In this document: positions 1-39,878 of the stretch, piece by piece
Numbering within the stretch: position 1 is the first letter of the stretch
Layout of the letters: each line of letters opens with the position of its first letter
Origin: a virus
Virus record (IMG/VR): IMGVR_UViG_3300006042_000014
Coordinates: 1-39,878 of that record
DNA length: 39,878 bases
Reading direction: 5' to 3' (one strand)
Translations under genes and position numbers: made by a program
The notes under the pieces: generated by a model
What the model was told of the DNA's origin: nothing
The model's input: only the letters and a program-made list of their open reading frames with translations
Databases searched by the model: none

Positions 1-177
1 AGCAAGGGCAAGGAAGGCCATGGCCTCGGCCTCTTCCTTGTGGTCAATGTCGTGCGCAAGCTGGGCGGCAGCGTATCGGCCAGCAACGGCGCCGATGGCG
101 GCGCGCTGATCCTGCTGCGCCTGCCGCTCGATACCGTCGCACTGGAAGAGGAAAGTGACAGCGAAGATGACGGCTGA
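1..177 (+). CDS. Sensor histidine kinase, C-terminal end (partial)
   Basis: Only the last 58 codons are in the window; the 5' part lies outside. The frame reads through a GHGLGLFL motif, the G2 box of the HATPase_c domain, then a GGSVSASN segment and an acidic tail, ending with TGA at 175-177. That is how the ATP-binding domain of RegB/PrrB/ActS-type kinases ends. Because the next gene is an ActR/RegA/PrrA-type regulator that starts inside this gene, the pair is probably the redox-responsive RegB-RegA two-component system of alphaproteobacteria. The kinase identity is inferred from the neighbour; the kinase fold itself is visible in the motif. This is host chromosome. Confidence 0.85.
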   Translation, partial: SKGKEGHGLGLFLVVNVVRKLGGSVSASNGADGGALILLRLPLDTVALEEESDSEDDG

Positions 178-700
178 CCGGCTGCTGGTGATCGTCGAGG
201 ATGACGAGGCCTTTGCAAAGACCCTCAAACGTTCGTTCGAGCGGCGCGGCTATGACGTGCTGACCGCCGCCAGCCATGGCGCGCTGGAGGAGGTGCTCAA
301 GGACAAGCGCCCCGGCTATGCCGTGGTCGACCTGAAGCTCGGCCCGGAATCAGGCCTGGTCTGCGTCCAGACGCTGCACGCCCATGATCCCGACATGCTG
401 ATCGTGGTGCTGACCGGCTTTGCCAGCATTGCGACCGCGGTCGAGGCGATCAAGCTCGGCGCGACCAACTATCTGGCAAAACCATCCAACACCGACGATA
501 TCGAGGCCGCCTTCGCTCGCTCGGGCGGCGACCCCGCCGCACCGCTGGCGCCGCGCCCGACATCGATCAAGACGCTGGAATGGGAACATATCCATGAAGT
601 GCTGAAAGATTGCGACTTCAACATCTCCGAAACCGCCCGGCGCCTGGGGATGCATCGCCGCACCCTCGCCCGCAAGCTGGCGAAACGCCAGGTCGGCTAA
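167..700 (+). CDS. ActR/RegA/PrrA-family response regulator
   Basis: A 177-residue two-component regulator, the usual length of the family. The receiver domain has the acidic pair EDD at 11-13, the phosphoacceptor Asp55 in VVDLKLG, the Thr of VVLTG and the Lys of LAKP. The C terminus (about 150-174) is a Fis-type helix-turn-helix (ISETARRLGMHRRTLARKL) typical of ActR/RegA. Family members control redox, respiration and carbon or nitrogen metabolism genes. I chose ATG 167 because homologues begin a few residues before the LLVIVEDDE strand; an in-frame GTG at 155 is possible. It overlaps the kinase stop, consistent with coupling. Host gene, immediately upstream of the tRNA used for phage integration. 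Confidence 0.9.
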   Translation: MTADRLLVIVEDDEAFAKTLKRSFERRGYDVLTAASHGALEEVLKDKRPGYAVVDLKLGPESGLVCVQTLHAHDPDMLIVVLTGFASIATAVEAIKLGATNYLAKPSNTDDIEAAFARSGGDPAAPLAPRPTSIKTLEWEHIHEVLKDCDFNISETARRLGMHRRTLARKLAKRQVG

Positions 701-764
701 TTTCGCGCCTGCCCGTCAAGCCCCGTTGACCGCGCCCCATGGCCATGCCATGGCCGGTCCAGAC

Positions 765-835
765 GCGGGTGTAGCTCAATGGTAGAGCAGCAGCTTCCCA
801 AGCTGACGACGGGGGTTCGATTCCCCTCACCCGCT
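765..835 (+). tRNA. tRNA-Gly (anticodon CCC)
   Basis: A full cloverleaf can be drawn. The acceptor stem is 765-771 with 828-834, the D stem 774-777 with 785-788, the anticodon stem 790-794 with 802-806 (the outermost pair is a G-A mismatch), and the T stem 811-815 with 823-827 around TTCGATT. The anticodon loop TTCCCAA gives CCC, so it reads GGG. The discriminator is T835 and is followed by CCG, so the CCA tail is not encoded in this integrated state. The phage integrase ends just downstream, pointing to the tRNA 3' half as the attachment site. Confidence 0.9.
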
Positions 836-838
836 CCG
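811..838 (+). other. Probable attL (prophage attachment site in tRNA-Gly)
   Basis: Integration into a tRNA 3' end normally keeps the gene intact, with the core being the T-arm and acceptor segment. Here the tRNA is intact and integrase ends about 20 bases further on, the classic int-proximal arrangement. The exact core cannot be defined because the matching attR lies beyond the right edge. Confidence 0.6.
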
Positions 839-856
839 GCTTCGATACGGCTGATA

Positions 857-2077
857 TTAGCCATTTTTGCCACCTTCCACAACAGATAACGCAAATCCCG
901 ACGCGGTAACGGCGCGGTAAAAAGCGCCCGGCGCCATCTTCTCGATTTCATCAATGATCGATTCGGTGGCGGCAAGCGCAAGGCCGAGATTGGCCGGGTC
1001 CGGCACCGCGTAGATGTCGCTGATCGACATCTTCACGTGGCCCAGCATCATTTCGCCCTGGCGCCAGTTGGCCTCACCGATCCGCGACCGGGCCAGCGTC
1101 GCCATCGACCGGCGGATCAACTTCTCCCCCGCCTGCGCGCCGCCCGGCAGATCAAGGTGCTTCCGCATCGAATCCCATCCATGACGAATGGTAGAGACAG
1201 GCAACCATTGGTCGCCCATGTCGTCCAGCCAAGGCGCGAGTTGGTGCGGCACTGGTATGGTCGGCCGATACTTCTTCGTCTGCCGGCGGCCTTTTGGGTT
1301 CAGGCTCAGGACGCGTGCGGCGCTGTGCCACTGATCCGGCTTCACATCATAGATCGCGTCTGGCCGCGCCCATGTGGCAACCGCCATGCGCAGATAGCGC
1401 AGCAGGTTCTGCCGGGTCGCCGCGATCATAGCCCGCTCCTTGTCGGAGCGCCCGCCGGTGGGGCGCAGGCAGAAGTCGAACATCTTGGCGATCGTCGCGA
1501 TGTCAGCGCGATAGGTCGGCGTGTTCGACACCGCCTTCTGCTGCTCGGCCTTGAATGACGCCTTCTCGCCCGGCGTGGCATTGATGACGGCAGCCAGCTG
1601 GAGAACGCAGCCCTCAATGTGTGAGAGCGAGCGCTTCGATCCATTGGGGTTCTTCTTGTCGGCCATCGCTTTGCGGAAGCCGTCGACCCAGCGCTGGTCT
1701 ACTTCGGCGACCTTGATCGCCGGGTTCGTCGTGGCCGCATGCTCGATGACATGTCCAAGCCGGTTCTTCGCGCTGCGTATGCCCGCCTTGTTCTCTGATT
1801 CGATCAGGTAATCGGTGATCGCGCGCAGCAGCAGCGGCGAGCCTTCATGATCCCATGGGCGATGACAGGTCGGGCATAGCCTATGACCGGTGTCCGCCAG
1901 GTAGAGCCGGTCTAGTGCGAGCTTGGCCTTCCCGATGTCTGTCGTGCCAGCGCTAGAGCTTCGCTCACGCTTTCGCTCGTCGTCATACCAGACGATTTCG
2001 TGGTTGCGCCCTTCGCGGGGATAGAGGGCGTATCGGCCCCGCTGATAGAGCGATTTCGGGCGCTTCTGTGCTGGCAT
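857..2077 (-). CDS. int: Phage tyrosine integrase
   Basis: A 406-residue tyrosine recombinase that would integrate and excise the prophage at the adjacent tRNA-Gly. The catalytic positions can be followed: Arg in WARPDAI (about 240), a Lys-rich turn GRRQTKKYRP (about 270), the box II Arg in LIRRSMATL (about 322), His in MMLGH (about 347) and the nucleophile Tyr in SDIYAVPDP (about 356). The HxxR His of box II is replaced by Lys in this copy. The N-terminal half contains CPTCH, which may hold a metal, before an SAM-like core-binding region. It is the last gene of the leftward operon, and its start overlaps the small gene 1912-2229. Stop TAA at 859-857, adjacent to attL. Confidence 0.93.
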   Translation of the reverse strand: MPAQKRPKSLYQRGRYALYPREGRNHEIVWYDDERKRERSSSAGTTDIGKAKLALDRLYLADTGHRLCPTCHRPWDHEGSPLLLRAITDYLIESENKAGIRSAKNRLGHVIEHAATTNPAIKVAEVDQRWVDGFRKAMADKKNPNGSKRSLSHIEGCVLQLAAVINATPGEKASFKAEQQKAVSNTPTYRADIATIAKMFDFCLRPTGGRSDKERAMIAATRQNLLRYLRMAVATWARPDAIYDVKPDQWHSAARVLSLNPKGRRQTKKYRPTIPVPHQLAPWLDDMGDQWLPVSTIRHGWDSMRKHLDLPGGAQAGEKLIRRSMATLARSRIGEANWRQGEMMLGHVKMSISDIYAVPDPANLGLALAATESIIDEIEKMAPGAFYRAVTASGFALSVVEGGKNG

Positions 2078-2229
2078 TGCTTCCTCTGGTAATCTGCTAC
2101 GGCGGCGCGGAAGGTATCGATCGCGCCGGTCGCGACCAACAGATCCAGCTCATCCGCGGATAATTGAATTGACCTGCCGGTTTCGATTTTTCGGGACAGG
2201 CGACGGTCGAGATCAGGCAGGCTCGCCAT
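1912..2229 (-). CDS. Small hypothetical protein overlapping the integrase start
   Basis: Translation from ATG 2229 gives 105 residues beginning MASLPDLDRRLSRKI. About the first 55 residues look like a genuine compact helical protein (LSADELDLLVATGAIDTFRAAVADYQRK). The tail runs out of frame across the first 166 bases of int. It may be a regulator or fitness gene upstream of int. I cannot name the family. Low composition bias and position in the operon favour it being real; the long overlap with int argues for caution. Confidence 0.55.
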   Translation of the reverse strand: MASLPDLDRRLSRKIETGRSIQLSADELDLLVATGAIDTFRAAVADYQRKQCQHRSARNRSISGADTPSIPAKGATTKSSGMTTSESVSEALALARQTSGRPSSH

Positions 2230-2230
2230 C

Positions 2231-2527
2231 CTACCCCACCTCCCCCACAAGAGCGGCGTCGATGGCGGACTGCCAGATTGCCTTCGCTTCGGTGCCAGTA
2301 TTGAACAGGACACCGCCGGGCGTCGCTTCATCGCATGGCACTTCGGTCATTGCGATGATCATTGCCTCGCTCGGCTCTCGCATAGCCTTGATGGCTGCGG
2401 CGGCGATCCGTCGATACGTCTCTGGCGATCCCTGACTTTCGTTCAGGTCAGGCCACGGCCACGCCTTATGCCACGGATCGTCCTCCTCGTAGATGGCTTT
2501 GGCCACACGTTCGATCATCTCGCTCAC
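2231..2527 (-). CDS. Hypothetical phage protein, 98 aa
   Basis: The GTG start at 2527 overlaps the preceding stop (GTGA), and GGGAGGTG lies 6-7 bases upstream inside the end of the previous gene, which decides the start. The protein opens VSEMIERVAKAIYEED, a pattern common in small phage early proteins (MIERVAKALYE..., then a clustered W-rich stretch, then ARAAIKAMREPSEAM-like helices). No catalytic motif is visible. It is part of the coupled leftward early operon; function unknown. Confidence 0.8.
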   Translation of the reverse strand: MSEMIERVAKAIYEEDDPWHKAWPWPDLNESQGSPETYRRIAAAAIKAMREPSEAMIIAMTEVPCDEATPGGVLFNTGTEAKAIWQSAIDAALVGEVG

Positions 2528-2976
2528 GGCTTCACCTCCCGGATGGCGGGCGCGTCGGGAAGCGGGCGCCAGTGGGTGGGCGGGAATGCCCACTCGCGAA
2601 CCTGCTCGCCGCCCCATACCCACACTTTCATTTCGCTATGAAAATAGCCGCTGGCCATGCGCCAGTTGTCGAACGGCGGAACGCTGGTGTCAGCCCATAG
2701 GAGAATTTCGCGCATGTGCGGCGCCGTCTCGATAGGCTGCCATCCCCTCTCAGCCGCCTCCAACCGATCCAGCGGGGCCGGGAGGTGGTTGATGGCGGCA
2801 ACGATGAGGTCGGCGTTTGCTTCGTCAGCGCACTTCCCGACCCGCACGATGTTGAACTTGTCTCCATCTTGATAATGGACAACATTGAAGCCGAAGTTTT
2901 CGAGCGTGCGTATCAGATACGGCCCCGGCGTCGCCTTCGCGATCAGCCCGCGCATTTCCTGGATGATGTCAGTCAT
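2524..2976 (-). CDS. Ead/Ea22-like and DUF551-like phage protein
   Basis: This 150-residue protein appears to join two short modules often seen in phage accessory genes. Residues 1-75 carry the TPGPY and ADEANADLIVAAINHLP pattern of Ead/Ea22-like proteins. Residues 78-145 carry GWQPIETAPH ... EILLWAD ... PTHWRPLPDAP, the pattern of DUF551. The C-terminal HWRPLP motif recurs in the operon's DUF551-like protein at 10113-10367. Biochemical function is unknown. It overlaps both neighbours by a few bases, consistent with translational coupling. Confidence 0.8.
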   Translation of the reverse strand: MTDIIQEMRGLIAKATPGPYLIRTLENFGFNVVHYQDGDKFNIVRVGKCADEANADLIVAAINHLPAPLDRLEAAERGWQPIETAPHMREILLWADTSVPPFDNWRMASGYFHSEMKVWVWGGEQVREWAFPPTHWRPLPDAPAIREVKP

Positions 2977-3274
2977 GGGCGGCGTCCTTCATGGATTTGA
3001 TGATGCGCGAATGGCGGACCTGCCGTGGCGAGACGATATTGCCGTTCAGCGCATGATGGGTGAGGCTGCCGCGCTCGATCCAATTGTCGGGCAGCTCGCT
3101 AAAGCCGCCGTTCAGCCATGGCTCCAGATCGCGCGGGTTCTCGTCCAGATAGGAGATGAGATGCCCGGCCGTTTCCATGCCGCCGACGCCAGCCATTGCG
3201 GCGAACTTGTCGGCGCGGGCGGCCAGTAGCTGGATGAACTCGGCGATGACCGGGATGTTGGCGCGATCAGTCAT
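2969..3274 (-). CDS. Hypothetical phage protein, 101 aa
   Basis: A 101-residue, mostly helical soluble protein starting MTDRANIPVIAEFIQLLA. ATG 3274 overlaps the stop of the DUF4326-like gene (ATGA), and its 3' end overlaps the next start by 8 bases. No family recognised and no membrane or metal motif. Confidence 0.75.
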   Translation of the reverse strand: MTDRANIPVIAEFIQLLAARADKFAAMAGVGGMETAGHLISYLDENPRDLEPWLNGGFSELPDNWIERGSLTHHALNGNIVSPRQVRHSRIIKSMKDAAHD

Positions 3275-3543
3275 GGGCGCAGCGCTTGGAACGCAGCGAC
3301 CGCCGATGCCGCGGTCATTTCAGGCCCGACGCGGTAGGGATTGCCCCACCGGCCTGGCCGAGCAACACTCACCGTGTTCGCCGGCATCTTCCATCCCTTC
3401 TTGCGCGAAAGCTGGACGCGGTGCGGCGCATGCATAGCCCGATCCTCCGCCCTGCACTCCTCGCACATCAGGCCATGGTCGGCAGGCTTGCCAACGCATG
3501 CTGCGGACATGACGCAGGTGTCGGTTCCGTGGTGGTGTTTCAT
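3271..3543 (-). CDS. DUF4326-like protein, C-terminally short
   Basis: ATG 3543 is preceded by GGAGG at a 7-base spacing, which selects it over the longer upstream frame. The 90-residue product has a Cys-rich N-terminal part (MCEEC) and then VQLSRKKGWKMPANT and RPGRWGNPY, the recognisable core of DUF4326, a phage and bacterial family of unknown function. As I recall the family, members continue well past the WGNP motif with a second Cys/His region. Here the protein ends about 25 residues after it, so this is either a short version or a truncated remnant. Both ends show ATGA overlaps. Confidence 0.75.
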   Translation of the reverse strand: MKHHHGTDTCVMSAACVGKPADHGLMCEECRAEDRAMHAPHRVQLSRKKGWKMPANTVSVARPGRWGNPYRVGPEMTAASAVAAFQALRP

Positions 3544-3944
3544 GGGTGGGCCTCCGAATGGTCGATCAGCAGCGTGGCCGAAATCCACGCCATTGCGCTT
3601 TCCACAGACGGAAACCGCAGCGACGTGCGATCACGCATTTCGCTCTCTTGGTCCCAGCGCTCATCACGGACACGGATGTCGCCTGGTTCGCCACGGATGG
3701 CAAAGGCGCGCTCCTGCACACCATCTGCCATCGGATAGGCTATGCTCGTCGGGTTCTGACGATAATACCACTGGACATATCCAGGCCTGCGCTCAGCATA
3801 GATGTCGAAGTGGTGGGTGTCGCGCTGGCCCACCGAGAACGAACCCGGCGCGAATGGCCCCGGTGCATAGGGTCGCGACTTGGCCAATTGCTCGGCACGG
3901 TCAGCGTCAAAGCGCTTCCGCTGCTCTTCCATGACATCGCTCAT
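3540..3944 (-). CDS. Hypothetical phage protein, 134 aa
   Basis: A 134-residue hydrophilic protein rich in Arg, Tyr and acidic residues, with no membrane segment or recognised motif. It overlaps the upstream gene (ATGA at 3941-3944) and the downstream DUF4326-like start (ATGA at 3540-3543). Family not recognised. Confidence 0.75.
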   Translation of the reverse strand: MSDVMEEQRKRFDADRAEQLAKSRPYAPGPFAPGSFSVGQRDTHHFDIYAERRPGYVQWYYRQNPTSIAYPMADGVQERAFAIRGEPGDIRVRDERWDQESEMRDRTSLRFPSVESAMAWISATLLIDHSEAHP

Positions 3945-4579
3945 CGCCCGCCCTCCGATCCGGCGAGGGCGGCGCGGGCGTCCCGTTCGTCATCAGCAAT
4001 GTCGTGATAGAACAACCCATCGTCGCGCGGTTCGATGTTGAACCGCTCCAGAAGCTGGATGGCTTCGTTCTTGGCGCTGCCGATAGCCGCTGGGTTCTGC
4101 GCGGAGCACCGCATGGCAAACGCCACGAATGCCGCCTCCCGCAGCCGCCCCGCCTCGCTGTCCCCGGCGGCGGGTGGGTTGCCCTGCATGGCGTCGGCAA
4201 TTAGCTTGTCGATCCGGTGGATGGCGGACGGCGCGAAATTGACCCGCTTCAACCGCTCGCCGCCGATGTCTCGCCAAATCGCTTCGGCGATCGTGTTACG
4301 GATGCCGATCAACTCCGCCAGCAGCGGCTCGACCTGTGCGGGCGTCGGGGTGGTAATGGAGACGAGGTATCCGCCACAATCGCAAGGGCCAGATGGTGCG
4401 TGAGGCTCGTTGTAGACAGCGCAGTCAGACCAGTGACGGGCGCGCAATTGGTCAATCCGCTTGCGCCGGGCATCATCCATGCTGTCGCCGTTGTGGTCGA
4501 TCAATTCCTCAAGCGTTAAAGCCAATTCTTCTTGGATATTAGCCAGCGCCTCCAGCAGCGCGGTGTTTTCCTGGGTCAT
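3941..4579 (-). CDS. Hypothetical phage protein, 212 aa
   Basis: I start it at ATG 4579 (MTQENTALLEALANIQEEL), which forms an ATGA overlap with the small upstream gene; the open frame continues upstream but that part is low-complexity Pro/Arg sequence. Residues 1-45 form amphipathic helices, followed by a CDCGG patch and a helical C-terminal half with an AAFVAFAMRC segment. Similar mosaic early proteins sit in many phage accessory regions. Function unknown. Confidence 0.7.
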   Translation of the reverse strand: MTQENTALLEALANIQEELALTLEELIDHNGDSMDDARRKRIDQLRARHWSDCAVYNEPHAPSGPCDCGGYLVSITTPTPAQVEPLLAELIGIRNTIAEAIWRDIGGERLKRVNFAPSAIHRIDKLIADAMQGNPPAAGDSEAGRLREAAFVAFAMRCSAQNPAAIGSAKNEAIQLLERFNIEPRDDGLFYHDIADDERDARAALAGSEGGR

Positions 4580-4689
4580 GCTTCGATCCTCACAAAGCCG
4601 TCGAGGGTCTGAACCCAATGGCCGGGCTTCTTCGTGGTGCGCTGGATTGGGCGCGGGCGGGGTTGAGGGTGGCGGGGGCGCGGGGTCAT
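4576..4689 (-). CDS. Tiny basic protein, 37 aa
   Basis: A short frame linking its neighbours exactly: its ATG overlaps the upstream stop (TGATG, 4691-4687) and its stop overlaps the downstream ATG (ATGA). The product has an N-terminal Pro/Arg repeat and then KPGHWVQTLDGFVRIEA. The perfect coupling on both sides is the main evidence that it is translated. No function can be suggested. Confidence 0.5.
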   Translation of the reverse strand: MTPRPRHPQPRPRPIQRTTKKPGHWVQTLDGFVRIEA

Positions 4690-4958
4690 CAGAACTTGAT
4701 ACCGGTGATGGCCACTGCGCCTTCGGTGTCGGCCTGGCACCAGTGCCACGGAAACATGCCGTCTTCGCCAGCATCTTCTTCGTCGCGCGCCATCCAAAGA
4801 TGCTCGATATCGGCATGGTCGATCGTCTCAAATCCGCCGGCATCGAGAGCGACGTTGATCGCTTCGACCGTGATCAGCGCCGGATCTACGTGGCCATGAG
4901 CGAACACGCCCCACGGCTCGCAGTCCTCGGTTCCGTAGCATGTCAGTTCGATGCTCAT
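4689..4958 (-). CDS. Hypothetical acidic protein, 89 aa
   Basis: An acidic 89-residue protein from ATG 4958 (MSIELTCYGTEDCEPW) with conserved-looking Trp and His residues (HADIEHLWMAR; MFPWHWCQAD). The longer frame upstream of this ATG crosses non-coding spacer, so the internal ATG is preferred. Family not recognised. Confidence 0.7.
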   Translation of the reverse strand: MSIELTCYGTEDCEPWGVFAHGHVDPALITVEAINVALDAGGFETIDHADIEHLWMARDEEDAGEDGMFPWHWCQADTEGAVAITGIKF

Positions 4959-5010
4959 CGAAAACTCTGGCCGGGCTTGTTGGGCACCGGGCAGTCCCTT
5001 GGTGAAATGG

Positions 5011-5376
5011 TTAGGCGGCGGCCTGCCGCGCAATCTTGGGATGCTCAGCCAGTTCAAAGCATGGGTGCGCCTGGCCGTCCGCGATCACTTCCAGCTTATG
5101 CACACGGAACAGTCCGCCCAGCGTCCAGTTGCAGGGCTTACCATCCGGCTTGTTGCGCGGATAACCGGCATCGGTGAAGCGGCCGACGCAGGAGAAGGCG
5201 AGATACTTCTCGACCTCATCGAACGTCGCCCCTACCCCTGCTTCGATCAGATCGCGCGCAGACTGGTGTGTGCCGCACATCGGGCAGACGAAGGTGATAT
5301 CCTCCTTGCTGGCAGCGTTCTGCGCTTTGATCTCGGCGTGGAACTGCTCCAGCGTGATTTGACGGACGCCAGCCAT
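5011..5376 (-). CDS. VVA0879-family protein
   Basis: A 121-residue protein with the hallmarks of the VVA0879 family: an N-terminal ITLEQFHAEIKAQ helix, FVCPMCGTHQSARDLI with a CxxC pair, FDEVEKYLAFSCVGR, then CNWTLGGLF and a His-rich C-terminal strand. These small zinc-ribbon-like proteins are widespread in phages; their function is unknown. The start may be GTG 5379 or ATG 5376; both overlap the upstream stop. I used ATG. Confidence 0.82.
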   Translation of the reverse strand: MAGVRQITLEQFHAEIKAQNAASKEDITFVCPMCGTHQSARDLIEAGVGATFDEVEKYLAFSCVGRFTDAGYPRNKPDGKPCNWTLGGLFRVHKLEVIADGQAHPCFELAEHPKIARQAAA

Positions 5377-5636
5377 CACGCCGCCGCCTTCTTCGCGCGC
5401 GGGATCAGGCGGCCGGTCTTGGGGTCGCGAAGCTGGCCGTTGGCGCGCCAGTGGGCCAGTTCGGCTTCCTGTGCAGCAACCCTGTCCTGCATCTTGTCCA
5501 ACTGCCGGCGCAGGTGACGGGCCTCGCCATCCAGGCTCTCGGCCATGCGGCGCTTGTTGTCGTTCTGCACGCCGATCTGCCGGCGAAACTCCGCCACCAC
5601 CGCCTTGTGCTTTTTCACGCTCATCAGTCCGAACAT
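5376..5636 (-). CDS. Coiled-coil hypothetical protein
   Basis: AGAGGAGA lies 6-7 bases before ATG 5636, so I prefer that over ATG 5642, which would leave almost no spacing. The 86-residue product is a long helix with heptad character (AVVAEFRRQIGVQ ... LDGEARHLRRQLDKMQDRVAAQEAELAHW) and a basic tail KTGRLIPRAKKAAA. It probably dimerises or binds nucleic acid through the tail, but that is inference from composition only. Confidence 0.72.
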   Translation of the reverse strand: MFGLMSVKKHKAVVAEFRRQIGVQNDNKRRMAESLDGEARHLRRQLDKMQDRVAAQEAELAHWRANGQLRDPKTGRLIPRAKKAAA

Positions 5637-5648
5637 GCTCATTCTCCT

Positions 5649-5915
5649 CTAGGCCGCGAAGGCCGGTTCAGAAATCAGCCGGTAGCCCTTCGACCAATGG
5701 GCCGAGCCGACCGCTTCGATCAGATATCCGTCCGCCCTCATGCAGCGGATCAGCAGGTAAAAGCTGGCCATGCTCCGGTCTGGCATGACCGCGTTGCGCA
5801 GGGTTTCGCCGTGGATCGCCCGACCTTCCCGCAGCATCCGCAGAAGGTTGTTGCGGCGATGCCAGGTCTTGGAATAGCGGCCCTTGCGCGTGGGGAGGTC
5901 GTAGCGGGAGGGCAT
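5649..5915 (-). CDS. Small winged-helix-like hypothetical protein
   Basis: An 88-residue basic protein directly behind recT (TAATG, one-base overlap). The order of segments (NNLLRMLREGRAIHGETLRNAV, then SFYLLIRCMRADGYLIEAV, then a GYRLI strand) resembles a small winged-helix DNA-binding domain: two helices, a recognition helix and a beta wing. It could be a regulator or a recombination accessory factor. Not recognised by name. Confidence 0.7.
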   Translation of the reverse strand: MPSRYDLPTRKGRYSKTWHRRNNLLRMLREGRAIHGETLRNAVMPDRSMASFYLLIRCMRADGYLIEAVGSAHWSKGYRLISEPAFAA

Positions 5916-6934
5916 TATTTGCCGGCCCCCAGCTCGGTCTTGCGCACGCCGGCATGGACGAACAGGTCATCGCCTTCGGCCTCCGACAGATCGGGCAGCA
6001 GCGATTCCAGCTTGGTGTCGACATCGATCACCGTGCCGCACTGGTCGATTTCCGCCATGGCCTGATCCAGCGTCAGGCGTTCGCCGCGCTCGTTGTCGTC
6101 CGGGCCTTCGCCGCCATCCGCGGCCTGCTCCGACTGGATCTGATGCTCCAGGGCATCGAGGCGGCCAGCCGGCTGCTCGGTTTCGATCTGCGCAACCTCG
6201 CCCTCAGCAGCCATGGCGAGCGCTGCCGACTTGGCGACCATCGTGTCATCGCGCTCGAACTCGGCTTCGATATCGGTCGAACTCGGCAAGCGCTTGGCGA
6301 AGCGCCGCATGACGGTCTTTCGTGCCATTTCGCCCCACCAGTCCACCCACGGCCCCTTGTCGGACGCCCGCGAAACCTTCCGCACCGCCTCGATCTGGGC
6401 GACGTTCATGATTTCAGGCGGGACGACCTCGCCGCTCTTGAGGGTAGCGATTGCATAGGCGCCGATGGGGTTGCCGCGATCGGCGAACCAATCAGGCTCG
6501 AAGACCGGGACGGCATCGAGGCCGGGTCTATAGGTGAACTTGTCATGCTCATGCACGACATGCACGTCGACGCTGGCGATCTCGCCAGACTGCCGGATTT
6601 TCTTGAGGACGCCGGCAATCATCGGCATCCACTGGACCTTCTTGTCCCAACCACCCGACTGTCGGTTTTTGGTGTTGAAGATGACCAGCGCGCCTTCGCG
6701 GCCGTCTGGCAGCAATCCGTCCTGGGCCGCCTTGACCACGGCGCCGAACAGCGACCGGCGATCAGCGTTAAGCAGATCGGGGTTGCTCTGGATTGCGGTC
6801 ATCGTGACGCGCTGGAACTTGTCGACCGCAATATGCGCCGGCAGCGCCATCTTGAGCTGGTCGCTCATCTGCGCCAGGCTCTGCCGCAACGCTACTGCCG
6901 GGTCGGCCCGGCGCTCCTGAAGCTGGGTTGCCAA
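5915..6934 (-). CDS. recT: RecT single-strand annealing protein
   Basis: A 339-residue RecT-family recombinase; with the YqaJ exonuclease two genes upstream it forms a Red/RecET-type recombination pair. Family features include FQRVTMTAIQSNPDLL near residues 44-60, SLFGAVVKAAQDGLLPDGREGALV, the QWMPMIAGVLKKIRQSG core, and WVDWWGEMARKTVMRRFAKRLP. The C-terminal 90 residues are acidic and variable, as usual. The start appears to be TTG 6934: AAGGAGA lies 6-7 bases upstream and there is no ATG nearby after the preceding stop. The TTG start may limit expression. Confidence 0.93.
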   Translation of the reverse strand: MATQLQERRADPAVALRQSLAQMSDQLKMALPAHIAVDKFQRVTMTAIQSNPDLLNADRRSLFGAVVKAAQDGLLPDGREGALVIFNTKNRQSGGWDKKVQWMPMIAGVLKKIRQSGEIASVDVHVVHEHDKFTYRPGLDAVPVFEPDWFADRGNPIGAYAIATLKSGEVVPPEIMNVAQIEAVRKVSRASDKGPWVDWWGEMARKTVMRRFAKRLPSSTDIEAEFERDDTMVAKSAALAMAAEGEVAQIETEQPAGRLDALEHQIQSEQAADGGEGPDDNERGERLTLDQAMAEIDQCGTVIDVDTKLESLLPDLSEAEGDDLFVHAGVRKTELGAGK

Positions 6935-6945
6935 TCAATTTCTCC

Positions 6946-7164
6946 TTAGAACGGAACTTCTAGGCTGGTATCGAAGTCCTCGATCACCAGCGGATTGTGG
7001 ATGGTCACGCGACGGTGAGCCTGCATGACGAAGAACTCTTTGCCGGGGTTAGCCACAGCTAGACGCTTCGCCTCTTCCGCTGCTCGTCCGAAAGTGTCGT
7101 GACGGACACGGGGGTTCATCCCTTCTGGATTCCAGACGAGATAAAAGGTGTCTGCGAGCCTCAT
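6946..7164 (-). CDS. Hypothetical protein between the recombination genes, 72 aa
   Basis: ATG 7164 overlaps the exonuclease stop (ATGA) and has a GGAGAAG ribosome site. The 72-residue product (MRLADTFYLVWNPEGMNPRVRH) looks like a small alpha/beta domain. It sits between the exonuclease and recT genes, so it may be a recombination accessory protein; that is inference from position only. Confidence 0.75.
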   Translation of the reverse strand: MRLADTFYLVWNPEGMNPRVRHDTFGRAAEEAKRLAVANPGKEFFVMQAHRRVTIHNPLVIEDFDTSLEVPF

Positions 7165-8084
7165 CCGCGCTTCTCCACGATGCTGAAGCGCCGGTAAGAT
7201 TTGCGCCCCTTGATAATTGTGCCGATGTCGTCGGCAGTGATTTCGCGATCCGGCTGGGCCTTGGTGGTCGGGCATTTGACGGTCATCCCATCGAGCAGCG
7301 CCACGCCAGCGGTGCCGAGCTTGTCGAGCAGTTCAGCCTGGGCTGCATCGGCCTGCGCCTTGCCCTGCTTCTCCAGCGCCTTGCCGGTCAGCCAGCGGTC
7401 TGCAGCGTCCACAGCCAGATTGTCCGTCCGCAGGTCGATCAGGTCGCCGTTGTCCTCGGGATAGAGCGCGCTGATCGTCGGCAGGTCGCGGGTATAGTCT
7501 GCAGCCGGCGGATCGCCCGCAGCGATGGAGCGCCAGAACGCTGCAACCCGCGCCTCTATGTCGGCCCAGATGAACGGGCGGAACTGATACTGGAACCGGC
7601 GCAGTTCATTGCCGCCGACCAGCACGATGACATCGCCCCAATCGCATCCGGCCAGCCCCATGTAGGACATGACCTGCAGCAAATAATTCAGCGGCGGCTC
7701 ATCGCCCCAGCCCTTGGCCACGATCCAGTCTGCCGTCTTCACCTCAAGGATGCCGCGCCCGCGCTGCGGGCACATCACCATCTGGTCAGGGTGACCGCCC
7801 AGCCCGGCTTCGTTCGTCAGCCGCTTGGGCGTTTCCATCTTCTGGTAGCCAAAGCGATCGCAGGCGCCTTCGATAATGACCGGCTCAAGGCGAACGCCCC
7901 ATTCCGCGCGCTCATTGCCAGTGAAGTCTGGCGTGGCGACATTGCCGGCCTTCCGGTGCCAAAGCTCGAACTCGGTCAGCCAGGGATGCTGGCCGAACAG
8001 AGCGGCGACCTCGGAAGCTCCGACCACCGATGCGCGGAAAGCGTCGTCGCCATCCCCGGCCATGATGTTGGTCACGGCGTTCAT
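7161..8084 (-). CDS. YqaJ/lambda-Exo family recombination exonuclease
   Basis: A 307-residue PD-(D/E)XK nuclease of the YqaJ family, predicted to resect double-stranded ends so that RecT can anneal the single strand. The catalytic residues are Glu67 in EWGVRLEP, Asp100 in GGHPDQM, and Glu114 and Lys116 in ILEVKTA, followed by the usual NYLLQVMSYMGL helix. The C terminus adds a helical AAQAELLDKLG extension. ATG 8084 has GGGGAG at a 6-base spacing and overlaps the small membrane-protein gene; the longer frame upstream is run-on. Partner of RecT. Confidence 0.93.
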   Translation of the reverse strand: MNAVTNIMAGDGDDAFRASVVGASEVAALFGQHPWLTEFELWHRKAGNVATPDFTGNERAEWGVRLEPVIIEGACDRFGYQKMETPKRLTNEAGLGGHPDQMVMCPQRGRGILEVKTADWIVAKGWGDEPPLNYLLQVMSYMGLAGCDWGDVIVLVGGNELRRFQYQFRPFIWADIEARVAAFWRSIAAGDPPAADYTRDLPTISALYPEDNGDLIDLRTDNLAVDAADRWLTGKALEKQGKAQADAAQAELLDKLGTAGVALLDGMTVKCPTTKAQPDREITADDIGTIIKGRKSYRRFSIVEKRG

Positions 8085-8221
8085 ATGTGACTCCCCATCA
8101 ACAACCCCATCATGAACACCACAGCCCCCGCACCGATCAGCTCGGCATAGGGAGGGTGGAGGCCGATGCGGGCGTCGGGGTTTGTCAGGGCGGCGATGGC
8201 GGCGTGGATGGTGGAGATCAT
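8081..8221 (-). CDS. Small membrane protein, 46 aa
   Basis: A 46-codon frame, ATG 8221 to TGA 8083-8081, fitted exactly between its neighbours by two ATGA overlaps. The product is MISTIHAAIAALT followed by a polar stretch and a single hydrophobic segment (AELIGAGAVVFMMGLLMG) that could span the membrane. Double coupling argues for translation. Function unknown; small phage membrane proteins sometimes act in superinfection exclusion or host takeover, which is speculation here. Confidence 0.6.
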   Translation of the reverse strand: MISTIHAAIAALTNPDARIGLHPPYAELIGAGAVVFMMGLLMGSHI

Positions 8222-8493
8222 GACCGGGCCTCCATCTTCTCGCGGTAGGCACGCTGGTGCAGTTCATCCATGCTGACCGGCGGCTCGCCCTCACACATGT
8301 CGGAGAAGGCATCGGCCGCAGCGTCGTCCATCTCGTCCTGCGTCATCGGGCGCCAGCCATGGCCGCAGCAATCCGGGCAATCTTCCTGATGGAGGCCGCG
8401 CAAAATGCCGTGGCGCCGGACTTCGATCCAGCCATTGCCATCGCAGCGCTTGCATTCGATGTCGGGCACAAAGCCGTTGAGATAGTGGGTCAT
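8218..8493 (-). CDS. DnaJ-type zinc-motif small protein
   Basis: A 91-residue protein whose first half has two CxxC-G-x-G repeats (CKRCDGNGW and CPDCCGHGW), the pattern of the DnaJ central zinc finger. The acidic helical second half is MTQDEMDDAAADAF. ATG 8493 overlaps the upstream stop; the frame upstream of it is run-on. Such mini-DnaJ zinc proteins are common in phage early operons; no function is established. Confidence 0.75.
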   Translation of the reverse strand: MTHYLNGFVPDIECKRCDGNGWIEVRRHGILRGLHQEDCPDCCGHGWRPMTQDEMDDAAADAFSDMCEGEPPVSMDELHQRAYREKMEARS

Positions 8494-8771
8494 TTCATTG
8501 ACCTTTCGCAGTGGAAGCAGTTGTTCGGGCCGCTCTCCATCGAGGTGTCGACGTGGTGGCGGCCGTCGTGTGAAGCCGGGCATTCCGGCTCGGCGTCATC
8601 ATGGTTGCCATCCTCCAGTTCGATGGCGATCAGCAGCTTGTTGCCGCGCAATTCCGCGACGCCGCGCTCTTTCAGAGCCTCAGCAATCAGGTCGTAGGCT
8701 TGGCCAAATCGGCCATCCTTCCAGCCTCCGGCGCCTTCGTATGCTCCGCGCGGTGGGATGGTGTCGGTCAC
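8490..8771 (-). CDS. Hypothetical protein, 93 aa
   Basis: A GTG start at 8771 overlaps the upstream stop. The protein has a helical N-terminal half (GQAYDLIAEALKERGVAELRGNKLLIAIELE) and a Cys/His-rich end (CPASHDGRHHV ... CFHCERS) that could bind zinc. No family recognised. Confidence 0.72.
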   Translation of the reverse strand: MTDTIPPRGAYEGAGGWKDGRFGQAYDLIAEALKERGVAELRGNKLLIAIELEDGNHDDAEPECPASHDGRHHVDTSMESGPNNCFHCERSMK

Positions 8772-9115
8772 AGCGCACCGCCTTTCGCCTTGGCGATGGC
8801 GGCGCGGGCGGTTTTCCGAAGCGGCGCATAGTGGACGAAGCCAACCTCTTCGGTCGCACTCAGAATGTTCTCCAGCGCCTCCAGCAGAACTGCATTGATC
8901 TGCCGGGCATCCCGCGCCTCACGCTCTGCCGCATCAATCCGGCTTGCGATGTTGAACGCGATGTTATCCCGCAGATAGTCCTGCGTGGTGTCGAGCAGAC
9001 CGGCATAGATGTCGTCCGCCGCCTTCTTGATCAGAGGCTGAACAGCCTTCTCGATCGCGTCGGTCACGTCCGATGCAACGTCTTCCCATGGCTGGTTGAT
9101 GATAGGCTGGCTCAT
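8768..9115 (-). CDS. Hypothetical helical protein, 115 aa
   Basis: From ATG 9115 the product is helical and amphipathic, with Asp/Lys-rich repeats (VASDVTDAIEKAVQPLIKKAADD) and a C-terminal ALENILSATEEVG ... ARAAIAKAKGG pattern that recurs in phage early proteins. It overlaps both neighbours by four bases. No recognised function. Confidence 0.72.
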   Translation of the reverse strand: MSQPIINQPWEDVASDVTDAIEKAVQPLIKKAADDIYAGLLDTTQDYLRDNIAFNIASRIDAAEREARDARQINAVLLEALENILSATEEVGFVHYAPLRKTARAAIAKAKGGAL

Positions 9116-9429
9116 GCCGCCTCTCCCGTCAGCTTGGAGAGTTCGGCGCGCAGCTTCTTGGCGCGCTCCTCCTTGGCGATGGCCTCGTTGTAGACCTCGC
9201 GGCTGCATGCCTGGATATAGGTCTCGATCTTGTCGGCGAACGTGCCGCCACTGATCATGCTGTGCTGCTTGCCAGCAGGCGTCCAGAACGTCAGATCATG
9301 CGACGGGGCGCGCTCGGCGGAATAGTGCGAGAAGTATATCTGAGCGGACGAACGGTGCGCCGTGCGCTTGTTGATGATCTCCATCGCGTCGTTGAGCGTC
9401 TTGCGCTCGGACTTGGTCAGGTGGCTCAC
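9112..9429 (-). CDS. Hypothetical protein, 105 aa
   Basis: The GTG at 9429 overlaps the previous stop (GTGA) and has GGAGGG seven bases before it, so it is preferred over ATG 9444. The protein begins VSHLTKSERKTLNDAMEII and ends in a basic amphipathic helix (KEERAKKLRAELSKL). The middle has HDLTFWTPAGKQH, a beta-rich stretch. Family unknown. Confidence 0.72.
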   Translation of the reverse strand: MSHLTKSERKTLNDAMEIINKRTAHRSSAQIYFSHYSAERAPSHDLTFWTPAGKQHSMISGGTFADKIETYIQACSREVYNEAIAKEERAKKLRAELSKLTGEAA

Positions 9430-9665
9430 AGGAAAGCCCTCCACATGATTTCGGGGTTGATGTTGTTGTGCCGCAGCAGCGCTTCGGCCATCGACTTCGC
9501 AGCCTGATGGAGCGCCTCGTGACGCAACCGCTCCTCAAGATTGGATCGGCGGCCGCGCAAAAGCTGCTCGGCCTCGGTAAGCGTCTGGAGCGCCAGGACG
9601 AGGTTCACGGCGTCGGCGGTGCGGCAGGCGGAAATGACCGCTGCGGATGGAGCGTGCGCGTTCAC
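9426..9665 (-). CDS. Hypothetical helical protein, 79 aa
   Basis: A GTG start at 9665 is selected by GGGGAGG seven bases upstream and a GTGA overlap. The product is almost entirely helical (DAVNLVLALQTLTEAEQLLRG; RLRHEALHQAAKSMAEALL). No motif known to me. Confidence 0.7.
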   Translation of the reverse strand: MNAHAPSAAVISACRTADAVNLVLALQTLTEAEQLLRGRRSNLEERLRHEALHQAAKSMAEALLRHNNINPEIMWRAFL

Positions 9666-10042
9666 AGCCGTGCCTCCCCTGCCCGGCGCGCGGCGATCAT
9701 GGCGCGATAAGCCGTGGCTTCAGCAGCCCGCGCGATCGAGCGATCAACAGCCTCGCAGGCGCTCAGAACATCCGGCCCGTGCGCATTTCCGTTCCAACGG
9801 CGGGCAACGATGTCAGCACCCAAGGGCGCCGCCATGATGCTGTCCAGATCGCGCGCCAACTGACGGCGCATCCGGCTCAGCTTGTCGCCATGCAGGTCGC
9901 ATAGCGACGGAAGCAGGCGATCCTTGGCCGCCTTGAGCGTCCGCAGTGCGGCGTCAATCTGCGCGATATGGCCATTGATCAGAAGCTGAGCGCGCCATGT
10001 AGCGCTGCAGGCTTCGTCGGCGGTGATGATTTCGTGTCTCAT
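9662..10042 (-). CDS. Hypothetical protein, 126 aa
   Basis: Several in-frame starts exist (10084, 10054, 10042). ATG 10042 (MRHEIITADEACSA) has GGAG at a good distance, so I chose it. The product is helical, with a central RMRRQLARDLDSIM and a C-terminal AYRAMIAARRAGEARL. It may bind nucleic acid, judged only from its basic helices. Confidence 0.65.
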   Translation of the reverse strand: MRHEIITADEACSATWRAQLLINGHIAQIDAALRTLKAAKDRLLPSLCDLHGDKLSRMRRQLARDLDSIMAAPLGADIVARRWNGNAHGPDVLSACEAVDRSIARAAEATAYRAMIAARRAGEARL

Positions 10043-10112
10043 GGGACGCTCCATCGGTGAACTGATGTCATCCTCGCCGCGCACCGAGTGGATGGCGCGC
10101 GGTCTGGGGAGA

Positions 10113-10367
10113 TCAGGCGGCCTCGTAGAGCGAGTTATCTGAGAGCGGCGATCCGGTGGGCGGGAGGAATGCAGGCCTCCAGTGTGTCGCCCGATGTATT
10201 TCTTTGCCGGTCTGAAGGCTAATAATTCGACCTGACCAAAACGCCCCTGCGGAAATAGGCTTCTTGATCGCTTCTAACCCTGACCCAGACGCGCCGGGTA
10301 CATAGACGAACACCCATTTGCCTACCGGCATCGTGTGGATCGGGGACCAGAGTTCGGCAGAGCTCAT
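10113..10367 (-). CDS. DUF551-like small protein
   Basis: An 84-residue protein with the DUF551 pattern: an early W.PI.TMP motif, a KWVFVYVP strand, a central FWSGRIISL strand and THWRPAFLPP near the end. A second, longer DUF551-like protein lies at 2524-2976. Role unknown. It is coupled to the first gene of the operon by an ATGA overlap. Confidence 0.75.
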   Translation of the reverse strand: MSSAELWSPIHTMPVGKWVFVYVPGASGSGLEAIKKPISAGAFWSGRIISLQTGKEIHRATHWRPAFLPPTGSPLSDNSLYEAA

Positions 10368-10516
10368 GCCAAAATCTCAGCATCACTCAGCAGTACCAAA
10401 TGGTAACCGAGACCGACCGCCACCTTATAACACTTCGGCTGATCGACTTCGAAATAACCGGCATCAATAACCTGAGCTTCGTAAGCCTTACCGTTCTTGG
10501 TGTAGCGTATCGCCAT
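10364..10516 (-). CDS. First gene of the leftward operon, 50 aa
   Basis: ATG 10516 has a strong GGAGGAAG ribosome site and the stop overlaps the next ATG. The 50-residue product (MAIRYTKNGKAYEAQVIDAG ...) reads like a small beta-rich domain. It is the first gene behind PL, with a leader of about 65 nt, so it should be among the earliest products after induction. Family not recognised. Confidence 0.7.
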   Translation of the reverse strand: MAIRYTKNGKAYEAQVIDAGYFEVDQPKCYKVAVGLGYHLVLLSDAEILA

Positions 10517-10588
10517 CTTCTTCCTCCATCTCGCGGTTTCCCGCTGGGGCCGGGTCTGCGCTTTCGGCTCACCAGCTGATGAGATGGT

Positions 10589-10616
10589 AGGTATAAAACA
10601 TACCAGCGCAGGTCAA
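10589..10616 (-). promoter_or_regulatory. PL promoter (leftward early)
   Basis: On the minus strand TTGACC (10616-10611) is followed by a 16-base spacer and ATACCT (10594-10589). The layout matches PR base for base in its key elements. The predicted start is near 10582. The inner operator covers the -10 region. Confidence 0.7.
10590..10604. promoter_or_regulatory. Repressor operator OL, inner (over PL -10)
   Basis: A 15-bp palindrome, GGTATAAAACATACC, whose complement is identical to the inner operator at PR. It covers the PL -10, so bound repressor would block polymerase. Confidence 0.75.
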
Positions 10617-10624
10617 GCGAAATC

Positions 10625-10639
10625 GGTATGAAAAATACC
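10625..10639. promoter_or_regulatory. Repressor operator OL, outer (upstream of PL -35)
   Basis: GGTATGAAAAATACC, with the same half-sites. Its centre is 35 bp from the inner OL centre, the same distance as at PR. It lies just behind the repressor stop codon. Confidence 0.7.
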
Positions 10640-10649
10640 CGACCTCAAA

Positions 10650-11276
10650 TTAATCGAGGTCGATGACGCTCCGGTATACTCGCCCGACTACAACCCAAGG
10701 GTGTGCCCTGGTCGGGAAAATTGCCCGATTTACGGGATTTGTGCTATAAGGCTCCAGGCGCTCCACTGGGTCGTCATAGTAGCGCTTGTATGTCGTCTCG
10801 CCGCGCATCGAGAAGATGTAATAGCCGCCTCTGACCAGCTTCTTGTCACTGGAGTTGACGAAGATGCGCGATCCCTCGGGAGAAACGCGGTCCATGCTAT
10901 CGCCGTGGACATCAGTGGCGAACCACTTCCCCGCCCCCAGCCCATCAGCCGTCACCGTTTCTAATTCGCCTAGGTCTTGCGCGGATATATCCGTGAACTG
11001 GCCAGCCTGCACCCATCCGATGACTGGCACGTCCTGAACGGATCGGCGCTCAGCCTTTGGAGCTTCGCGCTTTGGCCCTGCCCCGCTATATAGCCATTCA
11101 GCGCGGACGCCGAAGCGCGTCGCATAGACCAGCGCCTTCTTGTAGCTGAAGGGCATGCTGCCGTTGGCATTGCTCTTGAGCGTATCGTAGCTCCAGCCCC
11201 ATCGATCGGACAACTCGCGCATAGTTACGCCAGTCTCCGTGATGAGTTCTTTCAACCTGTCAGCCTGCTCGGTCAT
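10650..11276 (-). CDS. S24/LexA-like prophage repressor (CI type)
   Basis: A 208-residue repressor expected to hold the prophage silent by binding the four GGTAT-N5-ATACC operators. The N terminus (MTEQADRLKELITETGVTMRELSDRWGW) is an HTH, followed by a linker with an Ala-Gly site (GWVQAGQF) where RecA-stimulated self-cleavage normally occurs. The C-terminal S24 peptidase has the Ser of HGDSMD and the Lys of TTYKRYY. ATG 11276 is preferred because earlier in-frame starts lie inside or beyond the operator at 11301-11315; its ribosome site is weak. It sits between PL and PR, as in lambdoid phages, so induction would be expected to follow DNA damage. Confidence 0.9.
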   Translation of the reverse strand: MTEQADRLKELITETGVTMRELSDRWGWSYDTLKSNANGSMPFSYKKALVYATRFGVRAEWLYSGAGPKREAPKAERRSVQDVPVIGWVQAGQFTDISAQDLGELETVTADGLGAGKWFATDVHGDSMDRVSPEGSRIFVNSSDKKLVRGGYYIFSMRGETTYKRYYDDPVERLEPYSTNPVNRAIFPTRAHPWVVVGRVYRSVIDLD

Positions 11277-11300
11277 TCCGATTCGCGTAGGGCGATATCG

Positions 11301-11315
11301 GGTATGCGTCATACC
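11301..11315. promoter_or_regulatory. Repressor operator OR, outer
   Basis: The perfect palindrome GGTATG-CGT-CATACC lies upstream of the PR -35 and 25 bp upstream of the repressor start codon. It could therefore also control the repressor's own promoter. Confidence 0.72.
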
Positions 11316-11323
11316 GAAAGCGC

Positions 11324-11351
11324 TTGACGAGCCGGGGTATGTTTTATACCT
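11324..11351 (+). promoter_or_regulatory. PR promoter (rightward early)
   Basis: TTGACG (11324-11329), a 16-base spacer, and ATACCT (11346-11351). The predicted start falls near 11358, almost at the cro-like ATG 11360, so the first transcript may be leaderless or nearly so. Confidence 0.7.
11336..11350. promoter_or_regulatory. Repressor operator OR, inner (over PR -10)
   Basis: GGTATGTTTTATACC covers the PR -10 and is identical, in promoter orientation, to the inner operator of PL. Confidence 0.75.
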
Positions 11352-11359
11352 GTCGTGGC

Positions 11360-11605
11360 ATGAGGAAATCATCTGCACCGAAGGCTCCGACGCATCGCGA
11401 TATTATTGCGCGCAACGGAGGGCCTGCCGCGCTCGGTCGCAAGATCGACGTTGATCCTAACACCGCCAAGGCGTGGAACCGGCTCGACAGCATTCCGGCC
11501 CCTTACTGGCACGCCATTGCCGGTGCTGATGCGGCGACGTTGGAAGAGCTTGCGGCTGCTGCTGCTTCCCGCCCCACCAAGCCCGCGAGCGCGGCGGCGG
11601 CATGA
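11360..11605 (+). CDS. Cro-like HTH regulator
   Basis: An 81-residue basic protein, first gene of the rightward operon, reading HRDIIARNGGPAALGRKIDVDPNTAKAWNRLDSIPAPYWHAI. That is the compact HTH of Cro/YdaS-type phage repressors. Its position opposite the S24 repressor supports a Cro role at the same operators. The predicted PR start lies within a few bases of ATG 11360 and no Shine-Dalgarno sequence is present. The C terminus is Ala-rich low complexity. Confidence 0.82.
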   Translation: MRKSSAPKAPTHRDIIARNGGPAALGRKIDVDPNTAKAWNRLDSIPAPYWHAIAGADAATLEELAAAAASRPTKPASAAAA

Positions 11606-11799
11606 GCGCGTTCGCTGGCTCGGCCACCCCTGAGACGGAGCGCAAGGCGGCCGAAGATGAGGCGCTTGACGAGCGCATCCGCCGAATAGCGCGACAGGAG
11701 ATCGTCAACTTCGCCATCCTCAACTCGGCATGCCCGACTGAGGAATATGCGAACATCATGCGCGACCAGTGGGCGGAGTGGATCAACGATGTCCGCTGA
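11602..11799 (+). CDS. Small early protein, 65 aa
   Basis: A 65-residue acidic helical protein (ERKAAEDEALDERIRRIARQEIVNFAIL). ATG 11602 overlaps the cro stop (ATGA). It is a typical second gene of an early rightward operon; family unknown. Confidence 0.75.
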   Translation: MSAFAGSATPETERKAAEDEALDERIRRIARQEIVNFAILNSACPTEEYANIMRDQWAEWINDVR

Positions 11800-11995
11800 T
11801 CTGCCCATCCCTGGCGATCGCGGCGGCCAGTTCGCGCAGTTGATACTCCGCGCCCGGTCCATGGGAAGACTTGGCCTTGTCGGCTGCATCTCCAAGCGCA
11901 TCCACAATCGCGGCGACATGGCGCTGATCGATAGTGCCCGCATAGTGAAGCCCGGAAACGATCGCGCGCAATGCAAGGCTGGTAGCTGGGCCCAT
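11783..11995 (-). CDS. Leftward small protein opposing the early operon, 70 aa
   Basis: ATG 11995 has GGGAGA seven bases before it. The product (MGPATSLALRAIVSGLHYAG, then IDQRHVAAIVDALGDAADKAK, then a YQLRELAAAIA helix) looks like a real helical protein of the sort often found in sphingomonad prophages. It runs against the rightward operon. The same DNA is open on the plus strand (11789-12040) with less protein-like composition, so strand assignment is a judgement. An expression map would settle it. Confidence 0.5.
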   Translation of the reverse strand: MGPATSLALRAIVSGLHYAGTIDQRHVAAIVDALGDAADKAKSSHGPGAEYQLRELAAAIARDGQISGHR

Positions 11996-12036
11996 CCCGA
12001 ATCTCCCTTCCGCGCCACCATAGCACGGAGGGCTTC

Positions 12037-12243
12037 GTGAGCAGCCTCACCGATCACCTGTCCTCCACGCCGATCCACGCCCCCTGCGCGGTCAAGGTCG
12101 GCGGCCATAGCTTCGGCTTCGGGGCGGTGTTCTTTCCAGTTCTTCGGGTCGCGTCCGAAGACGGCGCCGAGGGTCGTTCCCTCTCTCCGGCTCTCGGCGC
12201 CAAAAATTTCCAGACCAATCTTCATGAGGATGCTTCTGTATGA
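12037..12243 (+). CDS. Doubtful rightward frame, 68 aa
   Basis: A GTG at 12037 has GGAGGG six bases upstream, and the stop overlaps the next gene's ATG (ATGA). Those two signals support translation. The product (VSSLTDHLSSTPIHAPCAVK ...) has unusual composition and resembles no family. The opposite strand is also open here (from ATG 12225), so this stretch may simply be spacer. Low confidence. Confidence 0.27.
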   Translation: MSSLTDHLSSTPIHAPCAVKVGGHSFGFGAVFFPVLRVASEDGAEGRSLSPALGAKNFQTNLHEDASV

Positions 12244-12725
12244 ACGTCAGGACAAGTTCTGCGGACAATGAGCCGCTTGTTTCCCGCAGTGCAGCAAATG
12301 AGACGTTTCGCAATGCGATCCGCCTCTTCGTGGGCCGCGGCAAGCGCTACTCGGTCAAGCAGGTGTCGAACGGCACCGGCATCAAGGACCGGATGATTGA
12401 GAGCTTCATGGCTCAGGTCGATAGCTCGGACTGGCGCAAGCCTGATCTGGAAGAAGTGCTGTCGATCGCATCGTTCATCGGGCCGGATTTCACATGCGAG
12501 CTTATCGCTCTCTGCCAGCAGGGCGCGTTCTGGCTCCCTGACGATGAAGACCCGAACCCCGGCGATATGGCGCTTGGGGCCTCGGAAGATACCACGGAAA
12601 TCCTGCGCCGCGCCGCTGATGGCGAGTTCTGCGCCAAGGACCGGGCCGAACTGGCGGTGGTTGGACGGCGCAAGGTCGAGCGTGGCATGCAGCTTATGGC
12701 CATGGGCCGCGCGGCGGCAGCATGA
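12240..12725 (+). CDS. Early regulator-like protein (CII position), 161 aa
   Basis: ATG 12240 has GAGGA nine bases upstream. Residues 25-60 (ETFRNAIRLFVGRGKRYSVKQVSNGTGIKDRMIESFM) look like an HTH-containing module, followed by a helical part (LEEVLSIASFIGPDFTCELI) and an Ala-rich tail. In lambdoid order this is the place of CII-type activators. I do not see the CII sequence pattern itself, so the regulator call is from position plus HTH-like character. It is coupled to the zinc miniprotein downstream. Confidence 0.75.
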   Translation: MNVRTSSADNEPLVSRSAANETFRNAIRLFVGRGKRYSVKQVSNGTGIKDRMIESFMAQVDSSDWRKPDLEEVLSIASFIGPDFTCELIALCQQGAFWLPDDEDPNPGDMALGASEDTTEILRRAADGEFCAKDRAELAVVGRRKVERGMQLMAMGRAAAA

Positions 12726-12871
12726 CCGGCCCCCAGGAAGCCGGCCCCTGCTGCGAGCAATGCGGCAAGGCATTCCCCATACGCCGTCGCGCTCCCAAGA
12801 CGGGTCTTTGCCGCCACTGCTGGTCGATCAAGGCTCTGCTGCTGCGCGGCGTGCATCGGAGGGCGGCATGA
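12722..12871 (+). CDS. Zinc-ribbon miniprotein, 49 aa
   Basis: ATG 12722 overlaps the previous stop and TGA 12869-12871 overlaps the next ATG. The product has CEQCGKAFPI and CRHCW, two CxxC pairs about 15 residues apart, a classical small zinc ribbon with a basic C-terminal helix. It may bind DNA or RNA; no family name. Confidence 0.68.
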   Translation: MTGPQEAGPCCEQCGKAFPIRRRAPKTGLCRHCWSIKALLLRGVHRRAA

Positions 12872-13044
12872 ACTGGCGCCGCATCTTCGCGCGCCGTCGC
12901 CCGGCCCTGTCGCTGGACGCTCTGGTCGCCACCACCCGCGCCGCCAACGCCCCATGGGCCGCCAAGCGCCGCGCCCAGCTTCCGGCCGAACGTCAGGCCC
13001 GCATCCGCACCATCATTGAAACAGGAGTTCGCCCGAGCGGCTGA
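12868..13044 (+). CDS. Small basic protein, 58 aa
   Basis: ATG 12868 is preceded by GGAGGGCGGC and overlaps the zinc miniprotein stop. The product is Arg/Ala-rich (MNWRRIFARRRPALSLDALV; RAQLPAERQARIRTIIETGV) and probably binds nucleic acid. Function unknown. Confidence 0.6.
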   Translation: MNWRRIFARRRPALSLDALVATTRAANAPWAAKRRAQLPAERQARIRTIIETGVRPSG

Positions 13045-13120
13045 CCATTCGCCGGGGCGGGATGGGCCGCGCCCCGAGGAAAGCGAGACACGGCCCTTTT
13101 CTACGCCACGGAGAATATAG

Positions 13121-13537
13121 ATGGAAACTATCGATCAGGAAACAGGCGAGATTGTGGAGCGCGCCGCTGACGGCGGGCAGCGCTATCCCGCCGCACATAG
13201 TCTGGCTGACTTCATCCGCATGCAGGAAGACGGTCAGTTCGACGCTGATGTCGCTTTTGACCTCAACGAGCTTGCGGCCGAACTGGAACAGCTCGCGCAG
13301 GACACTGGCCAGGGCAAGCTGAAGGCGAAGCTGACCATCACCGTCGACATCGCCCGCGACCCTGCCGGTTTCTACGTCTTCGCCGCCAAGCACATGATCA
13401 AGCGCCCCGACGAGAAGCGCAAGCAGTCTGTCGGCTGGGTCACCGAAGATAACAAGTTCACCCCCAACAAGCCCCGCCAGGGCAACCTTTTCGGCACCGT
13501 CCGCGACGTGACCCCGCGCCGCGAAGTCCGCAACTAA
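13121..13537 (+). CDS. Conserved phage protein of unknown function, 138 aa
   Basis: It starts METIDQETGEIVE, an opening seen in many phage early proteins, and has a helical acidic middle (LNELAAELEQLAQDTG) followed by a beta strand LKAKLTITVDI and a basic C terminus. It directly precedes the DUF2303 gene, a common pairing in phages; a shared role in replication or recombination is possible. CGGAGAA stands just upstream of ATG 13121. The 76 bases before it hold a weak hairpin (13054-13075). Confidence 0.75.
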   Translation: METIDQETGEIVERAADGGQRYPAAHSLADFIRMQEDGQFDADVAFDLNELAAELEQLAQDTGQGKLKAKLTITVDIARDPAGFYVFAAKHMIKRPDEKRKQSVGWVTEDNKFTPNKPRQGNLFGTVRDVTPRREVRN

Positions 13538-13552
13538 TCTGGAGCAAAGTTC

Positions 13553-14491
13553 ATGACCGCAACTGAAGCAGCAATCCACACCACCCGCGTCGGCGAACTG
13601 ATCACCGAGTCCCTCAAGGCATCGGAAGAATATCAGAAGCCCGTCGTGATCAGCATCACGGAACCGTCGTCCGGCCTGAAGGTCGACGCGATTCTGGCGC
13701 GCGATGGCCTGCGCGCCGTTCCCAAGGCGGTGTTCGATGAATACCGGAACGCCCCCGAGCGTCGCAAGGGAACCTCAACGCTTACCCGCCTGGAAAGCCT
13801 GATCGATCATATCAACCGCTTCAAGGATAGCGATAGCGTTCTCTTCGCCCATGACGATCGCAAGGCTCCCCGCCTGACTGCCGTTCTGGACTATCATTCG
13901 CAGGGCGCAGATGGCGCTCCCCGCTTCGGCCAGCATCGCTCAGTATTCGCCTTCCCCCTCTCCGACGAATGGAAGGCATGGATCGCCGCCGATGGCAAGA
14001 AGATGCCGATGATCGAATTTGCCGAGTTCATCGAAGAGCGCATCACCGACATCGAGACGGTCGATAATATCGATGACCTTTCGTCCGGCATCCGCGAATA
14101 TATCGGCGCTGCTCGTATCTCCAATATCGCGAGCGCGTCCAAGCTGATGGAGCTGTCCAACGGCCTTCAGATCCACGAAACCAGCGTGATCAAGCAGGCC
14201 AACAAGCTGTCGAGCGGTGAAGGCCAGATCCGCTTCGAGAGCGAGCATACCGACGCCAATGGCGCGCCTGTCGATGTGCCTGGTCTCTTCATCATCTGCA
14301 TCCCCGTTTTCGCACACGACGGTTACTACCGGATCGCCGCCCGCCTGCGCTACCGCAAGACCGGCGAAGGCATCATGTTCTGGTACGATCTCTGGCGCAC
14401 CGATCTCGTCTTTGACGACGCGTTCGACAAGGCATGCACGCGCGTGAAGGAGGAAACCGGCCTGCCACTTCTGGTCGGCGCGCCTGAATAG
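13553..14491 (+). CDS. DUF2303 (YfdQ-like) protein
   Basis: A 312-residue protein matching the DUF2303 family: a central RLTAVLDYH ... RFGQHRSVFAFPLSDEWKAW segment, a helical EFAEFIEERITDIETV region, a LSNGLQIHETSVIKQ stretch, and a C-terminal FIICIPVF ... RIAARLRYR beta domain. Such proteins are frequent in phage early operons; their biochemical role is not settled. GGAG stands eight bases before ATG 13553. It is followed by a structured RNA segment. Confidence 0.86.
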   Translation: MTATEAAIHTTRVGELITESLKASEEYQKPVVISITEPSSGLKVDAILARDGLRAVPKAVFDEYRNAPERRKGTSTLTRLESLIDHINRFKDSDSVLFAHDDRKAPRLTAVLDYHSQGADGAPRFGQHRSVFAFPLSDEWKAWIAADGKKMPMIEFAEFIEERITDIETVDNIDDLSSGIREYIGAARISNIASASKLMELSNGLQIHETSVIKQANKLSSGEGQIRFESEHTDANGAPVDVPGLFIICIPVFAHDGYYRIAARLRYRKTGEGIMFWYDLWRTDLVFDDAFDKACTRVKEETGLPLLVGAPE

Positions 14492-14544
14492 CCACTGGCG
14501 TCACCGGACCCCGGAGCAATCCGGGGCGAGGATGAAACCAGTGG
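14492..14544 (+). other. Nested stem-loop element in the rusA leader
   Basis: An outer stem CCACTGG (14492-14498) pairs with CCAGTGG (14538-14544). Inside, CCCCGGA (14509-14515) and TCCGGGG (14520-14526) close a GCAA tetraloop of GNRA type. There is no T-tract, so it is not a classical terminator. It lies exactly between the DUF2303 stop and the rusA start and may control rusA translation or mRNA stability. Function is inference. Confidence 0.5.
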
Positions 14545-14551
14545 ACGCGAT

Positions 14552-14941
14552 ATGAAATTCGACCTGCCCTTTCCCGACAAGCTGCTCTGGCCGAATGGCC
14601 GGACACGCAGCCATCACGCCAAAGCGCGCGTGGTGAAGAAGCATAAGGCGTGGGCGCATACTGCCGCCCTGTCAGAGCGCTCCTCCGCGCCCGCCGGGGA
14701 TCGCCTGCAGATCGTCGCGACCTTCGCCTGCAAGCCCGCCGGCCCGCTGCCTGACAAGGACAATGCCGCTGCCAGCCTCAAGGCCTATCAGGATGGCATC
14801 GCTGCCGCCCTGGGCGTCGATGACCGGCATTTCGCGCAGCCTGTGGTGCTGTTCGGCGACCGGCATTTCGCGCAGCCTGTGGTGCTGTTCGGCGACCGGG
14901 TGAAGGGTGGCGCTGTTACGGTGGAGGTGCGCTCGCTGTGA
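14552..14941 (+). CDS. rusA: RusA-like Holliday junction resolvase with internal duplication
   Basis: A 129-residue RusA-family endodeoxyribonuclease expected to resolve recombination or replication junctions. It has the family opening (LPFPDKLLWPNGRTRSHHAK), the catalytic Asp cluster LPDKDNAAASLKAYQDGI with the D-x-D pair, and GVDDRHF. Right after that, a 12-residue block (DRHFAQPVVLFG) is present twice, encoded by a perfect 36-bp tandem repeat. In the usual fold this is the beta hairpin after the last catalytic Asp, so activity could be altered. The end overlaps the next gene's GTG. Confidence 0.88.
   Translation: MKFDLPFPDKLLWPNGRTRSHHAKARVVKKHKAWAHTAALSERSSAPAGDRLQIVATFACKPAGPLPDKDNAAASLKAYQDGIAAALGVDDRHFAQPVVLFGDRHFAQPVVLFGDRVKGGAVTVEVRSL
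14822..14899 (+). repeat. Perfect 36-bp tandem duplication inside rusA
   Basis: Bases 14822-14857 are repeated identically at 14858-14893, followed by a partial third copy of six bases. The unit is a multiple of three, so the frame is kept and twelve residues are added. Perfect identity implies a recent slippage or recombination event. Confidence 0.95.
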
Positions 14942-15816
14942 CCTCCGACGCCGGGTTCGTGAAGATGTACAGAAGCCTCCTTGGGCACCCGGCGTTTCGC
15001 AATGACGCGGAGGCCATGGCGTTCGCCTGGATGGTCATTCGCGCATCATGGAAAGGAACGCGCGTCCGCTACAAGGATCGCGTCATAACCCTCAATCGTG
15101 GGCAGCTCGCCATGTCCGTTCGCGACATGGGTGCAGCCATGGACCGGGATAAGGCGTGGGTTGAACGCCTCTGGAAGCGGCTCAAATCCGAGACGATGAT
15201 TGAGACAGTCGTTTATGCAGGGGTTAGCGTCGTAACCATCTGTAATTACGATACATTCCAGGGTGAACGAGACACGTCCGAGACGGTGCATGAGACACCA
15301 GGCGAGACAGGCGCAAGACAGGCGCAAGACACAGAACAAAGAACTGAAGAATATACTTCGGAAGATAAATCTTCCTCAGTTGTGAATATCGCGCAGGCGC
15401 GCAAACCCGATCCGTTCCCCCGGCCCAGTTTTGCCGATCCGCAGGTCTGGTCCGACTTCCTGGCGAACCGAAAATCCAAGCGCATGAAGAACACGGCGAC
15501 CGCCTACCGCGATTTCCTGCGCGCCATTGCTGACCAGCAGGATGAGAACTGGCCGCCGGGTCGGTTGCTCGAGCACGCCACCGCGAAGGGCTGGGGCAGC
15601 ATACACAATCCCGACAAGGACGACCGACATGGAACACGCACACGGCAACCCGCTGTTCAACAAGCCGCTCACGGCCTACGTGGGCCAAGGCCAGACCCGG
15701 CCGTCGACCTCCTCCGACAGGCCCGCGCCGAGCAGGAGGCAGGTTTCGGCGAAGACGAAGGAGGCGATAGCCAGGCTTGGGCTTCGCTACCGTCCTACCT
15801 CACAGACCGATCTTGA
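14938..15816 (+). CDS. Putative phage replication protein (replisome organiser type)
   Basis: A 292-residue protein from GTG 14938 (GTGA overlap). The N-terminal 110 residues (GFVKMYRSLLGHPAF ... WMVIRASWKGTRVRYKDRVITLNRGQLAMSVRDMGAAM ... WVERLWKRLKSE) form a winged helix of the kind used by phage replication-initiation proteins. A polar linker follows, then a DnaD-like helical end (WSDFLANRKSKRMKNTATAYRDFLRAI ... LLEHATAKGWGSIHNP). Role inferred as origin recognition or helicase loading. The last 60 codons overlap the next gene in another frame. Confidence 0.75.
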   Translation: MTSDAGFVKMYRSLLGHPAFRNDAEAMAFAWMVIRASWKGTRVRYKDRVITLNRGQLAMSVRDMGAAMDRDKAWVERLWKRLKSETMIETVVYAGVSVVTICNYDTFQGERDTSETVHETPGETGARQAQDTEQRTEEYTSEDKSSSVVNIAQARKPDPFPRPSFADPQVWSDFLANRKSKRMKNTATAYRDFLRAIADQQDENWPPGRLLEHATAKGWGSIHNPDKDDRHGTRTRQPAVQQAAHGLRGPRPDPAVDLLRQARAEQEAGFGEDEGGDSQAWASLPSYLTDRS

Positions 15817-16297
15817 GGCGCACGCCGGCCAGCTCGCAATGCTGGCCACCGACCTGCACGACCTGCCTGTCGATCTGCTGGAGCGGGCGATCGGTGACTG
15901 GTCGATCAAGTCGCCGTTCATGCCGAAAGCCTTCGATTTGGTGCAGTTGGCAAAGAGCTACCTCGCCAAGGCTCAGCCGCAGCAGCGCGAGGTGCCGACC
16001 GATTGGGAGGATCTCGCGCGCCGCCGAAACGACCGAATGAACGCTGACCCGGAAGGGCGGCGCGGTGTCCGCTGGGCCGCCAACGCCACCGGTGTGAACC
16101 TGGAACTGGATCCGACTTATCGCACCGACATGGATCGGTTCATGGGCAAGCTTCACGACCGCACCGCCACTGCGCGCGATGTCGAGCGGGCACCCGAGGT
16201 GTGGCGGAAGATTGCCGAGGAGCGCGGATATCTGCGCCGGTTTGACGATGGCGCTTTCGTGATCCGCGAACGCCGCTGCGAGAATGTGGGGCTGTGA
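15629..16297 (+). CDS. Putative replication accessory protein
   Basis: ATG 15629 (AAGGA about eight bases upstream) lies 188 bases before the end of the previous gene. The 222-residue product has a disordered N-terminal 45 residues, then DLEAHAGQLAMLATDLHDLP, PVDLLERAIGDWSIKSPFMPKAFDLVQLAKSYL, and a basic C-terminal half. The arrangement of a small accessory gene behind an initiator suggests a helicase-loader or P-like partner. The family is not certain. Confidence 0.65.
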   Translation: MEHAHGNPLFNKPLTAYVGQGQTRPSTSSDRPAPSRRQVSAKTKEAIARLGLRYRPTSQTDLEAHAGQLAMLATDLHDLPVDLLERAIGDWSIKSPFMPKAFDLVQLAKSYLAKAQPQQREVPTDWEDLARRRNDRMNADPEGRRGVRWAANATGVNLELDPTYRTDMDRFMGKLHDRTATARDVERAPEVWRKIAEERGYLRRFDDGAFVIRERRCENVGL

Positions 16298-16425
16298 TGG
16301 CGCAGGACCGCATCAAAGAAATCGCCTGCCTCTGCGGCTGCCGCGAGCGCGACACCGGGCAGAACCGCCCCCGGCCTTGCTGGGGATGTGGGGACAAGAC
16401 GGGCATGGGGAGGTTTGACCGATGA
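16297..16425 (+). CDS. Zinc-binding miniprotein, 42 aa
   Basis: TGATG overlap with the gene before and ATGA overlap with the gene after. The 42-residue product has CLCGCRERD and CWGCGDKTG, five Cys in two clusters, the signature of a small treble-clef or ribbon metal site. Unknown role. Confidence 0.65.
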   Translation: MAQDRIKEIACLCGCRERDTGQNRPRPCWGCGDKTGMGRFDR

Positions 16426-17012
16426 GCGTCAGCAAGACGATCATTTCCAAGATCCCTGCGCGCGAATGGCGCGGCCTCGTCCCCGAGTTGCATGGCGGCC
16501 GTCTCCGCGTCGGCATGACCTGCCACATCTGCGGAACCCAGGATCATTGGAGCGCTGCCCAGATGGTCGGCCCTCAGACCGCTATCCCCAAGGTCATTCA
16601 CATGGGCTGGCAGGTGGATGGCAAGATCACTTGCCCCGCCTGCATCGCCGCCAAGAAAGCCAGAAAGGTTGTCCCCATGAAACTCGTCACCCCCGCCGCC
16701 GTCGCAACCGCTGGTCTGGTCGATATGGACCAGATGAAGAAGCACAAGCGCCTCGTCATCGCTGCGCTCGAAGATTATTTCGATGAAGGAACCAAGCGCT
16801 ATCGGGACGGCAAATCGGACAAGGTGATCTCCGATGAGTTGGACCTGTCCGAGAAGTTCGTCGCCACCGTGCGCGAAGAGTTTTTCGGCGCGATTGCCGA
16901 GCCGGAGGATATCGCAGCATTTCGCGCGGAGCTGGCCGGAATGCAGGCCGGCATCGACAATATGAAGAAGAAATTTGAGGCGCTCTGCCAGCGCAACGGG
17001 TGGAGGGCGTGA
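16422..17012 (+). CDS. Zinc-finger hypothetical protein, 196 aa
   Basis: Two CxxC knuckles (CHICGTQDHW and CPACIAAKKA) about 38 residues apart form the N-terminal metal domain. Residues 85-196 are helical, with a small HTH-like unit (SDKVISDELDLSEKFVATVREEF) and a C-terminal coiled coil (AELAGMQAGIDNMKKKFEAL). This could be a DNA-binding regulator of the late switch, but no family is recognised. It is in the middle of the rightward miniprotein chain. Confidence 0.72.
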   Translation: MSVSKTIISKIPAREWRGLVPELHGGRLRVGMTCHICGTQDHWSAAQMVGPQTAIPKVIHMGWQVDGKITCPACIAAKKARKVVPMKLVTPAAVATAGLVDMDQMKKHKRLVIAALEDYFDEGTKRYRDGKSDKVISDELDLSEKFVATVREEFFGAIAEPEDIAAFRAELAGMQAGIDNMKKKFEALCQRNGWRA

Positions 17013-17350
17013 TGTCAGACATTCCCCTGATCGATGCCATGATCTGCGCTAATGCCGGGAAGGATTACGATCCACTCGGACCCCGCGTGAAGGTTTTCCG
17101 GCACCCCGACTATGACATGCTCTCACGCGAATATTCATGGTCTGTAGGCGCATGTGATGATCGCTGGGATCGCTCAGATGATTTGGGCCGCAAGCTCCTG
17201 CTGATGATCGAAGCGCACCACCTTTGCGCATTCCACAACATACCCGCGCCCATGGTTCATGAGGCCCTGATGGTCATCCCCGAGTATCGCGACATGCTGT
17301 CCTATGACGTTCTGCCTGCGCGCTATCAGCAGGAGCGCGACGCGAAATGA
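17012..17350 (+). CDS. Hypothetical protein, 112 aa
   Basis: ATG 17012 forms a TGATG overlap. The product starts MSDIPLIDAMICANAG and has an acidic, Tyr-rich middle and a helical end. No motif recognised. Its stop overlaps the next ATG. Confidence 0.72.
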   Translation: MSDIPLIDAMICANAGKDYDPLGPRVKVFRHPDYDMLSREYSWSVGACDDRWDRSDDLGRKLLLMIEAHHLCAFHNIPAPMVHEALMVIPEYRDMLSYDVLPARYQQERDAK

Positions 17351-17496
17351 AATCCCCCACCACCCTCCAGCAAGCCCGCGAGAACGTCGCGGTCCGGTAT
17401 GCGCAAGGATATCACCAGCGCGCGATAAGGTCGGGGGCCTGGGACGCCGGCTCCCTCGTTCGGGATGAGATCGCCAAGGTTGAGGGGAGGAAGTGA
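17347..17496 (+). CDS. Small helical protein, 49 aa
   Basis: Coupled at both ends (ATGA at 17347, TGATG at 17494-17498). The product (MKSPTTLQQARENVAVRYAQ ...) is basic and helical. Too short to classify; the double coupling suggests it is translated. Confidence 0.55.
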   Translation: MKSPTTLQQARENVAVRYAQGYHQRAIRSGAWDAGSLVRDEIAKVEGRK

Positions 17497-17750
17497 TGGC
17501 CAGCATCACGACTGAGAGCGGATATCGCTTCGACCATGTGCGCCGCTGCCATTGCGGTCGGAGGCCAACGGTCAGGACCGGCTATGAGGGATTTGACGAT
17601 GGCACGGGGCCGTTCATCGTCCTCTGTGATCATGGCGTCCCGCTCGATCAGCAGCCAGAGGGCCGGATGAATCTCAGCTTTGCGCGATCGTGGTACAAGA
17701 CGCGGGCTGCTCGCAACTGGAACCGGATGATGCGGGAGAACCGCCCATGA
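17496..17750 (+). CDS. Lar-like small protein
   Basis: From ATG 17496 the product has RCHCGRRPTVRTGYEG, then FIVLCDHG, and near the end SFARSWYKTRAARNWNRMMRE. The order (CxCG plus Pro, a beta strand with Cys, a helix ending in an Ala...WN motif) resembles Lar-type restriction-alleviation proteins, although the second Cys pair is incomplete. If correct, it would counter host restriction. Tentative. Confidence 0.55.
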   Translation: MASITTESGYRFDHVRRCHCGRRPTVRTGYEGFDDGTGPFIVLCDHGVPLDQQPEGRMNLSFARSWYKTRAARNWNRMMRENRP

Positions 17751-17947
17751 ACCCCCGCGCCGCCCGCCAGGCATCCGGCATGACCCGCAACGAATGGGCA
17801 AGGGCCATGGGGGTGTCAGTGCTGACCACCAAGAGATGGGAGCAGCACGGCAGCCGATACGCTCGATCGCCAACGCAACACCGCGTCGAGCGCATGGAGC
17901 GCGTGCTTACCGGGTGTGGGGTGGATTTGAGGGAGGTGATGGGATGA
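17747..17947 (+). CDS. Small HTH protein, 66 aa
   Basis: ATGA overlap at 17747. The product has ASGMTRNEWARAMGVSVLTTKRWEQHGSR, a clear helix-turn-helix, and a basic C-terminal half. It is likely a DNA-binding regulator; its place before the terminase genes makes a role in late control possible, but that is inference. Confidence 0.7.
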   Translation: MNPRAARQASGMTRNEWARAMGVSVLTTKRWEQHGSRYARSPTQHRVERMERVLTGCGVDLREVMG

Positions 17948-18477
17948 ACGCTGTTGCTGTGATTGAGGCGGCGGTGACGCCTGCCGAGGAATGGATCGAT
18001 CGTGGCCGCACGCTCGCCGCCAAGCGCCGCGATGTCGATTGGGCGATCGCTGACTGGATGGTCGAGGGCAAGGCCGCCGGGCACCTGGATCAGGCTGGCT
18101 TCGACTTCCTCGCAGATAATCTGGGCATCGGCCCGGCCAAGCTGAAGCTGATCCACAAGGCTGCGGCGATCCCGGCGCATCTGCGCGACACCAGCCTGAC
18201 CGTCGAGCATCACGCCCATGTCGCTGAGTTGCCGGTGCAGGAGCAGATCGAACTGCTGACAGAGGCCAAGCGCCAGCACTGGAGCGATGATGACCTGCGC
18301 AAGCAGACGATCAGCCGGCGCGCCCAGATCGGGGGATATGATATGCTGACCCCGGAGGAGTGGGAATATCACTCCCTCATGGCGATGCAGCACGCATGGA
18401 ACCGCGCGCCAAAGCAGGCCCGCATCGATTTTCTGGAAATCGCGACCAAGGCAAACGGGGGTTTGATCGACGTATGA
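17944..18477 (+). CDS. ParB/KorB-like HTH protein, 177 aa
   Basis: A 177-residue protein from ATG 17944. The middle region (FDFLADNLGIGPAKLKLIHKAAAIP; SLTVEHHAHVAELPVQEQIELLTEAKRQHWSDDDLRKQ) follows the pattern of the ParB-type central HTH, in which a helix-turn-helix is followed by an H-[ILV]-x-L segment and a short helical repeat. No ParB CTPase motif is present. Possible DNA-binding packaging or late regulator. Confidence 0.65.
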   Translation: MNAVAVIEAAVTPAEEWIDRGRTLAAKRRDVDWAIADWMVEGKAAGHLDQAGFDFLADNLGIGPAKLKLIHKAAAIPAHLRDTSLTVEHHAHVAELPVQEQIELLTEAKRQHWSDDDLRKQTISRRAQIGGYDMLTPEEWEYHSLMAMQHAWNRAPKQARIDFLEIATKANGGLIDV

Positions 18478-18713
18478 AGTGGAAACGCCCATCATCGAAG
18501 AAGTTGTGGCCCGTGCCGCCAGAGTTTGCCGAAGCCTTCCGCGAAGGAGGCCACCGCAAGCTTGAGCGATGCTACAACATGCGGAACGACCGCAAGCGCA
18601 TATGGCAGGAGATGGCCGGCGGCGATGAGAACCTGAAACTGGAGCGCAAGCAGTTCATGACTGTGGCGCGCAAGGCCCGGCAGGGCGATATGGCTGGGAG
18701 GCGGAAGGGATGA
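18474..18713 (+). CDS. Small basic protein before terminase, 79 aa
   Basis: ATG 18474 overlaps the preceding stop and TGA overlaps the terminase small-subunit ATG. The product is strongly basic (MKWKRPSSKKLWPVPPEF; FMTVARKARQGDMAGRRKG). Its place suggests a packaging or HNH-like accessory role, but no HNH motif is visible. Confidence 0.65.
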   Translation: MKWKRPSSKKLWPVPPEFAEAFREGGHRKLERCYNMRNDRKRIWQEMAGGDENLKLERKQFMTVARKARQGDMAGRRKG

Positions 18714-19117
18714 CTCCGAAGCAGGAGAAGTTCTGCCAGCTATATGTCGAGCTGGGAAACGCGTCAGAGGCGTATCGGCAGGCCTATGATGCATCGCGGA
18801 TGAAGGCCGCCACGGTCAACGTGAAGGCTTCGCAACTGCTCGACCAGGATAAGATTGCGGTAAGGGTCGGAGAATTGAAGGCCCACCACGCCGAACGGCA
18901 CGACATGACCGTCGATGACATCGCCAAGATGCTCAAGGAGGATCGCGATTTCGCCCGCCAATGCGAGACGCCCGCCGCTGCGGTCAGTGCTACCATGGGC
19001 CTGGCCAAGCTATACGGACACCTGCGCGATAAGGTCGAGCATACCAGCCCTGACGGCTCAATGACCCCCAAAGAACCCCGCTATGTTCTGGTGAAAAAAG
19101 ATGCTGGCAACGGCTGA
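18710..19117 (+). CDS. terS: Terminase small subunit
   Basis: A 135-residue protein of the Terminase_2 type. It opens MTPKQEKFCQLYVELGNASEAYRQAYDA, the family HTH, with KASQLLDQDKIAVRVGEL and an acidic helical end. It recognises the pac or cos site and recruits the large subunit. It overlaps the large-subunit start by 17 bases. Confidence 0.92.
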   Translation: MTPKQEKFCQLYVELGNASEAYRQAYDASRMKAATVNVKASQLLDQDKIAVRVGELKAHHAERHDMTVDDIAKMLKEDRDFARQCETPAAAVSATMGLAKLYGHLRDKVEHTSPDGSMTPKEPRYVLVKKDAGNG

Positions 19118-20540
19118 CGCGCCGATCTTTGATTGCGACATTCCGGCGATCTTCGAGCCGTTCCTGCAGCCGGCCCGCTTCAAGGTGGCGGAGGGCGGTC
19201 GCGGCAGTTCGAAGACGCGCACGGTTATCACGATCCTCGTCAACAACGTGATGTATTATGGCTGGCGCGTGGTGTGCTTCCGCGAGTTGATGGAGGCCAT
19301 CGCGGAAAGCAGCTATCAGGAAATCGTGGAGGAGATAGACCGTCGCAACCTGGGCGGGTTCTTCGACATCACCAAGACCGAGATATCCTGCCCGTCGTCG
19401 GGAGGCGTGTTCAAGTTTTCTGGCATCCGGGCATCGTCCAAGCGCCTCCAGAACCAGAAGCTCAAGGGGTTCTCCAACTTCGACGCCGCCTTCATCGATG
19501 AGGGCGAGAGCATCACAAAGGATAGTTGGAATGCGCTGGTGCCCACCATGCGCAAGGCTGGCTCCGAAATCTATGTCTGCTTCAACCCTGCCAGCCCGCT
19601 TGATTTCATCTATCAGGCGTTCGTCACCAGCCCGATTTACCCCGCCGAGCTTCACGGCAAAGCCTACTGCATCACCCTCAAGGTCAACTATACCGACAAC
19701 CCGTTTTTCCCGCAGGAACTGGCCGACGATGCCGAGTTGATGCGCCAGACGGACCCTGAGCTATACCGCCATGTCTATCTTGGGGAGCCGGTGGCTGATA
19801 GCGCACTGGCGATCATCAAGCCGCGCTGGATTGAGGCGGCTATCGATGCGCATTTGGAGATCCAGGATTTTCCTGCTGGCGGCGGCAAGATCGGCGGCAT
19901 GGACATATCGGGCGGGATCGAGGGCGATGTCATCGCGCCAAAGTCGAGCGATCCGAACGCGCTAGCTTGGCGCCATGGCTGCGTCCTGTCTGGGCTGGAG
20001 GAATGGCAGGACGAGAACCCCAATGCAGCCGCCGCTTATGCGCACCCGATCGTGCTTAGGGAGGGATTGGACAGCCTCAATATCGATGACATCGGCGTCG
20101 GCGCGTCCGTGCCTGGGGAGTTCCGTCGCCTGAATGAGGGCCAGCGCCCGATTCAGTTCAAGGGATGGACGGCATCGGAAAGCCCGGCAATGGCCGACCG
20201 GGAATACCAGCCAGGCAAGACGCATGGCGACATGTTCGCCAATCTCAAGGCGCAGGGTTGGGGCCTGCTGGGCGATCGGTTCCGCAACACTTGGCAGGCC
20301 CGCAATGGTCTCACATACGACCCCGAAAAGCTCATATCCATTCCGCGAGGCCTACCCTTGCGTGATAAGCTGCAAGCCGAGCTATCACAGCCGCGCCGCG
20401 AAAGCGTGAACGGCCGGATGAAGGTCGAGAGCAAGAAATCGCTCAAGACGCGCGGTGTCCCATCCCACAACCTTGCCGACGCCGTGGTGATGGCGTTCGC
20501 GCTCGAAGAGCTTCGCCGCACGCGCTTCGATGTCCTCTAG
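19101..20540 (+). CDS. terL: Terminase large subunit
   Basis: A 479-residue packaging ATPase-nuclease of the Terminase_3 type. Walker A is EGGRGSSKT (31-39), Walker B is in DAAFIDEGE (about 127-135). The nuclease domain shows the acidic residues MDISGGIEGD (about 267), DDIGVG (about 330) and HNLADAVVMAF (about 455). The start ATG 19101 overlaps terS. Its stop TAG is immediately followed by the first CGTCCGTAG element. Confidence 0.95.
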   Translation: MLATADAPIFDCDIPAIFEPFLQPARFKVAEGGRGSSKTRTVITILVNNVMYYGWRVVCFRELMEAIAESSYQEIVEEIDRRNLGGFFDITKTEISCPSSGGVFKFSGIRASSKRLQNQKLKGFSNFDAAFIDEGESITKDSWNALVPTMRKAGSEIYVCFNPASPLDFIYQAFVTSPIYPAELHGKAYCITLKVNYTDNPFFPQELADDAELMRQTDPELYRHVYLGEPVADSALAIIKPRWIEAAIDAHLEIQDFPAGGGKIGGMDISGGIEGDVIAPKSSDPNALAWRHGCVLSGLEEWQDENPNAAAAYAHPIVLREGLDSLNIDDIGVGASVPGEFRRLNEGQRPIQFKGWTASESPAMADREYQPGKTHGDMFANLKAQGWGLLGDRFRNTWQARNGLTYDPEKLISIPRGLPLRDKLQAELSQPRRESVNGRMKVESKKSLKTRGVPSHNLADAVVMAFALEELRRTRFDVL

Positions 20541-20581
20541 CGTCCGTAGCAATAGCCAGCCCCTACCCGCACCGTTTGCCC
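20541..20581 (+). promoter_or_regulatory. CGTCCGTAG element 1 (before portal)
   Basis: CGTCCGTAG at 20541-20549, then AGCCAGCCCCTA, then CGTT nine bases before ATG 20582. The distance from the motif start to ATG is 41 bases. No Shine-Dalgarno sequence precedes the ATG. Proposed late promoter giving a leaderless or near-leaderless portal mRNA. Confidence 0.6.
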
Positions 20582-22531
20582 ATGTCTGGCCGCATCCGCA
20601 ATGTGACCCCGAAGGCGGGATTTGTGTTCGACGGCCGGGACGTTATCCCCGCGCCATCCAATGTCATGCCCATCCGGTCAACGTTCACCGTGGACGGCGC
20701 GCTGGCCAACGTCATGTCTGGCCGGGGCACTTCGGTTGACCGGTCCAGCTATGACACATGGACCTTTCTTCGCAAAAACCCGCAGCAGATCGAGGCTGCC
20801 TATCGTGGCAATTGGCTGTGCCGGAAGATCGTGGACATTCCGTGTCAGGACATGACCCGAGCAGGCCGGGACTGGGACGCCGAAGATGACCAGATTGCGG
20901 CCATCGAGCGCGAAGAGAAGCGCTTGGGCCTGTGGTCGAAGGTCATGCAGGCGATGGTGCTGGGCAGGCTTGGCGGCGGCGCAATCCTCATCGGCGCGCG
21001 CGATCGGCGCCCTGATCTGCCCCTGCCAGCCAATGTCGATACCGGCTTCGTGGAATGGCTCGCGGTCCTTTCGCGGTATCAACTCACGGTCGGCGAAATG
21101 GAAACGGACCCCGCTTCCCCGATGTTTGGCGAGCCGCGCTATTTCCGCCTTGGCGGCAGCGGCAAGCAGGTCGATGTCCACCCTTCGCGCGTGATCGCGT
21201 TCAAGGGCATGCCGGCGCCCGGCCTCTACATGACCTCTTGGGAGGATCAGTATTGGGGTGATAGCATCATCCAGACGGTTGATGATGCGATCAAGCAGGC
21301 TGTCACCGCGACCCAGGGCTTCGCGAACCTGATCGATGAGGCGAAGGTGGACGTGTTCACCATGCCCGGCATGTATGAAACGCTCGCTCAGCCGGGCGGT
21401 GAAGCCAAGTTCATGCAGGCCCTCCAGACCACCGCGCAGGGCAAGAGCATGTGGCGCATGCTGGCGCTCGGCGAAGGTGAGACGTGGGAAACGCGCCAGA
21501 TCAATTGGGCCGGCATGCCCGATGTCATCAAGACCTATCTATCGATCGTGGCAGGTGCCGCAGATATCCCTGCGACCCGCCTTCTCGGCAAGTCTGCCGA
21601 TGGTATGAACGCGACTGGCGCCGGTGATGAGCGCAACTATCTCGCCATGATCGCAGCGAAGCAGACCATGGAACTGCGGCCCATCATGGATAGGCTGGAC
21701 GCGGTAGTACTGCCCTCCGCCGGCGTGGCCGCCGATCTGCCGTGGAAGTTCTCGCCAATCAGCACGCTTAGCGAGACGGAAGAGGCTGACATCGAACTGA
21801 AGGAAGCCCAAGCGCTTGAAAAGATCGTGGGCCTAGCGATGGTCCAAGAAACCGCGATGGCCAAGACCGTCCAGAACCGCCTGGTGGAATCCGGAAGATG
21901 GCCAGGATTGAAGGCGCTTTTGGATGAAGCCGAAAAAGCGGGCGAAGAATTGCCTGATGGCGACGAAACCGAGCTGGGCATTGTGCCGGTCGGATCGGAA
22001 GGAGGTGATCGGACTATCTCGCGTGCAGGCGGGCAGTCTGGAAGTGGCTTGCCCGCCCGCCGTGCTGTGAATGATGCCTGGATGCTGGAAGACTGGGCGC
22101 CCAAGACGCTCTACGTCAGCCGGGCAGTCGAGAACCGTGACGACATCGTGAAGTGGGCGCGCTCGCAGGGCTTCACGGACATCGCGGAAGACCTGCATGT
22201 CACCATCACCTACAGCCGCACGCCGGTTGACTGGATGGCCATGGGCGAAAGCTGGCGCGGCAAACTGGAGATCGAGCCGGGCGGGCCGCGTCTGGTCGAA
22301 GCGCTTGGCCCTGACGGCAAATACAAGGCCCTGCTGTTCACCGCCTACGAGCTGGTGAGCCGCAATGCCGAGATGCGCGAAAAGGGCGCGTCGTTCGACT
22401 GGCCCGAGTATCAGCCCCACATTTCCATTCAGGTCGGCGGCGACATCGATCTGGCCACGGTGAAGCCCTACACCGGTAAGATCGTGCTAGGGCCGGAAAT
22501 CTTTGAGGAAATCCGCAGCGGAGGCGAATAG
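20582..22531 (+). CDS. Portal protein with C-terminal Acb1-like phosphodiesterase domain
   Basis: A 649-residue protein. Residues 1 to about 460 are a DUF1073-type portal: YDTWTFLRKNPQQIEAAYRGNWLCRKIVDIPCQDMTR, GRLGGGAILIGARD, WGDSIIQTVDDAIKQ, and PATRLLGKSADGMNATGAGDERNYLAMI. After a Gly-rich linker (about 480-505) comes a separate domain, TLYVSRAVENRDDIVKWARS, with two HxT/S motifs, His539 in LHVTITYSR and His613 in PHISIQV. That is the 2H-phosphoesterase arrangement of Acb1, which cleaves cyclic oligonucleotides of CBASS defence. This portal family is known to carry such a domain; activity here is untested. The first ATG 20582 is chosen over TTG 20576. Confidence 0.88.
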   Translation: MSGRIRNVTPKAGFVFDGRDVIPAPSNVMPIRSTFTVDGALANVMSGRGTSVDRSSYDTWTFLRKNPQQIEAAYRGNWLCRKIVDIPCQDMTRAGRDWDAEDDQIAAIEREEKRLGLWSKVMQAMVLGRLGGGAILIGARDRRPDLPLPANVDTGFVEWLAVLSRYQLTVGEMETDPASPMFGEPRYFRLGGSGKQVDVHPSRVIAFKGMPAPGLYMTSWEDQYWGDSIIQTVDDAIKQAVTATQGFANLIDEAKVDVFTMPGMYETLAQPGGEAKFMQALQTTAQGKSMWRMLALGEGETWETRQINWAGMPDVIKTYLSIVAGAADIPATRLLGKSADGMNATGAGDERNYLAMIAAKQTMELRPIMDRLDAVVLPSAGVAADLPWKFSPISTLSETEEADIELKEAQALEKIVGLAMVQETAMAKTVQNRLVESGRWPGLKALLDEAEKAGEELPDGDETELGIVPVGSEGGDRTISRAGGQSGSGLPARRAVNDAWMLEDWAPKTLYVSRAVENRDDIVKWARSQGFTDIAEDLHVTITYSRTPVDWMAMGESWRGKLEIEPGGPRLVEALGPDGKYKALLFTAYELVSRNAEMREKGASFDWPEYQPHISIQVGGDIDLATVKPYTGKIVLGPEIFEEIRSGGE

Positions 22532-23379
22532 TGGCCTATTCCCTCCCCCGCATGGCTCGCCAAGCAGGCAAGCGGCGAAACATCGTCCTCAGGCCGATTG
22601 TCCCCGCTGTCTCAATGGCAACGGACCTCGCCGCGATCTACGCGCCCGCCTGGCAGATATGGGCCGACAGCATCGACCGCATCATTGCCGGCTATGATCC
22701 GCAGCCGCTGCCCACGGCCGACACGCTGACCGTCGACACCGTGGATCAGGTGCAGGCCGCCATCAGCAGCGTGGCGCAGGAGTTTCTGACCGTCCTCACC
22801 GCACGGATCGCGCCGGGGCTGCGGCAGTGGGTGGTAAAAGCAGAGAGGACGCACCGCTCGAAATGGTCGGCCGCGATCAAGGCCGGCGTGGGTGTCGATC
22901 TCGACCTGATCCTGTCCGCGCAGCCGGTGGAGGAGGCACTGGGGACGTGGTTGGCGCGCAATGTTGCGCTGGTGACCAATGTCTCCGATGTGACCAAGGG
23001 CAAAATTGCCGATGCTGTCTTCCGCGGATACGAGCAGAGGACGCCTGTCAGGGATGTCGCGCGCCAGATACGCGAAGACGTAGGCGGCAGTCGCGCACGG
23101 GCGGTCAGGATTGCCAGCCATCAAAATTCATCCCTGTCAGCGGCGCTGGACACGGAACGGCAAGCAGAAGCTGGATTGGAATTCTTCAAGTGGCGTCATT
23201 CAGCCAAGCGTTTTCCTAGGCAGGATCACCTCGCCCGCGACGGAAAGATTTATAACCTGCGGACGGGTAAAGAACGCGACGGTTCTGGGCAAGTCGCCGC
23301 AGATGATAGGCCCGGAATGCGTCCCGCATGTGGGTGCCGCTCTCAAGCGTGGATACCGCTCTTAGATACCATAGATTAG
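22531..23379 (+). CDS. SPP1 gp7/Mu F-like head morphogenesis protein
   Basis: A 282-residue minor head protein. The GTG start at 22531 overlaps the portal stop (TAGTG). The N-terminal two thirds are helical. The C-terminal part has the family pattern SHQNSSLSAALDTERQAEAG, LEFFKWRHSA, RQDHLARDGKIYNL and GMRPACGCRSQAWIPLL, a Cys/His domain. It acts with the portal and scaffold in procapsid assembly. A 97-base leader and the HNH gene follow. Confidence 0.86.
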   Translation: MAYSLPRMARQAGKRRNIVLRPIVPAVSMATDLAAIYAPAWQIWADSIDRIIAGYDPQPLPTADTLTVDTVDQVQAAISSVAQEFLTVLTARIAPGLRQWVVKAERTHRSKWSAAIKAGVGVDLDLILSAQPVEEALGTWLARNVALVTNVSDVTKGKIADAVFRGYEQRTPVRDVARQIREDVGGSRARAVRIASHQNSSLSAALDTERQAEAGLEFFKWRHSAKRFPRQDHLARDGKIYNLRTGKERDGSGQVAADDRPGMRPACGCRSQAWIPLLDTID

Positions 23380-23414
23380 CTAGGATTTTCGGCGATTCGT
23401 GCTATGTCTGAAGC

Positions 23415-23448
23415 GGGCCGGAAACACTGCGCTAACAGTGCCCGGCCC
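23415..23448 (+). other. Hairpin upstream of the HNH gene
   Basis: GGGCCGG (23415-23421) pairs with CCGGCCC (23442-23448), with an inner CACTG/CAGTG stem and loop CGCTAA. There is no T-tract. A 9-base direct repeat GATTTTCGG flanks the segment (23384-23392 and 23466-23474). It may regulate the HNH gene or mark the edge of the insertion. Confidence 0.45.
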
Positions 23449-23475
23449 TGACCACAACGAAAGGTGATTTTCGGT

Positions 23476-24267
23476 ATGGCTATGCCCGAATTATGCGCTG
23501 CGCCTGGGTGCGGCAAGCCCGCTCGTAAAAATCGTTTTAACGCCTGTTCCATGCATGAAGCGCGGATGCGGCGCGGCGGATCTTTTGAGCGCCGACAAGA
23601 GAAGATGACGCTTCACCAGATACTCGGCGGAAAGATGCTATTTGGTCTTTGGCAGGTTCTGTCTGAGGGGGAGCCTTATATCCGCGGAAATGGCGAATCC
23701 ATGCGCCGCGCGATGTGCCGTTGCGCTTGCGGCGTCGAGCGTCTTGTGCCGATACATACCCTCAAACAGGGCAACTCTAAGCATTGCGGGTGCAGGCAAC
23801 ACATTTTCAATGAGGCTAATCACCTCCGCCATGGGGACACCCGGCGCAGCCATTATGCCGCGGAATATGGAATTTGGAGTAAGATGATAGGGCGCTGCAC
23901 CAGCCCGAACGATAAGCATTTCCGGCACTACGGCGGGCGCGGCATAAGCGTATGCGACCGTTGGCGGTTAGACTATGTGAATTTCCTTGCGGATATGGGG
24001 CGTCGTCCTTCGCCCAAGCATTCCATTGATCGGATCGACGTTAACGGAAACTACGAGCCGGGCAACTGTAGATGGGCTACCGCGCGCGAGCAGGCTGCGA
24101 ACAAGCAAAACACTCACTGGGTGCAATTCCGAGGCGAGCGCGTCGCCCTCATAGAAGCTTGCCGCAGGGCTGGCGTCGAATGCAGATACAAACTGATCCA
24201 CAAGCGAGTTCACTCAAAGGGCATGACCTTTGATCAGGCGCTGGCGATGGAAGGGATAACCCCCTAA
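23476..24267 (+). CDS. HNH-type homing endonuclease-like protein
   Basis: A 263-residue free-standing endonuclease-like protein. A Cys-rich N terminus (CAAPGCGKPARK; MCRCACGVE; KHCGCRQH) leads to the core GIWSKMIGRCTSPNDKHFRHYGGRGISVCDRW ... FLADMG ... HSIDRIDVNGNYEPGNCRWAT, a motif found in many phage homing-type nucleases. AAAGGTGA stands about eight bases before ATG 23476. Codon use is visibly less G+C-rich than its neighbours, and it separates the gp7-like gene from the protease gene, so it looks like a later insertion. Confidence 0.82.
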   Translation: MAMPELCAAPGCGKPARKNRFNACSMHEARMRRGGSFERRQEKMTLHQILGGKMLFGLWQVLSEGEPYIRGNGESMRRAMCRCACGVERLVPIHTLKQGNSKHCGCRQHIFNEANHLRHGDTRRSHYAAEYGIWSKMIGRCTSPNDKHFRHYGGRGISVCDRWRLDYVNFLADMGRRPSPKHSIDRIDVNGNYEPGNCRWATAREQAANKQNTHWVQFRGERVALIEACRRAGVECRYKLIHKRVHSKGMTFDQALAMEGITP

Positions 24268-24272
24268 CCTCC

Positions 24273-24314
24273 CGTCCGTAGAGCCTAGCCAAGACCATGC
24301 GGCAGACAAGCCCC
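24273..24314 (+). promoter_or_regulatory. CGTCCGTAG element 2 (before protease/scaffold)
   Basis: CGTCCGTAG at 24273-24281, 42 bases before ATG 24315, which is preceded by CCCC and no Shine-Dalgarno sequence. It follows the HNH stop by five bases. This fixed distance supports ATG 24315 over ATG 24297. Confidence 0.6.
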
Positions 24315-25625
24315 ATGGTGCTATTCTCCGACGCCCTGACCCTTGACGCGCCTCGCCCGATGCAGGGCGGCTTTGTTGCCGTCAGGGCAAAGGCTGCCCG
24401 CACCGGCACCTATTCCTATCTCGGCTCCGAGATCGACCCCGAAAACAAGCATGGCTTGCGCGACGCCGGGATGGTCAACGTCCTGCGCGACGATGCCGCC
24501 GTGTTCGATGCCAAGTCGGTGCATAGCTTCATCGGCAAGCCGATCACGAACGATCACCCGCGCGAGGCCGTCAACGCCGGGAATTGGCGCGATCATGCGC
24601 GCGGCGTTGTCATGGGCGCGATGCGGGACGGTGAATATCTCGCGTTCGACCTGCTGCTGACCGACAAGGCGACGATCGACGCTGTGGACGCCGGCAAGCG
24701 CGAACTGTCCAACGGCTATGCGGCTGAGCTTCAGTTCGGCGATTTCACCGGCCCCGGCGGCGTCAAATGCGTGGCCAAGCAGGTCGCCATCACTGGCAAT
24801 CACGTCGCAATCGTGGACCGTGGCAGGGCCGGTCCGTCGTGCCGCATCGGCGATGCCGCGATCTGCGACGCGTTGCCTATCGCGTTGCAGGATGGAGCGA
24901 AAGAGGCCGCCGCATGGCTCAAGAAGGCCATAGCGCTCCACGAGAAACACATGAACGGCTCTGCCCCGACTACCGGCAAAGAGGGCGAGAAGAGTCAGAT
25001 GCTCATGATGGAGCAGATGAAGAACGCGCTGGCCGAACTTGGGGGCGGCGACGCCAAGTCCGGCGAGGCCGGCATGAAGATGGACGTTTACCCCTTCCAC
25101 ATCCTTGAACAGGAGAAGCAAGTGAAGAAGATCGTGCTCGACGGTCTGCAGGTCGACCTATCGGACGCGGAAGCCGTCAGCGCCGCGATCTCGAAGCTGC
25201 AGGACAAGGCTGCGCAGGCTGAAACCGCTCTGACCGATGCAAAGGGCCAGATTTCCACCCTACAGGGCGAGAAGGCTGTGCTGGAAAAGAAGCTGGCCGA
25301 TGCGAACGCCGAGTTGACCCCAGCCAAGCTGGATCAGCGCGTCGCGGATCGGGCAACGCTGGTGACCAAGGCAAAGGCGGTCAAGGCCGACATCGTGACC
25401 GATGGCAAGACTGATGCGGAAATCCGCCGTGCGGTCGTGGCCTTCACCCTCGGTGATACCGAAGCCTCCGCGCTGGATGATGTCGGCATCGCAGGCGCCT
25501 TCGCCATGGCTGCGAAGGATGCCAAGCCCGCCGACCCGCTGCGCACGATCATCACCGATGGCGTTCGCGGCCCGGTCAATGACGCCGCCACCGTCTCCAC
25601 CATCCGCGCCGCGCGCTACGCATAA
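24315..25625 (+). CDS. DUF2213 capsid maturation protease with scaffold region
   Basis: A 436-residue protein. The N-terminal part (LTLDAPRPMQGGFVAVRAKAARTGTYSYLG, KPITNDHPREAV, ELSNGYAAELQFGDFTG, ITGNHVAIVDRGRAGPSC) is the DUF2213 protease-like domain. The C-terminal half is a coiled-coil scaffold (KLQDKAAQAETALTDAKGQ ... EKKLADANAEL). Fused protease-scaffold genes precede capsid genes in many siphoviruses. ATG 24315 is preferred by homologue-like start and by the distance to element 2. Confidence 0.86.
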   Translation: MVLFSDALTLDAPRPMQGGFVAVRAKAARTGTYSYLGSEIDPENKHGLRDAGMVNVLRDDAAVFDAKSVHSFIGKPITNDHPREAVNAGNWRDHARGVVMGAMRDGEYLAFDLLLTDKATIDAVDAGKRELSNGYAAELQFGDFTGPGGVKCVAKQVAITGNHVAIVDRGRAGPSCRIGDAAICDALPIALQDGAKEAAAWLKKAIALHEKHMNGSAPTTGKEGEKSQMLMMEQMKNALAELGGGDAKSGEAGMKMDVYPFHILEQEKQVKKIVLDGLQVDLSDAEAVSAAISKLQDKAAQAETALTDAKGQISTLQGEKAVLEKKLADANAELTPAKLDQRVADRATLVTKAKAVKADIVTDGKTDAEIRRAVVAFTLGDTEASALDDVGIAGAFAMAAKDAKPADPLRTIITDGVRGPVNDAATVSTIRAARYA

Positions 25626-25639
25626 GGGAGGGCTGAACC

Positions 25640-26107
25640 ATGTCCGTTCTTCAGAGCAGCTACACCGAGAACCCCGCCAAGGGCTATCCCGGCATGATCG
25701 CCAATGGCGAGACCTCCAACCGCATCAGCCGCACCTGTGAAACCGCTGCGGGCATTGCATTCGGCGCGCCGGTCTATCGCGGGTCGGGCGATCACGGCGC
25801 AGTCGGCACGGTCGGCACGCTGGCCACCTTCCTGGGCTTCGCCGTCGCCACTTCGGCCTTGGGCGCGCTGCCCGGCGCCGATGCTGACGAATATCAGCAG
25901 TATGACAACATGACGATCATCACCAGCGGTGCGGTCTATGTCACTGTCACCGGCGCCGTGACCGATGGCGCTGCGCTGACGGTCGGCACTGGTGCTGGTG
26001 CGGCGGATGGTATCGGCGCCACGGCCGCCGACGCAACGCACATCGCGACCGGGTGGATCGCAGACGAAACCGTCACGAACGGCCTGTGCCGTATCGTGAA
26101 GCGCTAA
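25640..26107 (+). CDS. Head decoration/cement protein
   Basis: A 155-residue Gly/Ala/Thr-rich beta protein (YPGMIANGETSNRISRTCET; VYRGSGDHGAVG; TIITSGAVYVTVTGAVTDGA) with GGGAGGGC before ATG 25640. Composition and location between the scaffold and capsid genes match phage structural cement or decoration proteins that stabilise the shell. Confidence 0.75.
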   Translation: MSVLQSSYTENPAKGYPGMIANGETSNRISRTCETAAGIAFGAPVYRGSGDHGAVGTVGTLATFLGFAVATSALGALPGADADEYQQYDNMTIITSGAVYVTVTGAVTDGAALTVGTGAGAADGIGATAADATHIATGWIADETVTNGLCRIVKR

Positions 26108-26117
26108 GGGGGCAATC

Positions 26118-27212
26118 ATGAACGCCATTTCCCATTTCTTCGACGCCGCTGCCGGTCGCATCACCGATCCGATCATGTTCATGGCCGCTGACGCCGCGGT
26201 CCAGCGGCAGGTCATCAGCCTGTGGGCCGCCGACAATGCGCGCCATGCGGCTTCGTTCGCCGACAAGATCGACGCGTTCCTGTCGGACGCGCAGGTCGGC
26301 TATGCCTTCCTAACCCCGCAGCTTCACCGCATCGAATCCGAAGTCTACATGACGAAGTATCCTAGCTTCGACATCACTCGGTTCATGCCGGTCGATAGCT
26401 CGGGCGACATGTGGGATGTCGGCACGGTCGTCTATTCGATGGATCAGGTCGGCCAGGCCGAGTTCATGGCCGGCGGGGCGTTCAACATGCCCTACGCGTC
26501 GACCAAGATGACGCAGAACACCCGCAACTTCCATCTGGCCGCGATCGGCTATGAATGGAACACGCAGGAAATGCAGCGCGCCGCCAAGCTCGGCCGTTCG
26601 CTGTCGTCGGACAAGGCGCTGGCTGCCGGCCTCGCCGCCGATCGCTTCATCTATGGCATCGCCATGACAGGCCTCACCCCAAAGGGCGAAAACGAAAAGG
26701 GCTGGACCGGCTTCGTCAATGACGCGAACGTCGCATCGGCGCAGGTCGCGAACGATGGCACCAGTTCGTCGCGGCTTTGGTCGGCCAAGACCGCCGATCA
26801 GATCCTGCGCGACATCAACGAAGCGCTGACCGCAGTTGAAACCGGCTCGGGCGAAACGATGGTGGCTGACACCCTGGTCCTGCCGACCAGCAGCTATAAT
26901 TACATCGCCACCACCCGCGTCGGTGACAGCGGCTCGACCATCCTGTCCTTCCTGATGGCAAACAACGCGGCCGGTGAAAGCCTGACCATCCTCAAGAGCC
27001 GCGCGCTCGAAACGGCGGGGACCAGCAGCAGCAAGCGCCTCGTCGCCTATGCCCGCAATTCGCAGGTGCTGAAGTTCCACCTGCCCGGCCCGCACCAGTT
27101 CCTGCCCGCCTTCCAGAAGGCGAGCATGGTTTACGAAGTCGGCGGAATCATGAATGTCGGTGGCCTGGAGGTTCGCCTCCCAGCCGGCATGATCTACCGC
27201 GACAGCTTCTAA
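26118..27212 (+). CDS. Major capsid protein (DUF2184 type)
   Basis: A 364-residue protein matching DUF2184 capsid proteins: QLHRIESEVYMTKYPSFDI, PVDSSGDMWDVGTVVYSMD, MPYASTKMTQNTRNFHLAAIGYEWNTQEMQRA, and a C-terminal PAFQKASMVYEVGGIMNVGGLEVRLPAGM. HK97-fold shell subunit. GGGGGC lies before ATG 26118. Ordinary for the family in length and order. Confidence 0.9.
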   Translation: MNAISHFFDAAAGRITDPIMFMAADAAVQRQVISLWAADNARHAASFADKIDAFLSDAQVGYAFLTPQLHRIESEVYMTKYPSFDITRFMPVDSSGDMWDVGTVVYSMDQVGQAEFMAGGAFNMPYASTKMTQNTRNFHLAAIGYEWNTQEMQRAAKLGRSLSSDKALAAGLAADRFIYGIAMTGLTPKGENEKGWTGFVNDANVASAQVANDGTSSSRLWSAKTADQILRDINEALTAVETGSGETMVADTLVLPTSSYNYIATTRVGDSGSTILSFLMANNAAGESLTILKSRALETAGTSSSKRLVAYARNSQVLKFHLPGPHQFLPAFQKASMVYEVGGIMNVGGLEVRLPAGMIYRDSF

Positions 27213-27223
27213 GGGGCGCGAAC

Positions 27224-27403
27224 ATGTCCAAGGTGAAAGTGACCAACATCAGCACCGGCCCGCGCGGCGCCTATCTGGGTGGCGCGCTGGTCATGGCCCA
27301 GCCGGGCGAAACGATCGAGGTGGATGATTTCGCCGAAGAGTGGTTCGCCAGGGCACCGGCCAAGGATGCGAAGGAAACCAAGGCCGAAGGCGACAAGGCC
27401 TGA
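27224..27403 (+). CDS. Small structural protein, 59 aa
   Basis: A 59-residue protein (MSKVKVTNISTGPRGAYLGG, then GETIEVDDFAEEWFARAP) directly behind the capsid gene. Short proteins of this type, with a beta-rich N terminus and acidic-basic tail, are common between capsid and connector genes. The exact role is unknown. Confidence 0.75.
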   Translation: MSKVKVTNISTGPRGAYLGGALVMAQPGETIEVDDFAEEWFARAPAKDAKETKAEGDKA

Positions 27404-27427
27404 CGTTTCAACACCGGGGGCAAACGG

Positions 27428-27460
27428 GGCCGCTGCTCACACCGGGCGGCGGCCATTTTC
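27428..27460 (+). terminator. Possible intrinsic terminator after capsid module
   Basis: GGCCGCTGC (27428-27436) pairs with GCGGCGGCC (27446-27454), including one G-T, around a 9-base loop, followed by ATTTTC. The T-run is short, so it may only attenuate. Confidence 0.4.
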
Positions 27461-27474
27461 GTAAGGACTGACCC

Positions 27475-27933
27475 ATGGCCTACACCCCGCCGACGAAGGC
27501 GACGTTCATTGCGATCTTCCCGCCGTTCGCCGCGGTGACGGACGAGGCTTATGCGTTCTGGTCGGCGCGCGCCGGGCGGATCGTGGACCCGATGCAGGCC
27601 TGCCTTGGCGAGGATGCCGATCTGGCCGCCATGCTCATCACGGCGCATTATCTCACCCTGCAGGGCATCGGCACCGGCGCAGAGGCGGAAATGGCCGCTC
27701 AGGGCGCCAGCGGGTTCAAGCGGATCAAGTCGGGCACAATCGAGCTAGAGCGCGGCGACGCGGCGTCAAGCGGCGCGGACATGGGCGAGTATGGCGCGAC
27801 TAGCTATGGCCAGCAGGTCTACCCCATGCTCAAGGCCTGTTTGGCCGGCCCGCGCGTAACCGGCACCGGCCCCGTCATCGGCGGGTGCGGCTTCAACGGA
27901 TTCGCCGGCCCGCTGCCTTACGGGAGGTTTTGA
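27475..27933 (+). CDS. DUF4054 head-tail connector protein
   Basis: A 152-residue protein with the DUF4054 pattern: FPPFAAVTDEAYAFWSARAGRIV and ADLAAMLITAHYLTLQG, followed by a Gly-rich C-terminal half. AAGGA stands seven bases before ATG 27475. Adaptor between head and tail. Confidence 0.85.
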   Translation: MAYTPPTKATFIAIFPPFAAVTDEAYAFWSARAGRIVDPMQACLGEDADLAAMLITAHYLTLQGIGTGAEAEMAAQGASGFKRIKSGTIELERGDAASSGADMGEYGATSYGQQVYPMLKACLAGPRVTGTGPVIGGCGFNGFAGPLPYGRF

Positions 27934-28292
27934 TGGGGCTTCTCGATGGCGGCATCGCCAGCATCTTCGGCGCGGCGCTGGCCGGGCTGTATCTGCCGGC
28001 CACCCTGCATGTGCCAGGCACGCGCACCGATGATGAAGAGGGCAATATCTCCTATGGCCCCGAAACCGATATCCCGTGCCGCGCGCAGATGGATGCCGCG
28101 ACCTATGCCATGCGCCAAAGCGAGGACTATTCGGAAGGCGATGTGCGGATCATCATCCTGACCGCCGAGCTTGGCGCTGAGGTGACGACGGACTGCCAGA
28201 TCACCGTCAGCGGCAAGCGCTGGATGGTCGGTAGCGCCGATCTGGATGCGGCTTCGAGCCATTGGGTTTGCCGGGGGCGGGCGGCAGGCTGA
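27933..28292 (+). CDS. Neck/head completion protein, 119 aa
   Basis: A 119-residue protein from ATG 27933 (TGATG overlap). The order of a short helical N terminus, LPATLHVPGTRTDDEEG and beta strands DVRIIILTAEL and QITVSGKRWMVGSADLD is typical of a phage head-completion protein. Confidence 0.72.
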   Translation: MGLLDGGIASIFGAALAGLYLPATLHVPGTRTDDEEGNISYGPETDIPCRAQMDAATYAMRQSEDYSEGDVRIIILTAELGAEVTTDCQITVSGKRWMVGSADLDAASSHWVCRGRAAG

Positions 28293-28810
28293 TGGTCGCC
28301 ATCACCGGCCAGAAAGCCCACAAGGCCCGCCTCAAGCGCATCCGTGGCGCAGCGATGCGCGCGGAGGTCGGCAAGGCGATCTACGTTGCGGCCGACTATC
28401 TCAGCACCGAAGCCGCCCTGTCGATCACGAACGGCGCCGTTAGCGGCAAGAACCATGTCGCCAGTGACCCAGGTGACCCGCCCAACGCTGACACGCACAT
28501 GCTCGATCGCTCCATCCACACTCAGCGCGAAAGCCAGTTGATGGCGCTATCCGTCGCGGACGCCCCATATGCCGCAGCACTGGAGCAAGGGTCCGAACGC
28601 AAGGCGGGCAAGGCGGCCCGTTCATTCGCCTCCAATATCACTGATTACGGGCCAAGCCGGGCGAAGCAGGGGCCGGTTAAGATGGAGTTCGGCGATTCGA
28701 AGACAGCCGCTCGCCCATTCATGCAGCCAGCGGCCAACAAGACCCGACCCAAAGCCCAGCGCCTCGTCCAAGAAGCGGTCAAGCGGGTGGTCAAAGGAGG
28801 CACGCTATGA
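28292..28810 (+). CDS. HK97 gp10-like neck/tail protein
   Basis: A 172-residue protein from ATG 28292 with AEVGKAIYVAADYLSTEAALSITNGAVSGKNHVASDPGDPPNADTHMLDRSI, the HK97 gp10-like pattern, and a C-terminal ARPFMQPAANKTRPKAQRL. Tail-to-head joining component. Confidence 0.82.
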   Translation: MVAITGQKAHKARLKRIRGAAMRAEVGKAIYVAADYLSTEAALSITNGAVSGKNHVASDPGDPPNADTHMLDRSIHTQRESQLMALSVADAPYAAALEQGSERKAGKAARSFASNITDYGPSRAKQGPVKMEFGDSKTAARPFMQPAANKTRPKAQRLVQEAVKRVVKGGTL

Positions 28811-29085
28811 GGGTAAAGTTCACCGCCGACTACGACCACAAGTGGCCGTCGCGCGCCATGACGTTCTTCCCCGCCGGCTACGAGGGCACAGTGCGCCGCG
28901 AGGTCGGAGAACGCGCCATCGCGAAAGGCAGGGCGACAGAGGTCAAGCGCCGTGGTAAGGCTGCGGACGATGGCGAAACCCCCGCGATTTCCGACAGCCG
29001 ACGAGGTGGACGAGTGGCTGGATCAAACGATGCTCCTGATGTGGGGGCCGTCGTTCTCGATCCGCAGGTGGATGGGGCCGGATAA
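28807..29085 (+). CDS. Small connector-region protein, 92 aa
   Basis: ATGA overlap with the gp10-like gene. Residues 1-60 (MRVKFTADYDHKWPSRAMTF, then a basic helix) look genuine. The Gly-rich C-terminal 35 residues overlap another frame (28970-29149) and may be run-on. Unknown function. Confidence 0.6.
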   Translation: MRVKFTADYDHKWPSRAMTFFPAGYEGTVRREVGERAIAKGRATEVKRRGKAADDGETPAISDSRRGGRVAGSNDAPDVGAVVLDPQVDGAG

Positions 29086-29149
29086 CGATGACGACGCTGG
29101 ACCCATCCCTGTCGGTCAGGGGCAAGATCATCGCAGCCCTGAAGACTGA
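28970..29149 (+). CDS. Possible overlapping small gene, 59 aa
   Basis: ATG 28970 with a weak AAGG site gives MAKPPRFPTADEVDEWLDQT followed by a Trp-rich helix, more protein-like than the overlapping 3' ends. It spans the junction of genes 28807-29085 and 29088-29522. Real gene or shadow cannot be settled from sequence. Confidence 0.35.
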   Translation: MAKPPRFPTADEVDEWLDQTMLLMWGPSFSIRRWMGPDNDDDAGPIPVGQGQDHRSPED

Positions 29150-29522
29150 TGCGCAACTGACCGCGATCGTGCCGGCAGCGCGGATTTATCCTGGCAAACC
29201 GCCCGCCTCGCCCACCTTCCCCTTCATCCGCGTGCCCATGCTGATCGGCACAGTGGCTGAGCTGGACGGAGGCAGCGGTTCGGAGCAGTCGGGCGTGATC
29301 CATTGCTTCACCAAACTGGCCAATCCCAGCGTGCCAGACCCCGAAGCGCAGGCCGCGACCATCAACCGCCACATCGTCCGCATCGTCAGCGGCATCGATG
29401 ATGTGGATCTTGGCGACGGGGAATCGCTCGGCGTCCACGCGACCCAGACGCAGGTGATCGAGGACGGCGCCGAGGCTGACGCCTACCATGGCATGGTCAC
29501 AGTCCGCGCCACCGCCACCTAG
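29088..29522 (+). CDS. DUF3168-like tail completion protein
   Basis: A 144-residue protein with LSVRGKIIAALKTDAQLTAIV, RIYPGKPPASPTFPFIRV, and the C-terminal DAYHGMVTVRATAT, as in DUF3168 tail-completion proteins. The stop TAG is immediately followed by CGTCCGTAG element 3. Confidence 0.82.
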   Translation: MTTLDPSLSVRGKIIAALKTDAQLTAIVPAARIYPGKPPASPTFPFIRVPMLIGTVAELDGGSGSEQSGVIHCFTKLANPSVPDPEAQAATINRHIVRIVSGIDDVDLGDGESLGVHATQTQVIEDGAEADAYHGMVTVRATAT

Positions 29523-29564
29523 CGTCCGTAGAGCGCCAGCCCCCTCATCCATAGCCTGCCCGCA
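29523..29564 (+). promoter_or_regulatory. CGTCCGTAG element 3 (before tail tube)
   Basis: CGTCCGTAG at 29523-29531. The base 41 positions on is an A at 29564, in a context like the other copies (ATAGC ... TGCCC). The ATG of the tail tube gene is 22 bases further, with its own GGAG. This is consistent with a transcription start fixed by the motif. Confidence 0.55.
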
Positions 29565-29585
29565 AATCCTCGCTGGAGTTGCGGA

Positions 29586-30041
29586 ATGGCCTATACCGAC
29601 AAGCTGAAATCGACGCGCGTCGCGATCATGATGGGTGACGGCGCGACGCCGACCGAAGTCTTCTCGCCCATGTGCGGCATCACCACCAAGGGCTTCCAGC
29701 AAACCCGTGCAACGAACGACACGGTGGATTGGGACTGCGCCGATCCCGACGCCACGCCCATCACGGTGCGCGATGCCGGTGCGACGGACTGGACCATCAG
29801 CGGCTCGGGCCTGCTCCATCGCCCCCTGCTTGCCGATGTTCAGGAAGCATTCGACAGCGGTAACCCGACGAACTTCCGCTTCATGTTCGATGAGCCGACC
29901 GGCAGCGAAGTGATCGACGGCTATTACCAGGGTCCGGGCTTCATCACCGATCTGAACATCACCGGCAACAACGGCGAATATGTGAACATCAGCATCACGA
30001 TCAGCGCGGCCGGGCCGAAGACTTTCGTCGCCAACCCCTAA
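29586..30041 (+). CDS. Major tail tube protein
   Basis: A 151-residue Phage_TTP-type protein: a Lys-rich opening, SPMCGITTKGFQQTRATNDTVDWD, DWTISGSGLLHRPLLADVQEAF, and the C-terminal EYVNISITISAAG beta strand. It forms the tube. The stop is followed by a strong terminator at 30070. Confidence 0.85.
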   Translation: MAYTDKLKSTRVAIMMGDGATPTEVFSPMCGITTKGFQQTRATNDTVDWDCADPDATPITVRDAGATDWTISGSGLLHRPLLADVQEAFDSGNPTNFRFMFDEPTGSEVIDGYYQGPGFITDLNITGNNGEYVNISITISAAGPKTFVANP

Positions 30042-30069
30042 CCCTCTCCATCTGCCAGCGAACCTTGAG

Positions 30070-30100
30070 GGGCGGTCGAAAGGCCGCCCTTATTCTATTT
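30070..30100 (+). terminator. Strong Rho-independent terminator after tail tube
   Basis: GGGCGGTC (30070-30077), GAAA loop, and GGCCGCCC (30082-30089) form an 8-bp stem followed by TTATTCTATTT. It ends rightward transcription after the tail tube gene. The stop codon of the opposing gene lies in its T-tract. Confidence 0.85.
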
Positions 30101-30614
30101 CACTCAGCAGTGGGAGCCATGATTGCCAGCGGCAGCCGCACTGGTCTGGATGCTCGCATTCGGATGAAGGTAATGCAGGTGCATCTGCAACCGCAACGAC
30201 TTGGCTATCCATCCTCCTTGAATAGCTGCAGTGTCCTGCCGCCATGCCGCCAAAGCGAAATTTGAATTGCGTGATTCCTGCTTCGCTGGCCCTGCGCATG
30301 TCAGCAAGGCAATTCAGGACACAATTGCACGGCTTTATCACTTCAAACCAGGTATCCTTGGGAGATCCTCTTCCCCAAGCCTCGGATAGGGCAATGAACT
30401 CCGGTTCCCTCCAGACATCCCTCCCATTTCGTCTGTGGTTCAGAATGATGAAGTCAATCACTTCGCCAGTGGCATCATGAATGCCACTTTCCTCCAAGCG
30501 CCGCCGAACGGCCTTGGTATCTGAAGGGGCGCTTGCCCCAGTCCCACGGATTTTGGACGACGGCGAATCGCTGCGTTGAGCATCTCCGAAGACCGTTCTA
30601 AAAAATCGCAACAT
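30090..30614 (-). CDS. Leftward cassette protein with gp7-like C terminus, 174 aa
   Basis: An antiparallel gene within the tail module. From ATG 30614 the product starts MLRFFRTVFGDAQRSDS, has a disordered segment, a helical middle (AVRRRLEESGIHDATGEVIDF, then FEVIKPCNCVLNCLADMRR), and a Cys/His-rich end: EAGITQFKFRF, HCSYSRRM, SECEHPDQCGCRWQSWLPLL. The end resembles the C-terminal domain of the gp7-like protein at 22531-23379. It starts two bases after the upstream gene's stop. A lysogeny-expressed accessory gene is likely; function unknown. Confidence 0.72.
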   Translation of the reverse strand: MLRFFRTVFGDAQRSDSPSSKIRGTGASAPSDTKAVRRRLEESGIHDATGEVIDFIILNHRRNGRDVWREPEFIALSEAWGRGSPKDTWFEVIKPCNCVLNCLADMRRASEAGITQFKFRFGGMAAGHCSYSRRMDSQVVAVADAPALPSSECEHPDQCGCRWQSWLPLLSEIE

Positions 30615-30615
30615 G

Positions 30616-30801
30616 TTAGAGTCCGCATGATTTGACGATGCCGGCTCCGATCGCGATGACAATCGCCAATCCAACAGCCCCACGGATACGCGAAAGCTTG
30701 GTCGCCGAGGTGATCTCATCATTCGTGAATTCGGTCCGGCAATAGGGGCACACCCGCGCCTGGGCATCTATTTGCTTCATGCATTGCGGGCACTGCTTCA
30801 C
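30616..30801 (-). CDS. Zinc-ribbon membrane protein, 61 aa
   Basis: GTG 30801 with GGAGG seven bases upstream gives a 61-residue protein: CPQCMKQIDAQARVCPYC (two CxxC pairs, zinc ribbon), a polar linker, and one C-terminal hydrophobic segment (AVGLAIVIAIGAGIV). Zinc ribbon plus single membrane anchor is frequent in small accessory membrane proteins. It is co-transcribed leftward with the downstream gene. The much longer open frame upstream is antisense to the tail gene and not coding. Confidence 0.72.
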   Translation of the reverse strand: MKQCPQCMKQIDAQARVCPYCRTEFTNDEITSATKLSRIRGAVGLAIVIAIGAGIVKSCGL

Positions 30802-30819
30802 GATCACGCCTCCCCTTGC

Positions 30820-30861
30820 CGTCCGTAGCACCGCGCCATGCCTCGCACATAGCGTTGCCCC
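30820..30861 (+). promoter_or_regulatory. CGTCCGTAG element 4 (before tail chaperone)
   Basis: CGTCCGTAG at 30820-30828, 42 bases before ATG 30862, with CGTT nine bases before the ATG and no Shine-Dalgarno sequence. It lies behind the terminator at 30070-30100 and between divergent genes, so it is the only candidate rightward start for the tail operon. Confidence 0.65.
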
Positions 30862-31296
30862 ATGCAAACCGAGATCGCCCTGCCCTTCGCCGATGGCGAA
30901 TATCTGTTCCGGTTGCCCATCAAGCGCATCATCGAAATCGAGGAAAAGGCCGGGCCGATCGACCTTGTGAAGCATCGGCTGATGCACGGCGGCTGGTCGA
31001 TCCATGATGTTGTCGAGACGCTGCGGCAGGGGTTGATTGGCGGCGCCAAAGGTGAAGTGAACGGCAAGGCGATCGATGTGACTGCCCTGCGCGCGAACAG
31101 CCTGATAGAAAACTATGTCGATGGGCATGCCCTGGCGGAGCATCACCTGACCGCCAAGGCCATTATTGCCGCGCTCTATGTCGGATATGCGCCGGCGCAG
31201 GAGGCTAAAAAAAAAGCCCCGTTGAAGCGGCCGAGCCATCGAAAATCGACTGGGGCCTCGTCCTCCACAACTGCCGAACCCTCGGGCTTGGCCTGA
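30862..31296 (+). CDS. Tail assembly chaperone, GTA gp10-like (short form)
   Basis: A 144-residue protein: MQTEIALPFADGEYLFRLPI, IEIEEKAGPIDLVKHRLM, DVVETLRQGLIGG, and ALYVGYAPAQEAKKKAP. Its first 115 residues match GTA-gp10-type phage proteins located before the tape measure. It contains an A9 run at 31207-31215 where a -1 shift would produce the longer form (see next entry), as for lambda G and GT. Confidence 0.83.
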   Translation: MQTEIALPFADGEYLFRLPIKRIIEIEEKAGPIDLVKHRLMHGGWSIHDVVETLRQGLIGGAKGEVNGKAIDVTALRANSLIENYVDGHALAEHHLTAKAIIAALYVGYAPAQEAKKKAPLKRPSHRKSTGASSSTTAEPSGLA

Positions 31297-31451
31297 GCGA
31301 TGCGGAGGCCATTACCATGCCGGAATATGCCGCGCTAATCCATCACCATGAACTGGCCAATGAGGACGGCGAGGAAGCGCCTCCGTCCGCTGATGACGTG
31401 AGCAGCATGTTCCTGCGCATGGAGCGCGCCGGCATCGGGAAGATCCACTGA
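31216..31451 (+). CDS. Tail chaperone extension reached by -1 frameshift (T-like)
   Basis: In the -1 frame after A9 the sequence encodes SPVEAAEPSKIDWGLVLHNC and then a helical domain (RTLGLGLSDAEAITMPEYAAL), ending at TGA 31449-31451, which overlaps the tape-measure ATG. The conserved-looking part begins before the first ATG of that frame (31317), so it requires frameshifting from 30862. The fusion would be about 196 residues. The zero-frame heptamer A-AAA-AAA is a standard slippery site. Confidence 0.75.
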
Positions 31452-33994
31452 TGTCTGGGATCACCGCCGATCGCGTCGTTGTCGAGCTTGAGGCCCGGCT
31501 TGATCGCTACGAGGCCAATGTCGCGCGCGCGGAAGCGAAGTTCGACAAGGCCATGTCGGGCATCCAGAAAAGCGCGGGCGTTACCGAAGCATTCGTCAGC
31601 CGGGCGGCGGGCATCATGTCGTCAGCCCTTGCTGGCGTCTCGGTCATTGCACTGACCCGGCAATTCCTGACGCTGGCTGACGAAGCGAAGAAGCTCGACG
31701 CAACGTTGAAGCTCGCCACGCAGGGGTTCGGGTCGTTCGGTCAGGCGCAGAAGGACGTGAACCGGATCGCCAATGACACGCGGTCGGGCCTATCCGAAAC
31801 CGCCTCGCTCTACGCCAACTTTGTGCGCGGGGCGAGGGAACTCGGCGGCACGCAGGCGGAAGCAGCGCGGGCCACCGAGACGTTTTCCAAGACGCTCAAG
31901 ATCAGCGGCGCCGATGCCAATCAGGCCGCATCCGCAACCCTGCAGTTCGGTCAGGCGCTCGCCGCTGGGGCGTTGCGTGGTGACGAACTGAACAGCATCC
32001 TTGAGGCATCCCCTCGCCTTGCACGCCTGCTCGCCGAGAGCATGGGGCAGCCGATCGGTCAGATCAAGCAGCTGGGCGAAGAGGGCAAGTTGACCTCTGA
32101 CAAGCTGCTGGCGGCACTGACCGATCAGAAGTTCACTGCTGGCATCGACGCTGAGTTCAATCAATTGCCAGTGACCTTTGGCGATGCGATGACGCGCATT
32201 TCCAATGCCGCACTCACGACATTTTCCGCTTTCGATCAGGGTGGCCAGTTCTCATCCATGTTGGCCAGCTTCTTCGGCGAAAGCGCAGATGGCTTCGCTC
32301 AGATGGAAGAGTCAGCATTCGATGCTGGCGCCGAAATACGAGCCACATTCGCAGGCCTGGCAGACGTGTTCCAGCCCCTTATCGACGGCGCGTTTGCGGC
32401 ATTCGACCAGATCGAGGGCCGTGCGAACTACGTGCGGGATAGTATCGCGAACATTCTCAGGTTGGTCGATAATGTCGACAATACCCTGATCGGCATCGAC
32501 AACTTCGGCCGCCGGTTCGACAATCGCGTCAAGTCCACGATCAACGAGGCAGCGCGCCGAGCCGGCAATACTGGTGGCGAATTTTCGATGACGCCGCTCG
32601 CGAAGGAAGCGGATCGCGCCGGTCAGTTTCTCAAGGCTTTCAACCAGTCGATGGCTACATCGCAGGGCGAAAGGGCTGAAGATCGTTTTCGCAGAATGGT
32701 TGGGGGGACCGATGTTCTTGGCAATCCATTGCCTGGAACACCAGCAGCAGGCCGAGGTAAGCCAGCAGCCACACCCGCATCTTCCGGCAGCAAGAAGTCC
32801 CGCACGCCGCGCTCGCCACTAAACCCAGAAGCGTTCGCGCGCGAAGAAGCGCAGCTCAATAGTGAGATTCTTCGCCTAAAGACCGTCGAACTGACCAATT
32901 CGGAAGACCGCGCCAAGGTCGAACTGCAGCGCATCGAGGCCAATAAAGCCGCCGCCATCGCTGACGTTCAAGCCGACAAGCGCTACACGGACGCGCAGAA
33001 GGCGAAGATTGTAGCGCTGACTGAAACCGTCGCTGCTCTAGAGGCGGGCAAGGTCATCTACGAGCGCGATGTGCAGACGGCGAAGGAAGCCGTCGATATC
33101 AGGGTCAACGACCTGCGCAATCAGCAGGATATTCTGCGCGCGCAGGGTGACCTGGCGCAAACGCGCGAACAGCGGCGCGATATTGAGCTTCGCCTGCTAG
33201 ATTTGGCCTACCAACAGGAGCGCGCTGAACTCGACGCGGTGATCGCCAGCAAAGACGCAAGCGACGCCCAGAAGAAGATTGCGCAGGCGCGGCTAGATGC
33301 CCTTGGCCAGATACAGCAGGCTGAAACTGATGGTGTCAATCAGCAGTATGAAGGCCCCCTAGCCCGCTACCGCCGCAACCTGAATAGCACCAGCACACAG
33401 GATCAGGTCGAAGAACTGATCACGCAGGAGCTGGACTATGTGCGTGACGGCATCCGGGACAGCATCACCAAGCGCCTCGGGGTGAAAGACCCTTTCCTTG
33501 CTGGCCTGATCGATATCTTCATTAACAAGAACATCATCGAGCCGTTCCTGAACTCCATGCGTCGCACGGGGGAATCAGGCGGCACGTTCGGCAATATCCT
33601 CACCTCAATCAGCACCTTCTTCCAAGGGTCAGCGGGCGGCGGCGAAACCGGCACCGGCGTAGGCTTCGCATCCGGCGGCTCGGGCGTCCTTGGCGGGCGC
33701 GGCGGCACCGACCGAAACACCTTGTCGCTGAACGGGCGCCCGATCGCCAACGTCACGCGCGGGGAGACGCTGAGCGTGGGTAGTAAGGCGATCCGGGCGG
33801 GCGGCGGCAGTCAGCCAACCGTCTACGCGCCTCAGTTCAATCTTCCGAACGCCGTGGTGACCACCGAGCTTTATGCTGAGATGGCCAGCATTTCCCGCGA
33901 TAGTTCGGCGCGCGCGGCTGGCGCTGCCTATGCGCAAAGCCAGCAATCTATGCCCGGCACCCTCAACAAGTTCACGCAGTTGAAGGGCGGCTGA
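31451..33994 (+). CDS. Tape measure protein
   Basis: An 847-residue protein: a coiled N terminus (VVVELEARLDRYEANVARAEAKFDKAM), a tape_meas_nterm-type region (LDATLKLATQGFGSFGQAQKDV, SETASLYANFVRGARELGG, SGADANQAASATLQFGQALAAGALRGDEL), a long helical central part (GKVIYERDVQTAKEAVDIR ... RDIELRLLDLAYQQERAEL), and a Gly-rich C terminus. It sets tail length. Length matches a siphovirus tail of moderate size. Confidence 0.93.
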   Translation: MSGITADRVVVELEARLDRYEANVARAEAKFDKAMSGIQKSAGVTEAFVSRAAGIMSSALAGVSVIALTRQFLTLADEAKKLDATLKLATQGFGSFGQAQKDVNRIANDTRSGLSETASLYANFVRGARELGGTQAEAARATETFSKTLKISGADANQAASATLQFGQALAAGALRGDELNSILEASPRLARLLAESMGQPIGQIKQLGEEGKLTSDKLLAALTDQKFTAGIDAEFNQLPVTFGDAMTRISNAALTTFSAFDQGGQFSSMLASFFGESADGFAQMEESAFDAGAEIRATFAGLADVFQPLIDGAFAAFDQIEGRANYVRDSIANILRLVDNVDNTLIGIDNFGRRFDNRVKSTINEAARRAGNTGGEFSMTPLAKEADRAGQFLKAFNQSMATSQGERAEDRFRRMVGGTDVLGNPLPGTPAAGRGKPAATPASSGSKKSRTPRSPLNPEAFAREEAQLNSEILRLKTVELTNSEDRAKVELQRIEANKAAAIADVQADKRYTDAQKAKIVALTETVAALEAGKVIYERDVQTAKEAVDIRVNDLRNQQDILRAQGDLAQTREQRRDIELRLLDLAYQQERAELDAVIASKDASDAQKKIAQARLDALGQIQQAETDGVNQQYEGPLARYRRNLNSTSTQDQVEELITQELDYVRDGIRDSITKRLGVKDPFLAGLIDIFINKNIIEPFLNSMRRTGESGGTFGNILTSISTFFQGSAGGGETGTGVGFASGGSGVLGGRGGTDRNTLSLNGRPIANVTRGETLSVGSKAIRAGGGSQPTVYAPQFNLPNAVVTTELYAEMASISRDSSARAAGAAYAQSQQSMPGTLNKFTQLKGG

Positions 33995-34539
33995 TGAACG
34001 AGTCCTTCGGCATCCGCATAGCCTCCGATCCCCCGGCCCGGCTCTGGGGCGGCTTCGGCGACCTCGAAATCCCGGCCGACATCGTGGAGAGCGAGCCGGC
34101 GATCTACCTCGGCGGCGGCGAACTGCTCAACGCGACCGACTTCGAAATTCCGATCAACGGCCAGGCCGAGCGCATCGATATCCGCCTGTCCGGTGTCAGC
34201 GCAGAAGTCCTCGCCATCGCGATCGGAGAAGCGGCATCGGTCAAGGGGGCCAAGGTCCATTTCGTCCGCTTTTATTTCGATGACGAACTGCAGCTTGAAG
34301 ATGTCGAATATGACAACGTGTTCATTGCCGACAAGCTGACCTTCAGCAGCGAGGAAACCGATGAAGGCCGGTCGCGGGTGTTGACCCTCTCGATCGCCAC
34401 CGAGGACACGGATCGCAATCGCTCGCCGCAGGCATATTGGACCGACGCGGACCAGCGGCGCAAGTCGCCTACCGATGCGATCTTCAGCCATGTGGCCCAG
34501 ATTTATCAGGGCGTGCTGCGCCGGTTCGGGCCGCGATGA
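33994..34539 (+). CDS. Distal tail protein, 181 aa
   Basis: TGATG overlap with the tape measure. A 181-residue beta-rich protein (FGDLEIPADIVESEPAIYLGG; INGQAERIDIRLSGVSAEVL; FVRFYFDDELQLEDVEYDN). Location right behind the tape measure gene indicates distal tail or baseplate hub. Not identified to family. Confidence 0.7.
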   Translation: MNESFGIRIASDPPARLWGGFGDLEIPADIVESEPAIYLGGGELLNATDFEIPINGQAERIDIRLSGVSAEVLAIAIGEAASVKGAKVHFVRFYFDDELQLEDVEYDNVFIADKLTFSSEETDEGRSRVLTLSIATEDTDRNRSPQAYWTDADQRRKSPTDAIFSHVAQIYQGVLRRFGPR

Positions 34540-34928
34540 TGGAGCTTGGCGAATATCTCCGCACCCGGCGGCCGGCATGGGACTGGCAGACGCATGACTG
34601 TTCCCGCTGGCTCGACCGGTGGCTGGTCCTTCGTGGCCATGCCAGCGCCATGGAAGCGACCGGCATTGCCTATGACAGCGAGCGTTCGGCTGCGCGCGTC
34701 ATTGTGCGCGGCGGCGGTCTGCTGATGCTCTGGCAGCGCGGCATGGAGGCGATCGGGCTGGCCGTGGTCGATGAGCCGCAGATGGGGGACGCTGCGATCC
34801 TCAACGCGCCTACCGACGACGGCCACAACCGCACGACCGGCATCTGGACCGGGCAGCGCTGGGCCAGCGTCCATCGTCACGGCCTTATCTGCGCGCCGGG
34901 CGATCCTTTGATGATCTGGAGGGTCTGA
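34536..34928 (+). CDS. DUF6950-like tail hydrolase-type protein
   Basis: ATGA overlap. A 130-residue protein with WDWQTHDCSRWLDRWLV (the Asp-Cys-Ser stretch at a helix start, as in papain-like NlpC/P60 relatives), EPQMGDAAILN, and HRHGLI. This order, Cys then His, matches DUF6950-type tail proteins. It may cut the murein crosslink during DNA entry. Activity is inferred. Confidence 0.7.
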   Translation: MMELGEYLRTRRPAWDWQTHDCSRWLDRWLVLRGHASAMEATGIAYDSERSAARVIVRGGGLLMLWQRGMEAIGLAVVDEPQMGDAAILNAPTDDGHNRTTGIWTGQRWASVHRHGLICAPGDPLMIWRV

Positions 34929-37240
34929 TGGGCGGTGTTGCAAGGGCGATCGTCTCGCCGCTCAGCATCATTGATAAGGGTCTGGGCCGTCTCTCCCTCC
35001 AGATCGTGGCAGTTGCTGGCAATTTCATCCCTGGAGGACAGCCGTTCGCCGCAGCAGCAGCGCTGGCCCTTGCCGTCCTCTATAGGCCGAAGGGGCCAAA
35101 GCCTGAGCAGCAGGAGCGGTCTATCAAGACGGCAGTTCCGCCTCGCGTGTCGGCCTATGGCCGTGTCCGGTTGTTCGGCGCCTATATCCTCTATGTCACG
35201 AACGATGACGGCTATGCGGTCGATGTCTGGGCTTTCCATGACGGCCAGCTTGACTTCATTGAGCGAATCTATCTCGGCGACAAGCAGGTCAAGCTGAACG
35301 GCGGCGGCTTCGTCATCAAGCAGAACGATGGCGAGTTTGGCGACGGCGACACCATCAAGATCGGCACGCGGCTCGGCCTGCCGACCGAAACCGCCTTTGC
35401 AGAGGTCATCGCGCGTCTGCCCGGCATCTGGACCACAAACCACCGCGGCGATGGCGTGGCGACCGGCTGCATGATCTCCAAGTCGGTGAAGGCCAAAAAC
35501 TATAACGAGGTCTATCCGACCGGCGGGCCGGATGCGAATGCCATGTCGATCGTCGCGCGTGCCCAGTTGGTCTTCGATTGGCGCGACCCGACGCAGGACA
35601 TCAATGATCCGACGACATGGAAATGGTCAGACAACGCGGCCCTTGCCATCGCTCACTATTACCTCGTCCGCAACAACAAGGATTGGGACACGCATTTCGC
35701 GCCCACCCTCGCCTACTGGACCGCCTTCGCCGACGACTGCGATGCGCCCATGGAGGTCTATCACGGCGCTGGCGTGTTCGTGGATGATGCGGATTCCGGC
35801 GACACCAGCTTTGAACTGACCAGTGTTGAAGGGCTGGCGCCGGGCAAGACCGTCACCCTGGCGGCTTATGGCATCGACAAGGTGGTGGGTAGCCTGGCGG
35901 GCAACACCGTCACGCTGACGACATCGCTAGGCGACGATTACAAGGCCGGCACGGTCCTTCGCTGGGTCGGTGGCGGGACGGAGCCGCGCTATCGCGTCGC
36001 CCTCGCACACAAGCACACCGATGCGCACAAGGTAACGCTGGGTAACCTGCTGGCGGCCTGCGATGGCATGGTGACGACGCGCGCTGACGGCGCGCTGGTC
36101 CCGTGGTCTGGTCGCTATGTCGAGCCTGATCCTGATGACATGATTGGCCCCTGCGAGATCGTCACTTGGTCGATGGATGACGGGATCGTTGACGAGGATC
36201 AGGCCAATGTCGTCGCGCTGACCTATCTGTCTGCCGATCACGATTTCACGACCGTGCCGACCAGCGACTGGCGCGACGAGGACAGCATTGATGAGGTGGG
36301 CGAGAAGCCGACTTCGTTGGAGAACCCGGTGCCAAGCCATGCGCAGGCTGCCCGTCTGGCAAAGCGCCTGCTCGACAAGACCATGGCTCCCAAGCGTGGC
36401 ACGATTGCGACCAATCCCAAGGGGCGGAAGATCAGGGGCAAGCGCTTCATTCCGATCCATATCGAGGAAGCTGGGACCGTCTTCTATTCCGGCCCGGCGG
36501 AAATCGTGCGCATTCGGCGGACGCAGACCGGCGTTCAATTCGATTGGGTGCGCGCCAACCCGAACGTGGACGCCTGGAACGCCGCGACCGAGGAAGGTGA
36601 GCCAGCTCCGGTCGGCGCGCGGCCGGCGGTTGTGCCCCTGCCTACCCCCGTAATCACGGATGCCGAAGCCGAACTGGGCGAAGGCGGCGCCGATGCGCGC
36701 GTGCGGATCACCGTCGACGGCTTCGATCGGGACGACGTGATATGGTATGCCCGCTGGCGCATCACCACCGACACGACGTGGAACGAGCAGGAATATACCG
36801 ACATCGATCCCGGCCCGGCGGCTGTCCTGCTCTCCAGTCTGGTGCCAACGGATGTCAGCATCGATGTTGCCGTGTCCTATGCGGTAGGCGATGGCCGGCG
36901 TTCGGAATGGTCCGCCATCGAATCCGTCAGCACTTCGACATCGGCCCTTGCGCCGGCGCCGCCGTCATCGGTTTCTGGCACTGGAGGATCCGGTCAGGCG
37001 ACGATCCAATGGACAAATGCCGCATCGGCGAACCTGTCCTATAGCCGCGTCTATCGCAACAGCACTAACACCATTGTCGGCGCGTCGTTGGCAAGCGGCG
37101 ATTTGCCGTCCGCACCAGGCGCCACACAAAGCTATGTCGATACGATAGCTGCTGGCACATATTATTATTTCGTGCGGGGATACAGTGCATCGGGCGCGCA
37201 ATCTGGAGCAGTGGGGACTGGCGCTGTGACGGTGACATAA
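34928..37240 (+). CDS. Tail tip/host specificity protein with FN3-like C terminus
   Basis: A 770-residue protein. Residues 1-50 include a hydrophobic segment, then PKGPKPEQQERSIKTAVPPR and VSAYGRVRLFGAYILY. The middle part is a tip domain with GIWTTNHRGDGVATGCMI. The C-terminal 230 residues have fibronectin-III-like beta repeats (EYTDIDPGPAAVLLSSL; TIQWTNAASANLSYSRVYRN). Large J-like proteins at this location mediate host contact. The stop TAA is followed by element 5. Confidence 0.8.
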   Translation: MGGVARAIVSPLSIIDKGLGRLSLQIVAVAGNFIPGGQPFAAAAALALAVLYRPKGPKPEQQERSIKTAVPPRVSAYGRVRLFGAYILYVTNDDGYAVDVWAFHDGQLDFIERIYLGDKQVKLNGGGFVIKQNDGEFGDGDTIKIGTRLGLPTETAFAEVIARLPGIWTTNHRGDGVATGCMISKSVKAKNYNEVYPTGGPDANAMSIVARAQLVFDWRDPTQDINDPTTWKWSDNAALAIAHYYLVRNNKDWDTHFAPTLAYWTAFADDCDAPMEVYHGAGVFVDDADSGDTSFELTSVEGLAPGKTVTLAAYGIDKVVGSLAGNTVTLTTSLGDDYKAGTVLRWVGGGTEPRYRVALAHKHTDAHKVTLGNLLAACDGMVTTRADGALVPWSGRYVEPDPDDMIGPCEIVTWSMDDGIVDEDQANVVALTYLSADHDFTTVPTSDWRDEDSIDEVGEKPTSLENPVPSHAQAARLAKRLLDKTMAPKRGTIATNPKGRKIRGKRFIPIHIEEAGTVFYSGPAEIVRIRRTQTGVQFDWVRANPNVDAWNAATEEGEPAPVGARPAVVPLPTPVITDAEAELGEGGADARVRITVDGFDRDDVIWYARWRITTDTTWNEQEYTDIDPGPAAVLLSSLVPTDVSIDVAVSYAVGDGRRSEWSAIESVSTSTSALAPAPPSSVSGTGGSGQATIQWTNAASANLSYSRVYRNSTNTIVGASLASGDLPSAPGATQSYVDTIAAGTYYYFVRGYSASGAQSGAVGTGAVTVT

Positions 37241-37246
37241 CCGTCC

Positions 37247-37287
37247 CGTCCGTAGCTTGAGCCAGCCCCTATAACCATCGTTCCGCC
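37247..37287 (+). promoter_or_regulatory. CGTCCGTAG element 5
   Basis: CGTCCGTAG at 37247-37255, followed by AGCCAGCCCCTATAA, with CGTT nine bases before ATG 37288 (41 bases from the motif start). No Shine-Dalgarno sequence. Closely matches element 1 over 12 further bases. Confidence 0.6.
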
Positions 37288-37962
37288 ATGCTCGCGACCT
37301 TCCCGACGTGCCAATTCAGCTTCGCCTCGCGCGAAATGATGGTGCGCGCCAATGTGATTTCGGGCGGGACTGCGATCAATGGCGACGAAAGCGCGATCGT
37401 TACGGACGGCGGCGGCCGTTGGGTCGCTGATTATCAGAATGCACCGCTCAACCGCCGTGAGAAGGTCTTGTCCTGGCGCTCGCTGCGGGCGCTACTGAAC
37501 AGCGGCACTCGGGCAATCATCTTTCCGATCTGCGATGCGCGGCACCAGCCCGTCGCGTCACGGCAGCATGTCCCGCATAGCGATGGCACGCCGTTCAGCG
37601 ATGGGACGCTTTACACCGCTGGCGATTGCGAAGTCAGGTCTGGCGCCGATGCCCCGCTGCGCGCCACTTCGATGACCCTGACCATCGTGACGCTCGGCAA
37701 GCCCCTGATCGGCGGCGAGCGGTTCAGCATCGATCATCCGACATGGCGCCATCGTCTCTATGAGATCGCGACCGTCGTTGGTAACGAAATCACGTTTCGG
37801 CCGCCGCTTCGTGAAGCAGTCCAGGCTGGGACCAATCTCAATTTCTCCGATCCTCGCTGCGTGATGCGGTTGTCCGGTGACATGTCGGCGCCGCTCAACG
37901 GCCCGCGCTTTGCCACTGGTTCTCTCACGCTGGTGGAAGACATGACCGGGAGCTACGAATGA
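37288..37962 (+). CDS. Tail protein, 224 aa
   Basis: A 224-residue protein behind element 5 (MLATFPTCQFSFASREMMVR; FPICDARHQPVASRQHVPHSDG; FSIDHPTWRHRLYEIATVVG). Beta-rich with conserved-looking Trp and His. Placed between tip and fibre, so probably a tail-fibre adaptor. Not recognised to family. The stop overlaps the next ATG. Confidence 0.65.
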   Translation: MLATFPTCQFSFASREMMVRANVISGGTAINGDESAIVTDGGGRWVADYQNAPLNRREKVLSWRSLRALLNSGTRAIIFPICDARHQPVASRQHVPHSDGTPFSDGTLYTAGDCEVRSGADAPLRATSMTLTIVTLGKPLIGGERFSIDHPTWRHRLYEIATVVGNEITFRPPLREAVQAGTNLNFSDPRCVMRLSGDMSAPLNGPRFATGSLTLVEDMTGSYE

Positions 37963-39728
37963 CCGCCGGCACTGACGCACTCAAGCTGGCCTGGCGTGAT
38001 TATGTCACCAATGGCGTTCCTGCCTCTGGCGAAAACGAGCCGGTAAAGCAGGAAATCCGGGACGGTCTGGATACCCTAGCCATCGACATCGCGGCGGCAG
38101 GCATGGGCGACCTTGAGGAGGCGGTCGCCATTCTCCAGCCTTTGGTTGATGCTGCTGAAGCGGCGGCTGATGCCGCAGCGGATAGCGCCGAAGAGGCGGC
38201 TGACACCGTGGCCGAAGTCGCCAGCACGATCGGCAAGCGCAGCGTCGCCCCTCTCGCCGTCATCACCGACAAGGACGGCAACGCGGCGCTGGTTATCGAA
38301 TCAGACGGCCACGCCAAGCGGTCTATGGTCCGCGAACCGGCCCGCCACACGCGCGGCATCTATTCGCATGTCGAGACTGACCGCAACGGCTATGCGCTCA
38401 CCGCGCCGCGCCGCACCGATGCGAACGGGATCGAGCATGTCGTATCCCCGCTCAACGCGCTGGATACTGAAGTCGGGATCATTTCTCTCTACGGCCAATC
38501 GCTGAGCGAGGGCTATGAGAGCCTGCCGATTGTCACGCCGGTGGCCTTCTCGCCCCGCCTGCTGATGTTCGTCGGCGGGGTGCGGCCACAGGACGACGGC
38601 ACGACCGGAGCGGACTTCGCCAGCGTGGTCCCCCTGCATGAAACCGCTTCGGGAATCCGCGGTGAAACGCCAGCCTCTGGCGCGGGTCTGGCCACCCTGG
38701 AAGCCCTGCCCGATCGCTTCGGCGTTTCTCTGGACGAAATGGGTTCGGTCCAGCTCTTCCACTCAGCGGGCGAGGCAGGGACCGAGGCAATCCGACTGGC
38801 GCGAGGGAGCGGCTATTACAACCGCCTGACCAGTCAGATGCGCTTCGGCGTCCAATATGCACGGTCGCTAAGCCAGACCGTCAGCGTGCCATATTATGCA
38901 CGGGTGCAGGGCGAGGCGGATATCTCGCTCCAGACGCCGGGCGCTACCTGGCGCGGTATCGTGGCGAAGGAGCGCCGGGACTACGAGCGTGATGTCGCCG
39001 GCGCGGTTGGTGAACATCGCCCCGTCGTCTGCGTCCACACGCAGACCTCCAGCTTCAACCTGGCGGGATACGGCCTTCCCGATCCCACCGGGATCACGTT
39101 CGCGCAGGCTGAGCTGTGCGAGCAAAGTCCGTGGTTCGTCATGGCCTGCCCGATGTACATGCTGGACTATATCCCCGGCGATGGGGTGACGGTTTCAGGC
39201 CTGCATCTGACCGCCACTTCATCGAAGGTGATGGGCGCATATATCAGCCGGGCCTACCTCCAGTCCGTCTACGAGAATGCGGACGGGACGCTGGCCTTTG
39301 ACCCCGCTCGCAAGTTCCGGCCGCTCCAGCCCGTGCGGGCCAAGCGCCAGGGGCCGCGCGTCGTTGATGTGTTGTTCCATGTGCCGAAGCCGCCGCTGGT
39401 CTGGGACACATCATGGGTCGCGGCGGCCACCAATTACGGTTTCTACATCGAGCGGCCGGGCGTCGGGGATATCGCACTATCCGGCGCTCCCGTCATCCAC
39501 GCGCGCAACCGCGTCCGCCTCAATACAAGCTTCGATCTGAAGGCCGGCGACATGCTTTGCTACGGCCTGCGCGATAGCCAGGTCGTGGGCGAGAATTGGG
39601 AAACCGGCCGCATCAAGGGCGCCCGAGGCAACCTGGCAGACAGCGAGGATCATGTCTTTGACCCCGCCGGGATCAACCGCCGGCTGCGCAATTACTGCCT
39701 CCACTTCCGCATTCCGATCAAAGTCTGA
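37959..39728 (+). CDS. Tail fibre/spike with SGNH (sialate-acetylesterase-like) domain
   Basis: A 589-residue protein. Residues 1-90 are an Ala/Glu/Asp-rich helical coiled coil. Residues 175-430 show SGNH-hydrolase blocks: YGQSLSEG with Gln180 and Ser181, the RVQGEAD block near 317, and D408 with His416 in GVTVSGLHLTATS, giving a Ser-His-Asp set as in sialate O-acetylesterase-like (SASA) proteins. The C-terminal 150 residues are beta-rich. The likely role is removal of acetyl groups from host surface polysaccharide during adsorption. Confidence 0.72.
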   Translation: MTAGTDALKLAWRDYVTNGVPASGENEPVKQEIRDGLDTLAIDIAAAGMGDLEEAVAILQPLVDAAEAAADAAADSAEEAADTVAEVASTIGKRSVAPLAVITDKDGNAALVIESDGHAKRSMVREPARHTRGIYSHVETDRNGYALTAPRRTDANGIEHVVSPLNALDTEVGIISLYGQSLSEGYESLPIVTPVAFSPRLLMFVGGVRPQDDGTTGADFASVVPLHETASGIRGETPASGAGLATLEALPDRFGVSLDEMGSVQLFHSAGEAGTEAIRLARGSGYYNRLTSQMRFGVQYARSLSQTVSVPYYARVQGEADISLQTPGATWRGIVAKERRDYERDVAGAVGEHRPVVCVHTQTSSFNLAGYGLPDPTGITFAQAELCEQSPWFVMACPMYMLDYIPGDGVTVSGLHLTATSSKVMGAYISRAYLQSVYENADGTLAFDPARKFRPLQPVRAKRQGPRVVDVLFHVPKPPLVWDTSWVAAATNYGFYIERPGVGDIALSGAPVIHARNRVRLNTSFDLKAGDMLCYGLRDSQVVGENWETGRIKGARGNLADSEDHVFDPAGINRRLRNYCLHFRIPIKV

Positions 39729-39738
39729 GGGCCTGACA

Positions 39739-39878
39739 TGACCGTCCCGCAAATCATCCTATCCGATAGCGCAGACGCCTCCGGGCTGGGACTTGGCTGG
39801 TATGGCCGCCCGGTCGATTGTGACGGCGAATATGCGACCTATCTGCCTGGCATCGACCAGCCCAATGCGCCGGGCTGG
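39739..39878 (+). CDS. Tail-region protein, N-terminal fragment
   Basis: ATG 39739 starts a frame reading MTVPQIILSDSADASGLGLG and on to the window edge. It is probably another structural protein of the fibre module. The gene is cut by the edge, so only 46 codons are visible; no classification. Confidence 0.55.

Follow-up and report, generated by a model that had tools for sequence, protein, structure and literature searches.

The late promoters of phages P2 and P4 are multiple, lack a −35 box and are served by one small phage activator (Ogr/Delta); Ogr is a zinc-finger protein that binds a dyad near −55. RinA and ArpU are small late activators of Gram-positive phages and are encoded directly 5′ of the terminase genes, with RinA acting mainly on one promoter, before terS. 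In phage Mu the site for the activator C adjoins the −35 region, and the Mu late mRNAs are not known to be leaderless. Protein C activates the Mu late promoters lys, I, P and mom (PMC4461284). The Caulobacter GTA is a phage-like alphaproteobacterial cluster in which an activator supports RpoD where the −35 is degenerate. The GafY site lies at about −123 to −113 and is bound together with IHF; GafZ is an antiterminator whose site falls between −35 and −10 (PMC11150451). Late transcription in temperate phages of sphingomonads appears to be undescribed: our literature search found no description of it, and a text search for the nine-base sequence considered here gave no relevant title among those listed.

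We analyzed a stretch of 39,878 nucleotides from an IMG/VR virus record (the window), which resembles an integrated prophage as judged by gene order. A response-regulator gene, tRNA-Gly and a leftward integrase lie at its left end and are followed by an S24-type repressor, after which terminase, head and tail genes run rightward in that order. The nine-base element CGTCCGTAG recurs in front of late genes. We consider it likely that these elements mark late promoters with leaderless starts that are switched on by a phage activator, for which the product of gene B is the best candidate. The relevant features are as follows.

17944-18477 (+): gene A, 177 aa, accessory candidate; 4-base overlap (ATGA) with gene B
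18474-18713 (+): gene B, 79 aa, small predicted three-helix protein, last gene 5′ of the terminase genes; candidate late activator
20541-20549 (+): element copy 1, between terminase large subunit and portal, CTAG just before; same place in relatives
20570-20575 (+): putative −10 hexamer CACCGT at motif+29; predicted mRNA 5′ end at the A of the portal ATG (20582)
20582-22531 (+): portal protein gene (phrog_146, E=6e-112), predicted leaderless; ATG at motif+41
24273-24281 (+): element copy 2, 5′ of the head maturation protease
24303-24308 (+): weak putative −10 of copy 2, CAGACA, at motif+30; no YANNNT there
24315-25625 (+): head maturation protease gene (phrog_530, E=1e-69), predicted leaderless; ATG at motif+42
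29523-29531 (+): element copy 3, leadered site, between tail terminator and major tail protein
29552-29557 (+): putative −10 hexamer TAGCCT at motif+29; predicted 5′ end at about A 29564, leader of about 22 nt with GGAG
29586-30041 (+): major tail protein gene (phrog_1407, E=1e-17), leadered, Shine-Dalgarno present
30068-30091 (+): terminator-like hairpin, 10-bp stem then ATTCTATTTC, parting head/tail-tube genes from the tail operon
30820-30828 (+): element copy 4, sole plus-strand copy between terminator 30068-30091 and the tail operon
30850-30855 (+): putative −10 hexamer TAGCGT at motif+30
30862-31296 (+): first tail-operon gene (phrog_8985, E=3.5e-21, tail tube/tail protein family), predicted leaderless; ATG at motif+42
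37247-37255 (+): element copy 5, 3′ of the J-like tail fibre gene and ahead of the tail gene that follows
37276-37281 (+): putative −10 hexamer CATCGT at motif+29
37288-37962 (+): tail protein gene (phrog_12948, E=6e-45), predicted leaderless; ATG at motif+41

As in Mu, a single temperate phage would have several late promoters served by one phage-encoded activator (here a candidate) and host polymerase, and an element at −41 to −33 of the predicted start would fit the geometry of Mu C; unlike in Mu, the element is a 9-mer, short and asymmetric, whose spelling is specific to the genome. The likeness to P2/P4 lies in multiple putative late promoters without a −35 box and one small candidate activator. 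However, B contains a single cysteine and matches no Pfam family, unlike Ogr/Delta, and the element at −41 to −33 has no dyad. Gene B adjoins the terminase genes, as do the genes for RinA and ArpU (B ends at 18713 and the terminase small subunit starts at 18710), but none of 19 B homologues matched a Pfam or PHROG regulator profile, and the element stands before four to six modules. The Caulobacter GTA likewise offers alphaproteobacterial phage genes with activator-assisted promoters (here predicted), though an element at −41 to −33 is placed unlike the GafY site at about −123 to −113, and GafZ is an antiterminator.

A few other features of the map deserve mention. The leftward gene at 30090-30767 (−), behind the late-region terminator, starts with a CxxC zinc-ribbon-like segment and looks like inserted cargo (a moron gene). 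A strong terminator-like 11-bp hairpin lies amid the head genes at 27428-27454 (+), with no late element directly after it, and a 36-nt tandem duplication, in frame and 94% identical, is found at 14817-14888 (+). No phage RNA polymerase gene was present among the genes scanned, a set that covers the early genes in part.

Exact copies of CGTCCGTAG begin at 20541, 24273, 29523, 30820 and 37247, all on the plus strand, with no further copy on either strand of the window. An earlier note on this DNA had expected fewer than one copy by chance; in shuffled sequences we found a mean of 0.11 and a maximum of 1, which rules out a chance origin. CGTCCGTAG is a genuine cis-element. The distances from motif start to ATG that had been described were reproduced: 41 for portal, 42 for the protease (24315), 42 for the gene at 30862 and 41 for that at 37288. 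The protease start at 24315 is conserved in relatives; the list of reading frames had placed it at 24297, which we rejected because this position is GTG or missing in several relatives. The copy at 29523 was rightly singled out as an exception, with its ATG (29586) 63 nt away and preceded by GGAG and with an A at about +41. Two copies, at 20541 and 29523, start at the base that directly follows the upstream stop codon. The pattern YANNNT lies at +29 or +30 in four of the five copies (the exception is 24273), and a consensus scan for a TTGACA-like −35 hexamer 16-18 nt 5′ of the −10 gave no match at the five sites. The terminator said to precede the tail operon is present at 30068-30091, and no copy other than 30820 lies between this terminator and the tail genes. 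The product of 30862, by contrast, had been called a tail chaperone, whereas the family it matches, phrog_8985, is one of tail tube/tail proteins.

Relatives were gathered by portal searches of viral contigs and of bacterial genomes, which retrieved Sphingobium, Sphingomonas and related prophages. Sphingobium scionense DSM 19371, Sphingomonas sp. Root720 and Sphingobium jiangsuense DSM 26189 are carriers that can be cultured. Close relatives without the motif at the corresponding boundaries had been named as evidence that would speak against the promoter idea; instead, relatives with 54-80% identical portals keep the exact 9-mer at these boundaries with the 41/42 spacing, and the flanking DNA has diverged. 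Complete records hold 4-8 copies, and the late strand bears almost all of them. Beyond what had been described, the 9-mer is one of several spellings and the element extends upstream (CTNN), with CT also preferred at −4/−3. A host regulon was considered and rejected: host chromosomes show no enrichment of the extended element, and in the 5.6-Mb genome of Sphingomonas Root720 all five copies of CTNNCGTCCGTAG lie at 98-120 kb of one contig, a 22-kb stretch around the prophage portal locus, a confinement that itself argues against such a regulon.

We collapsed the sites of all spellings, drawn from partly redundant relatives, to 114 sites that are non-redundant by a simple identity cut (flanks <72% alike). 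An ATG lies 40-45 nt from the motif start in 83 of the 114, and in 67 of these at 41 (22 sites) or 42 (45 sites). The sigma-70-like −10 pattern YANNNT occurs at motif+29 in 50 sites and at motif+30 in 10, a fixed distance from element to −10 in 60/114, as an activator-assisted sigma-70 promoter would have. Other offsets hold 0-5 sites each, save +40 to +42, where the ATG itself makes the pattern (binomial p~1e-65 for +29/30 versus offsets 10-28). Shine-Dalgarno-like tetramers precede only 8 of the 83 ATG-spaced starts compared with 167 of 406 long ATG reading frames without the element, a control picked mechanically (Fisher p=6e-9). At the major-tail-protein sites the hexamer keeps its position and the ATG is found at 62-64 behind a GGAG-type sequence. 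About a quarter of the 114 sites have no ATG at 40-45, and some of these sit in coding sequence and are probably chance matches (for example, L007 7998). The pairing of element and hexamer is independent of the ATG, which a promoter predicts and a translational signal does not. Since the hexamer is fixed in leaderless and leadered sites alike, we prefer a transcription start to the translational enhancer, antitermination site or recombination linker that the earlier note had also put forward. Its main proposal, a late-promoter family with leaderless mRNAs, gains support from the spacing, the −10-like hexamer and the Shine-Dalgarno depletion; judged from these sequence patterns, the element very probably marks such a promoter family, and leaderless starts are predicted for the portal, protease, first tail-operon and 37288 genes.

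The spelling of the element is specific to the genome. We found CGTCCGTAG, CGGCGGTAA, CGACGGTAA (in L143 and L012) and CGTCGGTAA (in L138), plus CGGCGGGAA in an isolated phage, and farther sphingomonad relatives have TGACGGCGGTAAC at equivalent places. Agreement was examined in all phages at two sites, portal and protease, and the spellings matched in 29/29; the classes were assigned from the motif itself, and the agreement of independent sites within one genome is not circular. The portal sites of L059 and L063 show a one-base variant of their own class. On the protease gene tree the spelling is distributed as at random (10 changes, shuffled mean 10.7), with a single clade rejected at p=5e-36; for the capsid gene tree the corresponding value is p=1e-7. 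These trees indicate that the protease gene is shuffled among phages and that protease and capsid genes have been exchanged. Because these genes move and the spelling in front of them is the recipient's, the comparison gives strong evidence that a phage-encoded, trans-acting factor with genome-specific specificity would read the element. The Sphingobium scionense genome has two B-bearing prophage regions, L057 and L135, with unlike spellings (CGTCCGTAG in one; CGACGGTAA before B in the other), and one CGTCCGTAG lies near the second region as well (L149). Two spellings in one bacterial genome argue against a host reader. In L014, a portal relative, the corresponding position is taken by an element quite unlike the others, CTGAGGGTTATAAACC, at 27-37 and 3726-3736, 42-43 nt 5′ of the portal and protease ATGs. 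L146, which has a distant B homologue and no otherwise recognized element, carries TTGGCGCTAGT three times 5′ of starts (3530, 8625 and 15710), a possible further spelling.

An RNA-level translational enhancer or ribosome-standby signal about 41 nt 5′ of the start codon would account for the fixed ATG distance at most sites and for the missing Shine-Dalgarno sequences. We nevertheless regard it as very improbable: leadered sites have their ATG at 62-64 and yet keep the −10-like hexamer at +29/30, and a ribosomal signal would not change its spelling genome-wide. Little credence can likewise be given to a nut- or Q-like loading site for antitermination. Such a site might be sought before late modules, where the element stands, and upstream of a tail operon behind a terminator, but one loading site per transcript suffices for an antiterminator, and the element recurs in front of four to six modules with constant spacing to start codons and to the −10 hexamer. 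Least probable of all seems a recombination linker kept through module exchange. The element does mark the borders of modules, and phages do trade their protease and capsid genes; a linker, however, should bring the donor's spelling, yet the exchanged protease genes carry the recipient's (29/29), and it would fix neither the −10 hexamer nor the ATG distance.

If the elements are late promoters, a reader has to be sought, and gene B is our candidate. Its family consists of uncharacterized proteins of 60-90 residues (79 aa in the window) encoded directly upstream of terminase. We compared the proteins of the window, L058 and L066 with 19 element-bearing and 7 element-free loci; B was present in 19/19 and 0/7, respectively, and was the sole family scoring 19/0. 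Virion neck/connector proteins nearly equal it (17/0, absent from short loci only), and therefore co-occurrence by itself does not single out B. Profile searches of viral contigs with B retrieved mostly element-bearing phages. Among 399 Sphingomonadaceae genomes we found 18 B loci, 12 with the element (9/15 among loci not previously collected); at the remaining 6/18, mostly the weakest B matches and L146 among them, no recognizable element was seen. B was not found in 384 other alphaproteobacterial genomes. In the isolate Synechococcus phage Ssp-JY40, found via B, an unsupervised scan gave CGGCGGGAA, with 4/4 exact copies 39-44 nt 5′ of an ATG (for GGCGGGAA, 5/5 plus-strand copies are so placed); element-free controls gave nothing as strong. 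No YANNNT was found near +29 of the Ssp-JY40 copies. The element also lies 43 nt (L061) and 41 nt (L135) before B's own reading frame, a placement that suggests positive feedback. Given its position upstream of terminase, the element-bearing phages that B searches find, the Ssp-JY40 spelling and the elements before B, we favor B as the probable reader and activator.

Two AlphaFold2 models of B, of moderate confidence (pLDDT 70 and 78), show three helices, and B could be a helix-turn-helix protein. Foldseek of these models against the PDB found no structural relative and no DNA-binding structure; the best viral structure match is a 55-aa protein, 54% identical. Pfam and PHROG scans of 19 B homologues and a PDB-sequence scan yielded no known domain and nothing useful. 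The B proteins of G002 and L058 carry a further domain fused to the C-terminus (SWLITATGTGDFFFGA...). L152 (PP438430.1) and OM868076.1, Synechococcus-infecting by record, carry B and related portal proteins; as B is otherwise found only in sphingomonad-type hosts, these phages may in truth infect a heterotroph present in the culture.

It is possible, though rather doubtful, that the same promoters are read by something other than B, whether the ParB-like gene A, another phage protein, or a host sigma factor or activator. B has no known domain, and spelling follows the portal tree at least as cleanly as the B tree, which needs 5 changes. Several B columns associate with spelling (for example, Y/F versus H near the C-terminus) by statistics that ignore phylogeny, and a single B residue as specificity determinant is only a lead. 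Gene A shares B's operon and its likeness to ParB-type DNA-binding proteins lies in their C-terminal part; a longer ParB-like protein stands in its place in L065 (6757-7689), with a WNR C-terminal motif common to both. Gene A was rejected as reader since it is missing from element-bearing G002, L058 and L066. Two facts stand against a host factor: spellings differ within phages of one bacterial family, and host chromosomes almost entirely lack the extended element.

With B as the favored reader, we infer transcription start and activation along the following course. Induction would lead to expression of the A-B-terminase operon. CGTCCGTAG would serve as an upstream element at about −41 to −33 of the predicted start, the place of the −35 box, and would work together with a weak sigma-70-type −10 (YANNNT, about −12 to −7) fixed at motif+29/30. 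The missing −35 boxes and the phage-specific upstream element make a phage-encoded activator most likely; this activator, B being the best candidate, would bind at −41 to −33, beside sigma region 4 or instead of it, and recruit host polymerase. RNA polymerase would start at about motif+41, which at most sites is the A of the ATG, giving a leaderless mRNA; at the major-tail-protein site the start would fall about 22 nt 5′ of an ATG with its own Shine-Dalgarno sequence. Packaging, head, tail-tube and tail modules would thus be switched on together after induction, with the element at 30820 allowing transcription of the tail operon beyond the terminator at 30068-30091 and the leftward gene.

On balance, though with some reserve, we take B to represent a new family of tiny activators, apparently of sphingomonad phages only, that would use a one-sided element of about 13 bp at −45 to −33 to produce a leaderless mRNA for each virion module. 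Its specificity would have changed several times, with all sites in the genome re-tuned each time (CGTCCGTAG, CGGCGGTAA, CGACGGTAA, CGTCGGTAA, CGGCGGGAA). If true, this would provide a promoter map for the virion genes of dozens of prophages together with a named candidate activator, and a natural set of matched protein and DNA variants in which a regulator and all its sites change specificity together. It would also mean that the virion genes of these phages are translated largely from leaderless mRNAs.
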